From the NCBI RefSeq assembly GCF_965363235.1, contig NC_134850.1, positions 44,512,602 through 44,576,601 on the forward strand: a DNA stretch of 64,000 nt. Direction: 5' to 3'. The position numbers were made by a program, and so were the translations under genes. A model generated the notes under the pieces. It was not told where the DNA came from. It did not search any database and was given only the letters and a program-made list of their open reading frames with translations. The stretch comes from Mytilus galloprovincialis. Its lineage: Eukaryota > Mollusca > Bivalvia > Mytilida > Mytilidae. Of the stretch, positions 1-64,000 are shown piece by piece (position 1 is the stretch's first letter; each line of letters starts with the position of its first letter).

Positions 1-779
1 GTTTTATCTTTACGTATAAGGTCCAGTCCGTTTGGTATCACCTGAGCGTTTGACATGAACACTTGCATTTGAAGTTTCAAAGCATTTGTTTGAAATCGAT
101 GTTGAACGCTTTCTGAAATCATGATATGAAGTACGTTACTCTGTACCTTTAAACTTAAAGAGCAGGGTTCATTTACAAAAAAGTTCGTTTGATACAAAAG
201 TATTTACGTGTGTACAAACTAATTTGTTAACGGACGTGGTATTCTATGTAGGGATGGCCTTTTGTGATCCGCATATCAGAATGATTATGTTAACGATGCC
301 GCTAAATTATTTATATCTGACATGAACCAAAAGTGACAAAACCCTGTGAAGTGGAGAATATCTGGCAGTAAAATCGCCAAGTTTTCCATACAAATCATTT
401 ATAAATGTGATGCAAAATACGTGACAATTGAGTTTTAAGTCTTATAGCATTTTTATTGGAAAAAAAGGCACACACGAAATTTGTAACACTCTAGGGACTT
501 TTTCTACTAGTAATTTATGTCTGCCCGGACATTATCTTACCAGTACAAAGTTATCTCTTATATATTTTTTTTTTTCAAAACTAACAGTCCCAGCGGAAAA
601 CTTATTTGCAAAAACAAACGGACAAAAAAATGACATTATGCAGATTTTGTATCTATAAAATAAAATATTTTACCTACCTACCTACCCTGTTTCAAAACAT
701 AGGGTCGGAAAAGGGCAAACAAACAATATTTTAATTTAGGCCTAACAGACCATGTCCAGTTATCACAAATCTGATCAAG
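1..779. other. Flank downstream of TRAIP, no gene seen
   Basis: This stretch lies 3' of TRAIP on the minus strand. I see no credible coding exon; the only open frame (76 codons from 428) has a low-complexity, T-rich composition and no family resemblance. A TTTATT at about 452-457 would read AATAAA on the minus strand and is a weak candidate polyadenylation signal for TRAIP. A short CCTA microsatellite lies at about 673-686. Confidence 0.5.
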
Positions 780-2749
780 TTAGTCAATGGTGACAAAATT
801 ATCTAGTGATGGAAGCTTGGGAACACGTGCCATCATCCCTTTCCTTATATCCATTGTTCTACTAATTGACTTCTTCATTGCCAGTTTAGGTTTCATCTGA
901 CGTTCTGTAAATGTCGTGTGACCTCCAAGTCCGTCATACCCTTTACGTATTGCACTTTTCATATCGCTGAGTCCTGATTTCTTCTTGAAAATATTTAAGT
1001 TGCCTAAAGTGTTGACATCATCACATTTCTGTTTTTTAGCTGGTGGTTGACTTGAGACTGAGGTTATCTTCATGACCTTGATGTTATTTTCTTGACAATG
1101 ATTTCGTAACTGAGTATTTGGACTAGGTTTGACTAATTCTGGGGATTCTGATACAATGTTGTGTGAGAAATTTGTTAGCACTGGTGTTGATATCATAGGA
1201 CTAGCCTGGGTAACGGTCTCTATAAAGCTATCGTTACCATTTGCCCTTGGGCTTTTTAACAAGTTCTGTAACTTAGAAACTTTTTTCTGTAAATGATCAT
1301 TATGTTTTTCTGCTTTTTGTAAGTCTTCCTCTGATTTCTTAGACACATCTCTTAAATATGATAATTCTTTTAATGAGTCTTTCAGCTTCGTATCTTTAGA
1401 AATAAAGTCACGTTTAAATTTGTCATATTCAATTTTTATAGCTTTTCGACTCGATTTCAGCTGTTCAAATTCACTTTTTAAAATTGCACAATACTTGGCA
1501 AGTTCCTTCACAGAGCCATCACTGTTAGTTCTTGTTTCTAATAGTTCCTGTACATCTGTCTCACAACCTGAAAAATATACAAACATATTCATTTTTCTCA
1601 AGATAGCAGAAACCTCTAGCCTTTGTAAAGTCTTCTGTTTTTTTTTTTAATTTTGATTCATTTGTATTTTTAAGAGTTTAGTGTGGAATCCATTTTGCTT
1701 AACTGGTTTACATTTTTGCTTAGAGACCACCTGAAGCCCGCCTTGAGAGTTTTTCTGCTTTTTGGTAGAATTGTTGCCTCTTTGACAAATTCACCTTTCC
1801 TTTCTTTGTTCTATCATGATATGTATCTTATAGATAATAAATGGATATTTTTTCTTACAACTAAGTTGTATAGAAACGAATATATATATACCAAAATACA
1901 TTCATGCCTCTGGCCTTTGTTAGTCTTGTATTTTTTTAATTTTAGTTTCTTGTGTACAATTCGGAAATTAGTATGGCGTTCATTATCACTGAACTGGTAT
2001 ATATTTGTTTAGGGGCCAGCTGAAGGACGCCTCCGGGTGCGGGAATGTCTCGCTACATTGAAGACCTGTTAGTGACCTTCTGCTGTTGTTTTTTCTATGG
2101 TCGGGTTGTTGTCTCTTTGACACATTCCCCATTTCCATTTTCAATTTTACAATATAAATAAGTCCTCAGTAGTGACTTGCACAAAATTATGATTTTTAAA
2201 TTAATGTTCTACTGTTACATCATGTACTTAAACCCCAAAATTACCTGTTAAAAGTATTTGAACATTTTGTAGTTCTATCATTTTGCGTTTGGCTTTCCTG
2301 CATTCATCTCTTTCAACTTCTAGGGATTTCTGCTGAGCCTGGAAGTATTGTAATTCTTTCTTCATAGAAGACACTGTAGTTTGTTTCTCTTTTATCTTCA
2401 CATCTTGGTTCTTAATCTCTTTTTCAAGATTATTAATTTTACTCTGCAATGTCTGTTTCTCATCGTCAAATTTTTCACGTTCACAATCTTTTTCTCGTAA
2501 CTTTGCCTTAAGATTATTGTTTTCATTGGATAATTTGCTTTCATCTATTCCTTCATCATCTCCTTTATCGAAGAATAGTTTTTTAATGACCTTTCCTCTC
2601 TCGACCGGAACTCGACAACTTGGACAAGTATTGGCATTTTTTAACCATTGGTTTATGCAGTTTTCGTGGAATGTATGTCCACATGGTAAAGCTGATATAG
2701 TATTATCACTTTCAAACAAATCAGTACAAATGGAACACTGTGCCTTCAT
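780..2749 (-). CDS. TRAIP: TRAIP, RING-type E3 ubiquitin ligase
   Basis: TRAIP is a nuclear E3 ligase that ubiquitinates the CMG helicase and proteins around DNA-protein or interstrand crosslinks at stalled forks (family knowledge). There are two coding exons: 2749-2245 and 1567-780. The splice (CAG|GTAATT to TTTTCAG|GT) joins ILLTG to CETDVQELLE in frame. The product is about 430 aa (human 469). Residues 5-45 form a C3H2C3 RING (C5, C8, C23, H25, H28, C31, C42, C45). Heptad-rich coiled coil covers roughly 75-260. The C-terminal block YDGLGGHT (379-386) matches human FDGLGGRT, and the extreme end LPSLDNF resembles the PIP-box region of human TRAIP (LDTFLWS). I start at MKAQ because it places the RING as in relatives; an acceptor-like TTTTCAG sits 4 bases upstream, so a 5' UTR intron is likely. 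The first aromatic of the PIP box is kept, the second is V. Confidence 0.94.
1568..2244. repeat. TRAIP intron made of dispersed repeat copies
   Basis: The single coding-region intron of TRAIP is filled by two related dispersed repeat fragments in plus orientation, about 1700-1800 and 1970-2150. Both carry a 'GTTGTTGCCTCTTTGACA' or 'GTTGTCTCTTTGACACATT' type core followed by CCC-ATTTCC. The repeat is of a kind common in bivalve genomes as I remember it; the class is unknown. No exon is seen here. Confidence 0.55.
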
Positions 2750-3029
2750 TCTTCTGAAAATATAATTATACATCATTACATGAAACGAAAGATATGCTTT
2801 TATCATGTTTATGTCAGGCATCCTGTGTTACCAGTCAAAATAGAGACTTCATATGTGACTGGATTAATATTGTCTTTTAGCAAAGATATGTTCTATGTCC
2901 CCCTCCCATAAAATAAAACTGCCTTTGCCAAAGTTCTATCAGAATATCAAAAACCAATGAAACACTAAAATCCTTCCATACAACAAATTAAGTTAACCAA
3001 TTGCTTAGAGTTCAAGAAAAACAGACCAA
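2750..3029. other. Upstream region of TRAIP
   Basis: This is the likely 5' UTR/promoter side of TRAIP (minus strand). A splice-acceptor-like TATATTTTCAG reads on the minus strand directly upstream of the chosen ATG, so the first, non-coding exon probably lies at higher coordinates. I could not place the transcription start; there is no clear TATA box. Confidence 0.35.
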
Positions 3030-3610
3030 AACACAAAAAATCAAAAAAATAAACACTGAGTAATGAACCATGAAAATGAGGTCAAGGTCAAATAAAAGCT
3101 GCAAGACTGACATGTACATCATAAAATATTTACATACACAATAATAGTTGACCTATTGCATAATTTATAGACAGTGTCTATAAATTATGTCTGACAGTAT
3201 TAGAAAAAAAGAGCAAAACTCAAAAACTTAACTATGACCACTGATACACATGATACATCAAAAATGAGGTCAAGGTCAGATGAAACATGCCAGTTGGACA
3301 CGTACATCTTACAATTATTCCATTCAACACATATACATGTAGTAGACCTATTGATTATAGTATCTGATATATGGACTTGACCACAAAAACTCAACTTTGT
3401 TCATTGATCCATGAAATGAGGTATAGGTCAAATGAAAACTGTATGATGGGCATATTAAGTACTTTGCAAGGTACCCACATACTAAATATAGTTATCCTCT
3501 TATTCATAATAAGAAGAAATTTTTTTTTTTTTTTTTAAGTAGACACTAAACCATGAAAACGAGGTCAAGGACAAAGGACATATGGCAGATGGAAAGTCCA
3601 TGAAATAAGG
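3030..3610 (-). repeat. Family B tandem core, fragment on minus strand
   Basis: At least three units of about 150-180 bp contain 'ATGAAAATGAGGTCAAGGTC'-type cores, the reverse complement of the internal repeat of the elements at 15131-16200 and 26631-27704. Neither the GTCGAGC 5' end nor the hairpin 3' end is present, so this is an internal fragment. A T-run at about 3520-3537 interrupts it. Confidence 0.7.
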
Positions 3611-3719
3611 CATCTATATACAATGTATGGAACATCCAGGTCTTCAAACTTCTTAACTTAAAGCTTTTGAGAAGCTATTGCCACCACCAGATCACTATCC
3701 CTATATCATGTATATTGGG

Positions 3720-3946
3720 CAGGCTCGATAACAAATGTTGGCCATTATAAACCTGAGTATTGATCAAAGTTAGGCCTTATCATGCCTTCATTTTGGGGTC
3801 TTTTATAGCTGACTATGTGGTATGGGCTTTGCTCATTGTTGATGGCTGTACCGTAACCTATAGTTGTTAACTTCTGTGTCATTTAGTCTCTTGTGGAGAG
3901 TTGTCTCATTGGCAATCATACCACATCTTCTTTTTTATGTTATTTT
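3720..3946 (-). repeat. Family K dispersed repeat (GATGTGGTATGA core), minus strand
   Basis: Read on the minus strand it starts AAAAAAGAAGATGTGGTATG and continues through 'CAATGAGACAACTCTCCA' and an 'AGTTAACAACTATAGG' segment. Related copies lie at 14303-14452, 26073-26215, 34418-34660 and 37968-38310. There is no coding content and no clear terminal inverted repeat, so it may be a SINE or a short DNA element; I cannot decide. Confidence 0.65.
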
Positions 3947-4660
3947 ATATGACCATGATGGCATTTTAAATTTCTAACATTAATGAGCCCAACATCAATG
4001 GCCAATATTTGCCCTTCTACATGTTTGGTAGCACTCCACAGTTAGGTGTGTAGTTTCGCATTTTGACCCCTGTGGATTTTTCAAATATGAGAGCTAGCAT
4101 GGCTAGTGTGCAATAAAATTCATTTTTGGATAGCTGAAGATTAAAATAGCCTTTATCATGTTCATAGTGGGTTTATATGATCATCAAGATTATGTAATGT
4201 ATGTAATTTAGGCTGTTTTCTGTATGACAGTCCACATTTCCATATCCATACCAAACATTGGTCCAGCAATTATTGTAATGTTTTTTTCCAACTTTTTGTC
4301 GCACAAACTTTGTGACTAAATTTTACTAAAAAAGGGGGCGAAAGACACCCATTGATAACTATAAAATATATCAAGTCAGGAACCATAATGCATTATATTA
4401 CTGTATTCACCATTGTTCACAATTAATTTTTTTTTGGCGAAAAAATTCAAAAAAATTCGCTGCGCTCTGCACTGCAAGATATTTTATTCTCCTCCCCTCT
4501 TTCAAAATGTGGAAACATCCCTGATATGTCTCCATTCTAATGTATTGATGGTCCAAAATAATGGGGTGTTCCAACCTTAAAATAATTATGCCGTCTTGAA
4601 AGTAACAAGACTATTATCATGATTATATTTTTGACTTTGACTTCGCTGAAGCAAAATCAT
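3947..4660. other. Intergenic, nothing recognised
   Basis: No exon, RNA gene or well-bounded element is seen here. The segment is AT-rich with T/A runs. It lies between the divergent TRAIP and POLRMT genes. Confidence 0.4.
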
Positions 4661-4666
4661 AATATG

Positions 4667-5144
4667 GGGACGAAGTCCCCTATTACATTAGAAAATTCAA
4701 TAAAAAAAAAAAAAAAAAAAAAAATCAGGAAAAATTCCCGAAATTTTTCATTGTACTAATTAACTAAAAATTGTTCATGAATTATTTGGTCGCGTTTTTG
4801 AATTTCCGGATCTGCACAGAAATATACTTCCATTTCATGTCTGGTTTGCATGAGACTATGAATAAAATGTATATTTATCAGTCTAACATGTCTAAGAAAG
4901 GAACTTAAACTAATTCATTTTTAAAAATTGTTTGTTATAAAAAATGTTACCTGATGACAGCGTTTCTTTGTTTACATTGAATATGACGTCATAACTTAAA
5001 TAACGTCACAACTAAAATCCCTAACAACAAAACCAAAATCAGAAACGTTACGGTATTTCCGTTTCTCTTTTTAACATCTTTGATTTAAAAAACAAAAATC
5101 ATACAGTTCGTCCCCATTCACAGGTAATGCCTGCCTCATATTAG
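4667..5144 (+). mobile_element. Family G element with GGGGACGAA subterminal inverted repeats
   Basis: It begins with the hairpin GGGGACGAAGTCCCC followed by TATTACA and a run of more than 20 A. It ends with TTCGTCCCCATTCACAGGTA, so GGGGACGAA and TTCGTCCCC form subterminal inverted repeats. A second copy in the opposite orientation lies at 58970-59390 and shares the A/T run, the AACGTTACGGTATTTCCG segment and both ends. It is non-coding. The layout resembles the other hairpin-ended families in this window. Confidence 0.72.
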
Positions 5145-5312
5145 CCTTTCAACTGTTCAAGAAGGCATAATAGTATCACAACTAAAATTGGCACCAAAAT
5201 GTCTGATCGTTTTGTTTTTTTAAAACTATTTGTTCATGTTGTTTGTTTAGAAAACTCATTGTCAACCAATTAATGCATAGGAAAAGTAAGAAACCGTATG
5301 GTCGAATTGACT

Positions 5313-5452
5313 GTTGCCGAAGGCATAATGTATTTTATGGAGTGGAGTGTTGGAGTGGAGTATTGGAGTGGAGTGTTGGAGTGAGATTTTGGAGTGAAAT
5401 TTTTGGAGTGAGATTTTGGAGTGATTTTTTTTTTTTGGTGAAATTTTAGAGT
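5313..5452. repeat. Left arm of long inverted repeat rich in GGAGT units
   Basis: The arm reads GCCGAAGGCATAATGTATT and then many GGAGTGGAGT / TTTTGGAGTGA units. It is the inverted copy of 7691-7845. Together the two arms bracket about 2.2 kb holding a Penelope-like reverse transcriptase fragment. Confidence 0.8.
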
Positions 5453-5458
5453 ATATTT

Positions 5459-5557
5459 ATAGATTATTGTTGATCATCTCAACGAGATTGATTTTCTCGC
5501 TTGAGCTGGAACAGCAAAAGTGAGAAAAGCAATCGAGTTGAGATGACCAATGATAAT
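5459..5557. repeat. Near-perfect 99-bp palindrome (foldback)
   Basis: AGATTAT...CATCTCAAC...TTTTCTC pairs with GAGAAAA...GTTGAGATG...ATAATCT around a short centre at about 5507. The arms are about 45 bp with few mismatches. This is either a small foldback/MITE or the end of a larger element. It could extrude as a cruciform. Confidence 0.78.
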
Positions 5558-6052
5558 CTGTTGATCGCTATTTTACCTATGACGACGTTGTCAATTTCAT
5601 GTCAATTTCGTTAGCAACGCCACGTGGCCTCCTTAGTTTCTAGCGATAATGTTTCCATCTCAAGCGAGAGCATGATATGAAAATTATCCCAAAAAAGATC
5701 AAAAGAAAAATGCACAAAATAGCGATAAATTATATTATTCTAGAAGTAGAAAATTAAATGTTTTGTTTAATTTTGAACAAGTATTCATTAAAAATAAATA
5801 AAGAAAAATTATGCTAAATAATGATTTAAAATATTGATTTAAATTTTGATCACAGATAATCATGAATAATTATTTGGTCATGTTCATTTAAAAATATGAA
5901 ATATGCTCCTCTCATTAACTCACCATGTGGGAGTGTCATTTGAATTGCACAGAATTTCGAAGTCCTAATGGGCAAAAATCTGGGAAAACTCATCGAACCA
6001 GAATATCATAATAATGCTCATATCTTTGTGCAAAGAATAAAATTCGTAATAA
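5558..6052. other. Intergenic, nothing recognised
   Basis: AT-rich sequence without a supported gene. It lies on the 3' side of the Penelope-like fragment and inside the GGAGT inverted repeat pair. Confidence 0.35.
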
Positions 6053-6289
6053 CTAGTATCTCAATTGTTTGTAAAACAATTGAAAGGTCTTTCCTGTTAA
6101 AGTGATGTTTTCGTAATGTTCTTTGTACGACCTTTCGTTTGATATACGACAAGCATACCTTCTGAAATTTTCGCTTTTTAAACTTAATGACCTCATCCGC
6201 CTACATTTTTGAGATCGGAAGTATGATATATATGTAACACAGGGTAGATGAGCTTTCATTTGATATGCGACAACGCCATGTTCTAAAAA
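6053..6289 (-). repeat. Unclassified repeat fused to the RT fragment
   Basis: This open continuation of the RT frame contains two diverged copies of a 'TGTCGTATATCAAACGAAAG' segment and no RT motif. It is most likely a different repeat joined to the truncated retroelement. A TTGA tetranucleotide run (6291-6308) marks the junction. Confidence 0.5.
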
Positions 6290-6781
6290 GTTTGATTGAT
6301 TGATTGATTCTAATGAATTGATAATTGTTTCTTCTAAGTTATCAATGTTCATAGTTGTGTACATCGACGTTACATCATAGGCAATAAGGATGCATTCTTT
6401 TGTGACCTCGTGTGACTCTATTTTATTAATGAAGTCTTTTGTATCTTGAATGTAAAAGTTATGCCTCTTCAATAATGGTTTTAAGATTAGACCCAGTAAT
6501 CTTTCAATGCGTCTCCTGGGAGAGTTACACTTATTGATGATTGGTCGGTAAGGAATGTTTATGTTTCCAACTATTTGACCAGTTCGGAATGCCTCATTAA
6601 TTATTTCTAGATTAATTTTATGAACTTTTGGAAGAAGGTACATGTGTCCGTGTTTTGATTCATTATTATTCCTCAAGAAATTATAAGTTTGTGAATCAAT
6701 TTCTTTTTTCCTATATTGATTTTCAACAATATCTTTTATAGATTTGACAACAACGTTAGTAGTTGGTTCATTTATTTTCAA
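6290..6781 (-). mobile_element. Penelope-like retroelement reverse transcriptase fragment
   Basis: The minus-strand frame holds LLPKVHK, then PYRPIINKCNSPRRR, then YIQDTKDFINKI, then AYDVTSMYTTM. This order of motifs (LPKxHK, RPI, DTxDF, DVxSxYT) is typical of Penelope-like element reverse transcriptases, covering the fingers and the first palm motif. The same open frame continues to 6053, but from about residue 165 it no longer resembles RT; another repeat with two related 'CATATCAAATGAAAGCTC'-like segments takes over. It is a broken fragment flanked by inverted GGAGT-rich repeats. Penelope-like elements are known to carry direct or inverted terminal repeats, so those arms may belong to it; that is inference. 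Confidence 0.85.
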
Positions 6782-7690
6782 CTTTTATTAAATCCGGTTC
6801 CTTCAACCAACATACGTAATGAATCTCAAGACTTATATATTTTATTGAGACCATAATTATTATATGCCTTATAACTACAACTAAATAGTTTTGTAAATAT
6901 TGAAATTTGACCAATCTCTCTTGTTAATATGTATCCACATATTGGAGATTTATTATATATATATATATGATATTATATTACTATTGATGTATCTATACCA
7001 GTGCCTGTATTAAAAATTACCATATTACCTATGTTTTATATTTATATTTATAGCTCAGCCTGCTACGAAGGTTTAACCACACACCCCAGGTGTAACAATA
7101 TTGTCTCAATGTAAATCCCGGAAATAACACTGTAATTGCAGTTCAACTTTTATTATTGTGTTCTATTGATACCGAAATGATAGCTAGGTAATACCAATTA
7201 ATAATTTATTTTTTTCATCAATCCAAATTTCATCTAAATTAAATTCAGAAAATGAAAATACTTTCATCATTGTTGAAAACATTTAAACATTCTTTTTATT
7301 TAAACAGAAGCTCAAGTCAATTAATTTGTAAATCATTTAAAAAACTAAAAACAATAAATATGATACTTTAAAACATGATAATGTGAAGATTTTTTGTTCA
7401 TTTTACAAAATAATATAATATAATAAAGAATGGAAATGGGGACTAAACCTAATACACGAGCATGTAAAATTCTCCTAATGAGGATGCTGCCAGATTCTTA
7501 AGAGATTGGGAAATCACAATGCTAAATAATTAAATAACTCTTAGTTATGCATCAGTAGATCAGGAGAATTTGAAATTGTTTATAAAGGACTGTTGATATG
7601 AGGTCGTTCACATTATTATTCGAATACTTCACTGCATGCATTTTTTTATTTCTATTTCAGTATAGTTTGTTTTTAAATTATTCACTACAA
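6782..7690. other. Intergenic, nothing recognised
   Basis: AT-rich sequence with a TA microsatellite at about 6953-6968. It lies 5' of the Penelope-like fragment on its coding strand. No gene is supported. Confidence 0.4.
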
Positions 7691-7845
7691 AATTTTTCAT
7701 CAAATTTCACTCCAAAATCTCACTCCAAAAATTTCACTCCAAAATCTCACTCCAAAAATTTCACTCCAAAAGTTCACTCCAACACTCCACTCCAATACTC
7801 CACTCCAACACTCCACTCCATACAATACATTATGCCGTTGCCGAA
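7691..7845. repeat. Right arm of long inverted repeat rich in CACTCC units
   Basis: This is the inverted copy of 5313-5452: TTTCACTCCAAAATCTCACT units, then ACACTCCACTCC units, then ACAATACATTATGCC. The same order of unit types is kept in both arms, so this is one ancestral sequence in opposite orientations rather than two independent microsatellites. Confidence 0.8.
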
Positions 7846-8448
7846 CTGGGAGTATGACCGAAACGACTAGTTGACTTATGTCAATATGTGGCCGAAACGT
7901 CTCAAATCCTGAAAATTAGAATACAATTCAGTCTCTGAAAAATTCTATAAAGGATACATTGTGCATCAAAGATTTAAGAATTATTAGAGAAAGACTTGGT
8001 GATAAACGAGGACATAAGTATGCATACTAAAACATACGGAGTACAGCATAATCAGTAATGTAAGATATATATGTTGTTCAAAGTTCGCGCTGTTGTTAGA
8101 TAATAAATAGTCTGGTTTCCGGTAGGAGTAGTTATTTTCAATTGTGGCTAATTATAAATGCAATTTGTGACGGATTTATTTTAAATCATAGTCAATTCTT
8201 ATCTAATCTTATTAAAATTATGTAGGTTAAGTATATTCCTTAATGTTGATACTCTACTACATTCCAATTTTAAATATATCTAATTTTAATTTTAGGAGAA
8301 AAATGATTACTCCCAAAATTAAACATCACTGTCATTGAAGCGTTTATTCAACCAAATAATTTGAATGAAATTTTAAAATCCATATTGATCGGTCAGGGTA
8401 AAGGACGAAGCACATGTCCTACACGTTTTTACATAATTTTATCTACAA
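7846..8448. promoter_or_regulatory. Upstream region of POLRMT
   Basis: This region immediately precedes the POLRMT start codon. Two CCGAAACG motifs (about 7858 and 7894) belong to the repeat beside the inverted arm. I see no clear core promoter motif, and the transcription start is not placed. Nothing else is recognised. Confidence 0.3.
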
Positions 8449-8605
8449 ATGTCTCAGATCCTAAGACTGTGTTGTTCTAGCTTATACAACAAACCAATTG
8501 CTTCTCATGTGACATATCTTCCCCTTAAAATAGAATTAGAAGTCATCCGACTTCAGGGTTGCAATAATTGCAGGGCATTCAGATCTAACAATAACAGAGG
8601 ACAAG
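8449..8605 (+). CDS. POLRMT: POLRMT exon 1, mitochondrial presequence
   Basis: It begins [19 protein letters not shown] and reaches [12 protein letters not shown], with Arg/Lys and Ser but no acidic residue in the first 28 positions. This is the composition of a mitochondrial targeting peptide, as expected for this enzyme. The exon ends ACAAG|GTGAGG with one spare base, which completes GGA with exon 2 (9346). This start is an inference from phase, donor and presequence; there is no homology in this part. Confidence 0.75.
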
Positions 8606-11600
8606 GTGAGGAGATCTGTCATTATACCCCTTGCATCTGACCATTATGGTGCACATTTATATACCAATTTTGAGTTGTTATAAACAAATGAATGACACCG
8701 TTTGACATGAGTTCGATGACAATGTCATTGAACAATCTGTTCTAAATGAGGCGTAATTTTATCGGAGAAGTGTTATTGTCATGTCATATATTTTCATATC
8801 ATCCATATTTCATCGGTTTGGATTACACACACACAGTTTGTGATGTGTTTTTCAGTTTCTATATATGAATATTACAGACTTTGGGAATAGCAAGGATTGA
8901 GGAGATTACATACAGACAGATAAACATGATAAAAACACATCTGCTTCCATTTCTACATTCTAATCGGACAAAGATGACGTCACAAACAAAAATACACATT
9001 GCTGATAAAAGGGGAACAACTCTCTTACACACAGAAACATAATCCAACCATACAATACATACTCAGTATGTTATATATCAGTATTACTGATATATTACAT
9101 GAAACAGCAACAACACTACAACTTGACAAATTTAAAACATATTCAAAGTCACTTTAAAAGACGTAAGAACAAATTTGATAAAACTGACCATAAAAAATAA
9201 TCTAATGACATCTTGAGATCAGGAAATAGTCTTCAACAGTATGCTTCTAACACTAAGACTATTTATGATAAGGTACCTTGAAATGACTAATTAAGAATAA
9301 CAAAAAATTAAAATTCTGTAAATTTATTGTTAATTTTCTTTTTAGGACCACAGCATATCCATGGAGGTGTAACCATGCATGTTCCTCGCCATGATTCATT
9401 TCCAAGTGTCAGACATAAGAATAAAAGAAGCTATGGAAAGGCATGGTTTAAAGAGAAAGAATATGAAAATAAAATCAACATAGAGAAGATAATGTCAAAA
9501 GGAATCAATTATAAAAATGTTAAAAGCTCTTCCACATTTGAGGGAAAGGATCAGCCCTATCTTCATATTGGTAAGCTTAATTAAAGATATCTGTAAACAA
9601 ATTTGGTAAAGAGATTATGAATATATAAGAAAAATAAAGTTTAGAGCAAGCTGTCATGAAAAGAAATGTATTGTAAATTTAAGAGAAATATATAGTTTAG
9701 CGTGCACTGACATTACAGAAAGAATTTTTTTTAGTATATATAGTTGAACGCATAGATGAAATAAAAAGAAACCTCAACGAAATGAACAGGAACATTGATA
9801 TATGGTAACTTTTATGGAAATAATGTGGTTTATTTTCTGATTTCATGTTTTTGAGGCTCAATAAAGTAAAAAAGTATTTATGAACAAAAAGAAAAGAACA
9901 TATCTATGGTCTAGATAAGTGAAGTCAAATTTGTTTAAAATAAAATTAAAAAAAAATGTCCTAAGACTCGTCAAAGTAGTTTGCATCACATTCTCAAGTC
10001 ACTGCTGTCATATTCACAAATCTACCATGTCTGCAATGAAAAAGAAAATCCTAAAATAAAATGCATTTACAGCTGATTTCCTAATGCTTGCAAAGTAAAA
10101 CTTTTTTTGGCTTGCTTGCTTTATTTGTATAATTGTTAATACTTGTAAGCTTTGTAAATAAGATTGACATCTTTAAACAGTATATATATAGGCATTTTTT
10201 AACCTGAATATATTATTATACCCCACGCAACGAAGTTGCGGAGGGTATAATGATTTTGACCCGTCCGTCCGTCAGTCCGTCCGTCAGTCCTGTTTCTTGT
10301 CATCGCAACTCCTCTCAAACCACACAACAGAATTTCAGGAAACCTTTTCAGATAATAAGGACATACTATGTAGTTGTGCATATCGACGGGAAATTGCGAT
10401 TCAATTTTTTTTCTAGGAGTTATGCCCCTTTGAACTTATTTACTTTAATGTACTACTGCAACAGTTTGTCATCGCAACTCCTCTCAAACCACACAACAGA
10501 ATTTCACGAAACCTTTTCAGATAATAAGGACATACTATGTAGTTGTGCATATCGACGGGAAATTGCGATTCAATTTTTTTTCTAGGAGTTACGCCCCTTT
10601 GAACTTATTTACTTTAATGTACTACTGCAACAGTTTGTCATCGCAACTCCTCTCAAACCACACAACAGAATTTCACGAAATCTTTTCAGATAATAAGGAC
10701 ATACTACGTAGATGTGCATATCAACAGAAAATTACGATTCATTTTTTTTTCTAGGAGTTATACCCCTTTGAACTTATTTGCTTCAATGTACTTCTGCAAC
10801 AGTTTGTCATCGCAACTCCTCTGAAAACACACAACAGAATTTCATGAAATTTTGTAGATAATAAGGACATACTATGTAGATGTGTATATTGACAGGAAAT
10901 TATTATTCAGTATTTTTTCTTATACAATTTTTTTTTCTTATATACTTATTTAATTTCTCCAATGACAATGTGGGGACGTGGGGTATTTGAGCGTGCTCAC
11001 TAAGGTTCTTTAATATTTGAATTTAATTTGGTGTTATCCTATGGATTGTACAATATAAAAACCAAGCTAGCAAGCAAGCTAACCAAAGTTTTGTTCTACA
11101 TGCATTAGCGAATTAGCTGTAAATATTTAATTTATACTTAACAAATATACGGAAATGCTGAAGAAATAAATATTCATTACTATTTTCAAAAGTTGATGGA
11201 AGATACAACAAATGTATGTCAGATCAGTGAGTGTAGCTCAACAGATTATTAGGCAATATCTTTTAAAGAGTTTAAATTTGATCAATTATGAGTGCAAAAA
11301 CTTGTACATGTTCATATTGGATTTGTTTGGCTTTTTTCTTGTCCTTTATTTTTATTTTACTTGCAAGATGATATTGTCACCATTTAAACTTAATGACAAA
11401 ATATTTTAAGAATTTAATATCCCCTTGCAAATTATGCTAGAATTTTCCACTTTACAATACACTGAACATTGCTGAACCTTGAATTTTAAGCTTTTTATTG
11501 TATTAGCATATTATTAATACTTCTCTTTCTATATTATCAGATGGATGGGAAAATCAGTTAAAGAAATTTCAGAAACAGATTTCACATCAATCAGCTGCTA

Positions 11601-14600
11601 ACATGGCTAAGGAACCAGAACAAATAAATGGACAATTGAATGTAGAAGAAATACATGGAACGTTACAAAATGTGGAAGTAATGCAGAAATCTTTTCCATC
11701 CACTGACATTAAGACTGTGAATATTAATAATAGTGCTAATGAACAAGTCAAACACATTATAGAATCAACATCAGCAACTTTACAGTCAATCACAGACGCT
11801 TTAAAAGATGAAAAGCTTGGTAAAACTAGCCAAAGTTTTCATCATCATGTGAATTACAATGACTCTACCAGGACACCTGACATAGAATTTAGATCAATTG
11901 AGGACCATTTAAATACAAATATTAGTGATAAAGTTAAAAATCAGAATAAGAGAAAATCACACGGAAAGGTCAGAACTTCTGTTCAAAAGTCAAATACTTC
12001 TAGTCCTAAATTGAGAAATGTATCTGGAAGTTTAAAATCAGAAGCATTTCCAAGTAGTTCAAAATCAGAAACATTTTCAAGTTCTCCGAAATCAGAAACA
12101 ATATCAGGTAGTAGAAAATCAGAAATGTTGAGTCAGTGGAAGCCAGAAAATTTATCAGGAATAAATTTCAGTGAGAAAACTATCGGTGCGGTTGAGGATT
12201 TTACTGAAAGTATAGATGCTCCTTTTAAATCAGGGTCACATGTTATGGACAGTTCAAAAGATCCTTCCAAAATAGCAACAAAGAGTAAAACAAGTAAAAA
12301 ACATATTGAACATATAGCAAAACAGAAGAAAGACTGGAGTCAGCATTTAGACATAAATAATAAAACTGTACAGGATATTGAAAGGAAAAATGTGATCTTT
12401 AATATGGACTTTAGATTTTTCGTTGATGCATGTCTGTTTTCAGATCAGGTAAGACACAAATGTAAGAATAATGTTAGAATTGTAGCAATGTATTTATTGC
12501 TAGGAACATTTCACACTAAAGGAAAAATTCTAATGTGATTATGATGAATTCAACTTCAAAATAAACCTAGATGGCAAACATGTATTTCTGGCAAGGACTC
12601 ATTTTCCATACAGATATTAAGAAAATAATATCAATGATGCTGTTTAAAAAAAAATCAAAGTTAAATTTGACAAACTCAATATTTATTGCAGTCAGTTTAC
12701 GTATGAATTAAATGATTTTGGATTTTTTAATGGAAACCATATTACCATACATTGTATTACCAGAGTGGTTCATGACCTTGAAATCTATTATACCACTACT
12801 ATGAGATTTAAATTGTTATGTTTTTATCAATAATTTATATTGTAGGCCCTTACATCAACTGATCAAGGTAGAGTTGTTCCCCTTTGTTAGTTTTAATGGA
12901 AATCTTTGATATAGAAAGAATACCACTATATTGAATATATGTTTCTTACCAATAATTTATATTGTAGGCTGACAAAGCATACTTTGCTTTGAGATTTAAT
13001 AGACACAAACAGTTTAAGAAACCTGAATATGCCATCACGGATAACTCCATCTATTCTACTCTGCTTCAACATTATGCAGTAATTGTAAGTACATAATTTT
13101 GGTACGATTTAATTAATAATCAGCAAACATTCAGATGAGTATTGACATTGTTTAAAAAAATATCTCTGAGGTTATGGTGGTACTTAACACTACAGGGAGA
13201 TAATTCTGTAAAATCAACTAAACGTTTTTATTACGTTGTGTTGTTAACCCTTTCACCGATTGCTGCCCAGACAGAAGCTACTCTGAGACGATGGTTTCCC
13301 TGGCTACTATTACTCAATTGGGAGATCTTCATAATAAATGTCAATAAAAACTTATTTGTAGTTATTTGTGTATTTATTTCATTCACTAACACCATGTTCA
13401 CAGTTTTATTCATGTTTTAATAATTTTTTCTTCTAAAAATATTCAAATTTTCGGCATTTTCTAGGTGAAATTCTCAAAATTCTGCTCTTTGACCCCAAAT
13501 CGTAATTTTTAATCCAAAACGGCAAAATTTTGAAATTTTTTATGAGGCTGTACAAATTCCTCACACTGAACGATGTCCATTCCAAGTGTTTTGTACTTAA
13601 AACGACATTTTATGTCAAAAAAGTATACTAGTTTGGCTTCAATTCTTCCATATTCTTTCAAAAAAAATGTTCCCTCATTTCAAATTCTCGTAAATTCTGT
13701 AAATTTCCTCTGATTTTGACACGGTTTTCAACAAACGGAAGCGCCATGTTTACACTTTCATCCGGATATTCATCAAAGAAAGATAACTCATGTTTGCACT
13801 GTTTTAAGTGGGAAACATTAAAGAGGTATTCCGATCCCGGTAAAACGTGACTCATCGTCAGCTGTCTGAAGCGTGAATCCCTGTAAACCGGGACTCATCG
13901 GCGAAAGGGTTAAGGGAATATTAAGCTTCTCGATGATCAGAATAAGTGTTTGTCAAACTGCTATATAACCAGTGTAATTTTTCTGATAAAATGGTTGGTT
14001 CAAATTTTTGAAATTTTTATTTTTTTGTCAAAGGGTTAAAGTAAATACCTTGTCAAAATTTTATGAAAATTAAACGAGCCAAATTAATTTAAGTTAAGGT
14101 GTTGGGTACCATCTTAAGTGATGTCAAAACAAACAAAAGTGTAGTAAACCTCTCGTACTGGAACATTTCTAATTGAAGATTGTTTAAACCTAATCTCACT
14201 CACTCCTTGCATAGGTAGTAAATGTGAAATGGTCCTAGGTCTTTTTCATACTTCATGGCGAAAAAGATTGGTACATATATTGATTAAAATCTCTCCTTGT
14301 TTTTGTATATAGATATAAGAAGATGTGGTATGAGTGTCAATGAGACAACTCTCCATCAAAGTCACAATCTGTTAAAATAAACCATTATAACATTTAAAAA
14401 CCACATCAACAATCACATCCACTGAACTTCAGGTTCCTGAATATTATATACAGTATAATTGATCGTGTAAATTATGCCAGGTAACCACACTTTAACTTTT
14501 ATTTATTTCAGGGGGATATAACAAAAATGGAAGAAATAATGGATTGTTTAAAAGAACAGCCTGATATCAAGCCATCATTACAGTGCTATTCAGCTTTTCT

Positions 14601-17600
14601 AAGCTACCTTGGAAGACAGACACAAATGGATGTAGAAATGGGACAGGAAATACTAAATGAGATCAGTTCTCTGGTATGTACAGAAAACATTAAAAATTTA
14701 AGTACATGGAGATCTGTTGATAACATTTAATATATCATGTAAATTATATATATATTTTTGTGTTTGGATTTTTAAGTGCTTTAAATGTCTCACTGTTAGC
14801 ATTGTTGTTTGACCTCTTCTCAGTTTCTGAATGATTCACTGGTAAAAATAAATATGAATAGGAAAACTTTACTATATTTTTTTTGCTTCTCTAAGGTTGT
14901 AGAAAATATTTGAAAATGTGAAATGAAATAAGAAAGAAAAAAATGTTGGGACAGAGGGATGACAATAAATTGTATTTGAATATTGTTTTTTTGCAGGGTT
15001 ATGATGTAAAAAATATTTTCAATGAATGTGTGATGAGAAAAAATGAGAGGCAGATTATTTTAAATGTAAGTATATAATGAGTATACGAATAAATATAGCA
15101 AGGTCTTATGAAAACAACTCACTCATTTTTGTCGAGCCTGCAACTTTTGTTGCAGAAAGCTCGACCTAGTAATAGTGATCGGCGTCGGTGTTAGCTAACT
15201 TCTTAAAAGCTTTATATTTAAGAAGGTGGAAGACCTGGATGCTTCATACTTTGTATATAGATGCCTCATGTTACGAAGTTTCCTTCAGTCACATGTCCAA
15301 TGTCCTTGACCTCATTTTCATGGTTCAGTGACCACTTGAAAAAAAAGTACAGATTTTTTGTAATGTTGAATTCTCTCTTATTTTAAGTAATAGGATAACT
15401 ATTTGGTATGTGCATACCTTGCAAGGTCCTCATGCCCATCAGACAGTTTTCACTTGACCTCAACCTCATTTCATGGATCAGTGAACAAGGTTAATTTTTG
15501 GTGGTCAAGTCCATATCTCAGATACTATAAGCAATAGTGCTAGTATATTCGGTGTATGGAAGGACTGTAAGGTGTACATGTCCAACTGGCAGGTGTCATC
15601 TGACCTTGCCCTAATTTTCATGGTTCAGTGGTTATAGTTAAGTTTTTGTGTTTTGATCTGTTTTTCTCATACTTTATGCAATAAGTGTACTATATTTGTT
15701 TTATTGAATGATTGTAAGGTGTACATGTCTAGCGGGTAGATATCATCTGATCTTGACCTCATTTTCATGGTTCAGTGGTCAAAGTAAAGTTTTTGAGTTT
15801 TGGTCTTTTTATCTAACACTATATGTCATAGGTCAACTGTATTTGGTGTATGGAAATATTTTATGATCTATGTCAGTCGCACAGGTTTTATTTGACTGTG
15901 ACCTCATTTTCATGGTTCATTGCACAGTGTTAAGTTTTTGTGTTTTGGTCTATTTTTCTTAAACTATAAGTAATAGGTCAACTATATTTGTTGTATGGAA
16001 GCATTGTTAGCTGTACATGTCTGCCTGGCATAGTTCATCTGATCTTGACCTCTATTTCATGGTTCATTAGTCTTTGTTTAGTTATCTTGGTTAATGTTAA
16101 GTTTATGTGACAGTTGTAATAAAGCTTTATACTTAGGACTATCAACATAATATCAATGATTAGTAAAAGAAGGCGAGACATTTCAGCGTGTGCACACTTG
16201 TGGTTATAAAAAAATGAGTTATATTAAAGATAATGCTGATTTCAGTTTAATATTGATAATCCTACTTGTCAAATGAAATCTTTTGAAAATGCACTTATAT
16301 TCTTGATGCTTTTGGAGGATTACTCTTTGAAATAACAAAATTTCTTTTAATTCCAAACATGTAATGATCTTTGCATTACAGTTTGCAACACTTAGAAAAA
16401 TGAGGAAAAGAATATGCACAATTCTATTAGTATTACTGAATGACGATTTCAACATCACAATAGATAATGACATGTTTTAAAGGGAAATAATTGTGTTTAG
16501 ATGTGTTTTTAGTATGGTTGTCTCCCCTTGCTGTTAATGATTTCATTGTTATTATTTCTATACAAACATATTGTTTATACATATATTTATATATAAGTTT
16601 GCAAAAAAAATGTATGTCTTTTCTATGAATCTATCTTCTTTCATATTAATGGCAGATACTAAATTATTTTTTCCATACAATTATTTCATTTAAACATCAC
16701 ATTTTAGCTTAAAATTAGTTGATAGGTGATTTTATTTTAGTTGAGATATAACTTGAGCCACTTATACCTTTTAATACTATGAAACCATATCTTTTCAGGC
16801 TTTAAATCAGTTGATAGAGGACTTTGTACCAAATTCTCCAGAGGGACCACGGCCATATTCTGGACCTCTTCTCCAGCCTCTTAATGAACAAGTTGATTTA
16901 TCTCAGGCAAGTTATAAAGTCTGCAATATAAAGTCATTTTTTAGGCTTCATCTAAAACAATTGTAACATGTAACTAGATGTACTGAATAAGTAGTTATTT
17001 AACCACATCTTTGCCTAAAATGATGGAGTTGTATATAACTTCAAAAATTTTCTTCTGAACAATCATTCTGTTATACGAAATGAGTGATAAGTGGTTGTTA
17101 AGTTTTCTGTGTTATAGCTGTGAAATAGAAAAAAATCACATTCAGTAATAAGAAATAATTTGTAAAATGTAGAATAAATTTATTTGTTTTGTTTGTACAA
17201 AAGTGATTATTTATACAAAAGTAAACAATATCCTGCATATACAGTCCAGAAAAATCTCCTGTATCATGAATTATTGATTCTTTTTAGCTCACCTGGCCCA
17301 AAGGGCCAAGTGAGCTTTTCCCATCACTTGGCGTCCGGCGTCCGTCGTCGTCGTCCGTCGTCGTTAGCTTTTACAAAAATCTTCTCCTCTGAAACTACTG
17401 GGCCAAATTAAACCAAACTTGGCCACAATCATCATTGGGGTATCTAGTTTAAAAAATGTGTGGCGTGACCCGGTCAACCAACCAAGATGGCCGCCACGGC
17501 TAAAAATAGAACATAGGGGTAAAATGCAGTTTTTGGCTTATAACTCAAAAACCAAAGCATTTAGAGCAAATCTGATATGGGGTATAATTGTTTATCAGGT

Positions 17601-20600
17601 CAAGATCTATCTGCCCTGAAATTTTCAGATGAATCGGACAACCCGTTGTTGGGTTGCTGCCCCTGAATTGGTAATTTTAAGGAAATTTTGCTGTTTTTGG
17701 TTATTATTTTGAATATTATTATAGATAGAGATAAACTGTAAACAGCAATAATGTTCAGCAAAGTAAGATTTACAAATAAGTCAACATGACCGAAATGGTC
17801 AGTTGACCCCTTTAGGAGTTATTGCCCTTTATAGTCAATTTTTAACAATTTTTCGTAAATCTTAGTTATCTTTTACAAAAATCTTCTCCTCTGAAACTAC
17901 TGGGACAAATTAATCCAAACTTGGCAACAATCATCTTTGGGGTATCTAGTTTTAAAAATGTGTGGCGTGACCCGTTCAACCAACCAAGATGGCCATGGGC
18001 TAAAAATAGAACATAGGGGTAAAATGCAGTTTTTGGCTTATAACTCAAAAACCAAAGCATTTAGAGCAAATCTGACACAGGGTTAAATTGTTTAGCAGAT
18101 CAATATCTATCTGCTCTTCAATTTTCAGATGAATCTGACAACCCGTTGTTGGGTTGCTGCCCGTGAATAGGTAATTTTGCTGTTTTTGGTTATTATCTTG
18201 AATATTATTATAGATAAAGATAAACTGTAAACAGCAATAATGTTCAGCAAAGTAAGATTTACAAATAAGTCAACATGACCGAAATGGTCAATTGACCCCC
18301 TAAGGAGTTATTTTCCTTTATAGTCAATTTTTAACAATTTTCATAAAATTTGTAAATTTTTATTAACATTTCCACTGATATTACTGGGCCAATTCATTAT
18401 AGATAGAGATAATTGTAAGCAGCAAGACTGTTTAGTAAAGTAAGATTTACAAACACATCACCATCATCAAAACACAATTTTGTCATGAATCCATCTGCTT
18501 CCTTTGTTTAATATTCATATATACCAAGGTGAGCGACACAGGCTCTTTAGAGCCTCTAGTTTTTTTTGCAAATTCTCTATAGAAGAAATATTTTACTCTA
18601 GATAAAGAATATTATGATTAGATAAAATATACTGACTCTCTATTTCTTTTATAGATGGAACATTGCATTTAACATGTTAAGATTTGCATAACATTTTATG
18701 AAACCTTTTATTAACACATAACAGCAAGAAAAAAAAAAGTCTTCAATACAGCAGGATAGTTAGATATATAAAAAAATGATAATAGACTGAATATATCATC
18801 TTTTCAGCATTGTATCCTATAGACTTAGGTATAAGTTTGGATAAATTCAGGGAAAGTGTCAATATTTGAAATGAAAAATATACATGTAATTTTAGGTACA
18901 AGAAATGAACCCTTATCATGGTGTTGTCACACCTGAATATCTTCTTGAGCAGACCAAAAAACAGATGAACCTTGAGAAAAATGATGTTATATATGTAAAA
19001 ACGATAGAGAAGAAACGACCCTTGACAGAGATGGACATTGAAATGGTATGGTTGAACTTTTATGAAGCTACTTTTAAATCATTTTAAATTCCGTTTGAAA
19101 ATATCTAACAAAATCAATATTAATTTTATACATATAGAGAAAAGTAAGTTATTCAGATTTTACTTTCGTGTGTTTCAGGTTAAATGGTGTGGTCAAGGTA
19201 GTTTTTGATGAAGTTGAAGTCCAATCAAATTGAAACTTAGTACACTTGTTCCCTATGATATGATCTTTTTAATGCCAAATTATAGTTTTTAACCGAATTT
19301 CATGGACCACTGAACATAGAAAATGATAGTGCGAGTGGGGCATCTTTGTACTATGGACATATTCTTATTTATTAACTGGCAATGTATAGTACTGCATTAA
19401 TTTAGGTTATATATTTATTGTGTAATGCTTTCATAATACAAAACCTATTTCAGAAAAATAAATTGGAAAAATTGAAAAAGAACTGGAGAAATATTTTACT
19501 GTGTGCTTTTGAAAAAGAAATAGAGCGGTTAGTTAAGTCCGAGAATGGTAAGTATAGATGTTTGTTAGTAAAACTAGGTTTATATATTGAAAGGAATATT
19601 TGAATATTTTATTCAAACACCTTCTGAAGTGTAGGTTCATAAAATTCAAGGAAACAAAATATATTTATGACTTAACTTTAAATGCACAGATTTACAATAT
19701 CAACAGCAGCATATTTTGAATTTGGTTTTGGAAAAAAATAATCATCATGGACAGTTAAAAGCCTATGCTAAAAAAATCTTGAGGACGGATGTTAGTTTGT
19801 TGGAACGGGACAATAAAGGGCTGACCCGTGTTAAGAGAGAGCAATATCTCTTGCACATAAAATAAAGTCTTTTAGATTTTGAAAAAGAGCAGGCTAATGC
19901 CACTATATGGCAGCAAAGTGGAAAGGGATTAATATAAGATGCTATAACTTGTTTCCCAATCTACTATAAATAAATATGTTTACCTAAACTAAAAAAAATC
20001 TGCACAATTTTTACATTCATGCAATTAGACTTTTGTTTACTATAGTCATCAATTTTAGGATATTTCAGAAATACAAATTTTAAAATTTCTTCCAAGAATT
20101 TCAATCCAAATGTTGAAAAGAAGCTTATTTATTGAGATATACTGAATTATTATATAAAATAGATCTCCATGTGTTATTTTATGGTTGTAATTTCAGGTAG
20201 CAGTGATGTTTGCGTCAGTCCATTTTTGAAGATGTTCAAACCAGAAGAATATGTTGACCTAATGATGACTGTGAGTTCCATATATTTTACACAAGGTCGT
20301 AACTTATTTTATAGAATTATTCATACTGATTTGAAATAATTGTCAATATGAATCAAAAGAAATTGGGGATAAGTCAATGAGACTTTTTCCATCAACTGAA
20401 AAAAAATGCATCCAGAGGTGGAAATGTGTCCTTAAACGTAGTGCTCTGTTAATTGGTAATCAATTTTATTAATTATAAATTTGATGCATACACATTCACA
20501 TTGCAACACTACAACAATGTAGAATTACATGAATTAAGGGCTTTATTTAGTATGCACTTTTAAAAAGAACATGAAGGTCAATACAAACATATTCTAAGCT

Positions 20601-23600
20601 CACCTGACACAAAGAGCTCTATGTTTCAGACTGGAAAAAAATTGCATTTTGTAAAAAAAACAAATAATTTCTGTGCAGCATTATAGAAATAATCATATTT
20701 TTGTATTTTTGTCTACTTTCGTGGGTACCAATTTTCTTGTTAGAAGGAAAACTTACATGTTAGTTGATATTATAAGTTATCTACGTTCATATCCGTAGAT
20801 ATGGATATTTTAACACCCTGAAGTATCCAAGTACACCTTGAGGCGTTGCCGAAGGGTGTACAGGGTACTGAAGGGTGTTAAAATATCTATATCTACGGAT
20901 ATGAACGTAGATAACGAATTTATCTCCAGTCTTGGTCCGAATCGGACGAGTTTTAGGGAAATTCGGGTACAAATGTAACATGAAAACAACGTTTTTTTCA
21001 TTATCTAAAAAAGTTTTATTGAAATTTGGAAATTTTACATAGTTTCTTCTGGGTGTAGGGTACTACACCTTTGGTAGAACCCTACAGGTAGTCAAATATA
21101 AGACGTTTTTAATACGGAGACAGATTGAGTCAAATTTGGCACTCAATGTTGTGAGAGCTACGTCATAGATGGTTTGACGTCAACGTGGGTCATTTGCATA
21201 GCTAGGTCAGTAGTCCCATTCCTTGAAAATGTGGTGGTCAAGTGATGCATTTAATGAAATGAGTGTAAATGATCAGCATAATAGGACAAAATTGTAGTAA
21301 AATAAATATTTCATTACAAACATCATGGATAACCTACAGAATTCAATATTTCACAAGGAGCAATCATGGAACGAAGGAAAACGTGTGTGAAGTTCCCCGG
21401 GACAATGATTAGCAACGTCCGGGGATATGGGTTAGCAACACCCAGGGGCTATGGGTTTTGTAACGACGTGCGTTAACCAATCAAAATCCTAGATATATAC
21501 TAAGCCGGGGATAATTAATTTTGTAGTATCGCCAAAGTCTTCACACAAGTTTATAGGAAATTTGTCATTTATTGAGCATTTAATTTTGTGGTTCATGTGT
21601 ACCCAAAAAATCCATGAAAATTGGTATCTGATGAATAATAATAAATCCACAGTAATGTACAATGATTTCTATTTTAGGAAGTGGAACGTTTATGTCTTGG
21701 ATCAGGTGGATACAGTCCGTCTGCAAATTATCTGTGGCTAACATTTGGTAAAAGAATATATCAGATGTGTCTCATAAGGTTCAAAGATACACATGGAATT
21801 ACAGACCAGGTAATATGTCCTCTTCTTGAACATCACCTAGATGATAGGATTGCAATACTTGACAACAACAAAGATGATTGATTATTGTTTTACAGTCACA
21901 TGACCATAGCAGTGACAAAAAAAAATATGTTTACATACAGTGATAACAATAACTTAATGCTAATGCCTTGGCCGAAAAAATTCCTTAGAATGCCAGGAGA
22001 TGCTTCTGAAAAATAATCATACCTTATTTGCCTTTGAAAAATAATCATACCTAATTCGCCTTTGAAAAATAATCATACCTAATTCACATTGTCACCACTG
22101 ATAGTGGTTGCAAATCATTTTCTCTAGATATAACTTTTAGATAAGGGAACACTAGAATGAAGGACACGGTCAAATATTTAGGTTCAACTTTTTTATCTCT
22201 CTGCATACATTTATCTTTAAAAAAAAAGGTATATCCCCTCTCTTACTTTGAACTCAATGGAGTTGGGTAATGAAACTTTTTAATATTATTCATCACAACT
22301 TGCAGATGTGTTGCCTTCAAGACAGAAAAGAAGTTGTGATCAAAAACTTTGATTATCTGCCCTCGATGGATATACTTTAACCGTTCTGGAGTTATTCCCC
22401 TTTTACAGTGTTGTATGCAGGCACAGGCATAAGTTGTTACCTCTTGGGACACATTCTTCATTTGTTACAGCCTACATTTAAATTGTGAATATGAGAAAAT
22501 ATTTTTTATAAAGAGTAAACAGATGTTAAGTTTTTTAACTGACCATTATTGAAAGATTTAGTATTTGAAAAATGACTTTTATTTTGTAGATATTAAAGCA
22601 ATACAATGATTTTGCTGAGTTGTATACAAGAGAAGATTTCCCTTTTAACAACCAGAGAGAATGTTGGCAAGAACTAGGTCAAAAATATATAGATGGCCCG
22701 TCTGCTGTAAGTACTGTTATAATTTATTCAGTCAATAACATGATTTTTGTGTCTTAATTTAAATTAGAAAATAAGGTGATGGTATAGGATTGCCATTAAG
22801 AAAACTTTCCAAGAATTGTGTTTATCAGTACAGATTAGTGAAGGTCTTCAACAATGAGCAAAACCTAAACATTTTAAGTTTTAATCTGTCTCAGCATAAC
22901 AATAGTGGAAACAATTCACAAGAGAATGTCAACGTATATTTGTTCCGCCTAACAGAAGTTCCACTGGAAACTTTGTTATAAACAATGTTATAATATCTAT
23001 TCCTGTTGGAACAAATATTCTATACCATTTATTCCGTTAGGAACATATACTGTAATATTTATTCCAATGGAAATAATATCAAATCAGTAGCTGAAATGAA
23101 CAATAAATGTCTATCCCTTCTGTAACTTAACCAGGGCTTCCAAAACGGTCATATATTCCGGTCACTTGTATAATGTCTGGTAAAAGTCTGGCTTTGCAAA
23201 GCATGAAACTATCATCTACTTTTTAGTTTTCAAGGCTTTTTCGGACATTTTAACATAATTCACAATCTTTTTGACCCAACCTTTTGCCTTTAACATCCAC
23301 ACATTTCCAGTCATAAAAGTGACATGATGATTAATTACTATCAAAACAACCCCTACTTCAATACTTTCTAATTTTAATCAAGGCTAATTAATTGTTGGAC
23401 AGCTGAAATCTACCTGTTCAGGTGACATCAAATATTTGAATAATATCATAAATTTTGTTTATTTCTTCAGGATCTGTCCATGAAAAGATGGTCTGACCAG
23501 TTGAAGAAAAAAGTAAGTAGTAAAAGTGAATATTAAATTTTGCAATTTTTCAAATGTTTCTAAACTTTTCATTTCATTGTTTAAAATAAAATGCCATTTT

Positions 23601-26600
23601 TTCTGAATTTTACTTATAAATGGAATTTAGTTTTTCTTCAAGGAAACATAACATTCACTCTGTGATTCAAAGTTTTTTTAAAAATTTTAATGACTTTCTT
23701 AAACTATCCTGGATTTGTACCAAACTTGGACAGAAGCTTGTTTATATCATAAGTATCCAGAAGTAAATTTTGTAAAAAAAAATACTCCATTTTTTTCTTA
23801 TTTTACTTATAAATGGACTTAGTTTTTCTTCCAGTTAACATTGCATACAGTCTACAGTCAAAAATTTTAATACATTTATGAGATTCATAAACTATCCTGG
23901 ATTTTGACCAAACTTGGACAGAAGCTTCTTGCAATCAAAAGATAGTATCGAGAGCATTTTTTCACTTCATTTTGTTTAAGCATAAGTATAAGTAGGCGAG
24001 ACTGGGTTTTCGCAGAACCCTTACCAATTTTTACCAAAGTATATAAAGTAGTTCTATCATCATATTTGGTTGTCCAGCTCAGTCATGTATTTTGTATGTT
24101 AGACTTATTGATGTCAGTCTGTATGATCTTTAAGGCAGTTATTCAAAGTCGACACTTAACATTTGTGTATTTTTAGATTGGGAAGACTTTATATGAGTTA
24201 ATAATGTACAAGTTAACCATAGATGGTAGTGTATTAAGTGATGACGGACCAGAACACAATGGCAGGGAACATACCAAGTGAGTACCAGTAAAACTTTAAA
24301 CGATAGAGACTAAACCAACTATACTTTACAGCTTATTTCCTATTGCTTGTAGAGTAAAAATTTGGATGGCTTGCTTGCTTTGTTTGTATAAACATTTACC
24401 CAAGATTTGTAGTTAAGATTGACATATTCAAACAATATATAGAGGCATAGTTGAACCTGTATATTATATTATTTAAATTTGATTGGACGTTATTCCAATC
24501 ACAATTGTACAATATACAAACAAAGCAAGCAAGCTAACCAAAGTCTTGCTTTACATACATTAGGAAATTAGCTGTAAAGAAAACTAAATAGATCCAGAGG
24601 ACAATGTGAATAAAAGCAAGTAAACTTATTCACTATATTCTGCCATGTAATGAACTATTAAAAAAGTGGAAAATTACTGAAGACAACTTATGTAAGCTTT
24701 GTAAAGAAAAAGATAACTATGAACACTTTTTTGTCAACTGCTTATTTAATACAGACTTCCTAAAAATAGCAATGAAATTAATGAACTCCCTAGGTATAGA
24801 CAAAAACATTATAAGTCTTGAAAATCTAGTAATAGGGTACAAAATTGAAGACTCAGCATACTTTGATATTAACTACATACTAACAATAATATCCTTTTCA
24901 TTATATAAAGCATATTATGTCTCAGAAAAGAAAACAAAAAAAATAAACATTTTGAAAATTTTCCAGAAAGAAATTTCAGATATTATTGAAATGAACAATT
25001 TTAATAACAAAAATAATAGTAAGACAATTCTAAAAACAAATAGATTCATTGAAGATTTAAAAAAAAAATATTAGAATTAAATCAATTAAATGTTCGAAAC
25101 ATTATTTTATAAAAAGTACAAAACATTGTAATTTGAAACACAATTGTTAATTGTTTACAAGCCATATATGGTCATGTTTATTCACAGGTTCAATCATGCA
25201 TGTCGGAATGTGTTACAGTTTGTAAAAATGTTCAACCATGCATAAGTAACGACATGGTACATATTGTTGTTTTATTCATAAACATTATAGGAAAAAAAGA
25301 TAAACATGTGTAATCACGATTATTTAATAATTTATTCTAGTGTAGACAAATTGTGAATTGTGCACGCTAAAATGATTGACTTAACTTGTGTAATACATAT
25401 ACACGACGACATACAATAGATCAGTAGAAACTTAAACAAAAATTGCATACTTACCAAATTTTATAAAATAAGTTAAATCCTGTTTATGTAAGAATATTTA
25501 GACACAATCGATAAAGCGATATAACGCACATGCTTGCTGAACCAACACTAACTTTGCCCAATTTCTTTCAATGGAATACGGATCATTTGATAAAATCGAT
25601 AACGGAAAAGATTCCGGAAAAGGTACTAATGTATAAAAAAAGGAAAGAAATTATTTAACGAAGATCTGTATGTGTATTCACAATATTTATTTTATATAAT
25701 TGTGAAATCAATTGTACTATAGATACTAATATTATGAATAAGTTATATCTTACCAAATAGTGCTTCCCTAAACTATTAGGTAAACTAACATGAGGGATAC
25801 TAAGTTACAAGCTGTAAACTTAGTAAATTGTTACAGCAAATATGCAATAAAGATATTATTACGTTTAAAAAAAAAAAAAAAAAAAAAAGCAAGTATGGGG
25901 TATACATCAGTGAGACAGTAGCCCAATGACAAAACTAACCAAAACATCTTCAACAATATACCATTTACAATATCATCAGCTGTAAATGGTTCCAAGTCTG
26001 TAAAAGTTGCGAATAAATTCAGCATAATATCCAAAGGTTTCCCGTCAATGCAAATTTTCCAAATAACCAAAACATAAGATAGATATAGGAAAATGTGGTG
26101 TGAGTGCCAGTGAGACAACTCTCCATCCAAATAACAATTTAAAAAAAAAAATAGGTCAATGTACGGCCTTCAACACGGAGCCTAGTATGATATATGACAA
26201 CCATTGCTTTATTAAAAGGCTTCACTGTTAAATTGTACTTATTTACTTTTTTAAAAGAAATGAATTATTTGATCTTATATTAAGGAAATTTTGTTTAAAG
26301 TTTTCATATAAAACATATTTAAGTTACTCTTATCAATTGGAAAAGTGAAATAAAAGGGAAAAGAAGCCCCTGACAGCACCAAAAGGGGAACAAAAGAACA
26401 GAGAATGGATTTTACAATGAGAAACTACAGTACTTAAAATTAAATCTTTTGAAAATTAGAATTCCAATGAAAAACTAGCAGTGAAATCTGGATTTTTATC
26501 TTGTATTTTACAGAAATGAGATTCCAGCAATTTACTGTCTTTTCTTGTATTTTACAGGAATGAGATTCCAGCAATTTACTGTCTTTTCTTGTATTTTACA

Positions 26601-29600
26601 GGAATAAAACTCCAGCATTTTATTGTTTTTGTCGAGCCTGCAACTTTTGTTGCAGAAAGCTCGACATAGGGATAGTGATCTGGCGGCGGCGGCGTTAGCT
26701 CACTTCTTAAAAGTTTTATATTTTAGAAGGTGGAAGACCTGGATGCTTCATACTTTGTATATAGATGCTTCATGTTACGAAGTTTCCGTCAGTCACATGT
26801 CGATGTCCTTGACCTCATTTTCATGGTTCAGTGACCACTTGAAAAAAAAGTTCAAATTTTTTGTAATGGTGAATTCTCTGTTATTATAAGTAATAGGATA
26901 ACTATATTTGATATGTGCGTACCTTGCAAGGTCCTCATGTCTGCCAGACAGTTTTCACTTGACCTCGACCTTATTTCATGGATCAGTGAACAAGGTTAAG
27001 TTTTGGTGGTCAAGTCCATATCACAGATACTATAAGCAATAGGGCTAGTATATTCGATGTATGGAAGGACTGTAAGGTGTACATGTCCAACTGGCAGGTG
27101 TCATCTGACCTTGACCTCATTTTCATGGTTCAGTGGTTATAGTTAAATTTTTGTGTTTTGGTCTGTTTTTCTCATACTATATGCAATAGGTCTACTATAT
27201 TTGTTGTATGGAATGGTTGTAAGGTATACATGTCTAGCGGGCAGATGTCATGTGACCGTGACCTCATTTTCATGGTTCAGTGGTCAAAGTTAAGTTTTTG
27301 AGTTTTGGTCTTTTTATCTAATACTATATGCCATAGGTCAACTATATTTGGTGTATGGAAATATTTTATGATCTTTATGTCAGTCCTGCAGGTTTTATTT
27401 GACCGTGACCTCATTTTCACGGTTCATTGCACATTGTTAAGTTTTTGTGTTTTTTCTTAAACTATAAGTAATGGATCAACTATATATGTTGTATAGAAGC
27501 ATTGTTAGCTGTATATGTCTGCCAGGCATGGTTTGTCTGACCTTGACCTCATTTTCATGGTTCATTGGTCTTTGTTTAGTTGTCTTGGTTAATGTTAAGT
27601 TTATGTGACAGTTGTAATAAATCTTTAAGCTTTATACTTAGAACTATCAACATAATATCAATGATTAGTATAAAAGGCGAGACATTTCAGTGTGTGCACT
27701 CTTGTTATCTTGTAATTTCAGGAATGAGATTCCAGCTTTTTACTACGTTTATCGATCATATAAAGGCAAATCTAAAGCAGAAGTTAAGGTATGTTATAAG
27801 TATCTTTATGTTGTCTTTGGATTTTGTTGAGTTGTTTCATTTTACCAAATTCAGTTTTAGTGTTAATTTTTTAAGACTTAATGGATAATTTATGTAAATT
27901 CTGAAATCTCTACAGCCTAGAAACAGTTTTCTTTTGATTGCATATTTGATTTTCGTAAAATCCTATCACCAGTTAAAAGTTTTCACTGCATACGTTGTGA
28001 TCAAGAAACAAGCAAATGTACTATTATCATTGAACCCATACTGTTACTTTTTCAGCCACATCCAATTGTACTAAAATTACATGATGGTAACTATATACAA
28101 GATATTCCATTTGAGACATCAGAGCTACCTATGTTAGTGCCACCTATACCATGGCACTTACCAGACAGGGGAGGCTACCTCCTAAATCAACGTATGTATT
28201 TCATAAATAAATGGAAATTCTTAATTATTGGCTAAGAAAGTTTATGGATTTCTTTTTAAATTTAGATACAAATATTATTCAGGGAAGGACAATTTCCAGT
28301 TGCATTTATAGGAACAAAAACATCCTCGAACTGCAACTTTAATTACGAACACTCGCGTGTAAAAAATGAATCTACAAATACGGTGCAATAGCTTATAGTA
28401 TCGTGATGCTATTTAGAACTACAAATTTTTCCATTATAATGTGGGCTGATCACACAGTATCACATACACACACACACCATATTATTTTGGAATATATGAA
28501 GGAAATCTATTACAATACTTAACTGTTTTTTCCAGTCAACTTTATTAATTGATTTATAATTACTATGAATTGACTGTTAGTGTTGCTATCCACCTATTGC
28601 AACTTATTTTTTAAAATCCTGACCAAATTGCAATTTGTTTTATAAATTCAGAATTTTGAATTTTGCAATAGTTGGAGAGCAACACTAACAGTCAAGTCAA
28701 TGTAAAAGGGGTGACCATCATTGAAAAATGGGATAAATGTAAAAATAATGCATTTTCAGCAAAGACTGTGAGAATGGTTGACAGATCCATGTTCAATAAT
28801 TTCTCTGTCATTGAATCTGTACCAAGTCACAAGTTAAATGGTGTATTTGATGCTCTGAATATACTTGACATGTGTCCATGGATCATTAACAAACCGGTAA
28901 GTAGATAAATTGTTTGCAAAAATGTTAAGAGAAGGAAGTGTTGAAAAAGAAATAAATTTGCACTTTTTATTGTGAGTGCTTCCTTTTATCAATAAATTAT
29001 TTCTTCTTGTTCCTCTGAATTTGGATGTATGATTTTGCTATGGAATTTTATGATCTTTTGTATGTTACTTTTTCTTCCACTTTTTGATGGCAAGGTTGGG
29101 TATTAAAGAAGATTTAAGCACTTCTATTCACTTTTTACAATCCTTTTATTTGTCAAACTTTGATCTTAGGTAAAGTTAGTGATTAATAAGGATACCTTGT
29201 AAAGTGTATTTGAATTGTCTCCATGGTGTCTTTTACAAGTATATCAGTAAAAAAGGTTTGTATTTTACATCTGAAACCGGAGCTACTATTTGGACAGAAA
29301 ATTTAGAGAAAACCACAGCAAAACAAACCCATTTTTTTTCTCCGCTATTCTAATTTTTCTAATAAATATATACTATTAATAATAAACTAGCTAATTTGAT
29401 AAAACAGTTATAATTAATTTACCTGAATATCTTGTTAGATGTTAGAAGTTGTGATAGACTTGTTCAACAAAAAGGGAGATAAAAATTTAGACATACCCCG
29501 ACCACCATCAGAATGTCCTGCACCACCTAAAATATCTCCGTAAGTATCTGTTAAATGTGATTTATAGAATATTATCAAGCAACTGTATGAAAAAATGATT

Positions 29601-32600
29601 GATATATGGCCTATAGATGTTTTGTTGTTTATAAGTTTCAGTTATAACTTATTAAGAGATTTTAAATCGTGATCAGTTACTTTTTGTTTAATGATACATT
29701 CGTTTATTACCTTCTGGATATTCATGTTTCTTCTTTATTTTTCGTTCTTCCTTATTATAGAATATAAATTCTTTCATTCAAAATTTTACAAGAAATTTAG
29801 GCCTTAGAGTGCTAACTATTAACAATGCAATCTGCCATGGAAATTACATTTTCAAGGGACATAATTCCTAAAAATATGATAAGTGTTGATTTTTTAAACC
29901 CTTTAAGTGAAATTGCTGGTAAGAACCATTGATATATATTTTTTTTAAATCTACAAGAAATATTTTTTTTATGCAATTTTCCATATTATAGTTTTAATTT
30001 CCAAGGGACATCATTGTTTTCAATTTATTGAAATGATTTTACTATTTCTTAGAAGAATATTCAAACCAATATTTTTCTTTTACTTTTGCAGTGACATGAC
30101 CCCTGCTCAGAAGAATGAAATAAAGATAAAGAGAGGTCATCTTAAACAACAAAAGTCTGAAATGAATAGTCTCTGGTGTAGTGCACTGTATAAACTTTCT
30201 ATTGCAAATCAGGTACACGAACTTGTTGTAGTAGAATATTTTTGTTATAATAAGGTACTTAATTTAATGCAAAACTCGAGGAATACCATGCTCCTGCACA
30301 ATGCAGAAGTTGAGCAGCAATTCTTTGGGAATGATATTGACTTATCTTAAGATCAAATATGTGAACCTGCTAAAATGCTCTTGTTTTCCAATAGAAATTA
30401 AAATTCCATGTAACTTTTCAATAAAATTAGTGTGAGCTTGTTATCATAAATATTCATGAAATATTTGCTACTGAACTCTTTTATGTAAAGCAATAAACAA
30501 CCTATTATTTAATAATGGTTTAAAATATGGATTAAGATATGCCTGTCATTCTGTCTAAGCAATGCTTTTCACAAAATATTAAGAGAAAGATTAGTTCAAT
30601 GACAACTAGATCCTTTTAAAGTTTGATGATTAATAGAGATATGTTGTTTAAGAATCATAGGACTTTTATACTTCAAAAAGTATGCCTTTTTCATAGATAT
30701 GGTGATAACTCAGGTTTTTCCACCAATTTATGTTACAATTTTTTGAGGAATTCACAATTGGTAAAAATTCTTTTTGTTCTATTTCAACATAACCTTGATT
30801 TTCCTGTTTATTTTCAGTATAAAGACGATATTTTCTGGTTCCCACATAACCTTGACTTTAGAGGTCGTACTTATCCATGTCCACCTCATTTTAATCATCT
30901 AGGTAAGCTATGTACTTATTTATGATTATGAATAAAACTTATATGCTTTGGTAGAGACATTATTGAACATCAAAAATAAAACTTATATGCTTTGGTACAG
31001 ACATTATTGGACATCAAAAATAAAACTTATATGCTTTGGTACAGACATTATTGAACATCAAATAAGGTTCCTGTAAAATAGAAAATGACTGACGCCAAAA
31101 AGAAAAGTGATAGTTTTATGATTTCAATAGTTTAAGTGTCACAGATTCTAAGATCAAAAGTCGCAGATTCCTAAATAGCAATAAGGTCAGAAGAAGTATG
31201 TATGCCACCCATTTATTCTACTCTAAATAGCTGCATTAATCATTTTTATTGTTCATATGAGCAAAAAATGTATTGCAACTGATACAGAACATGGTCTATT
31301 TTAGCTTTTATGATTTCAGGAGATGATGTTACTAGAAGTATATTATGTTTTGCCAAGGGTAAACCTTTAGGGAAGAAAGGACTTGATTGGCTTAAAATAC
31401 ATCTGATCAATCTTACTGGTTTGAAGAAGAGGTATGTAAAAAGTAAAATCACAAAAATACTGAACTCCCAGGAAAATTCTAAACGGAAAGTCCCTAATTA
31501 AATATCAAAATCAAAAGTTCAAACACATCAAACGAATGAATAACAACTGTCCTATTTCTGACTTTGTACTTGGTACAGGCAATTTTTTTTGTTTAAACTG
31601 GTGGATTTAACCTGGTTTTATAGATAGTTTATCCTCTCACTTGTATGATAGTCACACCAAATTCCATTATATTGACAATGATGTGTAAGGCTATTAAATG
31701 ACAAATCTATAATACTAAAATTACGAGGTCCAATTTGTCAGCCGTCATCACGTAAAAACGACGAATCAAAGAATTCAACTTTATATACAACTAATATAGT
31801 ACAAAGGTGTAGATTAAAAATTACACCACTCCAGGCCCTTTTGTTTTCCACGTAATTAATATTGCCAATAATTACGAAGTTCCGGGTCGAGTCCGATACC
31901 GATACCAATAGTATAATCACCTGTTACCTATTACCTTATCTGTACGTTCCGCATCTGACAGGCGCACCACCAAACGGTGTATTCAGGATTAATATTCTAT
32001 ATATATACACGGGTCATAATCACAGGGTTGACACTACTAAATTGTCAAATTGTTACCTATTGTAGTATTTTAATCCGTAAGACTTTCTAAGATAACACAC
32101 TACTAAATTGTCAAATTGTTACCTATTGTAGTATTTTAATCCGTAAGACTTTCTAAGATAACAATACGAATACTAAAAATCTGGACTAAAAATAAGTTTC
32201 AATTTGTTAGCGGGCATGACGTAAAACAGTGAATCAAAGAATTCAACTTTATTTATAACTAATATAGGACAATGCTGTTGATTAAAAAATACTCCATTCC
32301 AGGACCTTTTGTTTTCCAAATAATTAATATTACCAATAATTGATAAGTTCCAGTTCGACGGGTTCAAACAGAAAGATTTGAAAGCAGAGAAAATTGTGTA
32401 TCTTATAATCGGCATGACTTTATCAGATGACAGTACTAATACTAAAATAAGGCTTGCGCATAGTTATATACTTTAATTCAGTCACAGACCCGCGATATCA
32501 CAGGTGTGTTCTAGTATGATATAAAAATTTACCACGACATATAAGATTTTCTGGCCTAATGAAATCTAGTATAATCTGTAATGTTTTATTTTATATATAA

Positions 32601-35600
32601 TCTATCAGATAAATATAATGATAATATACATAAAAATAGATGTATGGTTGTAAGATTGTCTTTTTTTAAAATAAATGGACATTTAATTTTCTTAACGTAC
32701 ATGTTAGGTTGGATTATCAGTAAGTTAATTTTGATTAGCTCTCTTAAAACATGATTTATGCATGTGAGAAGTATTGCATGTGTAGACTGGTAATAATTGT
32801 AGGTGTGTTGGTGATTTTAGTGTTTTATGTGTTAAAAGTGATCTTACATAAAAAAAAAATCCTGTTTCAGATCGTCCAACAAAGAAAGACTTGCTTACGC
32901 TGATGAATTGTTACATGAAATTTTAGATTCAGCTGACAATCCAATGGATGTAAGATTTAACACATATTCTTAAAAATTCATGTTGCTATAAACTATTACA
33001 CAACAAAATGTTGAAAGAATTGAAATAATAACATACAACAAAAACTACACCATTATTATACAAGTTAGTAAAGACTTTAGAAAAAATGACTTTATTACAG
33101 CGGTGACCTTTGAATAATGAGGGTGGTAAAGGGTTATTTTCGTGCAACATGTTTTGCCAATTTTTTTTCACATGCAGCTGTGAAATGCACTTGAAATAAA
33201 AAAAAAAGGTTGGTTATTCAACCTGTTTCGTGAAATCAGTTAAAAGATCAACGTGTAGGAAATTTTTAATTGTTTGTTCACCGTGAAATGGCAGTTTTAA
33301 TTTACATTCTTCCGTGCAGATACCCTCCCTTTTTACGCCCCTCAATAATAATTCAAATGATGCATAGATCTTACTACAGTAGGAGAAAAAGATGGCATCA
33401 AGACAAGGCAGGTGTTTGCTTTATAGAGGTGATATTTATAGGAGGTTTGACTGTATATTGAATTACTTTCAGGGAAACAAATGGTGGCAAGCTTCAGATG
33501 AACCATGGCAGACTTTAGCCGCCTGTAAGGAAATAGCTAATGCTGTCAGGAGTTCTGATATAGAGAAATATATCTGTCATTTTCCTGTTCATCAGGTAAG
33601 AAATATATCATACTGTTAGAAAAAGACATTAATGGAATAGCACAACAACAAAATATGAAGGTCATCATATACAGTGTTGTCATCGTATATTTGTTCCGCT
33701 TAACATAAGTTCCAATGAAAACTTTGTTATAAACAATGTCATAATATCTATTCCTGTTGGAACAAAAATTCTATACCATTTATTCTGTTAAGAACATATA
33801 CTGTAATATTCAAATAAACATTCCAACACCCTGCTTAATCTAGCAATTTTTTCTTGTCCCCAAGTGTCAGATTACACAGATTACACTGAACTTTCATTGA
33901 TAGATGGAGACTGTAGCCATTTTGCAAATCAAATGCTGTAAAAACAAAGATGAATTTATACTCTTTTTGAAAGAATTTTCTAGATTTTTCCTCTACAAAT
34001 TCTTTATTTTACTTAACCTCCAACTTGGCCTTCTACTTTATTTTCAATGATAAGAATTGTCGTAGAAAATGATATTCCAAATTTATATAAGACATAAGAA
34101 ACAAGATTACCTGTTTATTGGATGACAGAGATATTTATTCATTCAGGATAGCATTAGAATTTATGTTTGAAATTAAGAAGCTAAAATAAGAAATTTATTA
34201 TAGATACACACATTTTTCGAAAATCTTATAATATCCCACTGATAAAACTAGCAATGCCTCTTACATGAAGGAAGTTCAGATTAAAAATTATTTAACCTAT
34301 GTGTGCCTGTTCAATGCTGCAACATTGTTGACTAGTTATATTTTCTCAGGGCATATAGTTTCATTTTATAATGTAAACAAATATTAACATCTTAGAAGGC
34401 ACAGATAAACAGTCTAAGGAAATAGATACAAGAAAATTATTGCATGCGTGCCAATGAGACAACTCTCCATCAAAGTCACAATTTGTAAAAAGCTAACCAT
34501 AAATACAGAGCCTTGGCCCACACCAAACAGAAAGCATTAAAGGGCCCCAAAATGACTAGTGTTAAACCATTTAAACTGAAAAACCAATGGTCGAATCAAA
34601 TAAAAAAACAAGAAATACTTATGAACCACATCAACAAATGACATCACTAAACAACAGGTTCAAAATGTATTGATAAACCTTGGACTTTTATAGGATGGTT
34701 CCTGTAATGGCTTACAACATTATGCAGCACTTGGACGTGACAAGGCAGGAGCAGAGTCGGTTAATTTGTTCCCATTTGAAGCTCCTAAAGATGTATATAG
34801 TGATGTTGCTGAATTGGTAGGTATTTACATGCATAAGTTAGACGGAAAGTATAGTTTTACATGACACGGTTGGAACTGAAACCTTCCCTAAACTATCCCC
34901 ATAAAGAAGTCAATAGATTTGCTGAATTGTGCTTTTTTGGAACTTAGTAATGACAGACTTGATTTAGTCTGTTGACATATATTCAATTTAAGTTACTAGT
35001 TGTATAATTTAGTCTGTTGACATATACTCAACTAAAGTGACTAGTTGTATAATTTAGTCTGTTGACATATACTCAACTAAAGTGACTGGTTGTATAATTT
35101 AGTCTGTTGACATATACTCAACTAAAGTTACTGGTTGTATAATTTAGTCTGTTGACATATACTCAACTAAAGTTACTGGTTGTATAATTTAGTCTGTTGA
35201 CATATACTCAACTAAAGTTACTGGTTGTATAATTTAGTCTGTTGACATATACTCAACTAAAGTTACTGGTTGTATAATTTAGTCTGTTGACATATACTCA
35301 ACTAAAGTTACTGGTTGTATAATTTAGTCTGTTGACATATACTCAACTAAAGTTACTGGTTGTATAATTTAGTCTGTTGACATATACTCAACTAAAGTTA
35401 CTGGTTGTATAATTTAGTCTGTTGACATATACTCAACTAAAGCTACTAGTTGTATAGACTGTTTGCACAGATAATTTTTCTCAACTTTTTCTTATATAAT
35501 ATTATTTTGTTATTATAAGAAAGATCTAAAGATGTGGCAATTAACACCATTAAAGACTGGTAAGAAAAGAAGCTTAACATTTGAAATAGTAAAGCTTTTG

Positions 35601-38600
35601 AATTGTACTCAACTTTAAAAATAAATATTTGGGATAGAGTGTTTGAAAAAGTTATGTATATTAGTTTAGATGTAAATTTAGAATACTTTGTAATTTATGA
35701 AGTAAATTTGTGTTCTTTCATTGTCAATCATTGTCAAGATTATGAATTGTCATTAGATATCTTTATCTCTGAAGTTAAATAACAATCACAAAAAATTTCA
35801 AAACAATGATTTAGCATTGCAATTGATCTTTTTAAAGTTTTCATTCATTTATTTCAGGTAGAAAAGGTTAGACTGACAGATGCAGCAAATGGAGATGAAA
35901 TTGCACAAGTGTTAGAAGGATTTGTTCGTAGAAAGGTATTATTACGTCATTTACATTTGTATTTGAAAAGGAAAAAATTGAGTATGATAGTAAACAGGAT
36001 CGTCAATAAAACGAGTCTAAGTCTCCTGAAAATCTGACTGCACTCTTCTTCATTTTCTGACATGTTGAGTCCAACAACGGATCAAAGTTACACATTTTTT
36101 TATCAGTTGATTGAATTTATCTTTGTTAAAAAAGATTAATCTTACTTTGTTTTATTTTCTAACTATAGGGTTATTATGTTTTTTTTCTGTCTGTGCATCT
36201 GTCTGTTGGTCCTGTTTCCAGTTAAAGTTTTTGGTCAAGGAAGTTTTTGATAAAGATGAAGTCCAATCAACTTGAAACTTAGCACATAAGTTTTCTATGA
36301 TATGATCATCCTAATTTTAATGACAAATAAGAGTTTTGAACCCCTATTTCATGGTCCACTGAATATAGAAAATGACAGTGCGAGTGGGGCACCTCTGTAC
36401 TATGGACACATTCTTGTTTAATGTTGACTTCTATAACATTGACATTGTTTTTGTACCTACTGTTGGACTCATCATGGTCAAATATGGTGAAGCCCTTTAT
36501 GTGGATCCAAAATACTTAGGTGGAACCCTTAATAAATTCATTATGATTATATTAAAATGTAAATTGTATTAAAAAAATGTCTATTCAGTTATCTTTTAAC
36601 AGTTAACTTATGAAATTTTAAACTGGATCAACATGTATCAAGCCTATAACTATTTTTTGTTTGATCATGTTCACAGGTTATTAAACAGACAGTTATGACC
36701 ACAGTATATGGTGTGACACGTTATGGCGCCAGATATCAGATTTTAAGACAGTTAAAAGACATTCCAGAATTTCCAGAGAAACATCAATGGAAAGCCAGTC
36801 ATTACTTGACAGAGGCTACCTTCAGTTGTCTACAGAGAATGTTCACATCTACAAAAATGATCCAGGTTGGTAGACAATGTCTATTGTAAAGGCTTGGATT
36901 GATTTTATTGAAGGTCTGGGGAACTTTGTACAATTGTACATGGTATGCAATGTCTAGTTTAAAGGCTTGGATTGATTTTATTGAAGGTCTGGGGAACTTT
37001 GTACAATTGTACATGGTATGCAATGTCTAGTTTAAAGGCTTGGATTGGTTTTATTGAAGGTCTGGGGAACTTTGTACAATTGTACATGGTATGCAAAGTC
37101 TAGTTTAAAGGCTTGGATTGGTTTTATTGAAGGTCTGGGGAACTTTGTACAATTGTACACAGAAACTATTTTCTGATCTTCCAAGCAGTCACTTATTGTT
37201 TGATGATGCTATGAATTTATTTCAACACACTGAGGATGTAATTGTTAAATAACAAATGGAAATACTGTAAGCCAACAAATTTATGGAGCCATTAATAATT
37301 TGCCTTCAATAGTAGAAAATTAATGGATTCACTGATTGTGTAGAATATGTAAAACTATGGTCTTAAATACATCAAGAGAATATAAAAAAACATATAAAAT
37401 GAATGTCTGTGAAATTAGATATCTGGGATAAATGGGTTTGCAGTAAACTCACAGGACATCATGTGCATGTTTTGGTAAAGGACCATTTCAAAAGTTTTAT
37501 AATATGTATGTGAAACAAAATTTTGCTGTTAATCTTATCTTTATGTCAACCACAAACCAATGAATCATTTGAATGTTTTACAGGATTGGTTCACAGAATG
37601 TGCTGATATGATATCTAAGACCTGTAATAAACCAGTCGAATGGGTTACTCCCCTTGATTTACCTGTACTTCAGCCTTATTTTAAACAGAAGACTGTAAAT
37701 CTAAAAGGAATAACTAAGTTATCAGCTGAGTTTGATAGACCTGAGTAAGTGTTTATAGTGATAAGGTTTATATTTCATATATTGTGCTTATGTATGGGTA
37801 TGTATTGTTTTATGGAGTTTAGTCTACATGAAATGCAAAGTTGTGCTTGGTGTATGAATCTATCTGTTTTGAAAATTATACTAAAAGTTCAGCTACTATT
37901 TATAAACACAGGAATTTCTCATTTGAAGTATTGCCTCAATGTGTACCATGGCAATTGAAGAATTTAAATAGATAAAGGAAGATGTGGTATGAGAGCAAAT
38001 TAGACAACTCTCCATCCAAGTAACAATTTATAAAAGTAAACCATTATAGGCCAAGGTACAGCCTTAAACACAGAGCCTTGGCTCACACCGAACAGCAAGC
38101 TGTAATGGGCCCCAAAAATTAGTAGTGTAAAACCATTCAAATGGGAAAACCAACTGTCTAATCTATAAAGAAACGAGAAACACTTGTGAACCAAATATAC
38201 CAAACAACCACTGAACATCAGATACCTGACTTAGGACAGCTGCAACGATTGCAGTGGGATTTAACGTTTTTATTGTACCAAGCCTTCTCTCTTTTTCTGA
38301 AACAATGGTATAACATCACAACATAGAAAAACACACTGTAAAATATCTTTTTGAAACATGTTTTGAAATATGATAATCTACTGGAAATTTTGAATGCATA
38401 ATTTTAAAGTTGGTGAAATACTAGAAATGTGAAATAGATTACTTCTGACAGAAACTAATTTAAGTTCTATCATTTCTTGCAGCAAGCCTAACAGTCAGAA
38501 ACAAAAGAATGGATTCCCTCCTAATTATATACATTCCTTAGACTCTGTCCACATGATGTTAACAGCTTTGTACTGTTGGAGGTTAGTGTAGTTAAAACTT

Positions 38601-41600
38601 CAATTATACTCTAGATTTAGATTTAAGTACTTTACTTCATACCAGATTATTAACACAAGAAGGTTTTTATTATCATACAAACTTTCAAAGATTTATATGC
38701 AAAATAAAACAAACACAGGTGTTAAGCAACAACATATTATATACTGTAAATTCAGAAATTATTGCAGGCATTTATTGTTGTGATTTTGTCAGATAAGACA
38801 AATGCAATTTTAATTTTTGCTAGATTGAGAAAAATCCTGTTTAATTCACATAAAAAAAAGTTTCAAAATGTGAGTTTAAATTATTGGGATAATAACCCTT
38901 CGCTTTTTTTGGCAATAAAAAGAATAAAGTATTAATTCCTGAATTTACAGTATAGTATGTCCAGTAATCATTTGTATTGTAACATTGTTGCATCAAGAAT
39001 ATTCTCCAAGCTACATCTAAGAGCCTGTAAAGAAATATCAGGTGTACAATGTGTTGGATTGAAGGCAATTTTACGAAGCTTTAAGGTGGTACCTAACACT
39101 ACAGGGAGATAACTCTGTAAAATCAGCTAAACGTTTTAATCATGATGTGTTGTTTAGGAAATATTAAGCTTTTAAATGATCAAAACTAGTTTTTGTCAAA
39201 TTGCTATGTAACCAGTGTATTTTTTCTGATAAAATGGCTGGTTCAAATTTTTCAAAATTTTCATATTTTTGTCAAAGGGTCAAAGTAAAATTTTATGAAA
39301 ATTAAACAAGCCAAATTAAGTTTAGCGAAGGTGTTGGGTACCACCTTAATAAAATTTTCAACAATTTATACATTACATAACATTTGTTCAAGCATTCATT
39401 AAATTATATGTAAGTTAATTGTTATGGGCTTAGGCATACAGTCTTACTCATGTCTGTCTTTCAGTCTGACATTCTGGAAACAGATTTTAAGGACTTTTTT
39501 TTGTTTATTTGTATTATATGCCATTGTTTGTTTTTATTTTCAGAGCTGGAATAACCTATGTTTCTGTACATGACTGTTATTGGACACATCCATGTGATGT
39601 AGATATAATGAACAAGGTATTTTATCACTCTATAGAATCTACTCAAAATGTTCATTTGTACTTTGGGTGATTCCATACAAAGATATTGGATGATCAGATT
39701 GAGGGGAGGCACTTCTAATTCTTATATTTGTAGGTGTTTTTGTTCAGTAAAAGTTTTCAATCACAATTTGATTTGAATGGTTCTTTGTGTCTGGATTTCA
39801 AATTTTGACACAGGAGCCAAATGAAAATAATTGTTTTGCATCTTGAAAAGGTAATAAATAATAAGGGAAAATGTGAAGGCCACAAAAGTCAAGGTTGAGC
39901 ATGTCATCATTACTTTGGAATGCATGAAATAGTCTCAGATTTGTGTAAATTAGATACTTTAAACAGTGTGCCTTAATGGATATGACACTTAATGATTGTG
40001 TATTCTTTCTCAATTTTTATACCTTTATAATAATCAAACACACATGTACAGATACAAATCATGCACAAATAAAATCAATAGTCTACACAAATATTTAAAA
40101 AGGTCAGTAACATTAAATTATGAAATCACTCATGGATCAAAATAAGTTCTGAATGGTCTCTTATGAATTGATCAAACATGCATTTTATCAGGACTGAGAA
40201 ATTACTTTGACTCATCAGACTTTTGACACAACAAGATTCATTGAGACGAACAAACCCTTACTAATCAAATTTTACTTCTCTCACTTAACATATCAATAGG
40301 CTGTGTTGTGTTCTTGGACATTAATGGTATTTTTTATGATACAGGATTCTAGGAGCCTCCACTTTATTTTGTTCTTAGCTATGACTTTTATCTTGGACCT
40401 TTTCACATTGCAGATATGTAGAGAACAATTTATAGCCTTACATAGCCAACCTATTCTGGAAGATTTGTCCAAATTTATGCTGGAAAGATTTGGTGACATT
40501 CCAAAGTATGTATATCTATATAGTGTAAAACTTGAAATAAGGAATTTTGAAGGTCTTTTATTTTGTTCAGTTGATTTATGAAATGAGGTTTTTTAACCAT
40601 TTTTACACATATTTCTATCATAAAATGGATGAGTTAAGTTATATATATTGAATTCTTTGTAGAGTATAAAAATATTTTTGTAAGTGCCTGTTGTAAAAAT
40701 TTCATGACAGGTTGTATGTAGTACAATTAATAAGGCCTTTTCATCTTTCACAAATTTTATTTTAGGGTTTTAGCTATATATTACTGTATTTATTATTTCA
40801 GGGACGTTACATTGAGAGCTCTTTTAAAGGAATGCCTAAGTAGGGTGCCAACAAAAGGTAATATTAAACATTTCTATGAAGGTTTCTAATTCAGCTTCTG
40901 TGTAGATAAAATAAGATTTTATTTTGCTTTGATAAAGTGAAGGAGGCTAGACTTTGCAGTTTGCTGCTTTTGGAGGCAGCAATGATGTATTAGTTTTGTA
41001 AGTAGGTCAGTTTAAAAGAGACGAGGAAAATATCAAATGGATAATGGAACTCATAAGTCAATGACAAAATCACAAAACCATGCAAAATATGACTTGGGCC
41101 AAATAAAAAAGTATGTGTGGTTCCAGTTACATCTGAAAAAAAAGTTAGGGTAGGTAGGTAGGGATTTTTTTTTTTTATTTTATGGTTTTTTTTTACATTG
41201 AGTCTATGGGAGCAACATTCTGACTTTAACAGTGCTTAATGAAAAATGACAATAAAATCTCTAGGGTAGGCTATTTTTCAGCTGAAAAAGTAGGGACGGT
41301 AGGGTTACTGGAACCACACATACAGTGAAACCTGACTAAACCGAACCCTTTCGGGACTTGAGATTTTGTTCGGTTTTGGCAGGTATTCGGTTTCATCAGG
41401 TTCACAATGCATAAAATGTGATATGATTGGTCTTCAGAACAAGTTTGGATTAGACAGGTTTCCGGTTTATTCAGGGTTCGGTTTAATCAGGTTTCACTGT
41501 ATATTTTTATTTGGCCTAAAAGACAAACAGCAGTATACAAAACACAATAGAACCAAATGACATTTGTATTTTACATGTAAGATTATGATTAGTTCACATT

Positions 41601-42225
41601 TAGGATGAACCAAAATTATTTACCAGTGATACTCAAATGGAGCAAATTTACATAAATTACTCCTATTTTGATTCTTTCATAAATTTCTAGTCAACTTAGT
41701 TTGATACAACAAGGGTAAACTGTGTTATGTCTGCTCATGGTAAGATGGCAACCATTTACTATTTGAAAATATGCAAATACAAACATACCCGTTTGAATCG
41801 AAAATGGTTGTTTTTACAGAACAATTTTACTCTATCAAATCAAAATGGGATGTGTCTTATAGGTCTTCTTTGAATGAAAAAGTTCTGAATTTTCCAGTAG
41901 AATCTAAATAAATGTTTTAGGTCATGCTTTTTGCTCATCTTACCATAAGCAGAAACTATTTAAAAGATTTTATTGAATATATATCAACTCCCGGAGAAAT
42001 GTATATTTTGATCTTTATTGTCATTCTAATTATAATTCAATTGTGATGTCAAATATTTGTTCCCATTGTTTTATTTGAATTAGAACTTGGCCATGTTTAC
42101 AAAGCAAAAGACGAGCACCATATTAGACAACATTTATTGCATTCATTTGACCTGTTTCTTAATTTTCTATTTTAGGTACATTTGATCTTAATAGTGTACA
42201 GAATTCAACATACTTCTTTAGTTGA
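8449..42225 (+). CDS. POLRMT: POLRMT, mitochondrial DNA-directed RNA polymerase
   Basis: Single-subunit, T7-like polymerase that transcribes mitochondrial DNA and makes replication primers. Exons: 8449-8605, 9346-9570, 11541-12448, 12968-13084, 14512-14673, 14997-15065, 16799-16906, 18896-19045, 19454-19547, 20197-20270, 21678-21809, 22590-22706, 23471-23512, 24177-24277, 27722-27788, 28056-28191, 28760-28896, 29439-29539, 30092-30212, 30818-30902, 31320-31431, 32871-32949, 33473-33595, 34694-34816, 35858-35935, 36677-36865, 37584-37744, 38483-38581, 39544-39616, 40414-40505, 40802-40857, 42176-42225. They sum to 4338 nt, exactly 1446 codons; all phases agree. Catalytic residues: D1140 (motif [17 protein letters not shown]), D1366 (motif [11 protein letters not shown]) and R1205/K1209/Y1217 of the O-helix-like motif. 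The protein is about 215 aa longer than human (1230), mainly from exon 3. All introns are GT-AG except intron 7 (GC-AG). The N-terminal two exons are less certain than the rest. Confidence 0.97.
9346..9570 (+). CDS. POLRMT: POLRMT exon 2, N-terminal linker
   Basis: Acceptor TTCTTTTTAG and donor TTG|GTAAGC bound 225 nt encoding a basic stretch with [20 protein letters not shown]. The exon begins with two bases and ends with one, matching exons 1 and 3. It has no recognised domain; the N-terminal parts of mitochondrial RNA polymerases diverge fast. Confidence 0.8.
10066..11123. mobile_element. MITE J2 (long terminal inverted repeats) split by element E1
   Basis: Left part 10066-10216 starts TTTACAGCTGATTTCCTAAT and contains GGCTTGCTTGCTT; right part from about 11011 ends AATTAGCTGTAAA. 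An intact relative (24325-24578) shows both parts were once contiguous. E1 is inserted between them, in POLRMT intron 2. Confidence 0.85.
10217..11010 (+). mobile_element. Family E1 pearl/HINE-like element, nested in MITE J2
   Basis: The 5' end is ATACCCCACGCAACGAAGTT with hairpin GCAACGAAGTTGC, then a CCGT/CAGT microsatellite. Four tandem units follow at a 169-bp period (anchors at 10301, 10470, 10639 and 10808). Near the 3' end are GTGGGGTAT, inverse of the 5' ATACCCCAC, and the hairpin GAGCGTGCTC (10989-10998). It is non-coding; open frames here are translations of the 169-bp unit. The architecture fits HINE/pearl elements derived from Helentrons. Confidence 0.8.
11541..12448 (+). CDS. POLRMT: POLRMT exon 3, long low-complexity extension
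   Basis: At 908 nt this is by far the largest exon. It encodes residues 128-430: a Ser/Lys/Asn-rich, probably disordered region, ending in [13 protein letters not shown], which aligns with the start of the human PPR region (FFKCCLLTDQ). Around residues 288-320 there are four imperfect copies of a KSE-containing unit (LKSEAF, SKSETF, PKSETI, RKSEML), a short tandem expansion. This exon explains most of the extra length relative to human. The acceptor is ATATTATCAG and the donor CAG|GTAAGA. Confidence 0.93.
12968..16906 (+). CDS. POLRMT: POLRMT exons 4-7, PPR-like domain
   Basis: Exons 12968-13084, 14512-14673, 14997-15065 and 16799-16906 are all exact multiples of three. They encode the pentatricopeptide-repeat-like region: [20 protein letters not shown] and [14 protein letters not shown] match human MYNAVMLGWARQGAFKEL and LLSYAAALQCMGRQ in spacing. 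In human POLRMT this domain lies near the RNA exit path. Exon 7 ends with CAG|GCAAGT, a GC donor. Introns carry a nested MITE pair (13172-14117), a family K repeat and family B1. Confidence 0.93.
13172..14117. mobile_element. MITE M2 (GGTGGTACC ends) split by TTAA element N
   Basis: Ends TTATGGTGGTACTTAACAC and GTGTTGGGTACCATCTTAA form terminal inverted repeats. The intact relative M1 (39081-39349) is 269 bp. M2 is interrupted by a 662-bp element at its GTTGTTAA site. It lies in POLRMT intron 4. Confidence 0.85.
13248..13909. mobile_element. Element N, piggyBac-like MITE flanked by TTAA
   Basis: Terminal inverted repeats CCCTTTCACCGAT and ATCGGCGAAAGGG, with TTAA on both sides (13244-13247 and 13910-13913). 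CCCTTT-type ends with TTAA duplication are characteristic of piggyBac/Looper elements. At 662 bp with no transposase frame it is non-autonomous. The right side continues as CCGGGACTCATCGG, matched in part at the left. Confidence 0.85.
14303..14452 (+). repeat. Family K dispersed repeat, POLRMT intron 4
   Basis: It contains AGAAGATGTGGTATGAGTGT followed by CAATGAGACAACTCTCCATC. This is a shortened copy compared with 37968-38310. Confidence 0.75.
15131..16200 (+). mobile_element. Family B1 pearl/HINE-like element, POLRMT intron 6
   Basis: The 5' end is a hairpin GTCGAGC...GCTCGAC around CTGCAACTTTTGTTGCAG. About six diverged tandem units of roughly 145 bp follow, each with a 'CCTCATTTTCATGGTTCA' core. 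The 3' end is AAGGCGAGACATTTCAGC followed by the palindrome GTGTGCACAC and TTG. GTCGAGCCT and AGGCGAGAC are approximate subterminal inverted repeats. No coding capacity. A second near-complete copy is at 26631-27704. Confidence 0.8.
17286..18559 (+). mobile_element. Family A1 HINE/Helitron-like element, POLRMT intron 7
   Basis: The 5' end AGCTCACCTGGCCCAAAGGG folds on itself (GCTCACCTGGCCC / GGGCCAAGTGAGC) and is followed by a GTC-type microsatellite. Two diverged internal units of roughly 520 bp follow. The 3' end has AAGGTGAGCGACA, inverse of GCTCACCT, then the hairpin GGCTCTTTAGAGCC and the terminus TCTAG before a T run. A hairpin a few bases before CTAG fits the Helitron CTRR rule. Non-coding. 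Confidence 0.8.
18896..28896 (+). CDS. POLRMT: POLRMT exons 8-17, N-terminal polymerase domain
   Basis: Ten exons cover the part equivalent to human residues of about 370-720. Recognisable matches are [14 protein letters not shown] (human RQYWEELG), [10 protein letters not shown] (HPAYVQLLEK), [10 protein letters not shown] (VPMLCPPLPW), GGYLLNQ (GAFLLSP) and [19 protein letters not shown] (LHGALDALTQLGNCAWRVN). Exon 13 is a 42-nt micro-exon. Exon 15 (27722-27788) lies 17 bp after an inserted repeat. Exon 17 starts at 28760; a longer open frame extends upstream but the wrong phase excludes it. Confidence 0.95.
19183..19366 (+). repeat. Family D3, truncated copy, POLRMT intron 8
   Basis: It holds the internal segment GATGAAGTTGAAGTCCAATC and the 3' end GTGCGAGTGGGGCATC...CTATGGACATATTCTT. 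Compared with 48618-48868 it lacks the 5' CCCCACTTAGGGG hairpin. Confidence 0.7.
20776..20915. repeat. Near-perfect 140-bp palindrome, POLRMT intron 10
   Basis: Left arm from GTTATCTACGTTCATATCCG and right arm to CGGATATGAACGTAGATAAC are exact inverses for the outer 20 bp. Pairing continues inward with few mismatches through TTTTAACACCCT / AGGGTGTTAAAA and GTACACC / GGGTGTAC to a small loop near GAGGCGTTGCC. Arms are about 63 bp. This is either a foldback MITE or the end structure of a larger repeat. Confidence 0.9.
22003..22086 (+). repeat. 28-bp tandem repeat, three copies
   Basis: GAAAAATAATCATACCT recurs at 22008, 22036 and 22064, a 28-bp period, in POLRMT intron 11. Confidence 0.85.
22930..23090 (+). 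repeat. Dispersed repeat Q, copy 1
   Basis: It contains CGTATATTTGTTCCGCCTAA and TCTATTCCTGTTGGAACAAA, shared with copy 2 at 33675-33830. Both are in POLRMT introns. Internal GTTGGAAC / GTTCC repeats suggest older tandem structure. Class unknown. Confidence 0.7.
23570..24033 (+). mobile_element. Family C2, 5'-incomplete HINE-like element, POLRMT intron 13
   Basis: About two and a half internal units end in AGTAGGCGAGACTGGGTT, an imperfect GGGTTTTCGCAGAACCC hairpin and TTAC. The related complete copy is 62602-63257 on the minus strand. The GTCGAGCC 5' end is absent here. Confidence 0.7.
24325..24578. mobile_element. MITE J1, intact, about 65-bp terminal inverted repeats
   Basis: It begins TTTACAGCTTATTTCCTATT and ends TAGGAAATTAGCTGTAAA; the inverted repeats run inward through TGGCTTGCTTGCTTTGTTTG / CAAACAAAGCAAGCAAGCTA. 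It has no coding capacity. It is the empty-site paralogue of J2 (10066-11123). No clear target duplication was seen. It lies in POLRMT intron 14. Confidence 0.88.
24583..25140 (+). mobile_element. 5'-truncated LINE, C-terminal end of ORF2
   Basis: The frame reads [18 protein letters not shown], then [18 protein letters not shown] and on to a stop at about 25072. CxxC-x7-H-x4-C after a KW motif is the zinc-knuckle-like C-terminal region of non-LTR retrotransposon reverse transcriptases (zf-RVT type). The frame is open for at least 150 codons up to the stop. Everything upstream is missing, the usual 5' truncation of LINEs. An A-run at 25866-25888 after ATGCAATAAAG could be its tail if the 3' UTR is long. 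Confidence 0.75.
25141..26072. other. POLRMT intron 14 middle, little recognised
   Basis: AT-rich sequence with an A-run of over 20 bases at about 25866-25888, possibly the poly(A) tail of the preceding LINE. No exon is supported. Confidence 0.4.
26073..26215 (+). repeat. Family K dispersed repeat, POLRMT intron 14
   Basis: It contains GGAAAATGTGGTGTGAGTGC and CAGTGAGACAACTCTCCATC, then a GTACGGCCTTCAACACGGAG segment shared with longer family members. Confidence 0.75.
26500..26630 (+). repeat. POLRMT: Triplicated 3' splice site and start of POLRMT exon 15
   Basis: CTTGTATTTTACAG followed by GAATGAGATTCCAGC-like sequence recurs at 26500, 26544 and 26588, a 44-bp period. The same junction (CTTGTAATTTCAG then GAATGAGATTCCAGC) starts the true exon 15 at 27722. 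These are duplicated intron-exon borders; element B2 lies between the last copy and the true exon. Only the copy at 27722 continues with conserved POLRMT sequence and a good donor. Confidence 0.88.
26631..27704 (+). mobile_element. Family B2 pearl/HINE-like element, POLRMT intron 14
   Basis: It has the same ends as B1: GTCGAGCCTGCAAC...GCAGAAAGCTCGAC at the 5' side and AAAGGCGAGACATTTCAGTG...GCACTCTTG at the 3' side. Internal units recur about every 147 bp (27113, 27260, 27407, 27545). It ends 17 bp before exon 15, so it forms part of the intron's branch-point region. Confidence 0.82.
28569..28696. repeat. MITE-like inverted repeat U, POLRMT intron 16
   Basis: ATTGACTGTTAGTGTTGCT (28569) pairs with AGCAACACTAACAGTCAAG (near 28677-28696), and pairing extends to CTATTGCAA / TTGCAATAG. 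Arms are about 33 bp. It lies 63 bp upstream of exon 17. Confidence 0.8.
29439..42225 (+). CDS. POLRMT: POLRMT exons 18-32, catalytic palm/fingers
   Basis: This is the highly conserved C-terminal catalytic core. The order is PPSECPAPP linker, [66 protein letters not shown], motif [26 protein letters not shown] plus [18 protein letters not shown], the [15 protein letters not shown] block, motif [11 protein letters not shown] and the terminal STYFFS. Every one of these has a near-identical human counterpart. The stop is TGA at 42223-42225. All catalytic residues are intact, so the gene is expected to be functional. Confidence 0.98.
30931..31062 (+). repeat. 44-bp tandem repeat, three copies
   Basis: AATAAAACTTATATGCTTTG recurs at 30931, 30975 and 31019 in POLRMT intron 20, shortly after the donor. 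Confidence 0.9.
31690..32445 (+). repeat. Two diverged copies of a dispersed repeat plus 67-bp duplication
   Basis: Segments near 31715-31890 and 32185-32360 share GAATCAAAGAATTCAACTTT and CTTTTGTTTTCCA. Between them, a 67-bp unit beginning ACTACTAAATTGTC is duplicated (32032 and 32099). This fills most of POLRMT intron 21. Class unknown. Confidence 0.7.
33675..33830 (+). repeat. Dispersed repeat Q, copy 2
   Basis: It shares CGTATATTTGTTCCGC and ATCTATTCCTGTTGGAAC with copy 1 (22930-23090). It lies in POLRMT intron 23. Confidence 0.7.
34418..34660 (+). repeat. Family K dispersed repeat, POLRMT intron 23
   Basis: It contains CCAATGAGACAACTCTCCAT, GAGCCTTGGCCCACACC and AAAGGGCCCCAAAATGACTA in the same order as the copy at 37968-38310. 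Confidence 0.78.
34961..35455 (+). repeat. 45-bp minisatellite, eleven copies, POLRMT intron 24
   Basis: GTTGACATATACTCAACTAA recurs exactly every 45 bp from 34971 to 35421, eleven units. The middle units are identical and the outer ones diverge, the usual pattern of array growth by unequal exchange or slippage. There are no spacers, so it is not CRISPR-like. Confidence 0.97.
36166..36416 (+). mobile_element. Family D1 short hairpin-ended element, POLRMT intron 25
   Basis: It holds a CTGTCTGTGC/CTGTCTGTTGG microsatellite-like start, a GATGAAGTCCAATCAACTTG core and the 3' end GTGCGAGTGGGGCACC...GGACACATTCTTG. Relatives are at 19183-19366 and 48618-48868. Confidence 0.7.
36868..37160 (+). repeat. 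73-bp minisatellite, four copies, POLRMT intron 26
   Basis: GGCTTGGATTG recurs at 36891, 36964, 37037 and 37110. The array begins about 3 bases after the exon 26 donor, so the first unit includes intron sequence next to the splice site. Each unit also holds TACAATTGTACATGGTATGC, in which GGTATGC resembles a donor site. Confidence 0.93.
37968..38310 (+). repeat. Family K dispersed repeat, longest copy, POLRMT intron 27
   Basis: The order is GGAAGATGTGGTATGAGAGC, AGACAACTCTCCATCC, TACAGCCTTAAACACAGAGC, TAATGGGCCCCAAAAAT, CGAGAAACACTTGTGAACC and TACCTGACTTAGGACAG. This is the fullest copy in the window and can serve as the reference for the others. Confidence 0.8.
38742..38952. mobile_element. 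MITE R1, TACTGTAAATTCAG ends, POLRMT intron 28
   Basis: Terminal inverted repeats TACTGTAAATTCAGAAATTA and the inverse at 38930-38952 (CCTGAATTTACAGTA). TA at each edge suggests a Tc1/mariner-type TA target. A relative is R2 at 42959-43188. Confidence 0.85.
39081..39349. mobile_element. MITE M1, intact, POLRMT intron 28
   Basis: Ends TTAAGGTGGTACCTAACAC and GTGTTGGGTACCACCTTAA are inverse copies. It is 269 bp, non-coding, and is the uninterrupted relative of M2 (13172-14117). Confidence 0.9.
41112..41320. mobile_element. MITE T, TATGTGTGGTTCCAGT ends, POLRMT intron 31
   Basis: TATGTGTGGTTCCAGTTAC at the left and GTTACTGGAACCACACATA at the right are inverse copies. It contains a GTAGGTAGG microsatellite and a long T-run. 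Its right edge coincides with the left TA of MITE S. Confidence 0.82.
41321..41501. mobile_element. MITE S, mariner-like ends, POLRMT intron 31
   Basis: TACAGTGAAACCTGACTAAA at the left and TTTAATCAGGTTTCACTGTA at the right are inverse copies, extending to CCGAACCCT / AGGGTTCGG. At 181 bp with TA borders it fits a Tc1/mariner-type MITE. Confidence 0.88.
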
Positions 42226-42958
42226 TGTGAGCTGTATGTAGAACAACAAATATCATGATTCTGATACTCCAAAGATTCTCAATCAAAGATACTCAGGAAG
42301 TCATGTGACTTTTCCCTGATCATGTGACTAAAATAAACCCAACTGTGATATAGTAGTGTCTGTGAAGATGCCAAGTGTAGTTTATGATATTTTTAAAATA
42401 TCTACATGTGAAATAATTGTATTACCCATTTCAAAAGATTAAATACTGTCCCTTTTAATTATGCTATGCAGTATCATCTAATGAAAAATATTGATGTCCC
42501 ATATTATTGCAACAGTATTTGTGATGTTATACATTTTTTCGTAAGATATTCGGTAATTGATATAACTTGTATTTCATTACTTCTTTTTGTTATTGTTTAG
42601 TAGAGAGATTTGTGATGACTGATTTGAGGAGGGAAGAAGTTTTGGTGGTGTTAAGAAGTTCCTTTCTTATTTTTAAAAGAAATTTTTTTTTGGGTACAAA
42701 ATCACCATGCGTTGTGAAGATTTTGTACAATGGAAAATCAATTGAATTTAAAATCTTTTCTAAATGATTTCTACAATTTAATTTTCAAAGATGCTTTAAG
42801 ATGAAAGTGTGTGTTAGAAAACCCCAATTTATTGTCTACTGGACATTAAATGTATTGAAATAGGAGAATTTCTGTTTTCAAATGTTATGTCTTATAAAGA
42901 TTTTCATGGTGCTTTAAAAATGTTTGTTTTATAGTGCTAAAATACTAATACTAATGGT
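42226..42958 (+). other. POLRMT: POLRMT 3' UTR and flank
   Basis: This follows the TGA stop. AATAAA at about 42332-42337 is the first candidate polyadenylation signal. An open frame at 42567-42767 has no recognised similarity and is likely chance. Confidence 0.45.
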
Positions 42959-43188
42959 TACTGTAAATTCAGAAATTATTATTTCGATTTTGTCAGTTTA
43001 TACTTAAATACGATTTTAATTTTTACGATTTTGAGAAAAATCCTGTTTAATTCATATAAAATATTTCAAAATGTGAGTTTAAATTATTGCGTTTACAACT
43101 CTTTAGCATTGTTTGCATATTGCGTTTACAACTCTTTCGCATTTTTCGCTATAATAAAAACCACACAATAACTTCTGAATTTACAGTA
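42959..43188. mobile_element. MITE R2, TACTGTAAATTCAG ends
   Basis: It has the same terminal inverted repeats as R1 (38742-38952) and internal GAGAAAAATCCTGTTTAATT in common. A local 37-bp duplication containing GCGTTTACAACTCTTT lies inside. Confidence 0.85.
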
Positions 43189-43396
43189 CTTTGTACATTT
43201 TTGTTTGCTGTGATACATATTTATATAAGAATTCATAAGGACCTCTAATCAGGTATTTAATATATTTAATTTTTCATTAATAATCTAGAAACATTGTAGG
43301 AAGTCATAATGCATTTTTGTGAAAAAGTCTGTTTTGTAAATTATGGTTGTGATGATATAAGATTGCTGAACAAAAGAATACTTGATATAATTAAGG

Positions 43397-43619
43397 GAAG
43401 ACATCAAAAGTTCAATGTAGGATAAAAAAAACTTAATTCATATAGTTTTTTCACTGACCCCCTACCCTCCTCTTAACTTAATTTGGGAAATATTGATTGA
43501 CCAATAAGGATATATATAATATCGATGTTAATTAAACAAAACTTGCAGCAATTTTGACCCCCCACCCCAAACTATTTGAATTAAGTTTTTTATCCTTCAT
43601 TGATTTTTTGATGTCGGCC
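43397..43619. repeat. Foldback repeat V
   Basis: Left arm GACATCAAAAGTTCAATG...AAACTTAATTCA and right arm TGAATTAAGTTTTTTATCC...TTTTTGATGTC are inverse copies of about 50 bp, around a C-rich centre. Probably a MITE. Confidence 0.75.
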
Positions 43620-44550
43620 CTAAAATTCTAAAGGTAAAATTAGATTGAAACTTAGAAGGATTTTATCTTTTAAATGTATATGTTATTGGTTGAGCACAAA
43701 ACATTGGTAAAGACAGGTTTTAATATGCTATAGTTTGTTATTCCCCTTCACCACCATTTAGGAGGGGTAAATGGTTAATTTTCCTATTTGGCTATAAACC
43801 AAATTGAAATGTGGTAAAACAAATCATTAAAAGATTCTTGCTAGATCATCATGATCATACTAATAAATCAAGTATGGCTAAACAAAATTAAAATTGTACA
43901 GAAAACAATTTTTTCTTATCTCTAGTGGCTGGCTGCTAAAACAAGATGAATTTATTTGATATATGTTGGAATTTGTGCATATAAGCTTTTACCATGGAGA
44001 CTTGCTCAAATTGTGTCAATCGAAACTTATCTAATAGTGTATTTCTGGTACATATGTAGCAATGAATGCATATTTTGTGTGGTACAAAAATGTACAAGTT
44101 TGTATATGAAATCGTTGAACATTGAATGTCAGATTAATCTTGAATGATTGATATAAGATAAGCATATAAGATTGTATGATACTGTGTATATGTATGAAGG
44201 AGACCTTTCCTGACTTAAATTGCTATTTGAAAGTTAAAAGGGTGGAATTAATATGCTTAAAAACAAAGTTTTGTTATTGTGTTTTTTTTATTTTGCAATT
44301 TTCTTGAGAAAAATGTATTGTGGAATAAAAAAAATGAACATGCATGAATTTTTTTTCCACAATCTTCATAAACTACTAATAGTATGCCAAAATATGTTAA
44401 CACCGCAAAAATTACCATAAGCATAAAAAAAATATGTAAATATTATAGTATCATTTAATTTTCATCCACTTCCTGAGGATATTTTGATGGAGACTGTTTT
44501 CGGTGAAACGATTTTTTAACCTCAACCTTAAAGTATCGTATGTTAATTGT
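43620..44550. other. Intergenic, nothing recognised
   Basis: AT-rich; a second AATAAA lies at about 44324. No gene is supported. Confidence 0.4.
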
Positions 44551-44554
44551 TATT

Positions 44555-46257
44555 AAGTCTCCCAAACAAAGTTTGGAGACTTATTGTTTTTGCTCAGTTC
44601 TTATTATTTTTATTATTCTTCTTCTTCTTCCTCTTCTTCCGCCACTTTAAAAATGAACTTGTCCGCAACGTTTCTCCAAAACCGCTTGTCAGATTGACCT
44701 AGAATTTCATAAAATTGGTAGACTATTTCAGATGAATCAGACAACCTGTTGTTGGGTTGCTGCCCCTGAATTGGTAATTTTAAGGAAATTTTGCTGTTTT
44801 TGGTTATTATCTTGAATAATATTATAGATAGAGATAAACTGTAAACAGGAATAATGTTCAGCAAAGTAAGATTTACAAATAAGTCAACATGACGGAAATG
44901 GTCAGTTGACCCCTTTAGGAGTTATTGCCCTTTATAGTCAATTTTTAACCATTTTTCGTAAATCTTAGTAATCTTTTACAAAAATCTTCTCCTCTGAAAC
45001 TACTGGGCCAAATACTTCCAAACTTTAACTGAATGTTCCTTAGGGTATCTAGTTTGTAAATTGTATCCGAAGTTGTGATCTATCAACAAACATGGTCGCC
45101 ATTGCTAAAAATAGAACATAGGGGTCAAATGCAGTTTTTGGCTTATAACTCAAAAACCAAAGCATTTAGAGCAAATCTGACATGGGATAATATTGTTTAT
45201 CAGGTCCAGATCTATCTGCCCTGAAATTTTCAGATGAATCAGACAACCTGTTGTTGGGTTACTGCCCCTGAATTGGTAATTTAAAGAAATTTTGCTGTTT
45301 TTGGTTATTATCTTGAATATTATTATAGATAGAGATAAACTGTAAACAGCAATAATGTTCAGCAAAGTAAGATTTACAAATAAGTCAACATGACTGAAAT
45401 GGTCAGTTGACCCCTTTAGGAGTTATTGCCCTTTATAGTCAATTTTTAACCATTTTTCGTAAATCTTAGTTATCTTTTACAAAAATCTTCTCCTCTGAAA
45501 CTACTGGGCCAAATACTTCCAAACTTTAACTGAATGTTTCTTAGGGTATCTAGTTTGTAAATTGTATCCGAAGTTATGATCTATCAACAAACATGGTCGC
45601 CATTGCTGAAAATAGAACATAGGGGTCAAATGCAGTTTTTGGCTTATAACTCAAAAACCAAAGCATTTAGAGCAAATCTGACGTTGGGTTATATTGTTTA
45701 TCAGGTCAAGATCTATCTGCCCTGAAATTTTCAGACAACCTGTTGTTGGGTTGCTGCCCCTGAATTGATAATTTTAAGGAAATTTTGCTGTTTTTGTTTA
45801 TCATCTTGAATATAATTATAGATAGAAATAAACTGTAAACAGCAATAATGTTCAGCAAAGTAAGATCTTCAATTAAGTCAATTTGACCAAAATTGTCAAT
45901 TGACCCCTTAAGGAGTTATTGCCCTTTAAAGACTTTTTTCACAATTTGTTCATCATGTTGACTTACTTTAAAAAATCTTCTCCTTTGAAACTGCTGTATC
46001 AATTTCAGCCAAACTTAGGCTAAATGAGTTTCAGAGTATCTAGTATAAATTTTATATTTTATTACCTTGTATGTCAAGAAACATAGCTCCTATGGCTAAA
46101 ATAGAACATAGGAGAAAATGATTATTTTTTTTGGCTTTTGAAGAAAATAGGACGATCCAAAAAACATTTAAATAAATTGAAAAGCCAAAATAATCATTGA
46201 TGAGAGATTTAACCAAAAGAATTAAGGTGAGCGATTCAGGCTCTTGAGAGCCTCTTG
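44555..46257 (+). mobile_element. Element A3, chimeric 5' end with family A body and 3' end
   Basis: It starts with a different hairpin, AAGTCTCC...GGAGACTT, then a TTC microsatellite (about 44620-44640). It then runs into family A internal units, of which about two and a half are present. It ends AAGGTGAGCGATTCAGGCTC, hairpin GGCTCTTGAGAGCC, TCTTG. The body and 3' end match A1 and A2 but the 5' terminus does not, so the element has exchanged its 5' end. Confidence 0.78.
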
Positions 46258-46874
46258 TTTTTCTTCAAATTCATACAGATTATGATATGATACAAGTGAC
46301 ATAGCTTTAAATGGTTATCGCCAGCTGCTGCCATCGAGTCGGTGCTATAGTCTGATATTTATGGCAATTTTTATGCCAAATCTCAAATATGGCTTAATCA
46401 TTTGTGTTCACCTTTATCTTGCAGTACAAATGACCACCAAATGAACTGTACTAAGAATTTTTTGGAGGGGTTATGACGGTATACTCTGTTACAATGTATA
46501 TTATATATATGGTTAACAATATTACATTTTATGCTGTAACGACTGATAAAAAATATAATTAGATGGTGTACAATTACTAATGGGGCTTCAATTCAAAAGA
46601 TCAAAAGACAAGGTTATGAACTACTAATTATCACCATATAATCTCAACACAACGAGCAAAATCCAAACTGTTTAGTATGAAAGCTATAAAAGTCCTCAAT
46701 ATACGGCATCAAATAAAACATAATTTTGTAATATAACCAACAACATTATTTGAAAAAAAAAAAAAGTCACAGAATGCAAGACATAGTCAGTACAATGACA
46801 TTAACTGTTTGTATAAAGCTGTAATTGAAAGATTGCTTGTGTAATGAAGTTTTTATCTGTCTTATCTCCTTTTT
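46258..46874. other. Intergenic between elements A3 and A2
   Basis: AT-rich, with no gene, no hairpin and no tandem repeat recognised. Confidence 0.4.
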
Positions 46875-47962
46875 AGCTCACCTGGCCACAGCTAAAAATA
46901 GAACATAGGGGTAAAATTCAGTTTTTGGCTTATAACTCAAAAACCAAAGCATTTGAGCAAATCTGACATGAAGTAAAATTGATTATCAGGTCAAGATCTA
47001 TCTGCCCTGAAATTTACAGATAAATCGGACAACCTGTTGTTGGGTTGCTGCCCCTGAATTGGTAATTTTAAGGAAATTTTGCTGTTTTTGGTTATTATCT
47101 TGAATATTATTATAGATAGAAATAAACTGTAAACAGCAATAATGTTCAGCAAAGTAAGATTTACAAATAAGTGAACATGACTGAAATGGTCAGTTGACCC
47201 CTTTAGGAGTTATTGCCCTTTATAGTCAATTTTTAACCATTTTTCGTAAATCTTAGTAATCTATTACAAAAATCTTCTCTGAAATCACTGGGCCAAATTA
47301 AACCAAACTTGGCCACAATCATCATTGGGGTATCTAGTTTAAAAAATGTGTGGCGTGACCTGGCCAACCAACCAAGATGGCCACCACATCTAAAACTAGA
47401 ACATAGGGGCAAAATTCAGTTTTTGGCTTATAACTCAAAAACCAAAGCATTTAGAGCAAATCTGACAGAAGTAAAATTGATTATCAGGTCAAGATCTATC
47501 TGCCCTGAAATTTTCAGATGAATCAGACTACCTGTTGTTGGGTTGCTGCCCCTGAATTGGTAATTTTAAGGAAATTTTGCTGTTTTTGGTTATTATCTTG
47601 AATATTATTATAGATAGAGATAAACTGTAAACAGCAATAATGTTCAGCAAAGTAAGATTTACAAATAAGTCAACATGACTGAAATGGTCAGTTGACCCCT
47701 TTAGGAGTTATTGCCCTTTATAGTCAATTTTGAACAATTTTTCGTAAATCTTAGTTATCTTTTACAAAAATCTTCTCTGAAACTACTGGGCCAAGTTCAT
47801 TAAAGATAGAGATAATTGTAAGCAGCAAGAATGTTCAGTAAAGTAAGATTTACAAACACATCACCATCACCAAAACACAATTTTGTCATGAATCCATCTG
47901 CGTCCTTTGTTTAATATTCACATAGACCAAGGTGAGCGACACAGGCTCTTTAGAGCCTCTAG
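46875..47962 (+). mobile_element. Family A2 HINE/Helitron-like element
   Basis: It begins AGCTCACCTGGCCACAGC, a shortened 5' end lacking the second half of the A1 hairpin, and carries two internal units. It ends AAGGTGAGCGACACAGGCTC, hairpin GGCTCTTTAGAGCC, TCTAG. The 3' end is the same as A1. Confidence 0.8.
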
Positions 47963-48615
47963 TTTCGACCTCATTTTCATGGTTCAGTGATGGCTTTTGA
48001 AAAATGTATTTAATTTTTCTTGTAAAGTACTTGTGTACGGAGCATAGAATAACTATTTGATATATGGGATCCTTGCAAGGTCTACATGTCTGTGTTAGAC
48101 AGGTCTTGCCTAAGTTGTTGACCTCATTTCATTGATCAGTGATCATAACTTAATTTTTCCTGGTCAGGTTATTTATATCCTATTCCTGTTAACTGCAATA
48201 GGTCATTTATACTCATTGTGAGGTGTTAATGTCGACTGACTGTTTTCGTCTCACATAGACCTCATTTTCAAAGTTTATTGGCCAAGAAAGTTTTTGTGGT
48301 TAGGTCTGTTCCTATGCAATGCATGATTGTAAGGTGTTTTTCTGAGTAACCTTGTTTTCATGGTTCATTAGTCAACATTAAGATTTTGTGGTTTAATGCA
48401 CTCATCAGATACTATTAGGCAAACTATGTTTGGTGTATCATATGGTATGATTGGAAAGTGTAAAATATCTATGACCTTGACCTCATTTACATGGATCATT
48501 GATAATGTTAAGTTATTTGGGAAACTTGTAGTAGAGCCATCATATTACAGACTTTCAACATAATATTAGTCCTGATAAGTTAAGCAGGTGAGACACTTGA
48601 GTGTGTGTGCACTTA
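47963..48615 (+). mobile_element. Family B3, 5'-truncated, abutting A2
   Basis: It starts at the base after the A2 terminus with CGACCTCATTTTCATGGTTC, diverged family B units, and ends AAGCAGGTGAGACACTTGAG followed by GTGTGTGCACTTA. The 5' hairpin is missing. Confidence 0.72.
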
Positions 48616-48617
48616 TT

Positions 48618-48868
48618 TTCATTCCCCACTTAGGGGCATTGTGTTTATCAGTCTGTTCATCCGTTTGTCCCTCTGTCCCACTTCAGGTTAAAGTTTTTGA
48701 TGAAGTTGAAGTCAAATCAACTTGAAACTTAGTACACATTATCCCTTTATAATCTTTCTAATTTTAATGCTAAATTAGAATTTTAACCCCAATTTCACAG
48801 GCCACTGAAGTTGAACACAGAAAATAAAAGTGTGAGTGGGGCATCCGTGTACTATGGACACATTCTTG
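48618..48868 (+). mobile_element. Family D2, complete short element
   Basis: The 5' end carries CCCCACTTAGGGG, then TCTGTTCATCCGTTTGTCCC microsatellite-like sequence and a GATGAAGTTGAAGTC core. The 3' end is GTGAGTGGGGCATCC...GGACACATTCTTG. CCCCACTT and AGTGGGG are subterminal inverted repeats. It follows A2 and B3 head to tail. Confidence 0.75.
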
Positions 48869-49148
48869 TTATTCCTTGGTATCTTCAAACATTATGCTGC
48901 TGTACATGTACAGTACTATAGAGAACCATAACCAGTTTTGCAGTAAAAGACGTGATTTACTACATGAAATAACATTCTGAAAGTGTTAGTTAACATATTT
49001 TCTTTTTGAAAAACCTCAGCAAAGGTTGTAACTCCCTTAGGCAAAATTATCTACTTTACATGTAGGGCCTTAATGTCTTTTGTATATACGGTAAACCATT
49101 TGCATATTAATTTTTTGTAAACATTGAGATGTGAGAATTATTAGTAAT
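48869..49148. other. Intergenic, nothing recognised
   Basis: Short AT-rich segment between D2 and MITE O without a supported feature. Confidence 0.4.
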
Positions 49149-49152
49149 TTAA

Positions 49153-49412
49153 CCCTTTCCTCCATGGAATTTTTTTTTTACATACTTGATTCGCATAGGA
49201 TTTTTTCAATAAAAAATAATCATCAGGTTTAAAGTATTAATGCATTGCGAAAAACATATATTTCATCAATGAAATTCCAGTCAGATATTCTCATGAATAT
49301 CCTTTTTATATTAGATACCATTTTTTTAAGTCTGATAAAGTCTTTACATAGGCAATACGTTTCAACTGAGGCACTACATAAGCATCGAAAGGTGTCATTA
49401 TGGAGTAAAGGG
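49153..49412. mobile_element. MITE O, piggyBac-like, TTAA-flanked
   Basis: CCCTTTCCTCCATGGAA at the left and ATTATGGAGTAAAGGG at the right are imperfect inverse copies, with TTAA on both sides (49149-49152 and 49413-49416). It is 260 bp and non-coding. It shares the CCCTTT start and TTAA target with element N but not its inner sequence. Confidence 0.82.
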
Positions 49413-49416
49413 TTAA

Positions 49417-50498
49417 GAGATTAACTTAGTGATAAAAGGTATGAATGTAACACATTCCTTTAGTCTATGTCATTTCCAATCTTTGAACCAATGCCTACTA
49501 TTACATTTGTATGTCTATTTCTGTGAACTAAATGTAAGTAGAAAAGAGAAAGGAAGAAGGAATGTCTGGAGCCGAAAAGAGATTAAAAAGACTGTGGTTG
49601 TTTTGGGGTGTGTATACATTTTAAAGTATGTAGAAACAAAATAAATGATCTGAATAATAAAGTCACTAAGTTTTGAACCTGTATTTATTAAGAAAATATA
49701 GAGGTAGACTTATTAATTTGTATAATAAACAATAAATAATATAAAATTTGAACAACAAAAAAACACTGCTATCAAACATATAGACTAAACTTTAAAACCC
49801 AATAAGAGAAATATCAAAATACATGTAGTTTCTTTGCTACCAAACCAATCTATTTAATCTTTGGTTTGCACAAATCAGAAAATATCATAATGAGTAAGGA
49901 CCCTTAGATTATGGTTTGTGGATCTGGTAGCTTCCTACTTGCTTGTTTATAATTACAAAACAGTTCCCTTCCTATACAACCCAAATTTGTTTTACTATCC
50001 TGGTCAGAACTAAAGATGGCATTACATGTATGTATAGAAAAATCTTTTAAAGTTTAACTTAGAACATTTTCTTTAAACAGAATCCATACACCTTGAAACT
50101 ATCATACAGAAATGTCAAATGATTATTATAAATTGATTCATTAATAAACATTTACAAAAAAAACAAAACTTTAAGAATTTCAAAAATATTGAAATACAGG
50201 AAAAACTTATTAATTATTGTTGTTGTAATTTTTATATATAGCATTCAAGTATCAATTATTTATTACAAAATTAGGTTTTGAATACAATATATTATTATAG
50301 GAATTGTATTTACAATATATTCACAACACAAACATACATGTTCAGCTTCACTTGTGTAGTACAATTAGATGACATGTATAAATATATGCTAATTTTTGTA
50401 TACATGTATACCACACGTGTGTAAATGTTCATAAAACTGTCTGTACTATACATTTTAAACTATATTATAGACTATTACAATATCTTCACATTAAGAAG
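49417..50498 (-). other. 3' flank of the FAD oxidoreductase gene
   Basis: This lies downstream of the minus-strand stop codon at 50499. It is AT-rich, with several minus-strand AATAAA candidates (for example TTTATT on the plus strand at about 49684). An open frame at 49429-49644 (+) shows no recognised similarity. The 3' UTR probably occupies part of this stretch. Confidence 0.4.
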
Positions 50499-51965
50499 CT
50501 ATGACTTTCTATTGAAACAAAACCTCAATAAGAGGGAAAAAAGTGCAAAAAGGGCCATCAAGGGAGCAAGAATACAACTCAATAGTGTCATTTTGTTACA
50601 CCCAAAGTTCCTTGGTTTGCCGTGTATGGTTAATAGATACTGATCAAACTGTTTGGCAGCTAATGCATCATGATGAAATGGGTATGGTGCTCCTAAGCGG
50701 TGAGCAGCAGCTAGACCAGAGATCATTGCAATCTCGTGAGTATTAATCAGTGTATAAGCACCACAAAACCATGAGTGTTTCTTTCCTTGGAGATATCTCA
50801 TCAAGGGGACAGTGAATGCAAAATGAGTCCAGGAATGAGAAAACTGTCTCCACCACGTCTCCAGTAAGACTTTGTCCTTCTTCACTTCATCTACAGTCCA
50901 GTATTTTTCTCTCAGATTGTCATCTAAGTATATCGTCTGGTATATATTTCTGTTGGAATTTTTCAGCTGTGGTTGGTAGTTGGATAGATTGAAAGACATT
51001 TCTATTTTGGCTGGGTCTGTCGGATCAGTTCTGACAAAGTACTGATCTTTGTCTTTGTTTACTTCATAATGTTTGTTCATGTAATTATCATCTTCATGCG
51101 TTAGAATTAAATCATTATAATATTTCACATTGCCAAGTGCTTTTCTTTCAAAGAAGGTTGGGTTTTCCAACAATTTGAGAACTGTTTCTGCATCACATGC
51201 AAACAGGATTTCATCGAATGTAGCAGTTTTCCCATCTTGGTCAATCACAGTGACATGGGTCCCATATCTCTTAACAGAAGTTATTGGTCGATTCAAACAG
51301 ATTTTCACACCACTTTTTCTTAAGATGGTTTCATACATTTGTTCTAGCTTTGGAAAGGCAAACATTTCTGGGGATTGACTTAACAGAAGTTCTGAGTCAT
51401 AATCAAATAAACGCAGGTCTTCATCTAAAAATACTCTAGCCATGATTGCAGCCGACACATATGGAGTACGGTTTCCTGTTCCAAAGAAAAGAGCAGTGAG
51501 TGGAAATACCATTTCATTTGCAAAATCTTCAGAAAATCCATTCCATTTTAAAACTTTGTACATTGGAACGAAAATATAAAAGAACTCAAATCTGTTGATC
51601 TTCTTCAAGACATCTTCAAAATGTTTGATTTCATTTTTCAACTTTTCCGTCAGGGGTGACTTTGCATAGTTTGTCCAATGAGTCTTCCCTTTACCAAAGG
51701 ATATCATCATATGTACTGGTGATGTCTTAAATCCAAACTCCTTCATCATTATCAAAGTATTTCTGTATGACGGTGTACCTCCTTGAACCCCATAATTAAC
51801 AAATGCATCTCCTTTAATATTGCTTGAACAGGCCACGCCTCCAGGTACTGATAGTTTTTCCCAGACTTCTACTTGGAATTTCTCTGGATGTTTTGATAAA
51901 CTGTAAGCAGCTGCAGTTCCAGCAGCCCCAGCTCCAACAATAAGAACTCTCTTTTTACTCGTCAT
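50499..51965 (-). CDS. FAD/NAD(P)-binding oxidoreductase, membrane-anchored
   Basis: A 488-aa flavoprotein-type protein in one coding exon. Residues 7-24 hold the Rossmann dinucleotide-binding motif VLIVGAGAAGTAAAYSL, followed by VEVWEKLSVPGG, the usual acidic end of strand 2 and GG motif. The middle (VNYGVQGGTPSYRN, FPLTALFFGTG) and the C-terminal FCGAYTLINTHEIAMISGLA resemble the predicted NAD/FAD-binding amine-oxidase-like family (COG2907 type), where the last block completes the FAD site. Residues of about 462-482 form a hydrophobic segment followed by RFCFNRKS, a likely tail anchor. An acceptor-like TTGTAG ends 11 bases upstream of the ATG (exon start 51976), so 5' UTR exons probably lie further upstream. 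Substrate and pathway cannot be told from sequence. Confidence 0.93.
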   Translation of the reverse strand: MTSKKRVLIVGAGAAGTAAAYSLSKHPEKFQVEVWEKLSVPGGVACSSNIKGDAFVNYGVQGGTPSYRNTLIMMKEFGFKTSPVHMMISFGKGKTHWTNYAKSPLTEKLKNEIKHFEDVLKKINRFEFFYIFVPMYKVLKWNGFSEDFANEMVFPLTALFFGTGNRTPYVSAAIMARVFLDEDLRLFDYDSELLLSQSPEMFAFPKLEQMYETILRKSGVKICLNRPITSVKRYGTHVTVIDQDGKTATFDEILFACDAETVLKLLENPTFFERKALGNVKYYNDLILTHEDDNYMNKHYEVNKDKDQYFVRTDPTDPAKIEMSFNLSNYQPQLKNSNRNIYQTIYLDDNLREKYWTVDEVKKDKVLLETWWRQFSHSWTHFAFTVPLMRYLQGKKHSWFCGAYTLINTHEIAMISGLAAAHRLGAPYPFHHDALAAKQFDQYLLTIHGKPRNFGCNKMTLLSCILAPLMALFALFSLLLRFCFNRKS

Positions 51966-51976
51966 CTTTTCAGCAC

Positions 51977-52415
51977 CTACAACATAAAAAATAATTTATA
52001 AAGACTTGCATAACAAGCATGACAAATGCCCAATATACTTAAATGGGGATATCAATATAAAAGTCAAGGCTAAATGTCAGTACATGAACTAATTTTGACA
52101 ATTTGTTATCAATTAGCATGTTTAATTTGTTTATATGATGTGTTGTCATGGTCATTGTAAATAATCTCACAAATACATAATATATATGACTTCATGCATG
52201 TATCCAGACAGTGTCAACAATTCCTTTCATTTGATCTATAAAGTATGTGTGTAACTGTTTATTTCTTCCTCTGTGATATTTTAACCTGGGGATAATTTGT
52301 CACAGCTGTAATTTGTTTCCGTACATGGTATTTCACAGGCATTTGTATTTCGTCATGACAAATAACAGTAAAATATCTTGCCAAATGAAGTTAACGTTTA
52401 TTTTTGGTAGATGAC
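51977..52415. other. Upstream of the oxidoreductase, with a fragment of repeat X
   Basis: It probably lies in a 5' UTR intron of the minus-strand oxidoreductase gene. About 52249-52380 matches, in reverse orientation, the right end of the insertion at 59522-60542 (shared GTTTATTTCTTCCTCT, GGATAATTTGTC and GTATTTCACAGG). Confidence 0.5.
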
Positions 52416-52679
52416 TGTTATGTTTATCTTTTAAATACTGGTTAATGAAATCATTACAGTGTGTACTGGCTGGTCATTATCGTGTATGATACGATTTTGA
52501 CATGCCTACATAGTTAATGAATATGTATGACTATAGATAAGAACAGCACGTGTAGCCATAAACTGAGGGTTGTAGATTTGTAGCGTAAATGTTTAAATGT
52601 AGTTTTGAGAATATAGAAAAGATACAAAAATATTGTTTTTAATTATTAGTATCCGAGCAAGTAAAACACGGATCTATCA

Positions 52680-54849
52680 TGGTGGAGGACTCAAATTGCA
52701 CATATTAATATTGTGACTTTAATTTCGTGGTAGTTGTTTGAACAGTTCACAATGGCTTGTTTTTCTCCTGGATATAATAACTCTTTCTTTGGATTTATAT
52801 AGATTTTTTGTTGACTTTATAACATTTTGTGGATATCGGAGGTGATGCTGTTGCTGTAACGATAGAACTGCGATTTAAACAAGTGAAACATATAATTATT
52901 ACCTACTCATGACTTTTCAGGAACTTTATATATTGCAGCAAGGAATTGTATATTTAAAAGGAATGGAATTCCTTGATTGCAGCGAGATTTTCTATATATA
53001 TATGTATACCGTATTGTGGACATGTATCTTTATTATTTCTGAACATTACATTTAACGATGGCGTTTCATTTTCATATAAGAGTTAGGCCAGTTTACTAAA
53101 CTCTCTCGACTGTATTTTGCATTATATCTATTAGTTCCAAAACCATTACTAAATGTGAATAAAACGATAACCGCTGAGCTGTTTAATATTGAATCCAGTG
53201 CTTATAATGTTTTACCCGTTTTCTCCGTTTATATAATGTGATTTTATTTTTGTGTGTGAAAATTGTTTCGACACAACAGTGAGCCAACATTGTTTCAGAC
53301 GTTTTATACTGATCTGTGTGTGAGATTTGCCTCGCCACAGCTAGTCAACATTAGATGGAAAGTTTATACTTGTGTGTGAGAATTGCCTCGCCACAAGGTT
53401 CTGGAATTGAGTGTGTGAAAATTGTCTCGCCACTCTCTATAGATGTAATTAAATAAGAATCCATGGATACCATAGATGTAGATGGAAGAATATTTGTGTG
53501 ACAGTATTAAAAATCTTTGACATTTTGATGATATGTTTTAAAATTGATTTACATTGATTTGTTAGTGACTTTAACTTTATTTGTTTGTTATGTTGATTTT
53601 TTTTTTTTACTATTACTTTGCATGCTTGTATATAGGGCTACACGTGACTGCATTTAGAAGTAGTATATTTGTTGTTGTTGATCCTTAAATCGTGCTGATT
53701 AGGGTATTTGTAAAAGTATTTTTTGCTATTTGAGTGTCTAATTGTATTAGGAATTTTCGGGTGGAATCAAATGATTCAAAAGCTATTAAGTGTCATAGTA
53801 GCCAAAAATTGGTGGCTGGGTAGAATCAAATGATTCAAGAGTAAAAGTGGTCAAAAATTGGTGGCCGGGATTTTGTTAGAGGGGCCAAAAATTGGTGGCC
53901 GTAATTTGTTAATTGTTTGAACGTTGAACAACAGATTTAGCGCAAAAGATGTTATGCTAGAAATAACCTATGTTTTCATATATTAATATCTATTTTGATT
54001 GAATGTTGTAAGAATCTTTAATTCTCGGGGCCCGGGATTTAATGAATAATTGTGTGAGTGTGTGAGAATAAACTAGTTATTATTATTTGAAATATATTAA
54101 GAGTCACGGGTCTCTGCTAGTGTCATCACTTTGAAACATGTATGTTTATTTATAAAGCTACATTTTTATGCATCGCAAGTGTTCACTTGAGCAAGTTGAC
54201 AGTTGTAATTTGTCCTGCTCTTGGAAGTATCCGTAAAATAAACAAGTGAGAGGTTAATTATGGTCAAGATTTTACGACCTATGGTATCGAACATCTGTGT
54301 CTGGGATTTCACAGAGAGATATTTATGATGTTGTGGTTTTCGACATAATGAGTTCTAATGAGATTTAATGGTTAGATTAGTTGATTTGTCACTATAAAAT
54401 TTATGCACACTTGTCATTTTGACAGATCAGATAAACAGAATTTCCCGTTTCAAGACTGCAATTTAATTACACTGGTAACCTATATGATCATTGATTTAAA
54501 TGTTTTATTGTTTTCTGTTTTCATATACATTTCGACATAATATTTTTTTTTACTGCATATTTCAACGAAGAAAAAGAAACCTTTTATTATATTTAAAAAC
54601 TTTCTGTTTTTATTTTTATATTTTTATACAAATTTTGAAGTTATTTAATTTAACACATAGAATTATTATTTTATGAGAACTTATGATTTTTTTTTCCAAG
54701 TTTTAAATGTGTGTATATTAAAGTACAATTAGTATTTTCTGAGAGATTGTTTCAATTTATTTTTTATTTTTTATTATTATTATTTTATATAAATAGATTT
54801 CATTTACCAGTAAGAAATTTTTAGAAATTTCTAATTTGTAGGCGGGGGA
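52680..54849 (+). other. Internal region of the LTR element, non-coding
   Basis: No gene is seen. Four copies of a motif of about 25 bp (TGTGTGAGAATTGCCTCGCC and variants) lie between 53255 and 53440, and three copies of CCAAAAATTGGTGGC lie between 53800 and 53905. The repeated motifs might be packaging or structural RNA signals of the element, or only sequence amplification. Confidence 0.6.
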
Positions 54850-55074
54850 TGTTATGTTTATCTTTTAAATACTGGTTAATGAAATCATTACAGTGTGTAC
54901 TGGCTGGTCATTATCGTGTATGATACGATTTTGACACGCCTACATAGCTAATGAATATGCATGACTATAGATAAGAACAGCACGTGTAGCCATAAACTGA
55001 GGGTTGTAGATTTGTAGCGTAAATGTTTAAATGTAGTTTTGAGAATATAGAAAAGATACAAAAATATAGTTTTT

Positions 55075-55131
55075 ATACGACCGCAAAATTTGAAAAATTT
55101 TTCGTCGTATATTGCTATCACGTTGGCGTCG

Positions 55132-55163
<32 letters not shown>

Positions 55164-57070
55164 CTGCGTCCGAATACTTTTAGTTTTCGCACTCTAACTT
55201 TAGTAAAAGTGAATGGAAATCTATGAAATTTCAACACAAGGTTTATGACCACAAAAGGAAGGTTGGTATTGATTTTGGGAGTTTTGGTCCCAACATTTTA
55301 GGAATTAGGGGCCAAAAAGGGCCCAAATAAGCATTTTCTTGGTTTTCGCACTATAACTTTAGTTTAAGTTAATAGAAATCTATGAAATTTTGACACAAGG
55401 TTTATGACCACAAAAGAACGGTTGGGATTGATTTTGGGAGTTTTGGTTTCAACAGTTTAGGAATTAGGGGCCAAAAAAGGGCCCAAATAAGCATTATTCT
55501 TGGTTTTCGCACAATAACTTTAGTTTAAGTAAATAGAAATCAATGAAATTTAAACACAATGTTAATGACTACAAAAGGAAGGTTGGTATTGATTTTGGGA
55601 GTTTAGGTCCCAACAGTTTAGGAATTAGGGGCCAAAAAGGGACCCAAATAAGCATTTTTCTTGGTTTTCTCACCATAACGTTAGTATAAGTAAATAGAAA
55701 TCTATGAAATTTAAACACAAGGTTTATGACCATAAAAGGAAGGTTGGTATTGATTTTGGGAGTTTTGGTCCCAACAGAATAAGGGGCCCAAAGGGTCCAA
55801 AATTAAACTTTGTTTGATATCATCAAAATTGAATAATTGGGGTTCTTTGATATGCCGAATCTAACTGTCATGACTGTGTATGTAGATTCTTAACCTTTGG
55901 TCCCGTTTTCAAATTGGTCTACATTAAGGTCCAAAGGGTCCAAAATTAAACTTAGTTTGATTTTGACAAAAAATGAATCAGTTAGGTTCTTTGATATGCT
56001 GAATCTAAAAATGTACTTAGATTCTTGATTATTGGCCCAGTTTTCAAGTTGGTCCAAATCGGGGTCCAAAATTAAACTTTGTTTGATTTCATCAAAAATT
56101 GAATAAATGGGGTTCTTTGATATACCAAATCTAACTGTGTATGTAGATTCTTCATTTTTGGTCCTGTTTTCAAATTGCTCTACACTAAAGTCCAAAGGGT
56201 CCAAAATTAAACTTAGTCTGATTTTAACAAAAATTGAAATCTTGGGGTTCTTTGAAATGCTGAATCCAAAAATGTACTTCGATTTTTTATTATGGGCCCA
56301 GTTTTCAAGTTGGTCCAAATCAGGATCCAAAATTATTATATTAAGTATTGTGCAATAGCAAGTCTTTTCAATTGCACAGTATTGCGCAATGGCAGGAAAT
56401 ATCTAATTGCACAATATTGTGAAATAGCAAATTATTTTTTTAATTAGAGTTATCTTTCTTTGTCCAGAATAGTAAGCAAGAAATATCTAATTGCAAAATA
56501 TTGTGCAATAGCAAGATTTTTTTTAATTGGAGTTATCTTTCTTTGTGCAGAATCAACTTAAATCTTTGTTATATACAATATACAATGTATATTCACTTTT
56601 TACAACCAACTGATAAATTAAAATAATCTTTACCATTCAGTGATAACAAGCAGTTTTTTTACATCTTAATATTTTATGATGTATTTAAATGAGTAGTTAT
56701 TGTTGCAAACTCCATTAGAAATTTTAATTGAGATTAGTTTTGGAATAAGGGAAAGAGGAATGTGATTAAAAAAATTGGGTTCAATTTTTTTCATTTGAAA
56801 TTTCATAAATAGAAAAGAAAATTTCTTCAAACATTTTTTTGAGAGGATTAATATTCAACAGCATAGTGAATTGCTCTAAGAGAAAACAAAAAACTTAAGT
56901 TCATTAGAACACATTCATTCTGTGTCAGAAACCTATGCTGTGTCAACTATTTAATCACAATCCAAATTTAGAGCTGAATCCAGCTTGAATGTTGTGTCCA
57001 TACTTGCCCCAACTGTTCAGGGTTCAACCTCTGCGGTCGTATAAAGCTACGCCCTGCGGAGCATCTGGTT
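55075..57070 (+). mobile_element. Family Y pearl/HINE-like element nested in LTR2
   Basis: The 5' end is ATACGACCGCAAAATTTG, followed by a GTC microsatellite of about nine units (55132-55162). Four units at about 161-bp period follow (TTTTCGCACTATAACTT type, near 55182, 55341, 55502 and 55663), then four shorter units with TTAAACTTTGTTTGAT. The 3' end has CTGCGGTCGTAT, inverse of the 5' ATACGACCGCA, then an imperfect hairpin GCTACGCCCTGCGGAGC and ATCTGGTT. Open frames on both strands are translations of these repeats. Confidence 0.85.
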
Positions 57071-57113
57071 AATTATTAGTATCCGAGCAAGTAAAACACG
57101 GATCTATCATGAC

Positions 57114-57349
57114 AATAAAATGTACACTTTCTTTTAGACAAGAAAAAATTGACTGATTTTGTAGAATCGCGTTATTTTTTCCCCACAAATAGCAGTAACG
57201 ATAATTATTTGACATGTTTTAGACCTCTTACAAATCCAATATTTATCAATTTGATGCTAGCGGTAGCCGAATAATGAGCGTTCGATGCCCTCAGTCGATG
57301 CCTGACAGTAAAGGGCATTCCTACCGCTAGTCCAAAAAATTATGACATC
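57114..57349. other. Intergenic, nothing recognised
   Basis: Short stretch between the LTR element and foldback W. GCTAGCGGTAG (about 57256) and CTACCGCTAG (about 57319) are inverse copies, forming a small hairpin-forming pair. Confidence 0.4.
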
Positions 57350-57880
57350 TATATTTTTTTTCTGGGACACCGAAGTCATAACCCTGAAGCCATTTTTTAC
57401 GTCTGGACTTTTATTTATTTTGCTCTCAACTTGATATATCCTAGAACTCCCAAGAAACATCACTTCCAGTGAATGTAAAATATCAAACTGGGTAAATTGA
57501 AATGGACCCGAAATTTCCAGAACGTTTGATTTACATTATCAGGAAATTTGGGTCTGTCAAATTTTACGGAGTTTAATATTTTATACTCTTCTGTCTTCGG
57601 AAGTGACGTATTTTGGGAGTTCTTGGATATCATGTTGACACAAAAAAAAATATTTGTCCACCTCATTTTTGGAAATATTTTGCATCAATAAGCACAAAAA
57701 AGGTAAAACTTTGTAACTACAAAAAAAATTCTGGCCGGTAATGAAAATTTCATGTCAAAATTTTTGACATGAAATTATTATTAGGTGGCAAAGTTCCCCC
57801 CAAAATTGCTCTCGAAGTCCAGACGTAAAAAAATGGTTCAGTGTTATGACGTCATCGGAAGGTGTTCTAGAAAAAAAAGC
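57350..57880. repeat. Complex foldback repeat W
   Basis: Outer arms GAAGTCATAACCCTGAAGCC and GGTTCAGTGTTATGAC, plus TTTTACGTCTGGACTT and AAGTCCAGACGTAAAA, are inverse copies (57372-57420 and 57812-57855). A second pair inside (CTAGAACTCCCAAGAAAC at about 57440 and TTTTGGGAGTTCTTGGAT at about 57611) is offset from the outer centre, so the structure was rearranged. The palindrome TTTCATGTCAAAAATTTTTG / GACATGAAA lies at about 57749-57774. Two open frames of 68 codons here are by-products of the repeat. Confidence 0.72.
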
Positions 57881-58969
57881 ATTGCCAGAGTCATAATTAT
57901 TTGAACTATCCTACCATATATATAAATTAATCTATAAATTTCACATGAATAAATTAATAAGTGATCTGAGCTGTTACATATTTATTTTCCATACCATAAT
58001 TAAAGAAATCAATTATTTAATTAAATGACACTTTTTTCCTGATATTATTTATATATTAACTGGTGCTATAAAACAAAATTTACAGTTACAAATGTATGAA
58101 GTATGCCTACCTTCCATATCAACTTTTACACAGTCAACTGACATTTTACTATGATTCGTTCCTTACCTCTCTTTTAAAATTTGTTAAATGTTTGAACTTT
58201 ATATTCGTCTTCCTCCAAATAAGGCCTCATGCCAGCATTTAGGTGCCAATGAACTTTTAATCTTTTAATACACGTTTTTTAACTTATGCAAAATTTATTG
58301 TTTACATAACAGACCGGTTAACCTTCACCCTTGGAATCCATTAGAACTAATCAGTAACAGGAACATTTTCCAGTTACAAATTCTAGAAAACGTAATGTTT
58401 GTACTTTTAGTCAAAACCTGTAAAAGTTTCTTTATATTTCTGGTTTAATTTATTTTCTGATAAAACATGAAAATAAAAAATAATTGCGTTAATAAAAGAG
58501 TCAAGAAAAAAATCTGCACTCTGGGTTTTAGCATTTTCAAAATGTCAGCGTCCATGGTTTCAAATTTTTTTTTTTTAAAGGTTTAGATAATTGGAAGACA
58601 AATGCAATTTAATTGTGTACCAAAGTAAGCTGTACAGTTAGCATAAATTTCCAAAGATCCAACCATTTTTTTTAGTATTTTAAAATATGAATGATTTTAA
58701 GCTGTTTAATTAATTTCGAAACAAAATATGAATGATTTTAACGCTGTTTAATTAATTTCGAAATCATGAAAATACATGTACCATAATTTAACATTGTATT
58801 AGGCTAATGATAAGGTATTACACAACACAATTGTAGTTAAAGTAAAGAAACAATTACAAGAATTATGAAGGTATAATTTCTTTACAATTAACCCTAAACT
58901 ATAGTATAAAGATCATCATATAACATATATTTTATTTAGGGCACGGAAGGGTGGGTTAATATTTTTCTC
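57881..58969. other. Intergenic, little recognised
   Basis: AT-rich. A local duplication of about 50 bp with AAATATGAATGATTTTAA lies near 58682-58760. No exon is supported, though non-coding first exons of the oxidoreductase gene could be here. Confidence 0.4.
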
Positions 58970-59390
58970 TTAATATGAGACAGGCATTACCTGTCAATGG
59001 GGACGAAGTCTGTATGAATTATTTTTTTTGTAACTTAAATATTTGTTAAAAAAAAAGAAGCGGAAATACCGTAACGTTTCCGATTTTGGTTCTGTTGTTA
59101 GAGATTTTACATCAGATCAATTCATATCAAAGACAAAGAATTATTAAAAATGAAATTTTGGTATTGTGTTCCTTGAGTTCCTATATTTTACTAGACTACT
59201 CAAAGTCTCACGACAACGAGACAGGAAGGAGGAAGTAGATTGCTGCGTTCTGCGCAAATGTGGAAATGTAAAAAAGCGACAAAAAAAAGATTGAACGATT
59301 TTGAGTTCATTAATACAATGAAAATTTCCCGTATTTTTTTTTTTTTTTTTTTTATTGATTTTTGTACTGTAATAGGGTACTTCGTCCTCA
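58970..59390 (-). mobile_element. Family G element, minus-strand copy
   Basis: This is the reverse of 4667-5144: it shares GGACGAAGT...CCTATTACA, a T-run of over 20 bases, CGTAACGTTTCC and the end with GGGGACGAAG...TTACCTGTCAATG. The outer GGGGACGAA is eroded at one end. Confidence 0.72.
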
Positions 59391-59410
59391 AATTAAATCT
59401 ATCAAAATTG

Positions 59411-60670
59411 TTGGTCAATGCTTCAACTTGAAAATAGATACATTTATTATATAAAAGAACTTAAGTATTTACCTTGTGAAAACCAATTTTGAAGTGAAAA
59501 TTTCAGGTATTTAATTCAACAGGTAAATGTGTAAAGCAAAATTATATCCGGGTGAAATTTGATCTGGAGGAAAAAATGTCACAGTAGTTGTTGTTATTTT
59601 TTTATCTGGAGGAAAATATTTCCCTGGGATATTTTTTGCTTTGCTGTGAAATTCTATCTGGGTACTTAACTTATTAAATAGTTATTAGAAAAAAACTTAT
59701 CCTTTAAAAATTCTAGGAAATAATAATAGTGTATTTGAAATAAAGCGAGATTGTTAAAAAAAAATGTTTTATAATGGGAAATATTCACATATTATCCTTG
59801 AAAAGATTCCTGAAATACTCAAGTCAATATCATCCTTTTAAAAAGAAAATTATCATGAAACATAGGGAAGAAAACCAGAAGTAGTTTCAAAGATCGTAAT
59901 TATGAAAATAATAACATGATTAAATAAGGTTAGTGAAAGTTAACAGTAATAGAAGAATTTGATTATGATGATATTTTTAACTATACAAATAGTTTTGTCT
60001 GGGGACAGAGATGTAGTTGTTGATTATATGGAAATATAAATCATAGCATAATAATATATTGGAACAAAAGCATGTTTAACAGCTGGATAGTTTAAACCTG
60101 TGAAATGTTATCTGTCTTATAAAATCAAGTTGTAAGTCATCTTTTCATATAAATGAATATATATATAAAAAAATAAGATTCAAGGAAATATTTCACTATA
60201 AAATAGATTCAGAAATCTTTAAAATATAAATTGTTCATAATTACCTCCCTTTGATAAATTATGCAAATTTTGTGTACCTTTGTGAAACATTTTATAATTA
60301 TAGTCGGGTATATATTGATTTTGAGTAACTTACATAGTAGTTAATGGGACTCTATTTCACACGGTTCTGTGAAATATAGTATGGCAAATATACATGTATA
60401 CCAGTACATACTATACGCATAACACAAATAGATTTTCACTCCTCTGGAAAAAATCAACCTGTGAAATACTATGCCTGGAAAAAAATTACTGGGACAAATT
60501 ATCCTCAGGATAAAATATCATAGAGGAAGAAATAAACTGTTACAAATGCAAGTGAGTAGATTTCAACTGATGTTTAAATCATAAAATGTATAACAGAACT
60601 TTGATAAACAATTTTGAAACAGTGATGCAGAATAAATCTTGAAAGAAAGTAAATTCTTTCTCCGTAATTA
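59411..60670. repeat. Left copy of a local duplication, split by a 1-kb insertion
   Basis: 59411-59521 and 60543-60670 together match the continuous segment 61450-61690 (shared AAATAGATACATTTATTATA, TTACCTTGTGAAAA, AATGCAAGTGAGTAGATTTC and AAAATGTATAAC). The insertion 59522-60542 is absent from the right copy. Confidence 0.82.
59522..60542. mobile_element. Element X, 1021-bp insertion
   Basis: Its borders are given by the right-hand copy of the duplication, which lacks it. Ends GTAAATGTGTAA and its rough inverse AAACTGTTAC form a short imperfect inverted repeat. Repeated GATCTGGAGGAAAA, TTATCTGGAGGAAAATAT and CTCTGGAAAAAA segments occur inside. A fragment of the same family lies at about 52249-52380. 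No coding frame is recognised. Confidence 0.65.
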
Positions 60671-60890
60671 GTAAATTTTATTAAATAACTAGAGGGGGAA
60701 TGAATAAGTCCCGAAAACTGTGAAGTAACTAAGTGTTTATGATTTAAAAAAATCACTGTTCTAGGTAAAATAAATGATAATTTAAAACTATACTATTATA
60801 GCAACAGGTAAAAAGATAATTTCTAAACTTAAACTGTCACAAGAAAACTTAAATAATGATAAATCGTTATAATTAAAAGTGCACATACAC

Positions 60891-61236
60891 CTTGCTCAGG
60901 TCTCTTACTTTTTGTTCTGTTTCTGTTTATCAAATGTAACTGCTCAACGGAAATAGACCCCAACAGCACCTGTACTTCTTCTAGCTGCCTTATGCACTCT
61001 CTGAGTTGGTGTTTTCTTAACACATCTCTCTTATTCTCTAAGACCTTTAACTCCCCCTCGAGCTCTATATCAAAATACTGAGTAGGACAAACGTCACCAG
61101 GACGCAATTCTTCACATAATCTTCTTGTTCTTCTGGTGTAGATGATGAATACAACCAGGAGATCGCTGTCTTGCCCATACTGCTGAAATAACTGAACAAC
61201 AGAATCTGATGTATCTAAACTGTTGATATATTTCAA
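60891..61236 (-). CDS. Unrecognised partial gene, helical protein exon
   Basis: The minus-strand frame reads VVQLFQQYGQDSDLLVVFII, then RRTRRLCEELRPGDV, and ELEGELKVLENKRDVLRKHQ, followed by ECIRQLEEVQVLLG. Its balanced composition, amphipathic helical or coiled-coil segments and a good donor (GAGCAAG|GTGTATG at 60891) suggest a real internal or first exon rather than chance. An acceptor-like ATATCAACAG lies near 61218, so the true exon may start there and not at the ATG. I recognise no family and see no partner exon with confidence. Upstream exons would be beyond 61240, downstream ones below 60890. Confidence 0.5.
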
Positions 61237-61449
61237 ATTACTTCACAGAACAGGAAAACATTATTTAAGTTCAAAAATTACAAATCTATATTCAAAACTA
61301 TTGAAATAGTTGATCGAAGCCTCAAATAAAACTTCAAAAGTTCAAATCTAATAAAAAATCCTTAAATCTATCGAAATTGTTGAGATCATCAACTCTAAGT
61401 CCAATAATTCAAATCTAATATTTTCCTCTTATTAAATCTATCCAAATCA

Positions 61450-61690
61450 TTGATTGACGCTTCAAATCGAAAATAGATACATTTATTATATAAAAGAAAT
61501 AAGTATTTACCTTGTGAAAACTAATTTTTGAAGTGAAAATTGCAGGTATATAATTTAACAGAAAATGCAAGTGAGTAGATTTCAACATCATAAATCATAA
61601 AATGTATAACTGATCTTTGGTAAACATTTTTGAAACAGTGAAGTAGAATTAAGAATCTTGCAAGAAATTAAATTTTTTCTCTGTAATTAA
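61450..61690. repeat. Right copy of the local duplication, uninterrupted
   Basis: It is continuous where the left copy (59411-60670) carries element X. Both copies keep TTTTCACAAG|GTAAATA on the minus strand, which has the form of a donor site. Confidence 0.8.
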
Positions 61691-62601
61691 TCATTTTTTT
61701 AAAATAAAAATTGCCAAATTTAAACTTCATTCTATTAAAATATCATGCATTGTCATTTATTTGTTAACAATTAAAATTTTGTGAAATTTCTAGTTTGTAG
61801 CCGGTCAGACTACTGTGATGAAAACTTTACTAGCCCTCGATAATTTTTAATAGCCTCGGGCTAGTGGACCATTGTTAGTGTCAAACACTGAATTGGCCAA
61901 AATATCAAGTCAAACTATTACCCAAACCCTATAACATTATATAAAGTAAATCTTCACCAAAGAAAAGCTGAAAGGTTCTACCCGATACCTGATAACTACT
62001 ATCCATCAGATACTGGATTTTTATAAACAGCTTACAGCAACATGAAAAAAAAGAATTAAACAAACGTAATCACTAAACAATACACAGACAGAAAAGATTG
62101 ATCTACAAATAGTTCCCAAAAAAGCAATGTATATATATATTTGTTCCATATTTACTTTATATATAGAATAGAATAGAATATTTGTATTTCCCAAATTACA
62201 GGGCCCATAAACCGAAGGGCATAAAATCAGATAAAATTGATTTACATAATTGGTAATACATGTACTCCAAAGTCACAAATATAAAGGTACAAATGTAAAA
62301 ACTATTATTTTTTAGTAGAAAAAAATATTTTTGCTCTCTTTTTCTCTTAAGGGGGGGGGGGGGGGCCTTGGTGGTATACATTATTTTTTTTTTAGATATA
62401 GGATTTTGCTATATTTTTCTATATAAATGAACTTTATCGTATACTTTATAGAAAAATAAAATAAAAAAGTGGGGTCACCGTTCATTTAAGCTCACAATCT
62501 GCCTTCGAAAAAAGCATACATTTTTGTAAAGGTACTTTTTTTCTGTTGAACTAATGAGAGAAATAGAGGTTACACAAATGTATATCTGAATAAAAAAATT
62601 T
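61691..62601. other. Intergenic, low complexity
   Basis: No gene seen. A run of 15 G lies at 62351-62365. GAATA/TAGAA microsatellite sequence is near 62166-62182. Confidence 0.45.
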
Positions 62602-63257
62602 GTAAGGGTTCCGCGGAACCCAGTGGCTCGCCTACTTTTGCTGTTAATCACACACTCATCAAAAATGATGAAAAAAATCAATAAAATTATACCTCTCGAT
62701 ACTATCTTTTGATTGTGAGAAGCTTCTGTCCAAGTTTGGTAAAAATCCAGGCTAGTTTAAGAATCTTAAAAATGTTTTAAATACTTTAACTGCAGACTGT
62801 ATGTAATGTTAACTGGAAGAAAAACTAAGTCCATTTATAAGTAAAATACGGGAAAAATGGAATTTTATTTTTACAAAATTTACTTCTGGATACTATCTCC
62901 TGATCATAAACAAGTTCTGGCCAAGTTTTGTACATTTCCAGGATAGTTTAAGAAAGTTATTAAAATTTTAAAAACTTTAACCACAGAGTGAATGTAATGT
63001 TTCCTGGCAGAAAAAAACTAAGTCCATTTATAAGTAAAATACGGAAAAAATGGAATTTTATTTTTACAAAATTTACTTCTGGATACTATCTTATGAACAT
63101 AAACAAGCTTCTGTCCAAGTTTCATACAATTCAAGGATAGTTTAAGAAAGTTATTAAAATTTCAAAAACTTTAACCACAGAGTGAATATTGTGGCCGACG
63201 CCGACGGAATGTAGGATCGCTATGTCTCGCTTTTTCGACTAAAGTCGAAGGCTCGAC
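62602..63257 (-). mobile_element. Family C1 HINE-like element, minus strand
   Basis: Read on the minus strand, it starts GTCGAGCCTTCGACTTTAGT with a CTTCGACTTTAGTCGAA hairpin, then GCGAGACATAGCGATCC and CCGTCGGCGTCGG. About three units near 190 bp follow, and it ends AGTAGGCGAGCCACT, the perfect palindrome GGGTTCCGCGGAACCC (62607-62622) and TTAC. It is non-coding. C2 at 23570-24033 is a 5'-incomplete relative. Confidence 0.8.
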
Positions 63258-64000
63258 AAAAAGAACTAAATTACAGAAATCACTTAAATGTTACAATAGT
63301 TTAGTTTAAGTACAGCTTAATCCAAGAAATTGATAAAAAATATAGGTCACCGATGAGTTAAAAAAGATATTTCAATTTTAATGCCAAAAGATGGAATTTT
63401 TGCACCAAAGGGAGATAATTTGGAGCTTTTTTCAATGTTATATACATTTTAAAAGTCATCTGGGGCCAAAATGATTTGATTTTTATGGTTGATGATTGAA
63501 CCATATGATAAAGTAAAAACTAATAAAGTGTAGCAGGAACAATTCTGCCTAAGATTCGGGGATGCGGACCACAGTTAATTCTAGTTTGTAAACTGATGTG
63601 TGCGGAAAACGACTGATGCCGAAAGTGATGCGCTATAATATATCTCAGTAAATGAAAACCAAAAACAATATATAATTTAATCAATAAAGTACAACTTTTA
63701 TTATGTAAAGCCAAGAGTGTAGAAATGGAGCATTCAATATCATTTCAATTTACCATACTAAGGAGGCATGCAGCAAATGCACTAACCTAATGGATACTTG
63801 GTTGGAAAGCCTGGCTTTCCTTGGTTGGACTGAATGTCAGTCCTCAGAGGATTCAAAATAAGAATCTAAAACTAGTTATATAAAATATATAAATTTCTCA
63901 CAGAAGGTAACCAAAGAATTTGCAACGATGCAAATATTAAACTTTACAATATAAATAAATATCTTTAACCAATGAATTAAAATAGCAAAAGCTATGTAAT
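63258..64000. other. End of window, nothing recognised
   Basis: No supported gene or element. An open frame on the minus strand (63520-63714) shows no recognised similarity. An imperfect TTGGTTGGA / CTTTCCTTGGTTGGAC repeat lies near 63797-63830. Confidence 0.4.

Follow-up and report, generated by a model that had tools for sequence, protein, structure and literature searches.

Canonical Helitrons follow a Rep/helicase logic, carry a 3' hairpin and a CTRR-like end, and insert between A and T (A^T). The pearl elements of oyster and mussel have the same general architecture as the families described below. Helentrons are rolling-circle transposons with Rep and helicase functions, some of them with a fused endonuclease. 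HINEs are deletion derivatives of such Rep/helicase/endonuclease elements; HINE/DINE-1 elements have subterminal inverted repeats (subTIRs), a 3' palindrome and flanking Ts without duplication, as set out in the sections of PMC4067079 drawn on here. In Crassostrea gigas, 11 HINE families have been described, some with related flanks and unrelated arrays, and a large part of the dispersed satellite-like DNA of oysters resides in HINEs; the Cg_HINE families could not be connected with any of 10 autonomous elements from the oyster, and the pearl elements CvE/MgE are known from oyster and mussel (sections of PMC7492417 drawn on here). The corresponding sections of PMC12628747, PMC11136912 and PMC10294476 present no HINE parent, and the Helentron literature, at the level of titles and the beginnings of abstracts, yielded no bivalve HINE-parent pair, a level at which priority cannot be claimed.

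The window, by which we mean the whole stretch of Mytilus galloprovincialis DNA that was analysed (C13:44512602-44576601, 64,000 nucleotides), holds five families, B, C, D, E and Y, in which both ends could be read (Table 1); genome-wide counts are from the 1.385 Gb genome. The five share one plan, in which a 5' subterminal inverted repeat is followed by a tandem array and, close to the 3' end, by the inverse repeat. A 5' fragment at 44553-44725 represents a sixth end type. Both ends were read directly and by scanning fetched loci, and each is exact only to 1-2 bases. A previous sequence-only reading had proposed at least seven such families; five were found with both ends, together with the sixth 5' fragment, which may be its family A, but A and G, for which no coordinates had been given, were not located as such. 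The limits it had set, 10217 and 63257, mark the beginning of E and a position one base short of the outer limit of C. Tandem periods measured by TRF are 169 (10297), 147 (15444 and 27027), 161 (55183) and 191 (62683), which bears out the periods of 147 (B), 161 (Y) and 169 (E) proposed earlier and refines the approximately 190 bp proposed for C. The D unit is about 500 bp by self-comparison, in which E and Y proved to be single-copy within the window.

Table 1. Elements and related features in the window (positions count from its first base)
Feature	Position	Strand	Characteristics
B copy, older, diverged	2966..3707	-	72%
E element	10217..11014	+	5' hairpin TATACCCC..., GTCC-type microsatellite, 169-bp units; in the 3' part inverse GTGGGGTAT, palindrome GAGCGTGCTC, end ...CTTTAA(T)
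B element	15130..16201	+	147-bp units
D element	17285..18559	+	5' hairpin TAGCTCACC..., ~500-bp units, 3' end AGGTGAGCGACACAGGCTCTTTAGAGCCTCTAG
C copy without 5' end	23583..24032	+	
B element, second copy	26630..27705	+	91% to first; 44-bp tandem repeat alongside
5' end module of a further family	44553..44725	+	AAGTCTCCC hairpin and TTC-rich stretch; fused to D-type unit
D'	44726..46257	+	D-type units; end AGGTGAGCGATTCAGGCTCTTGAGAGCCTCTTG, a clade f type 3' end
D copy, 5' hairpin mostly missing	46874..47962	+	
B-like copy, truncated	47966..48618	+	abuts 3' end of D copy
Intact LTR, empty site of the Y insertion	52416..52679	+	other LTR, 54850-57109, holds Y
Y element	55074..57069	+	5' hairpin TATACGACC..., CGT microsatellite, 161-bp units; in the 3' part inverse GCGGTCGTATA, 3' palindrome, end ...CATCTGGT
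C element	62600..63258	-	191-bp units; 5' end TGTCGAGCC at 63258; 3' palindrome GGGTTCCGCGGAACCC at 62606-62621

The subterminal inverted repeats are exact in E (ATACCCCAC/GTGGGGTAT), Y (TATACGACCGC/GCGGTCGTATA) and D (GCTCACCT/AGGTGAGC), and those of B and C pair at 8/10 bases. The 3' ends of B, C, D, E and Y mark real genome-wide families. With at most one mismatch, 5797 ends of B, 7976 of D, 716 of E, 6166 of Y and 2068 of the D'/f type were counted; looser matching gave 1503 for C and 234 for the autonomous type of clade c (at most two mismatches each) and 818 for the j-type (at most three). Reversed 3'-end patterns gave no match in any of the eight genome-wide searches (B, D, E, Y, C, D'/f, clade c and j). 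Other structures in the window were considered as further families and set aside in the absence of the HINE plan: a foldback at 24324-24579 seen in self-comparison, palindromic stretches at 20776-20915, 28560-28705 and 57404-57660, and an inverted minisatellite pair near 5322 and 7836. The members of this pair, at 5322-5431 and 7727-7836, are inverted 110-bp repeats, 95% identical, with a TGGAGTG minisatellite and about 2.3 kb apart. Exons of a mitochondrial RNA polymerase-like gene lie at 12960-42230 and 50556-51968, with several of the elements between exons; one exon, when tested, gave a match to solved POLRMT (E 2e-18). On the minus strand of the window there is a flavin amine oxidase-like gene.

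To define the ends, as had been recommended, 20 copies were compared, comprising nine of E, two of Y, three of C, two of B, two of D and two of autonomous D. The left flanking base is T in 20/20 copies and the right flanking base in 17/20, the three non-T right flanks being located where the end is called only to within 1-2 bases; of all dinucleotides in the window, 13.4% are TT. The ends read T^TATACCCC...CTTTAA(T)^T for E in nine copies (eight loci, one with a nested pair, the window copy included), T^TATACGACC...CATCTGG(T)^T for Y, T^TGTCGAGCC...CTTG^T for B, and T^TAGCTCACC...CCTCTAG^T for D, with TTTAG in one copy; those of C read T^TGTCGAGCC...CCCTTACAA, the next base being A, A and T in the three copies. 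Flanking direct repeats of at least three bases occur in 7/20 copies compared with 23.4% of swapped pairs, of at least four bases in 6/20 compared with 15.5%, i.e. about twice as often, and of at least five bases in 1/20 compared with 2.9%. The six repeats of at least four bases are TTTT (three), TTAT (two) and TATTTTT (one), a composition to be expected where a T-rich target adds Ts to both sides. Consistent target duplications had been named in advance as an observation that would speak against a Helentron origin; insertion is at T^T, and no duplication of fixed length or of varied sequence was found in the 20 copies compared.

Y has an exact empty site. It lies inside the 3' LTR of an LTR element whose LTRs, at 52416-52679 and 54850-57109, are 98% identical over 226 bp and 100% over 43 bp, with a 4-base duplication, TGAC, on both sides. 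When the flanks of Y are joined (...aaaaatatagtttttaattattagtatcc) and compared with the intact sister LTR (...aaaaatattgtttttaattattagtatcc), they differ by one substitution, with no gain or loss of bases. The LTR element itself (52416-57109) is short, with LTRs of about 264 bp and an interior of about 2.2 kb, and is possibly TRIM-like. For E, removal of a nested copy at locus L007 restores the interior of the outer E save for one extra T and small differences, a comparison that fixes the end of E only to within one base. The window copy of E splits a foldback repeat (10066-10219 and 11011-11123, with GGCTTGCTTGCTTT ends) of which an uninterrupted copy lies at 24324-24579; the two foldback copies are too diverged for this empty site to be read exactly.

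Hairpins were folded as single-stranded DNA and scored against 200 shuffles. The expectation of 5' hairpins holds for B, D, E, Y and the 44553 module, whose 5' ends fold better than every shuffle (0/200 as good), but not for C, where 37/200 shuffles fold as well. At the 3' ends, the number of shuffles folding at least as well, of 200, is 6 for D, 6 for j, 9 for k, 17 for clade c, 22 for D', 28 for f, 34 for h, 40 for Y, 51 for C, 115 for E, and 115 and 196 for B. Given these counts, the 3' palindrome is in most families a matter of constant position and not of strong folding; the small 3' hairpin predicted for the window families is constant in place, but its fold clearly beats the shuffles in D only. 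Similarity between ends was assessed by local alignment against 300 shuffles, with only pairs at p of at most 0.02 considered. The 5' ends of B and C are related (0/300 shuffles reach the score), those of D and its parent described below are near-identical, and D, D'/f and c show kinship at the 3' end (0/300). Weaker 3'-end likenesses, between B and C (p 0.01), C and c (0.02), and D'/f and k (0.007), may be due to chance because many pairs were tested. The claim that the families share little end sequence therefore holds only in part, given the likeness of B and C at the 5' end and of D and D' at the 3' end. In this set, the families outnumber the end lineages.

Rep proteins were surveyed with Helitron_like_N, which gave 138 match rows (146/146 candidates scored), many of them in open frames of 2000-3100 aa. 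DNA downstream of 24 Rep loci was compared. These loci fall into 13 provisional clades, lettered according to DNA alignment and the ranges and scores of Pfam matches and not according to a tree. For clades c, f, h, j and k, 3' ends could be located where the alignment of second copies stops abruptly. In clades d, e and l, similarity continued up to or almost up to the limit of the fetched sequence, and the end was likewise not reached in a and b, so that 5/10 clades with two or more copies are without a called 3' end; clades i, m and o have one copy each.

An autonomous Rep element carrying the ends of a window family, as the sequence-only reading had advised searching for, was found for D. 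Two Rep elements, spanning about 19.1 kb (C2:32796411-32815490) and about 16.6 kb (C4:52324545-52341177) between ends (5' parts from L061/L062, 3' ends from L041/L054), bear both ends of D, and their Rep matches lie within open frames of 2665 and 2652 aa. These clade c copies (C2:32808548 and C4:52334176) end in AAGGTGAGCGACACAGGGTCCTTGGACCCTCTAG^T, where their mutual alignment stops, and their 5' ends lie 12.1 and 9.6 kb upstream of the Rep match, with the sequence T^TAGCTCACCTGGCCCGAAGGGCCAAGTGAGC and a similar CGTCC/CGT microsatellite. In the window D, the first 1108 bases align with the 5' part of the C2 element at 88% identity, and 1055 bases align with the C4 element at 85%. D has a 3' hairpin with the stem AGGCTC/GAGCCT and the parent one with AGGGTC/GACCCT, a single base pair having been exchanged on both sides. 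With the same two ends and the same 5' array, the clade c Rep element is identified, on comparison of the DNA, as the Rep-encoding and putatively autonomous parent of D.

The association extends beyond these two copies. On contigs C1-C5, a clade c-type 3' end lies 6.3-7.5 kb downstream, on the same strand, in 14/18 clade c Reps and in 1/37 other Reps; the remaining 4/18 clade c Reps have no such end within 10 kb among the matches listed. From the opposite direction, the first 100 of the 234 clade c-type ends (exact matches, on contigs C1-C6) include 15 with a Rep 3-10 kb upstream on the same strand, compared with a random mean of 0.033 and an opposite-strand control of 0; the other 85/100 are presumably non-autonomous or decayed copies. 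The end of the clade c frame shows weak matches to endonuclease/phosphatase families (7.7e-5 and 2.8e-4, both under curated cut-offs); PF14529 reaches 23.0 bits against a cut-off of 27.4. A PF03372 endonuclease match above the cut-off is present in clades a and d, and no endonuclease match was found in the tested frame tails of clades b and j. A 47-bp satellite of 31 copies lies directly beside the 3' end of the autonomous D copy at L041 (3515-4996), and the left flank of L061 matches its unit.

No parent of E, C or Y was found downstream of the 24 Reps, and B could be connected with a Rep only through its array and 5' module in clade f; a Rep partner with both ends was recovered for D alone. 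The 24 downstream stretches (17 + 7 scanned) contain none of the 3' ends of E, C or B, and those of Y occur in three (L041, L044 and L066), in each case beyond the end of the Rep element. The 19 Reps on the stretch covered by 100 listed exact E ends are without such an end 3-15 kb downstream, a search that a parent with an altered hairpin would escape. L045 holds a copy of E without a recognised 3' end, and E-like stretches at L049 were set aside as an apparent old fragment and a distinct family whose TATACCCC end is similar. Separately, at L066 a clade j Rep element (from 912) lies inside an apparent Y element, with a Y 3' end at 1279. At L039 (1976-7361), an 882-bp unit occurs about six times after a clade a Rep frame and contains a hairpin and ATT-rich stretches resembling a 5' end; this repeat may represent truncated elements in a rolling-circle tandem.

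The module at 44553-44725 forms the 5' end of a family whose members are about 1.3-1.45 kb long. A j-type 3' end lies about 1.3-1.45 kb downstream in 7/8 places with a 44553-type 5' end (C1, C2), the eight being those of the 40 scored module places on the stretch where j-type ends were listed. The module's AAGTCTCCCAAA is the inverse of TTTGGGAGACTT at the 3' end of j, and a clade j Rep lies 4.2-4.8 kb upstream of 3/16 exact j-type 3' ends. Roughly the 173 bp of the module are matched by the other 39/40 scored places (40 scored of 2462 candidates). The junction of the module with the D-type array (44553-44850) was found only in the window among these 40 of 2462, which gives no sign that the fused element is mobile. 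Immediately ahead of the clade f 3' end stand a B-type 5' module and a B-type array (86% over about 650 bases); the two are present in 2/2 clade f copies compared and have moved with that end. The 3' end of B itself differs from that of clade f, and clade f is therefore no more than a candidate parent of B. The clade f copy at L065 has a second, diverged B-like 5' module at 2002-2700, a stretch that also holds, by eye, an apparent repeat of window positions 3790, 14306, 26079, 34422 and 37966.

The window thus contains a mosaic of a j-type 5' end, a D-type array and an f-type 3' end. Because of this mosaic, and because a B-type module and array travel with the clade f end, we tentatively raise the idea, ourselves doubting it more than we believe it, that Helentron ends and arrays are exchangeable cassettes between coexisting Rep lineages. 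If so, new HINE families would arise by terminator swap, and different enzymes could move one array. Of the questions raised here, this possible exchange between lineages is the most promising.

Taken together, the data make it very probable that B, C, D, E and Y are HINEs derived from Helentrons, and that several Rep lineages each recognise their own pair of ends. The Helentron reading proposed earlier is upheld by the shared plan, by T^T insertion without consistent duplication, by the empty site of Y and by the Rep-encoding parent of D. Rep would nick at the T beside the 5' hairpin, displace one strand and stop at the 3' subterminal repeat and palindrome, after which the strand would be joined between two Ts. 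The strong 5' hairpins of B, D, E, Y and the 44553 fragment would suit MITEs or foldback elements that depend on a cut-and-paste transposase, and pearl was originally classed as a MITE (sections of PMC7492417 drawn on here). The inverted repeats are nevertheless subterminal, no consistent target duplication accompanies them, Y has an exact T^T empty site and the parent of D encodes a Rep; cut-and-paste movement is already contradicted for D and Y and is most improbable overall.

As to the number of enzymes, the sequence-only reading had left a choice between several transposases and a single one with relaxed recognition of ends. Insertion at Ts throughout, and the similar last bases of D, D', B, j and k (CTAG or CTTG before T), would fit one relaxed Rep moving all families. 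That alternative is nonetheless unlikely, given that the D/c end follows clade c Reps so much more often than others (14/18 against 1/37, C1-C5), that j ends follow j Reps, and that c, f, h, j and k differ in their 3' ends, even if those of c and f show kinship. The window would accordingly display end types or arrays of three Rep lineages, with D belonging to clade c, the 44553 5' end to clade j, and the D' 3' end and B-type array to clade f; because D, the 44553 end and the B-type array track these three lineages, several rolling-circle enzymes are favoured over one. For E, C and Y, it may also be that they are relics whose parents have been lost from the genome, as the failure to find a parent downstream of 24 Reps or among the listed E ends would suggest. 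Against such a loss, which we regard as a minority possibility, identity to the window copy over the query is 96-99% in the other 39/40 best E places, suggesting recent movement of E, and the 3' ends of 5/10 Rep clades with two or more copies were not reached. Under the preferred reading of HINEs served by several Rep lineages, the crowding of families in one gene suggests parallel Rep lineages and not one promiscuous enzyme. The D/clade c pair, with both ends matched, makes end recognition testable, in terms of which Rep moves which ends and whether it is pairing or sequence that is needed in the 3' hairpin.

With canonical Helitrons, the window families have in common the Rep/helicase logic, a 3' hairpin (in most families by its place more than by its fold) and, in D (CTAG) and Y (CTGG), a CTRR-like end; unlike them, they insert at T^T and not A^T, and possess subterminal inverted repeats and a 5' hairpin. 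Likened by general architecture, E may belong to the pearl CvE/MgE group. The Cg_HINE families of the oyster have the same 5' side, with a subTIR, an adjacent inverted copy and a microsatellite followed by a central satellite-like array, and the same 3' side, with a subTIR and then a palindrome; they too have an oligo-T target without duplication and many families per genome, but none of the 10 autonomous oyster elements could be tied to them, whereas D has its parent here (likened by description and not by sequence; sections of PMC7492417 drawn on here). HINE/DINE-1 elements and Helentrons share with the window families the subTIRs, the place of the 3' palindrome and the flanking Ts without duplication, and HINE/DINE-1 are known from mites, flies and other hosts, where some are more than 95% identical to their partner, compared with 85-88% for the D array (sections of PMC4067079 drawn on here). 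The window families are an already known kind of element, Helentron-associated HINEs, to which the present analysis adds an exact empty site for Y, a parent for D and evidence for several Rep lineages.
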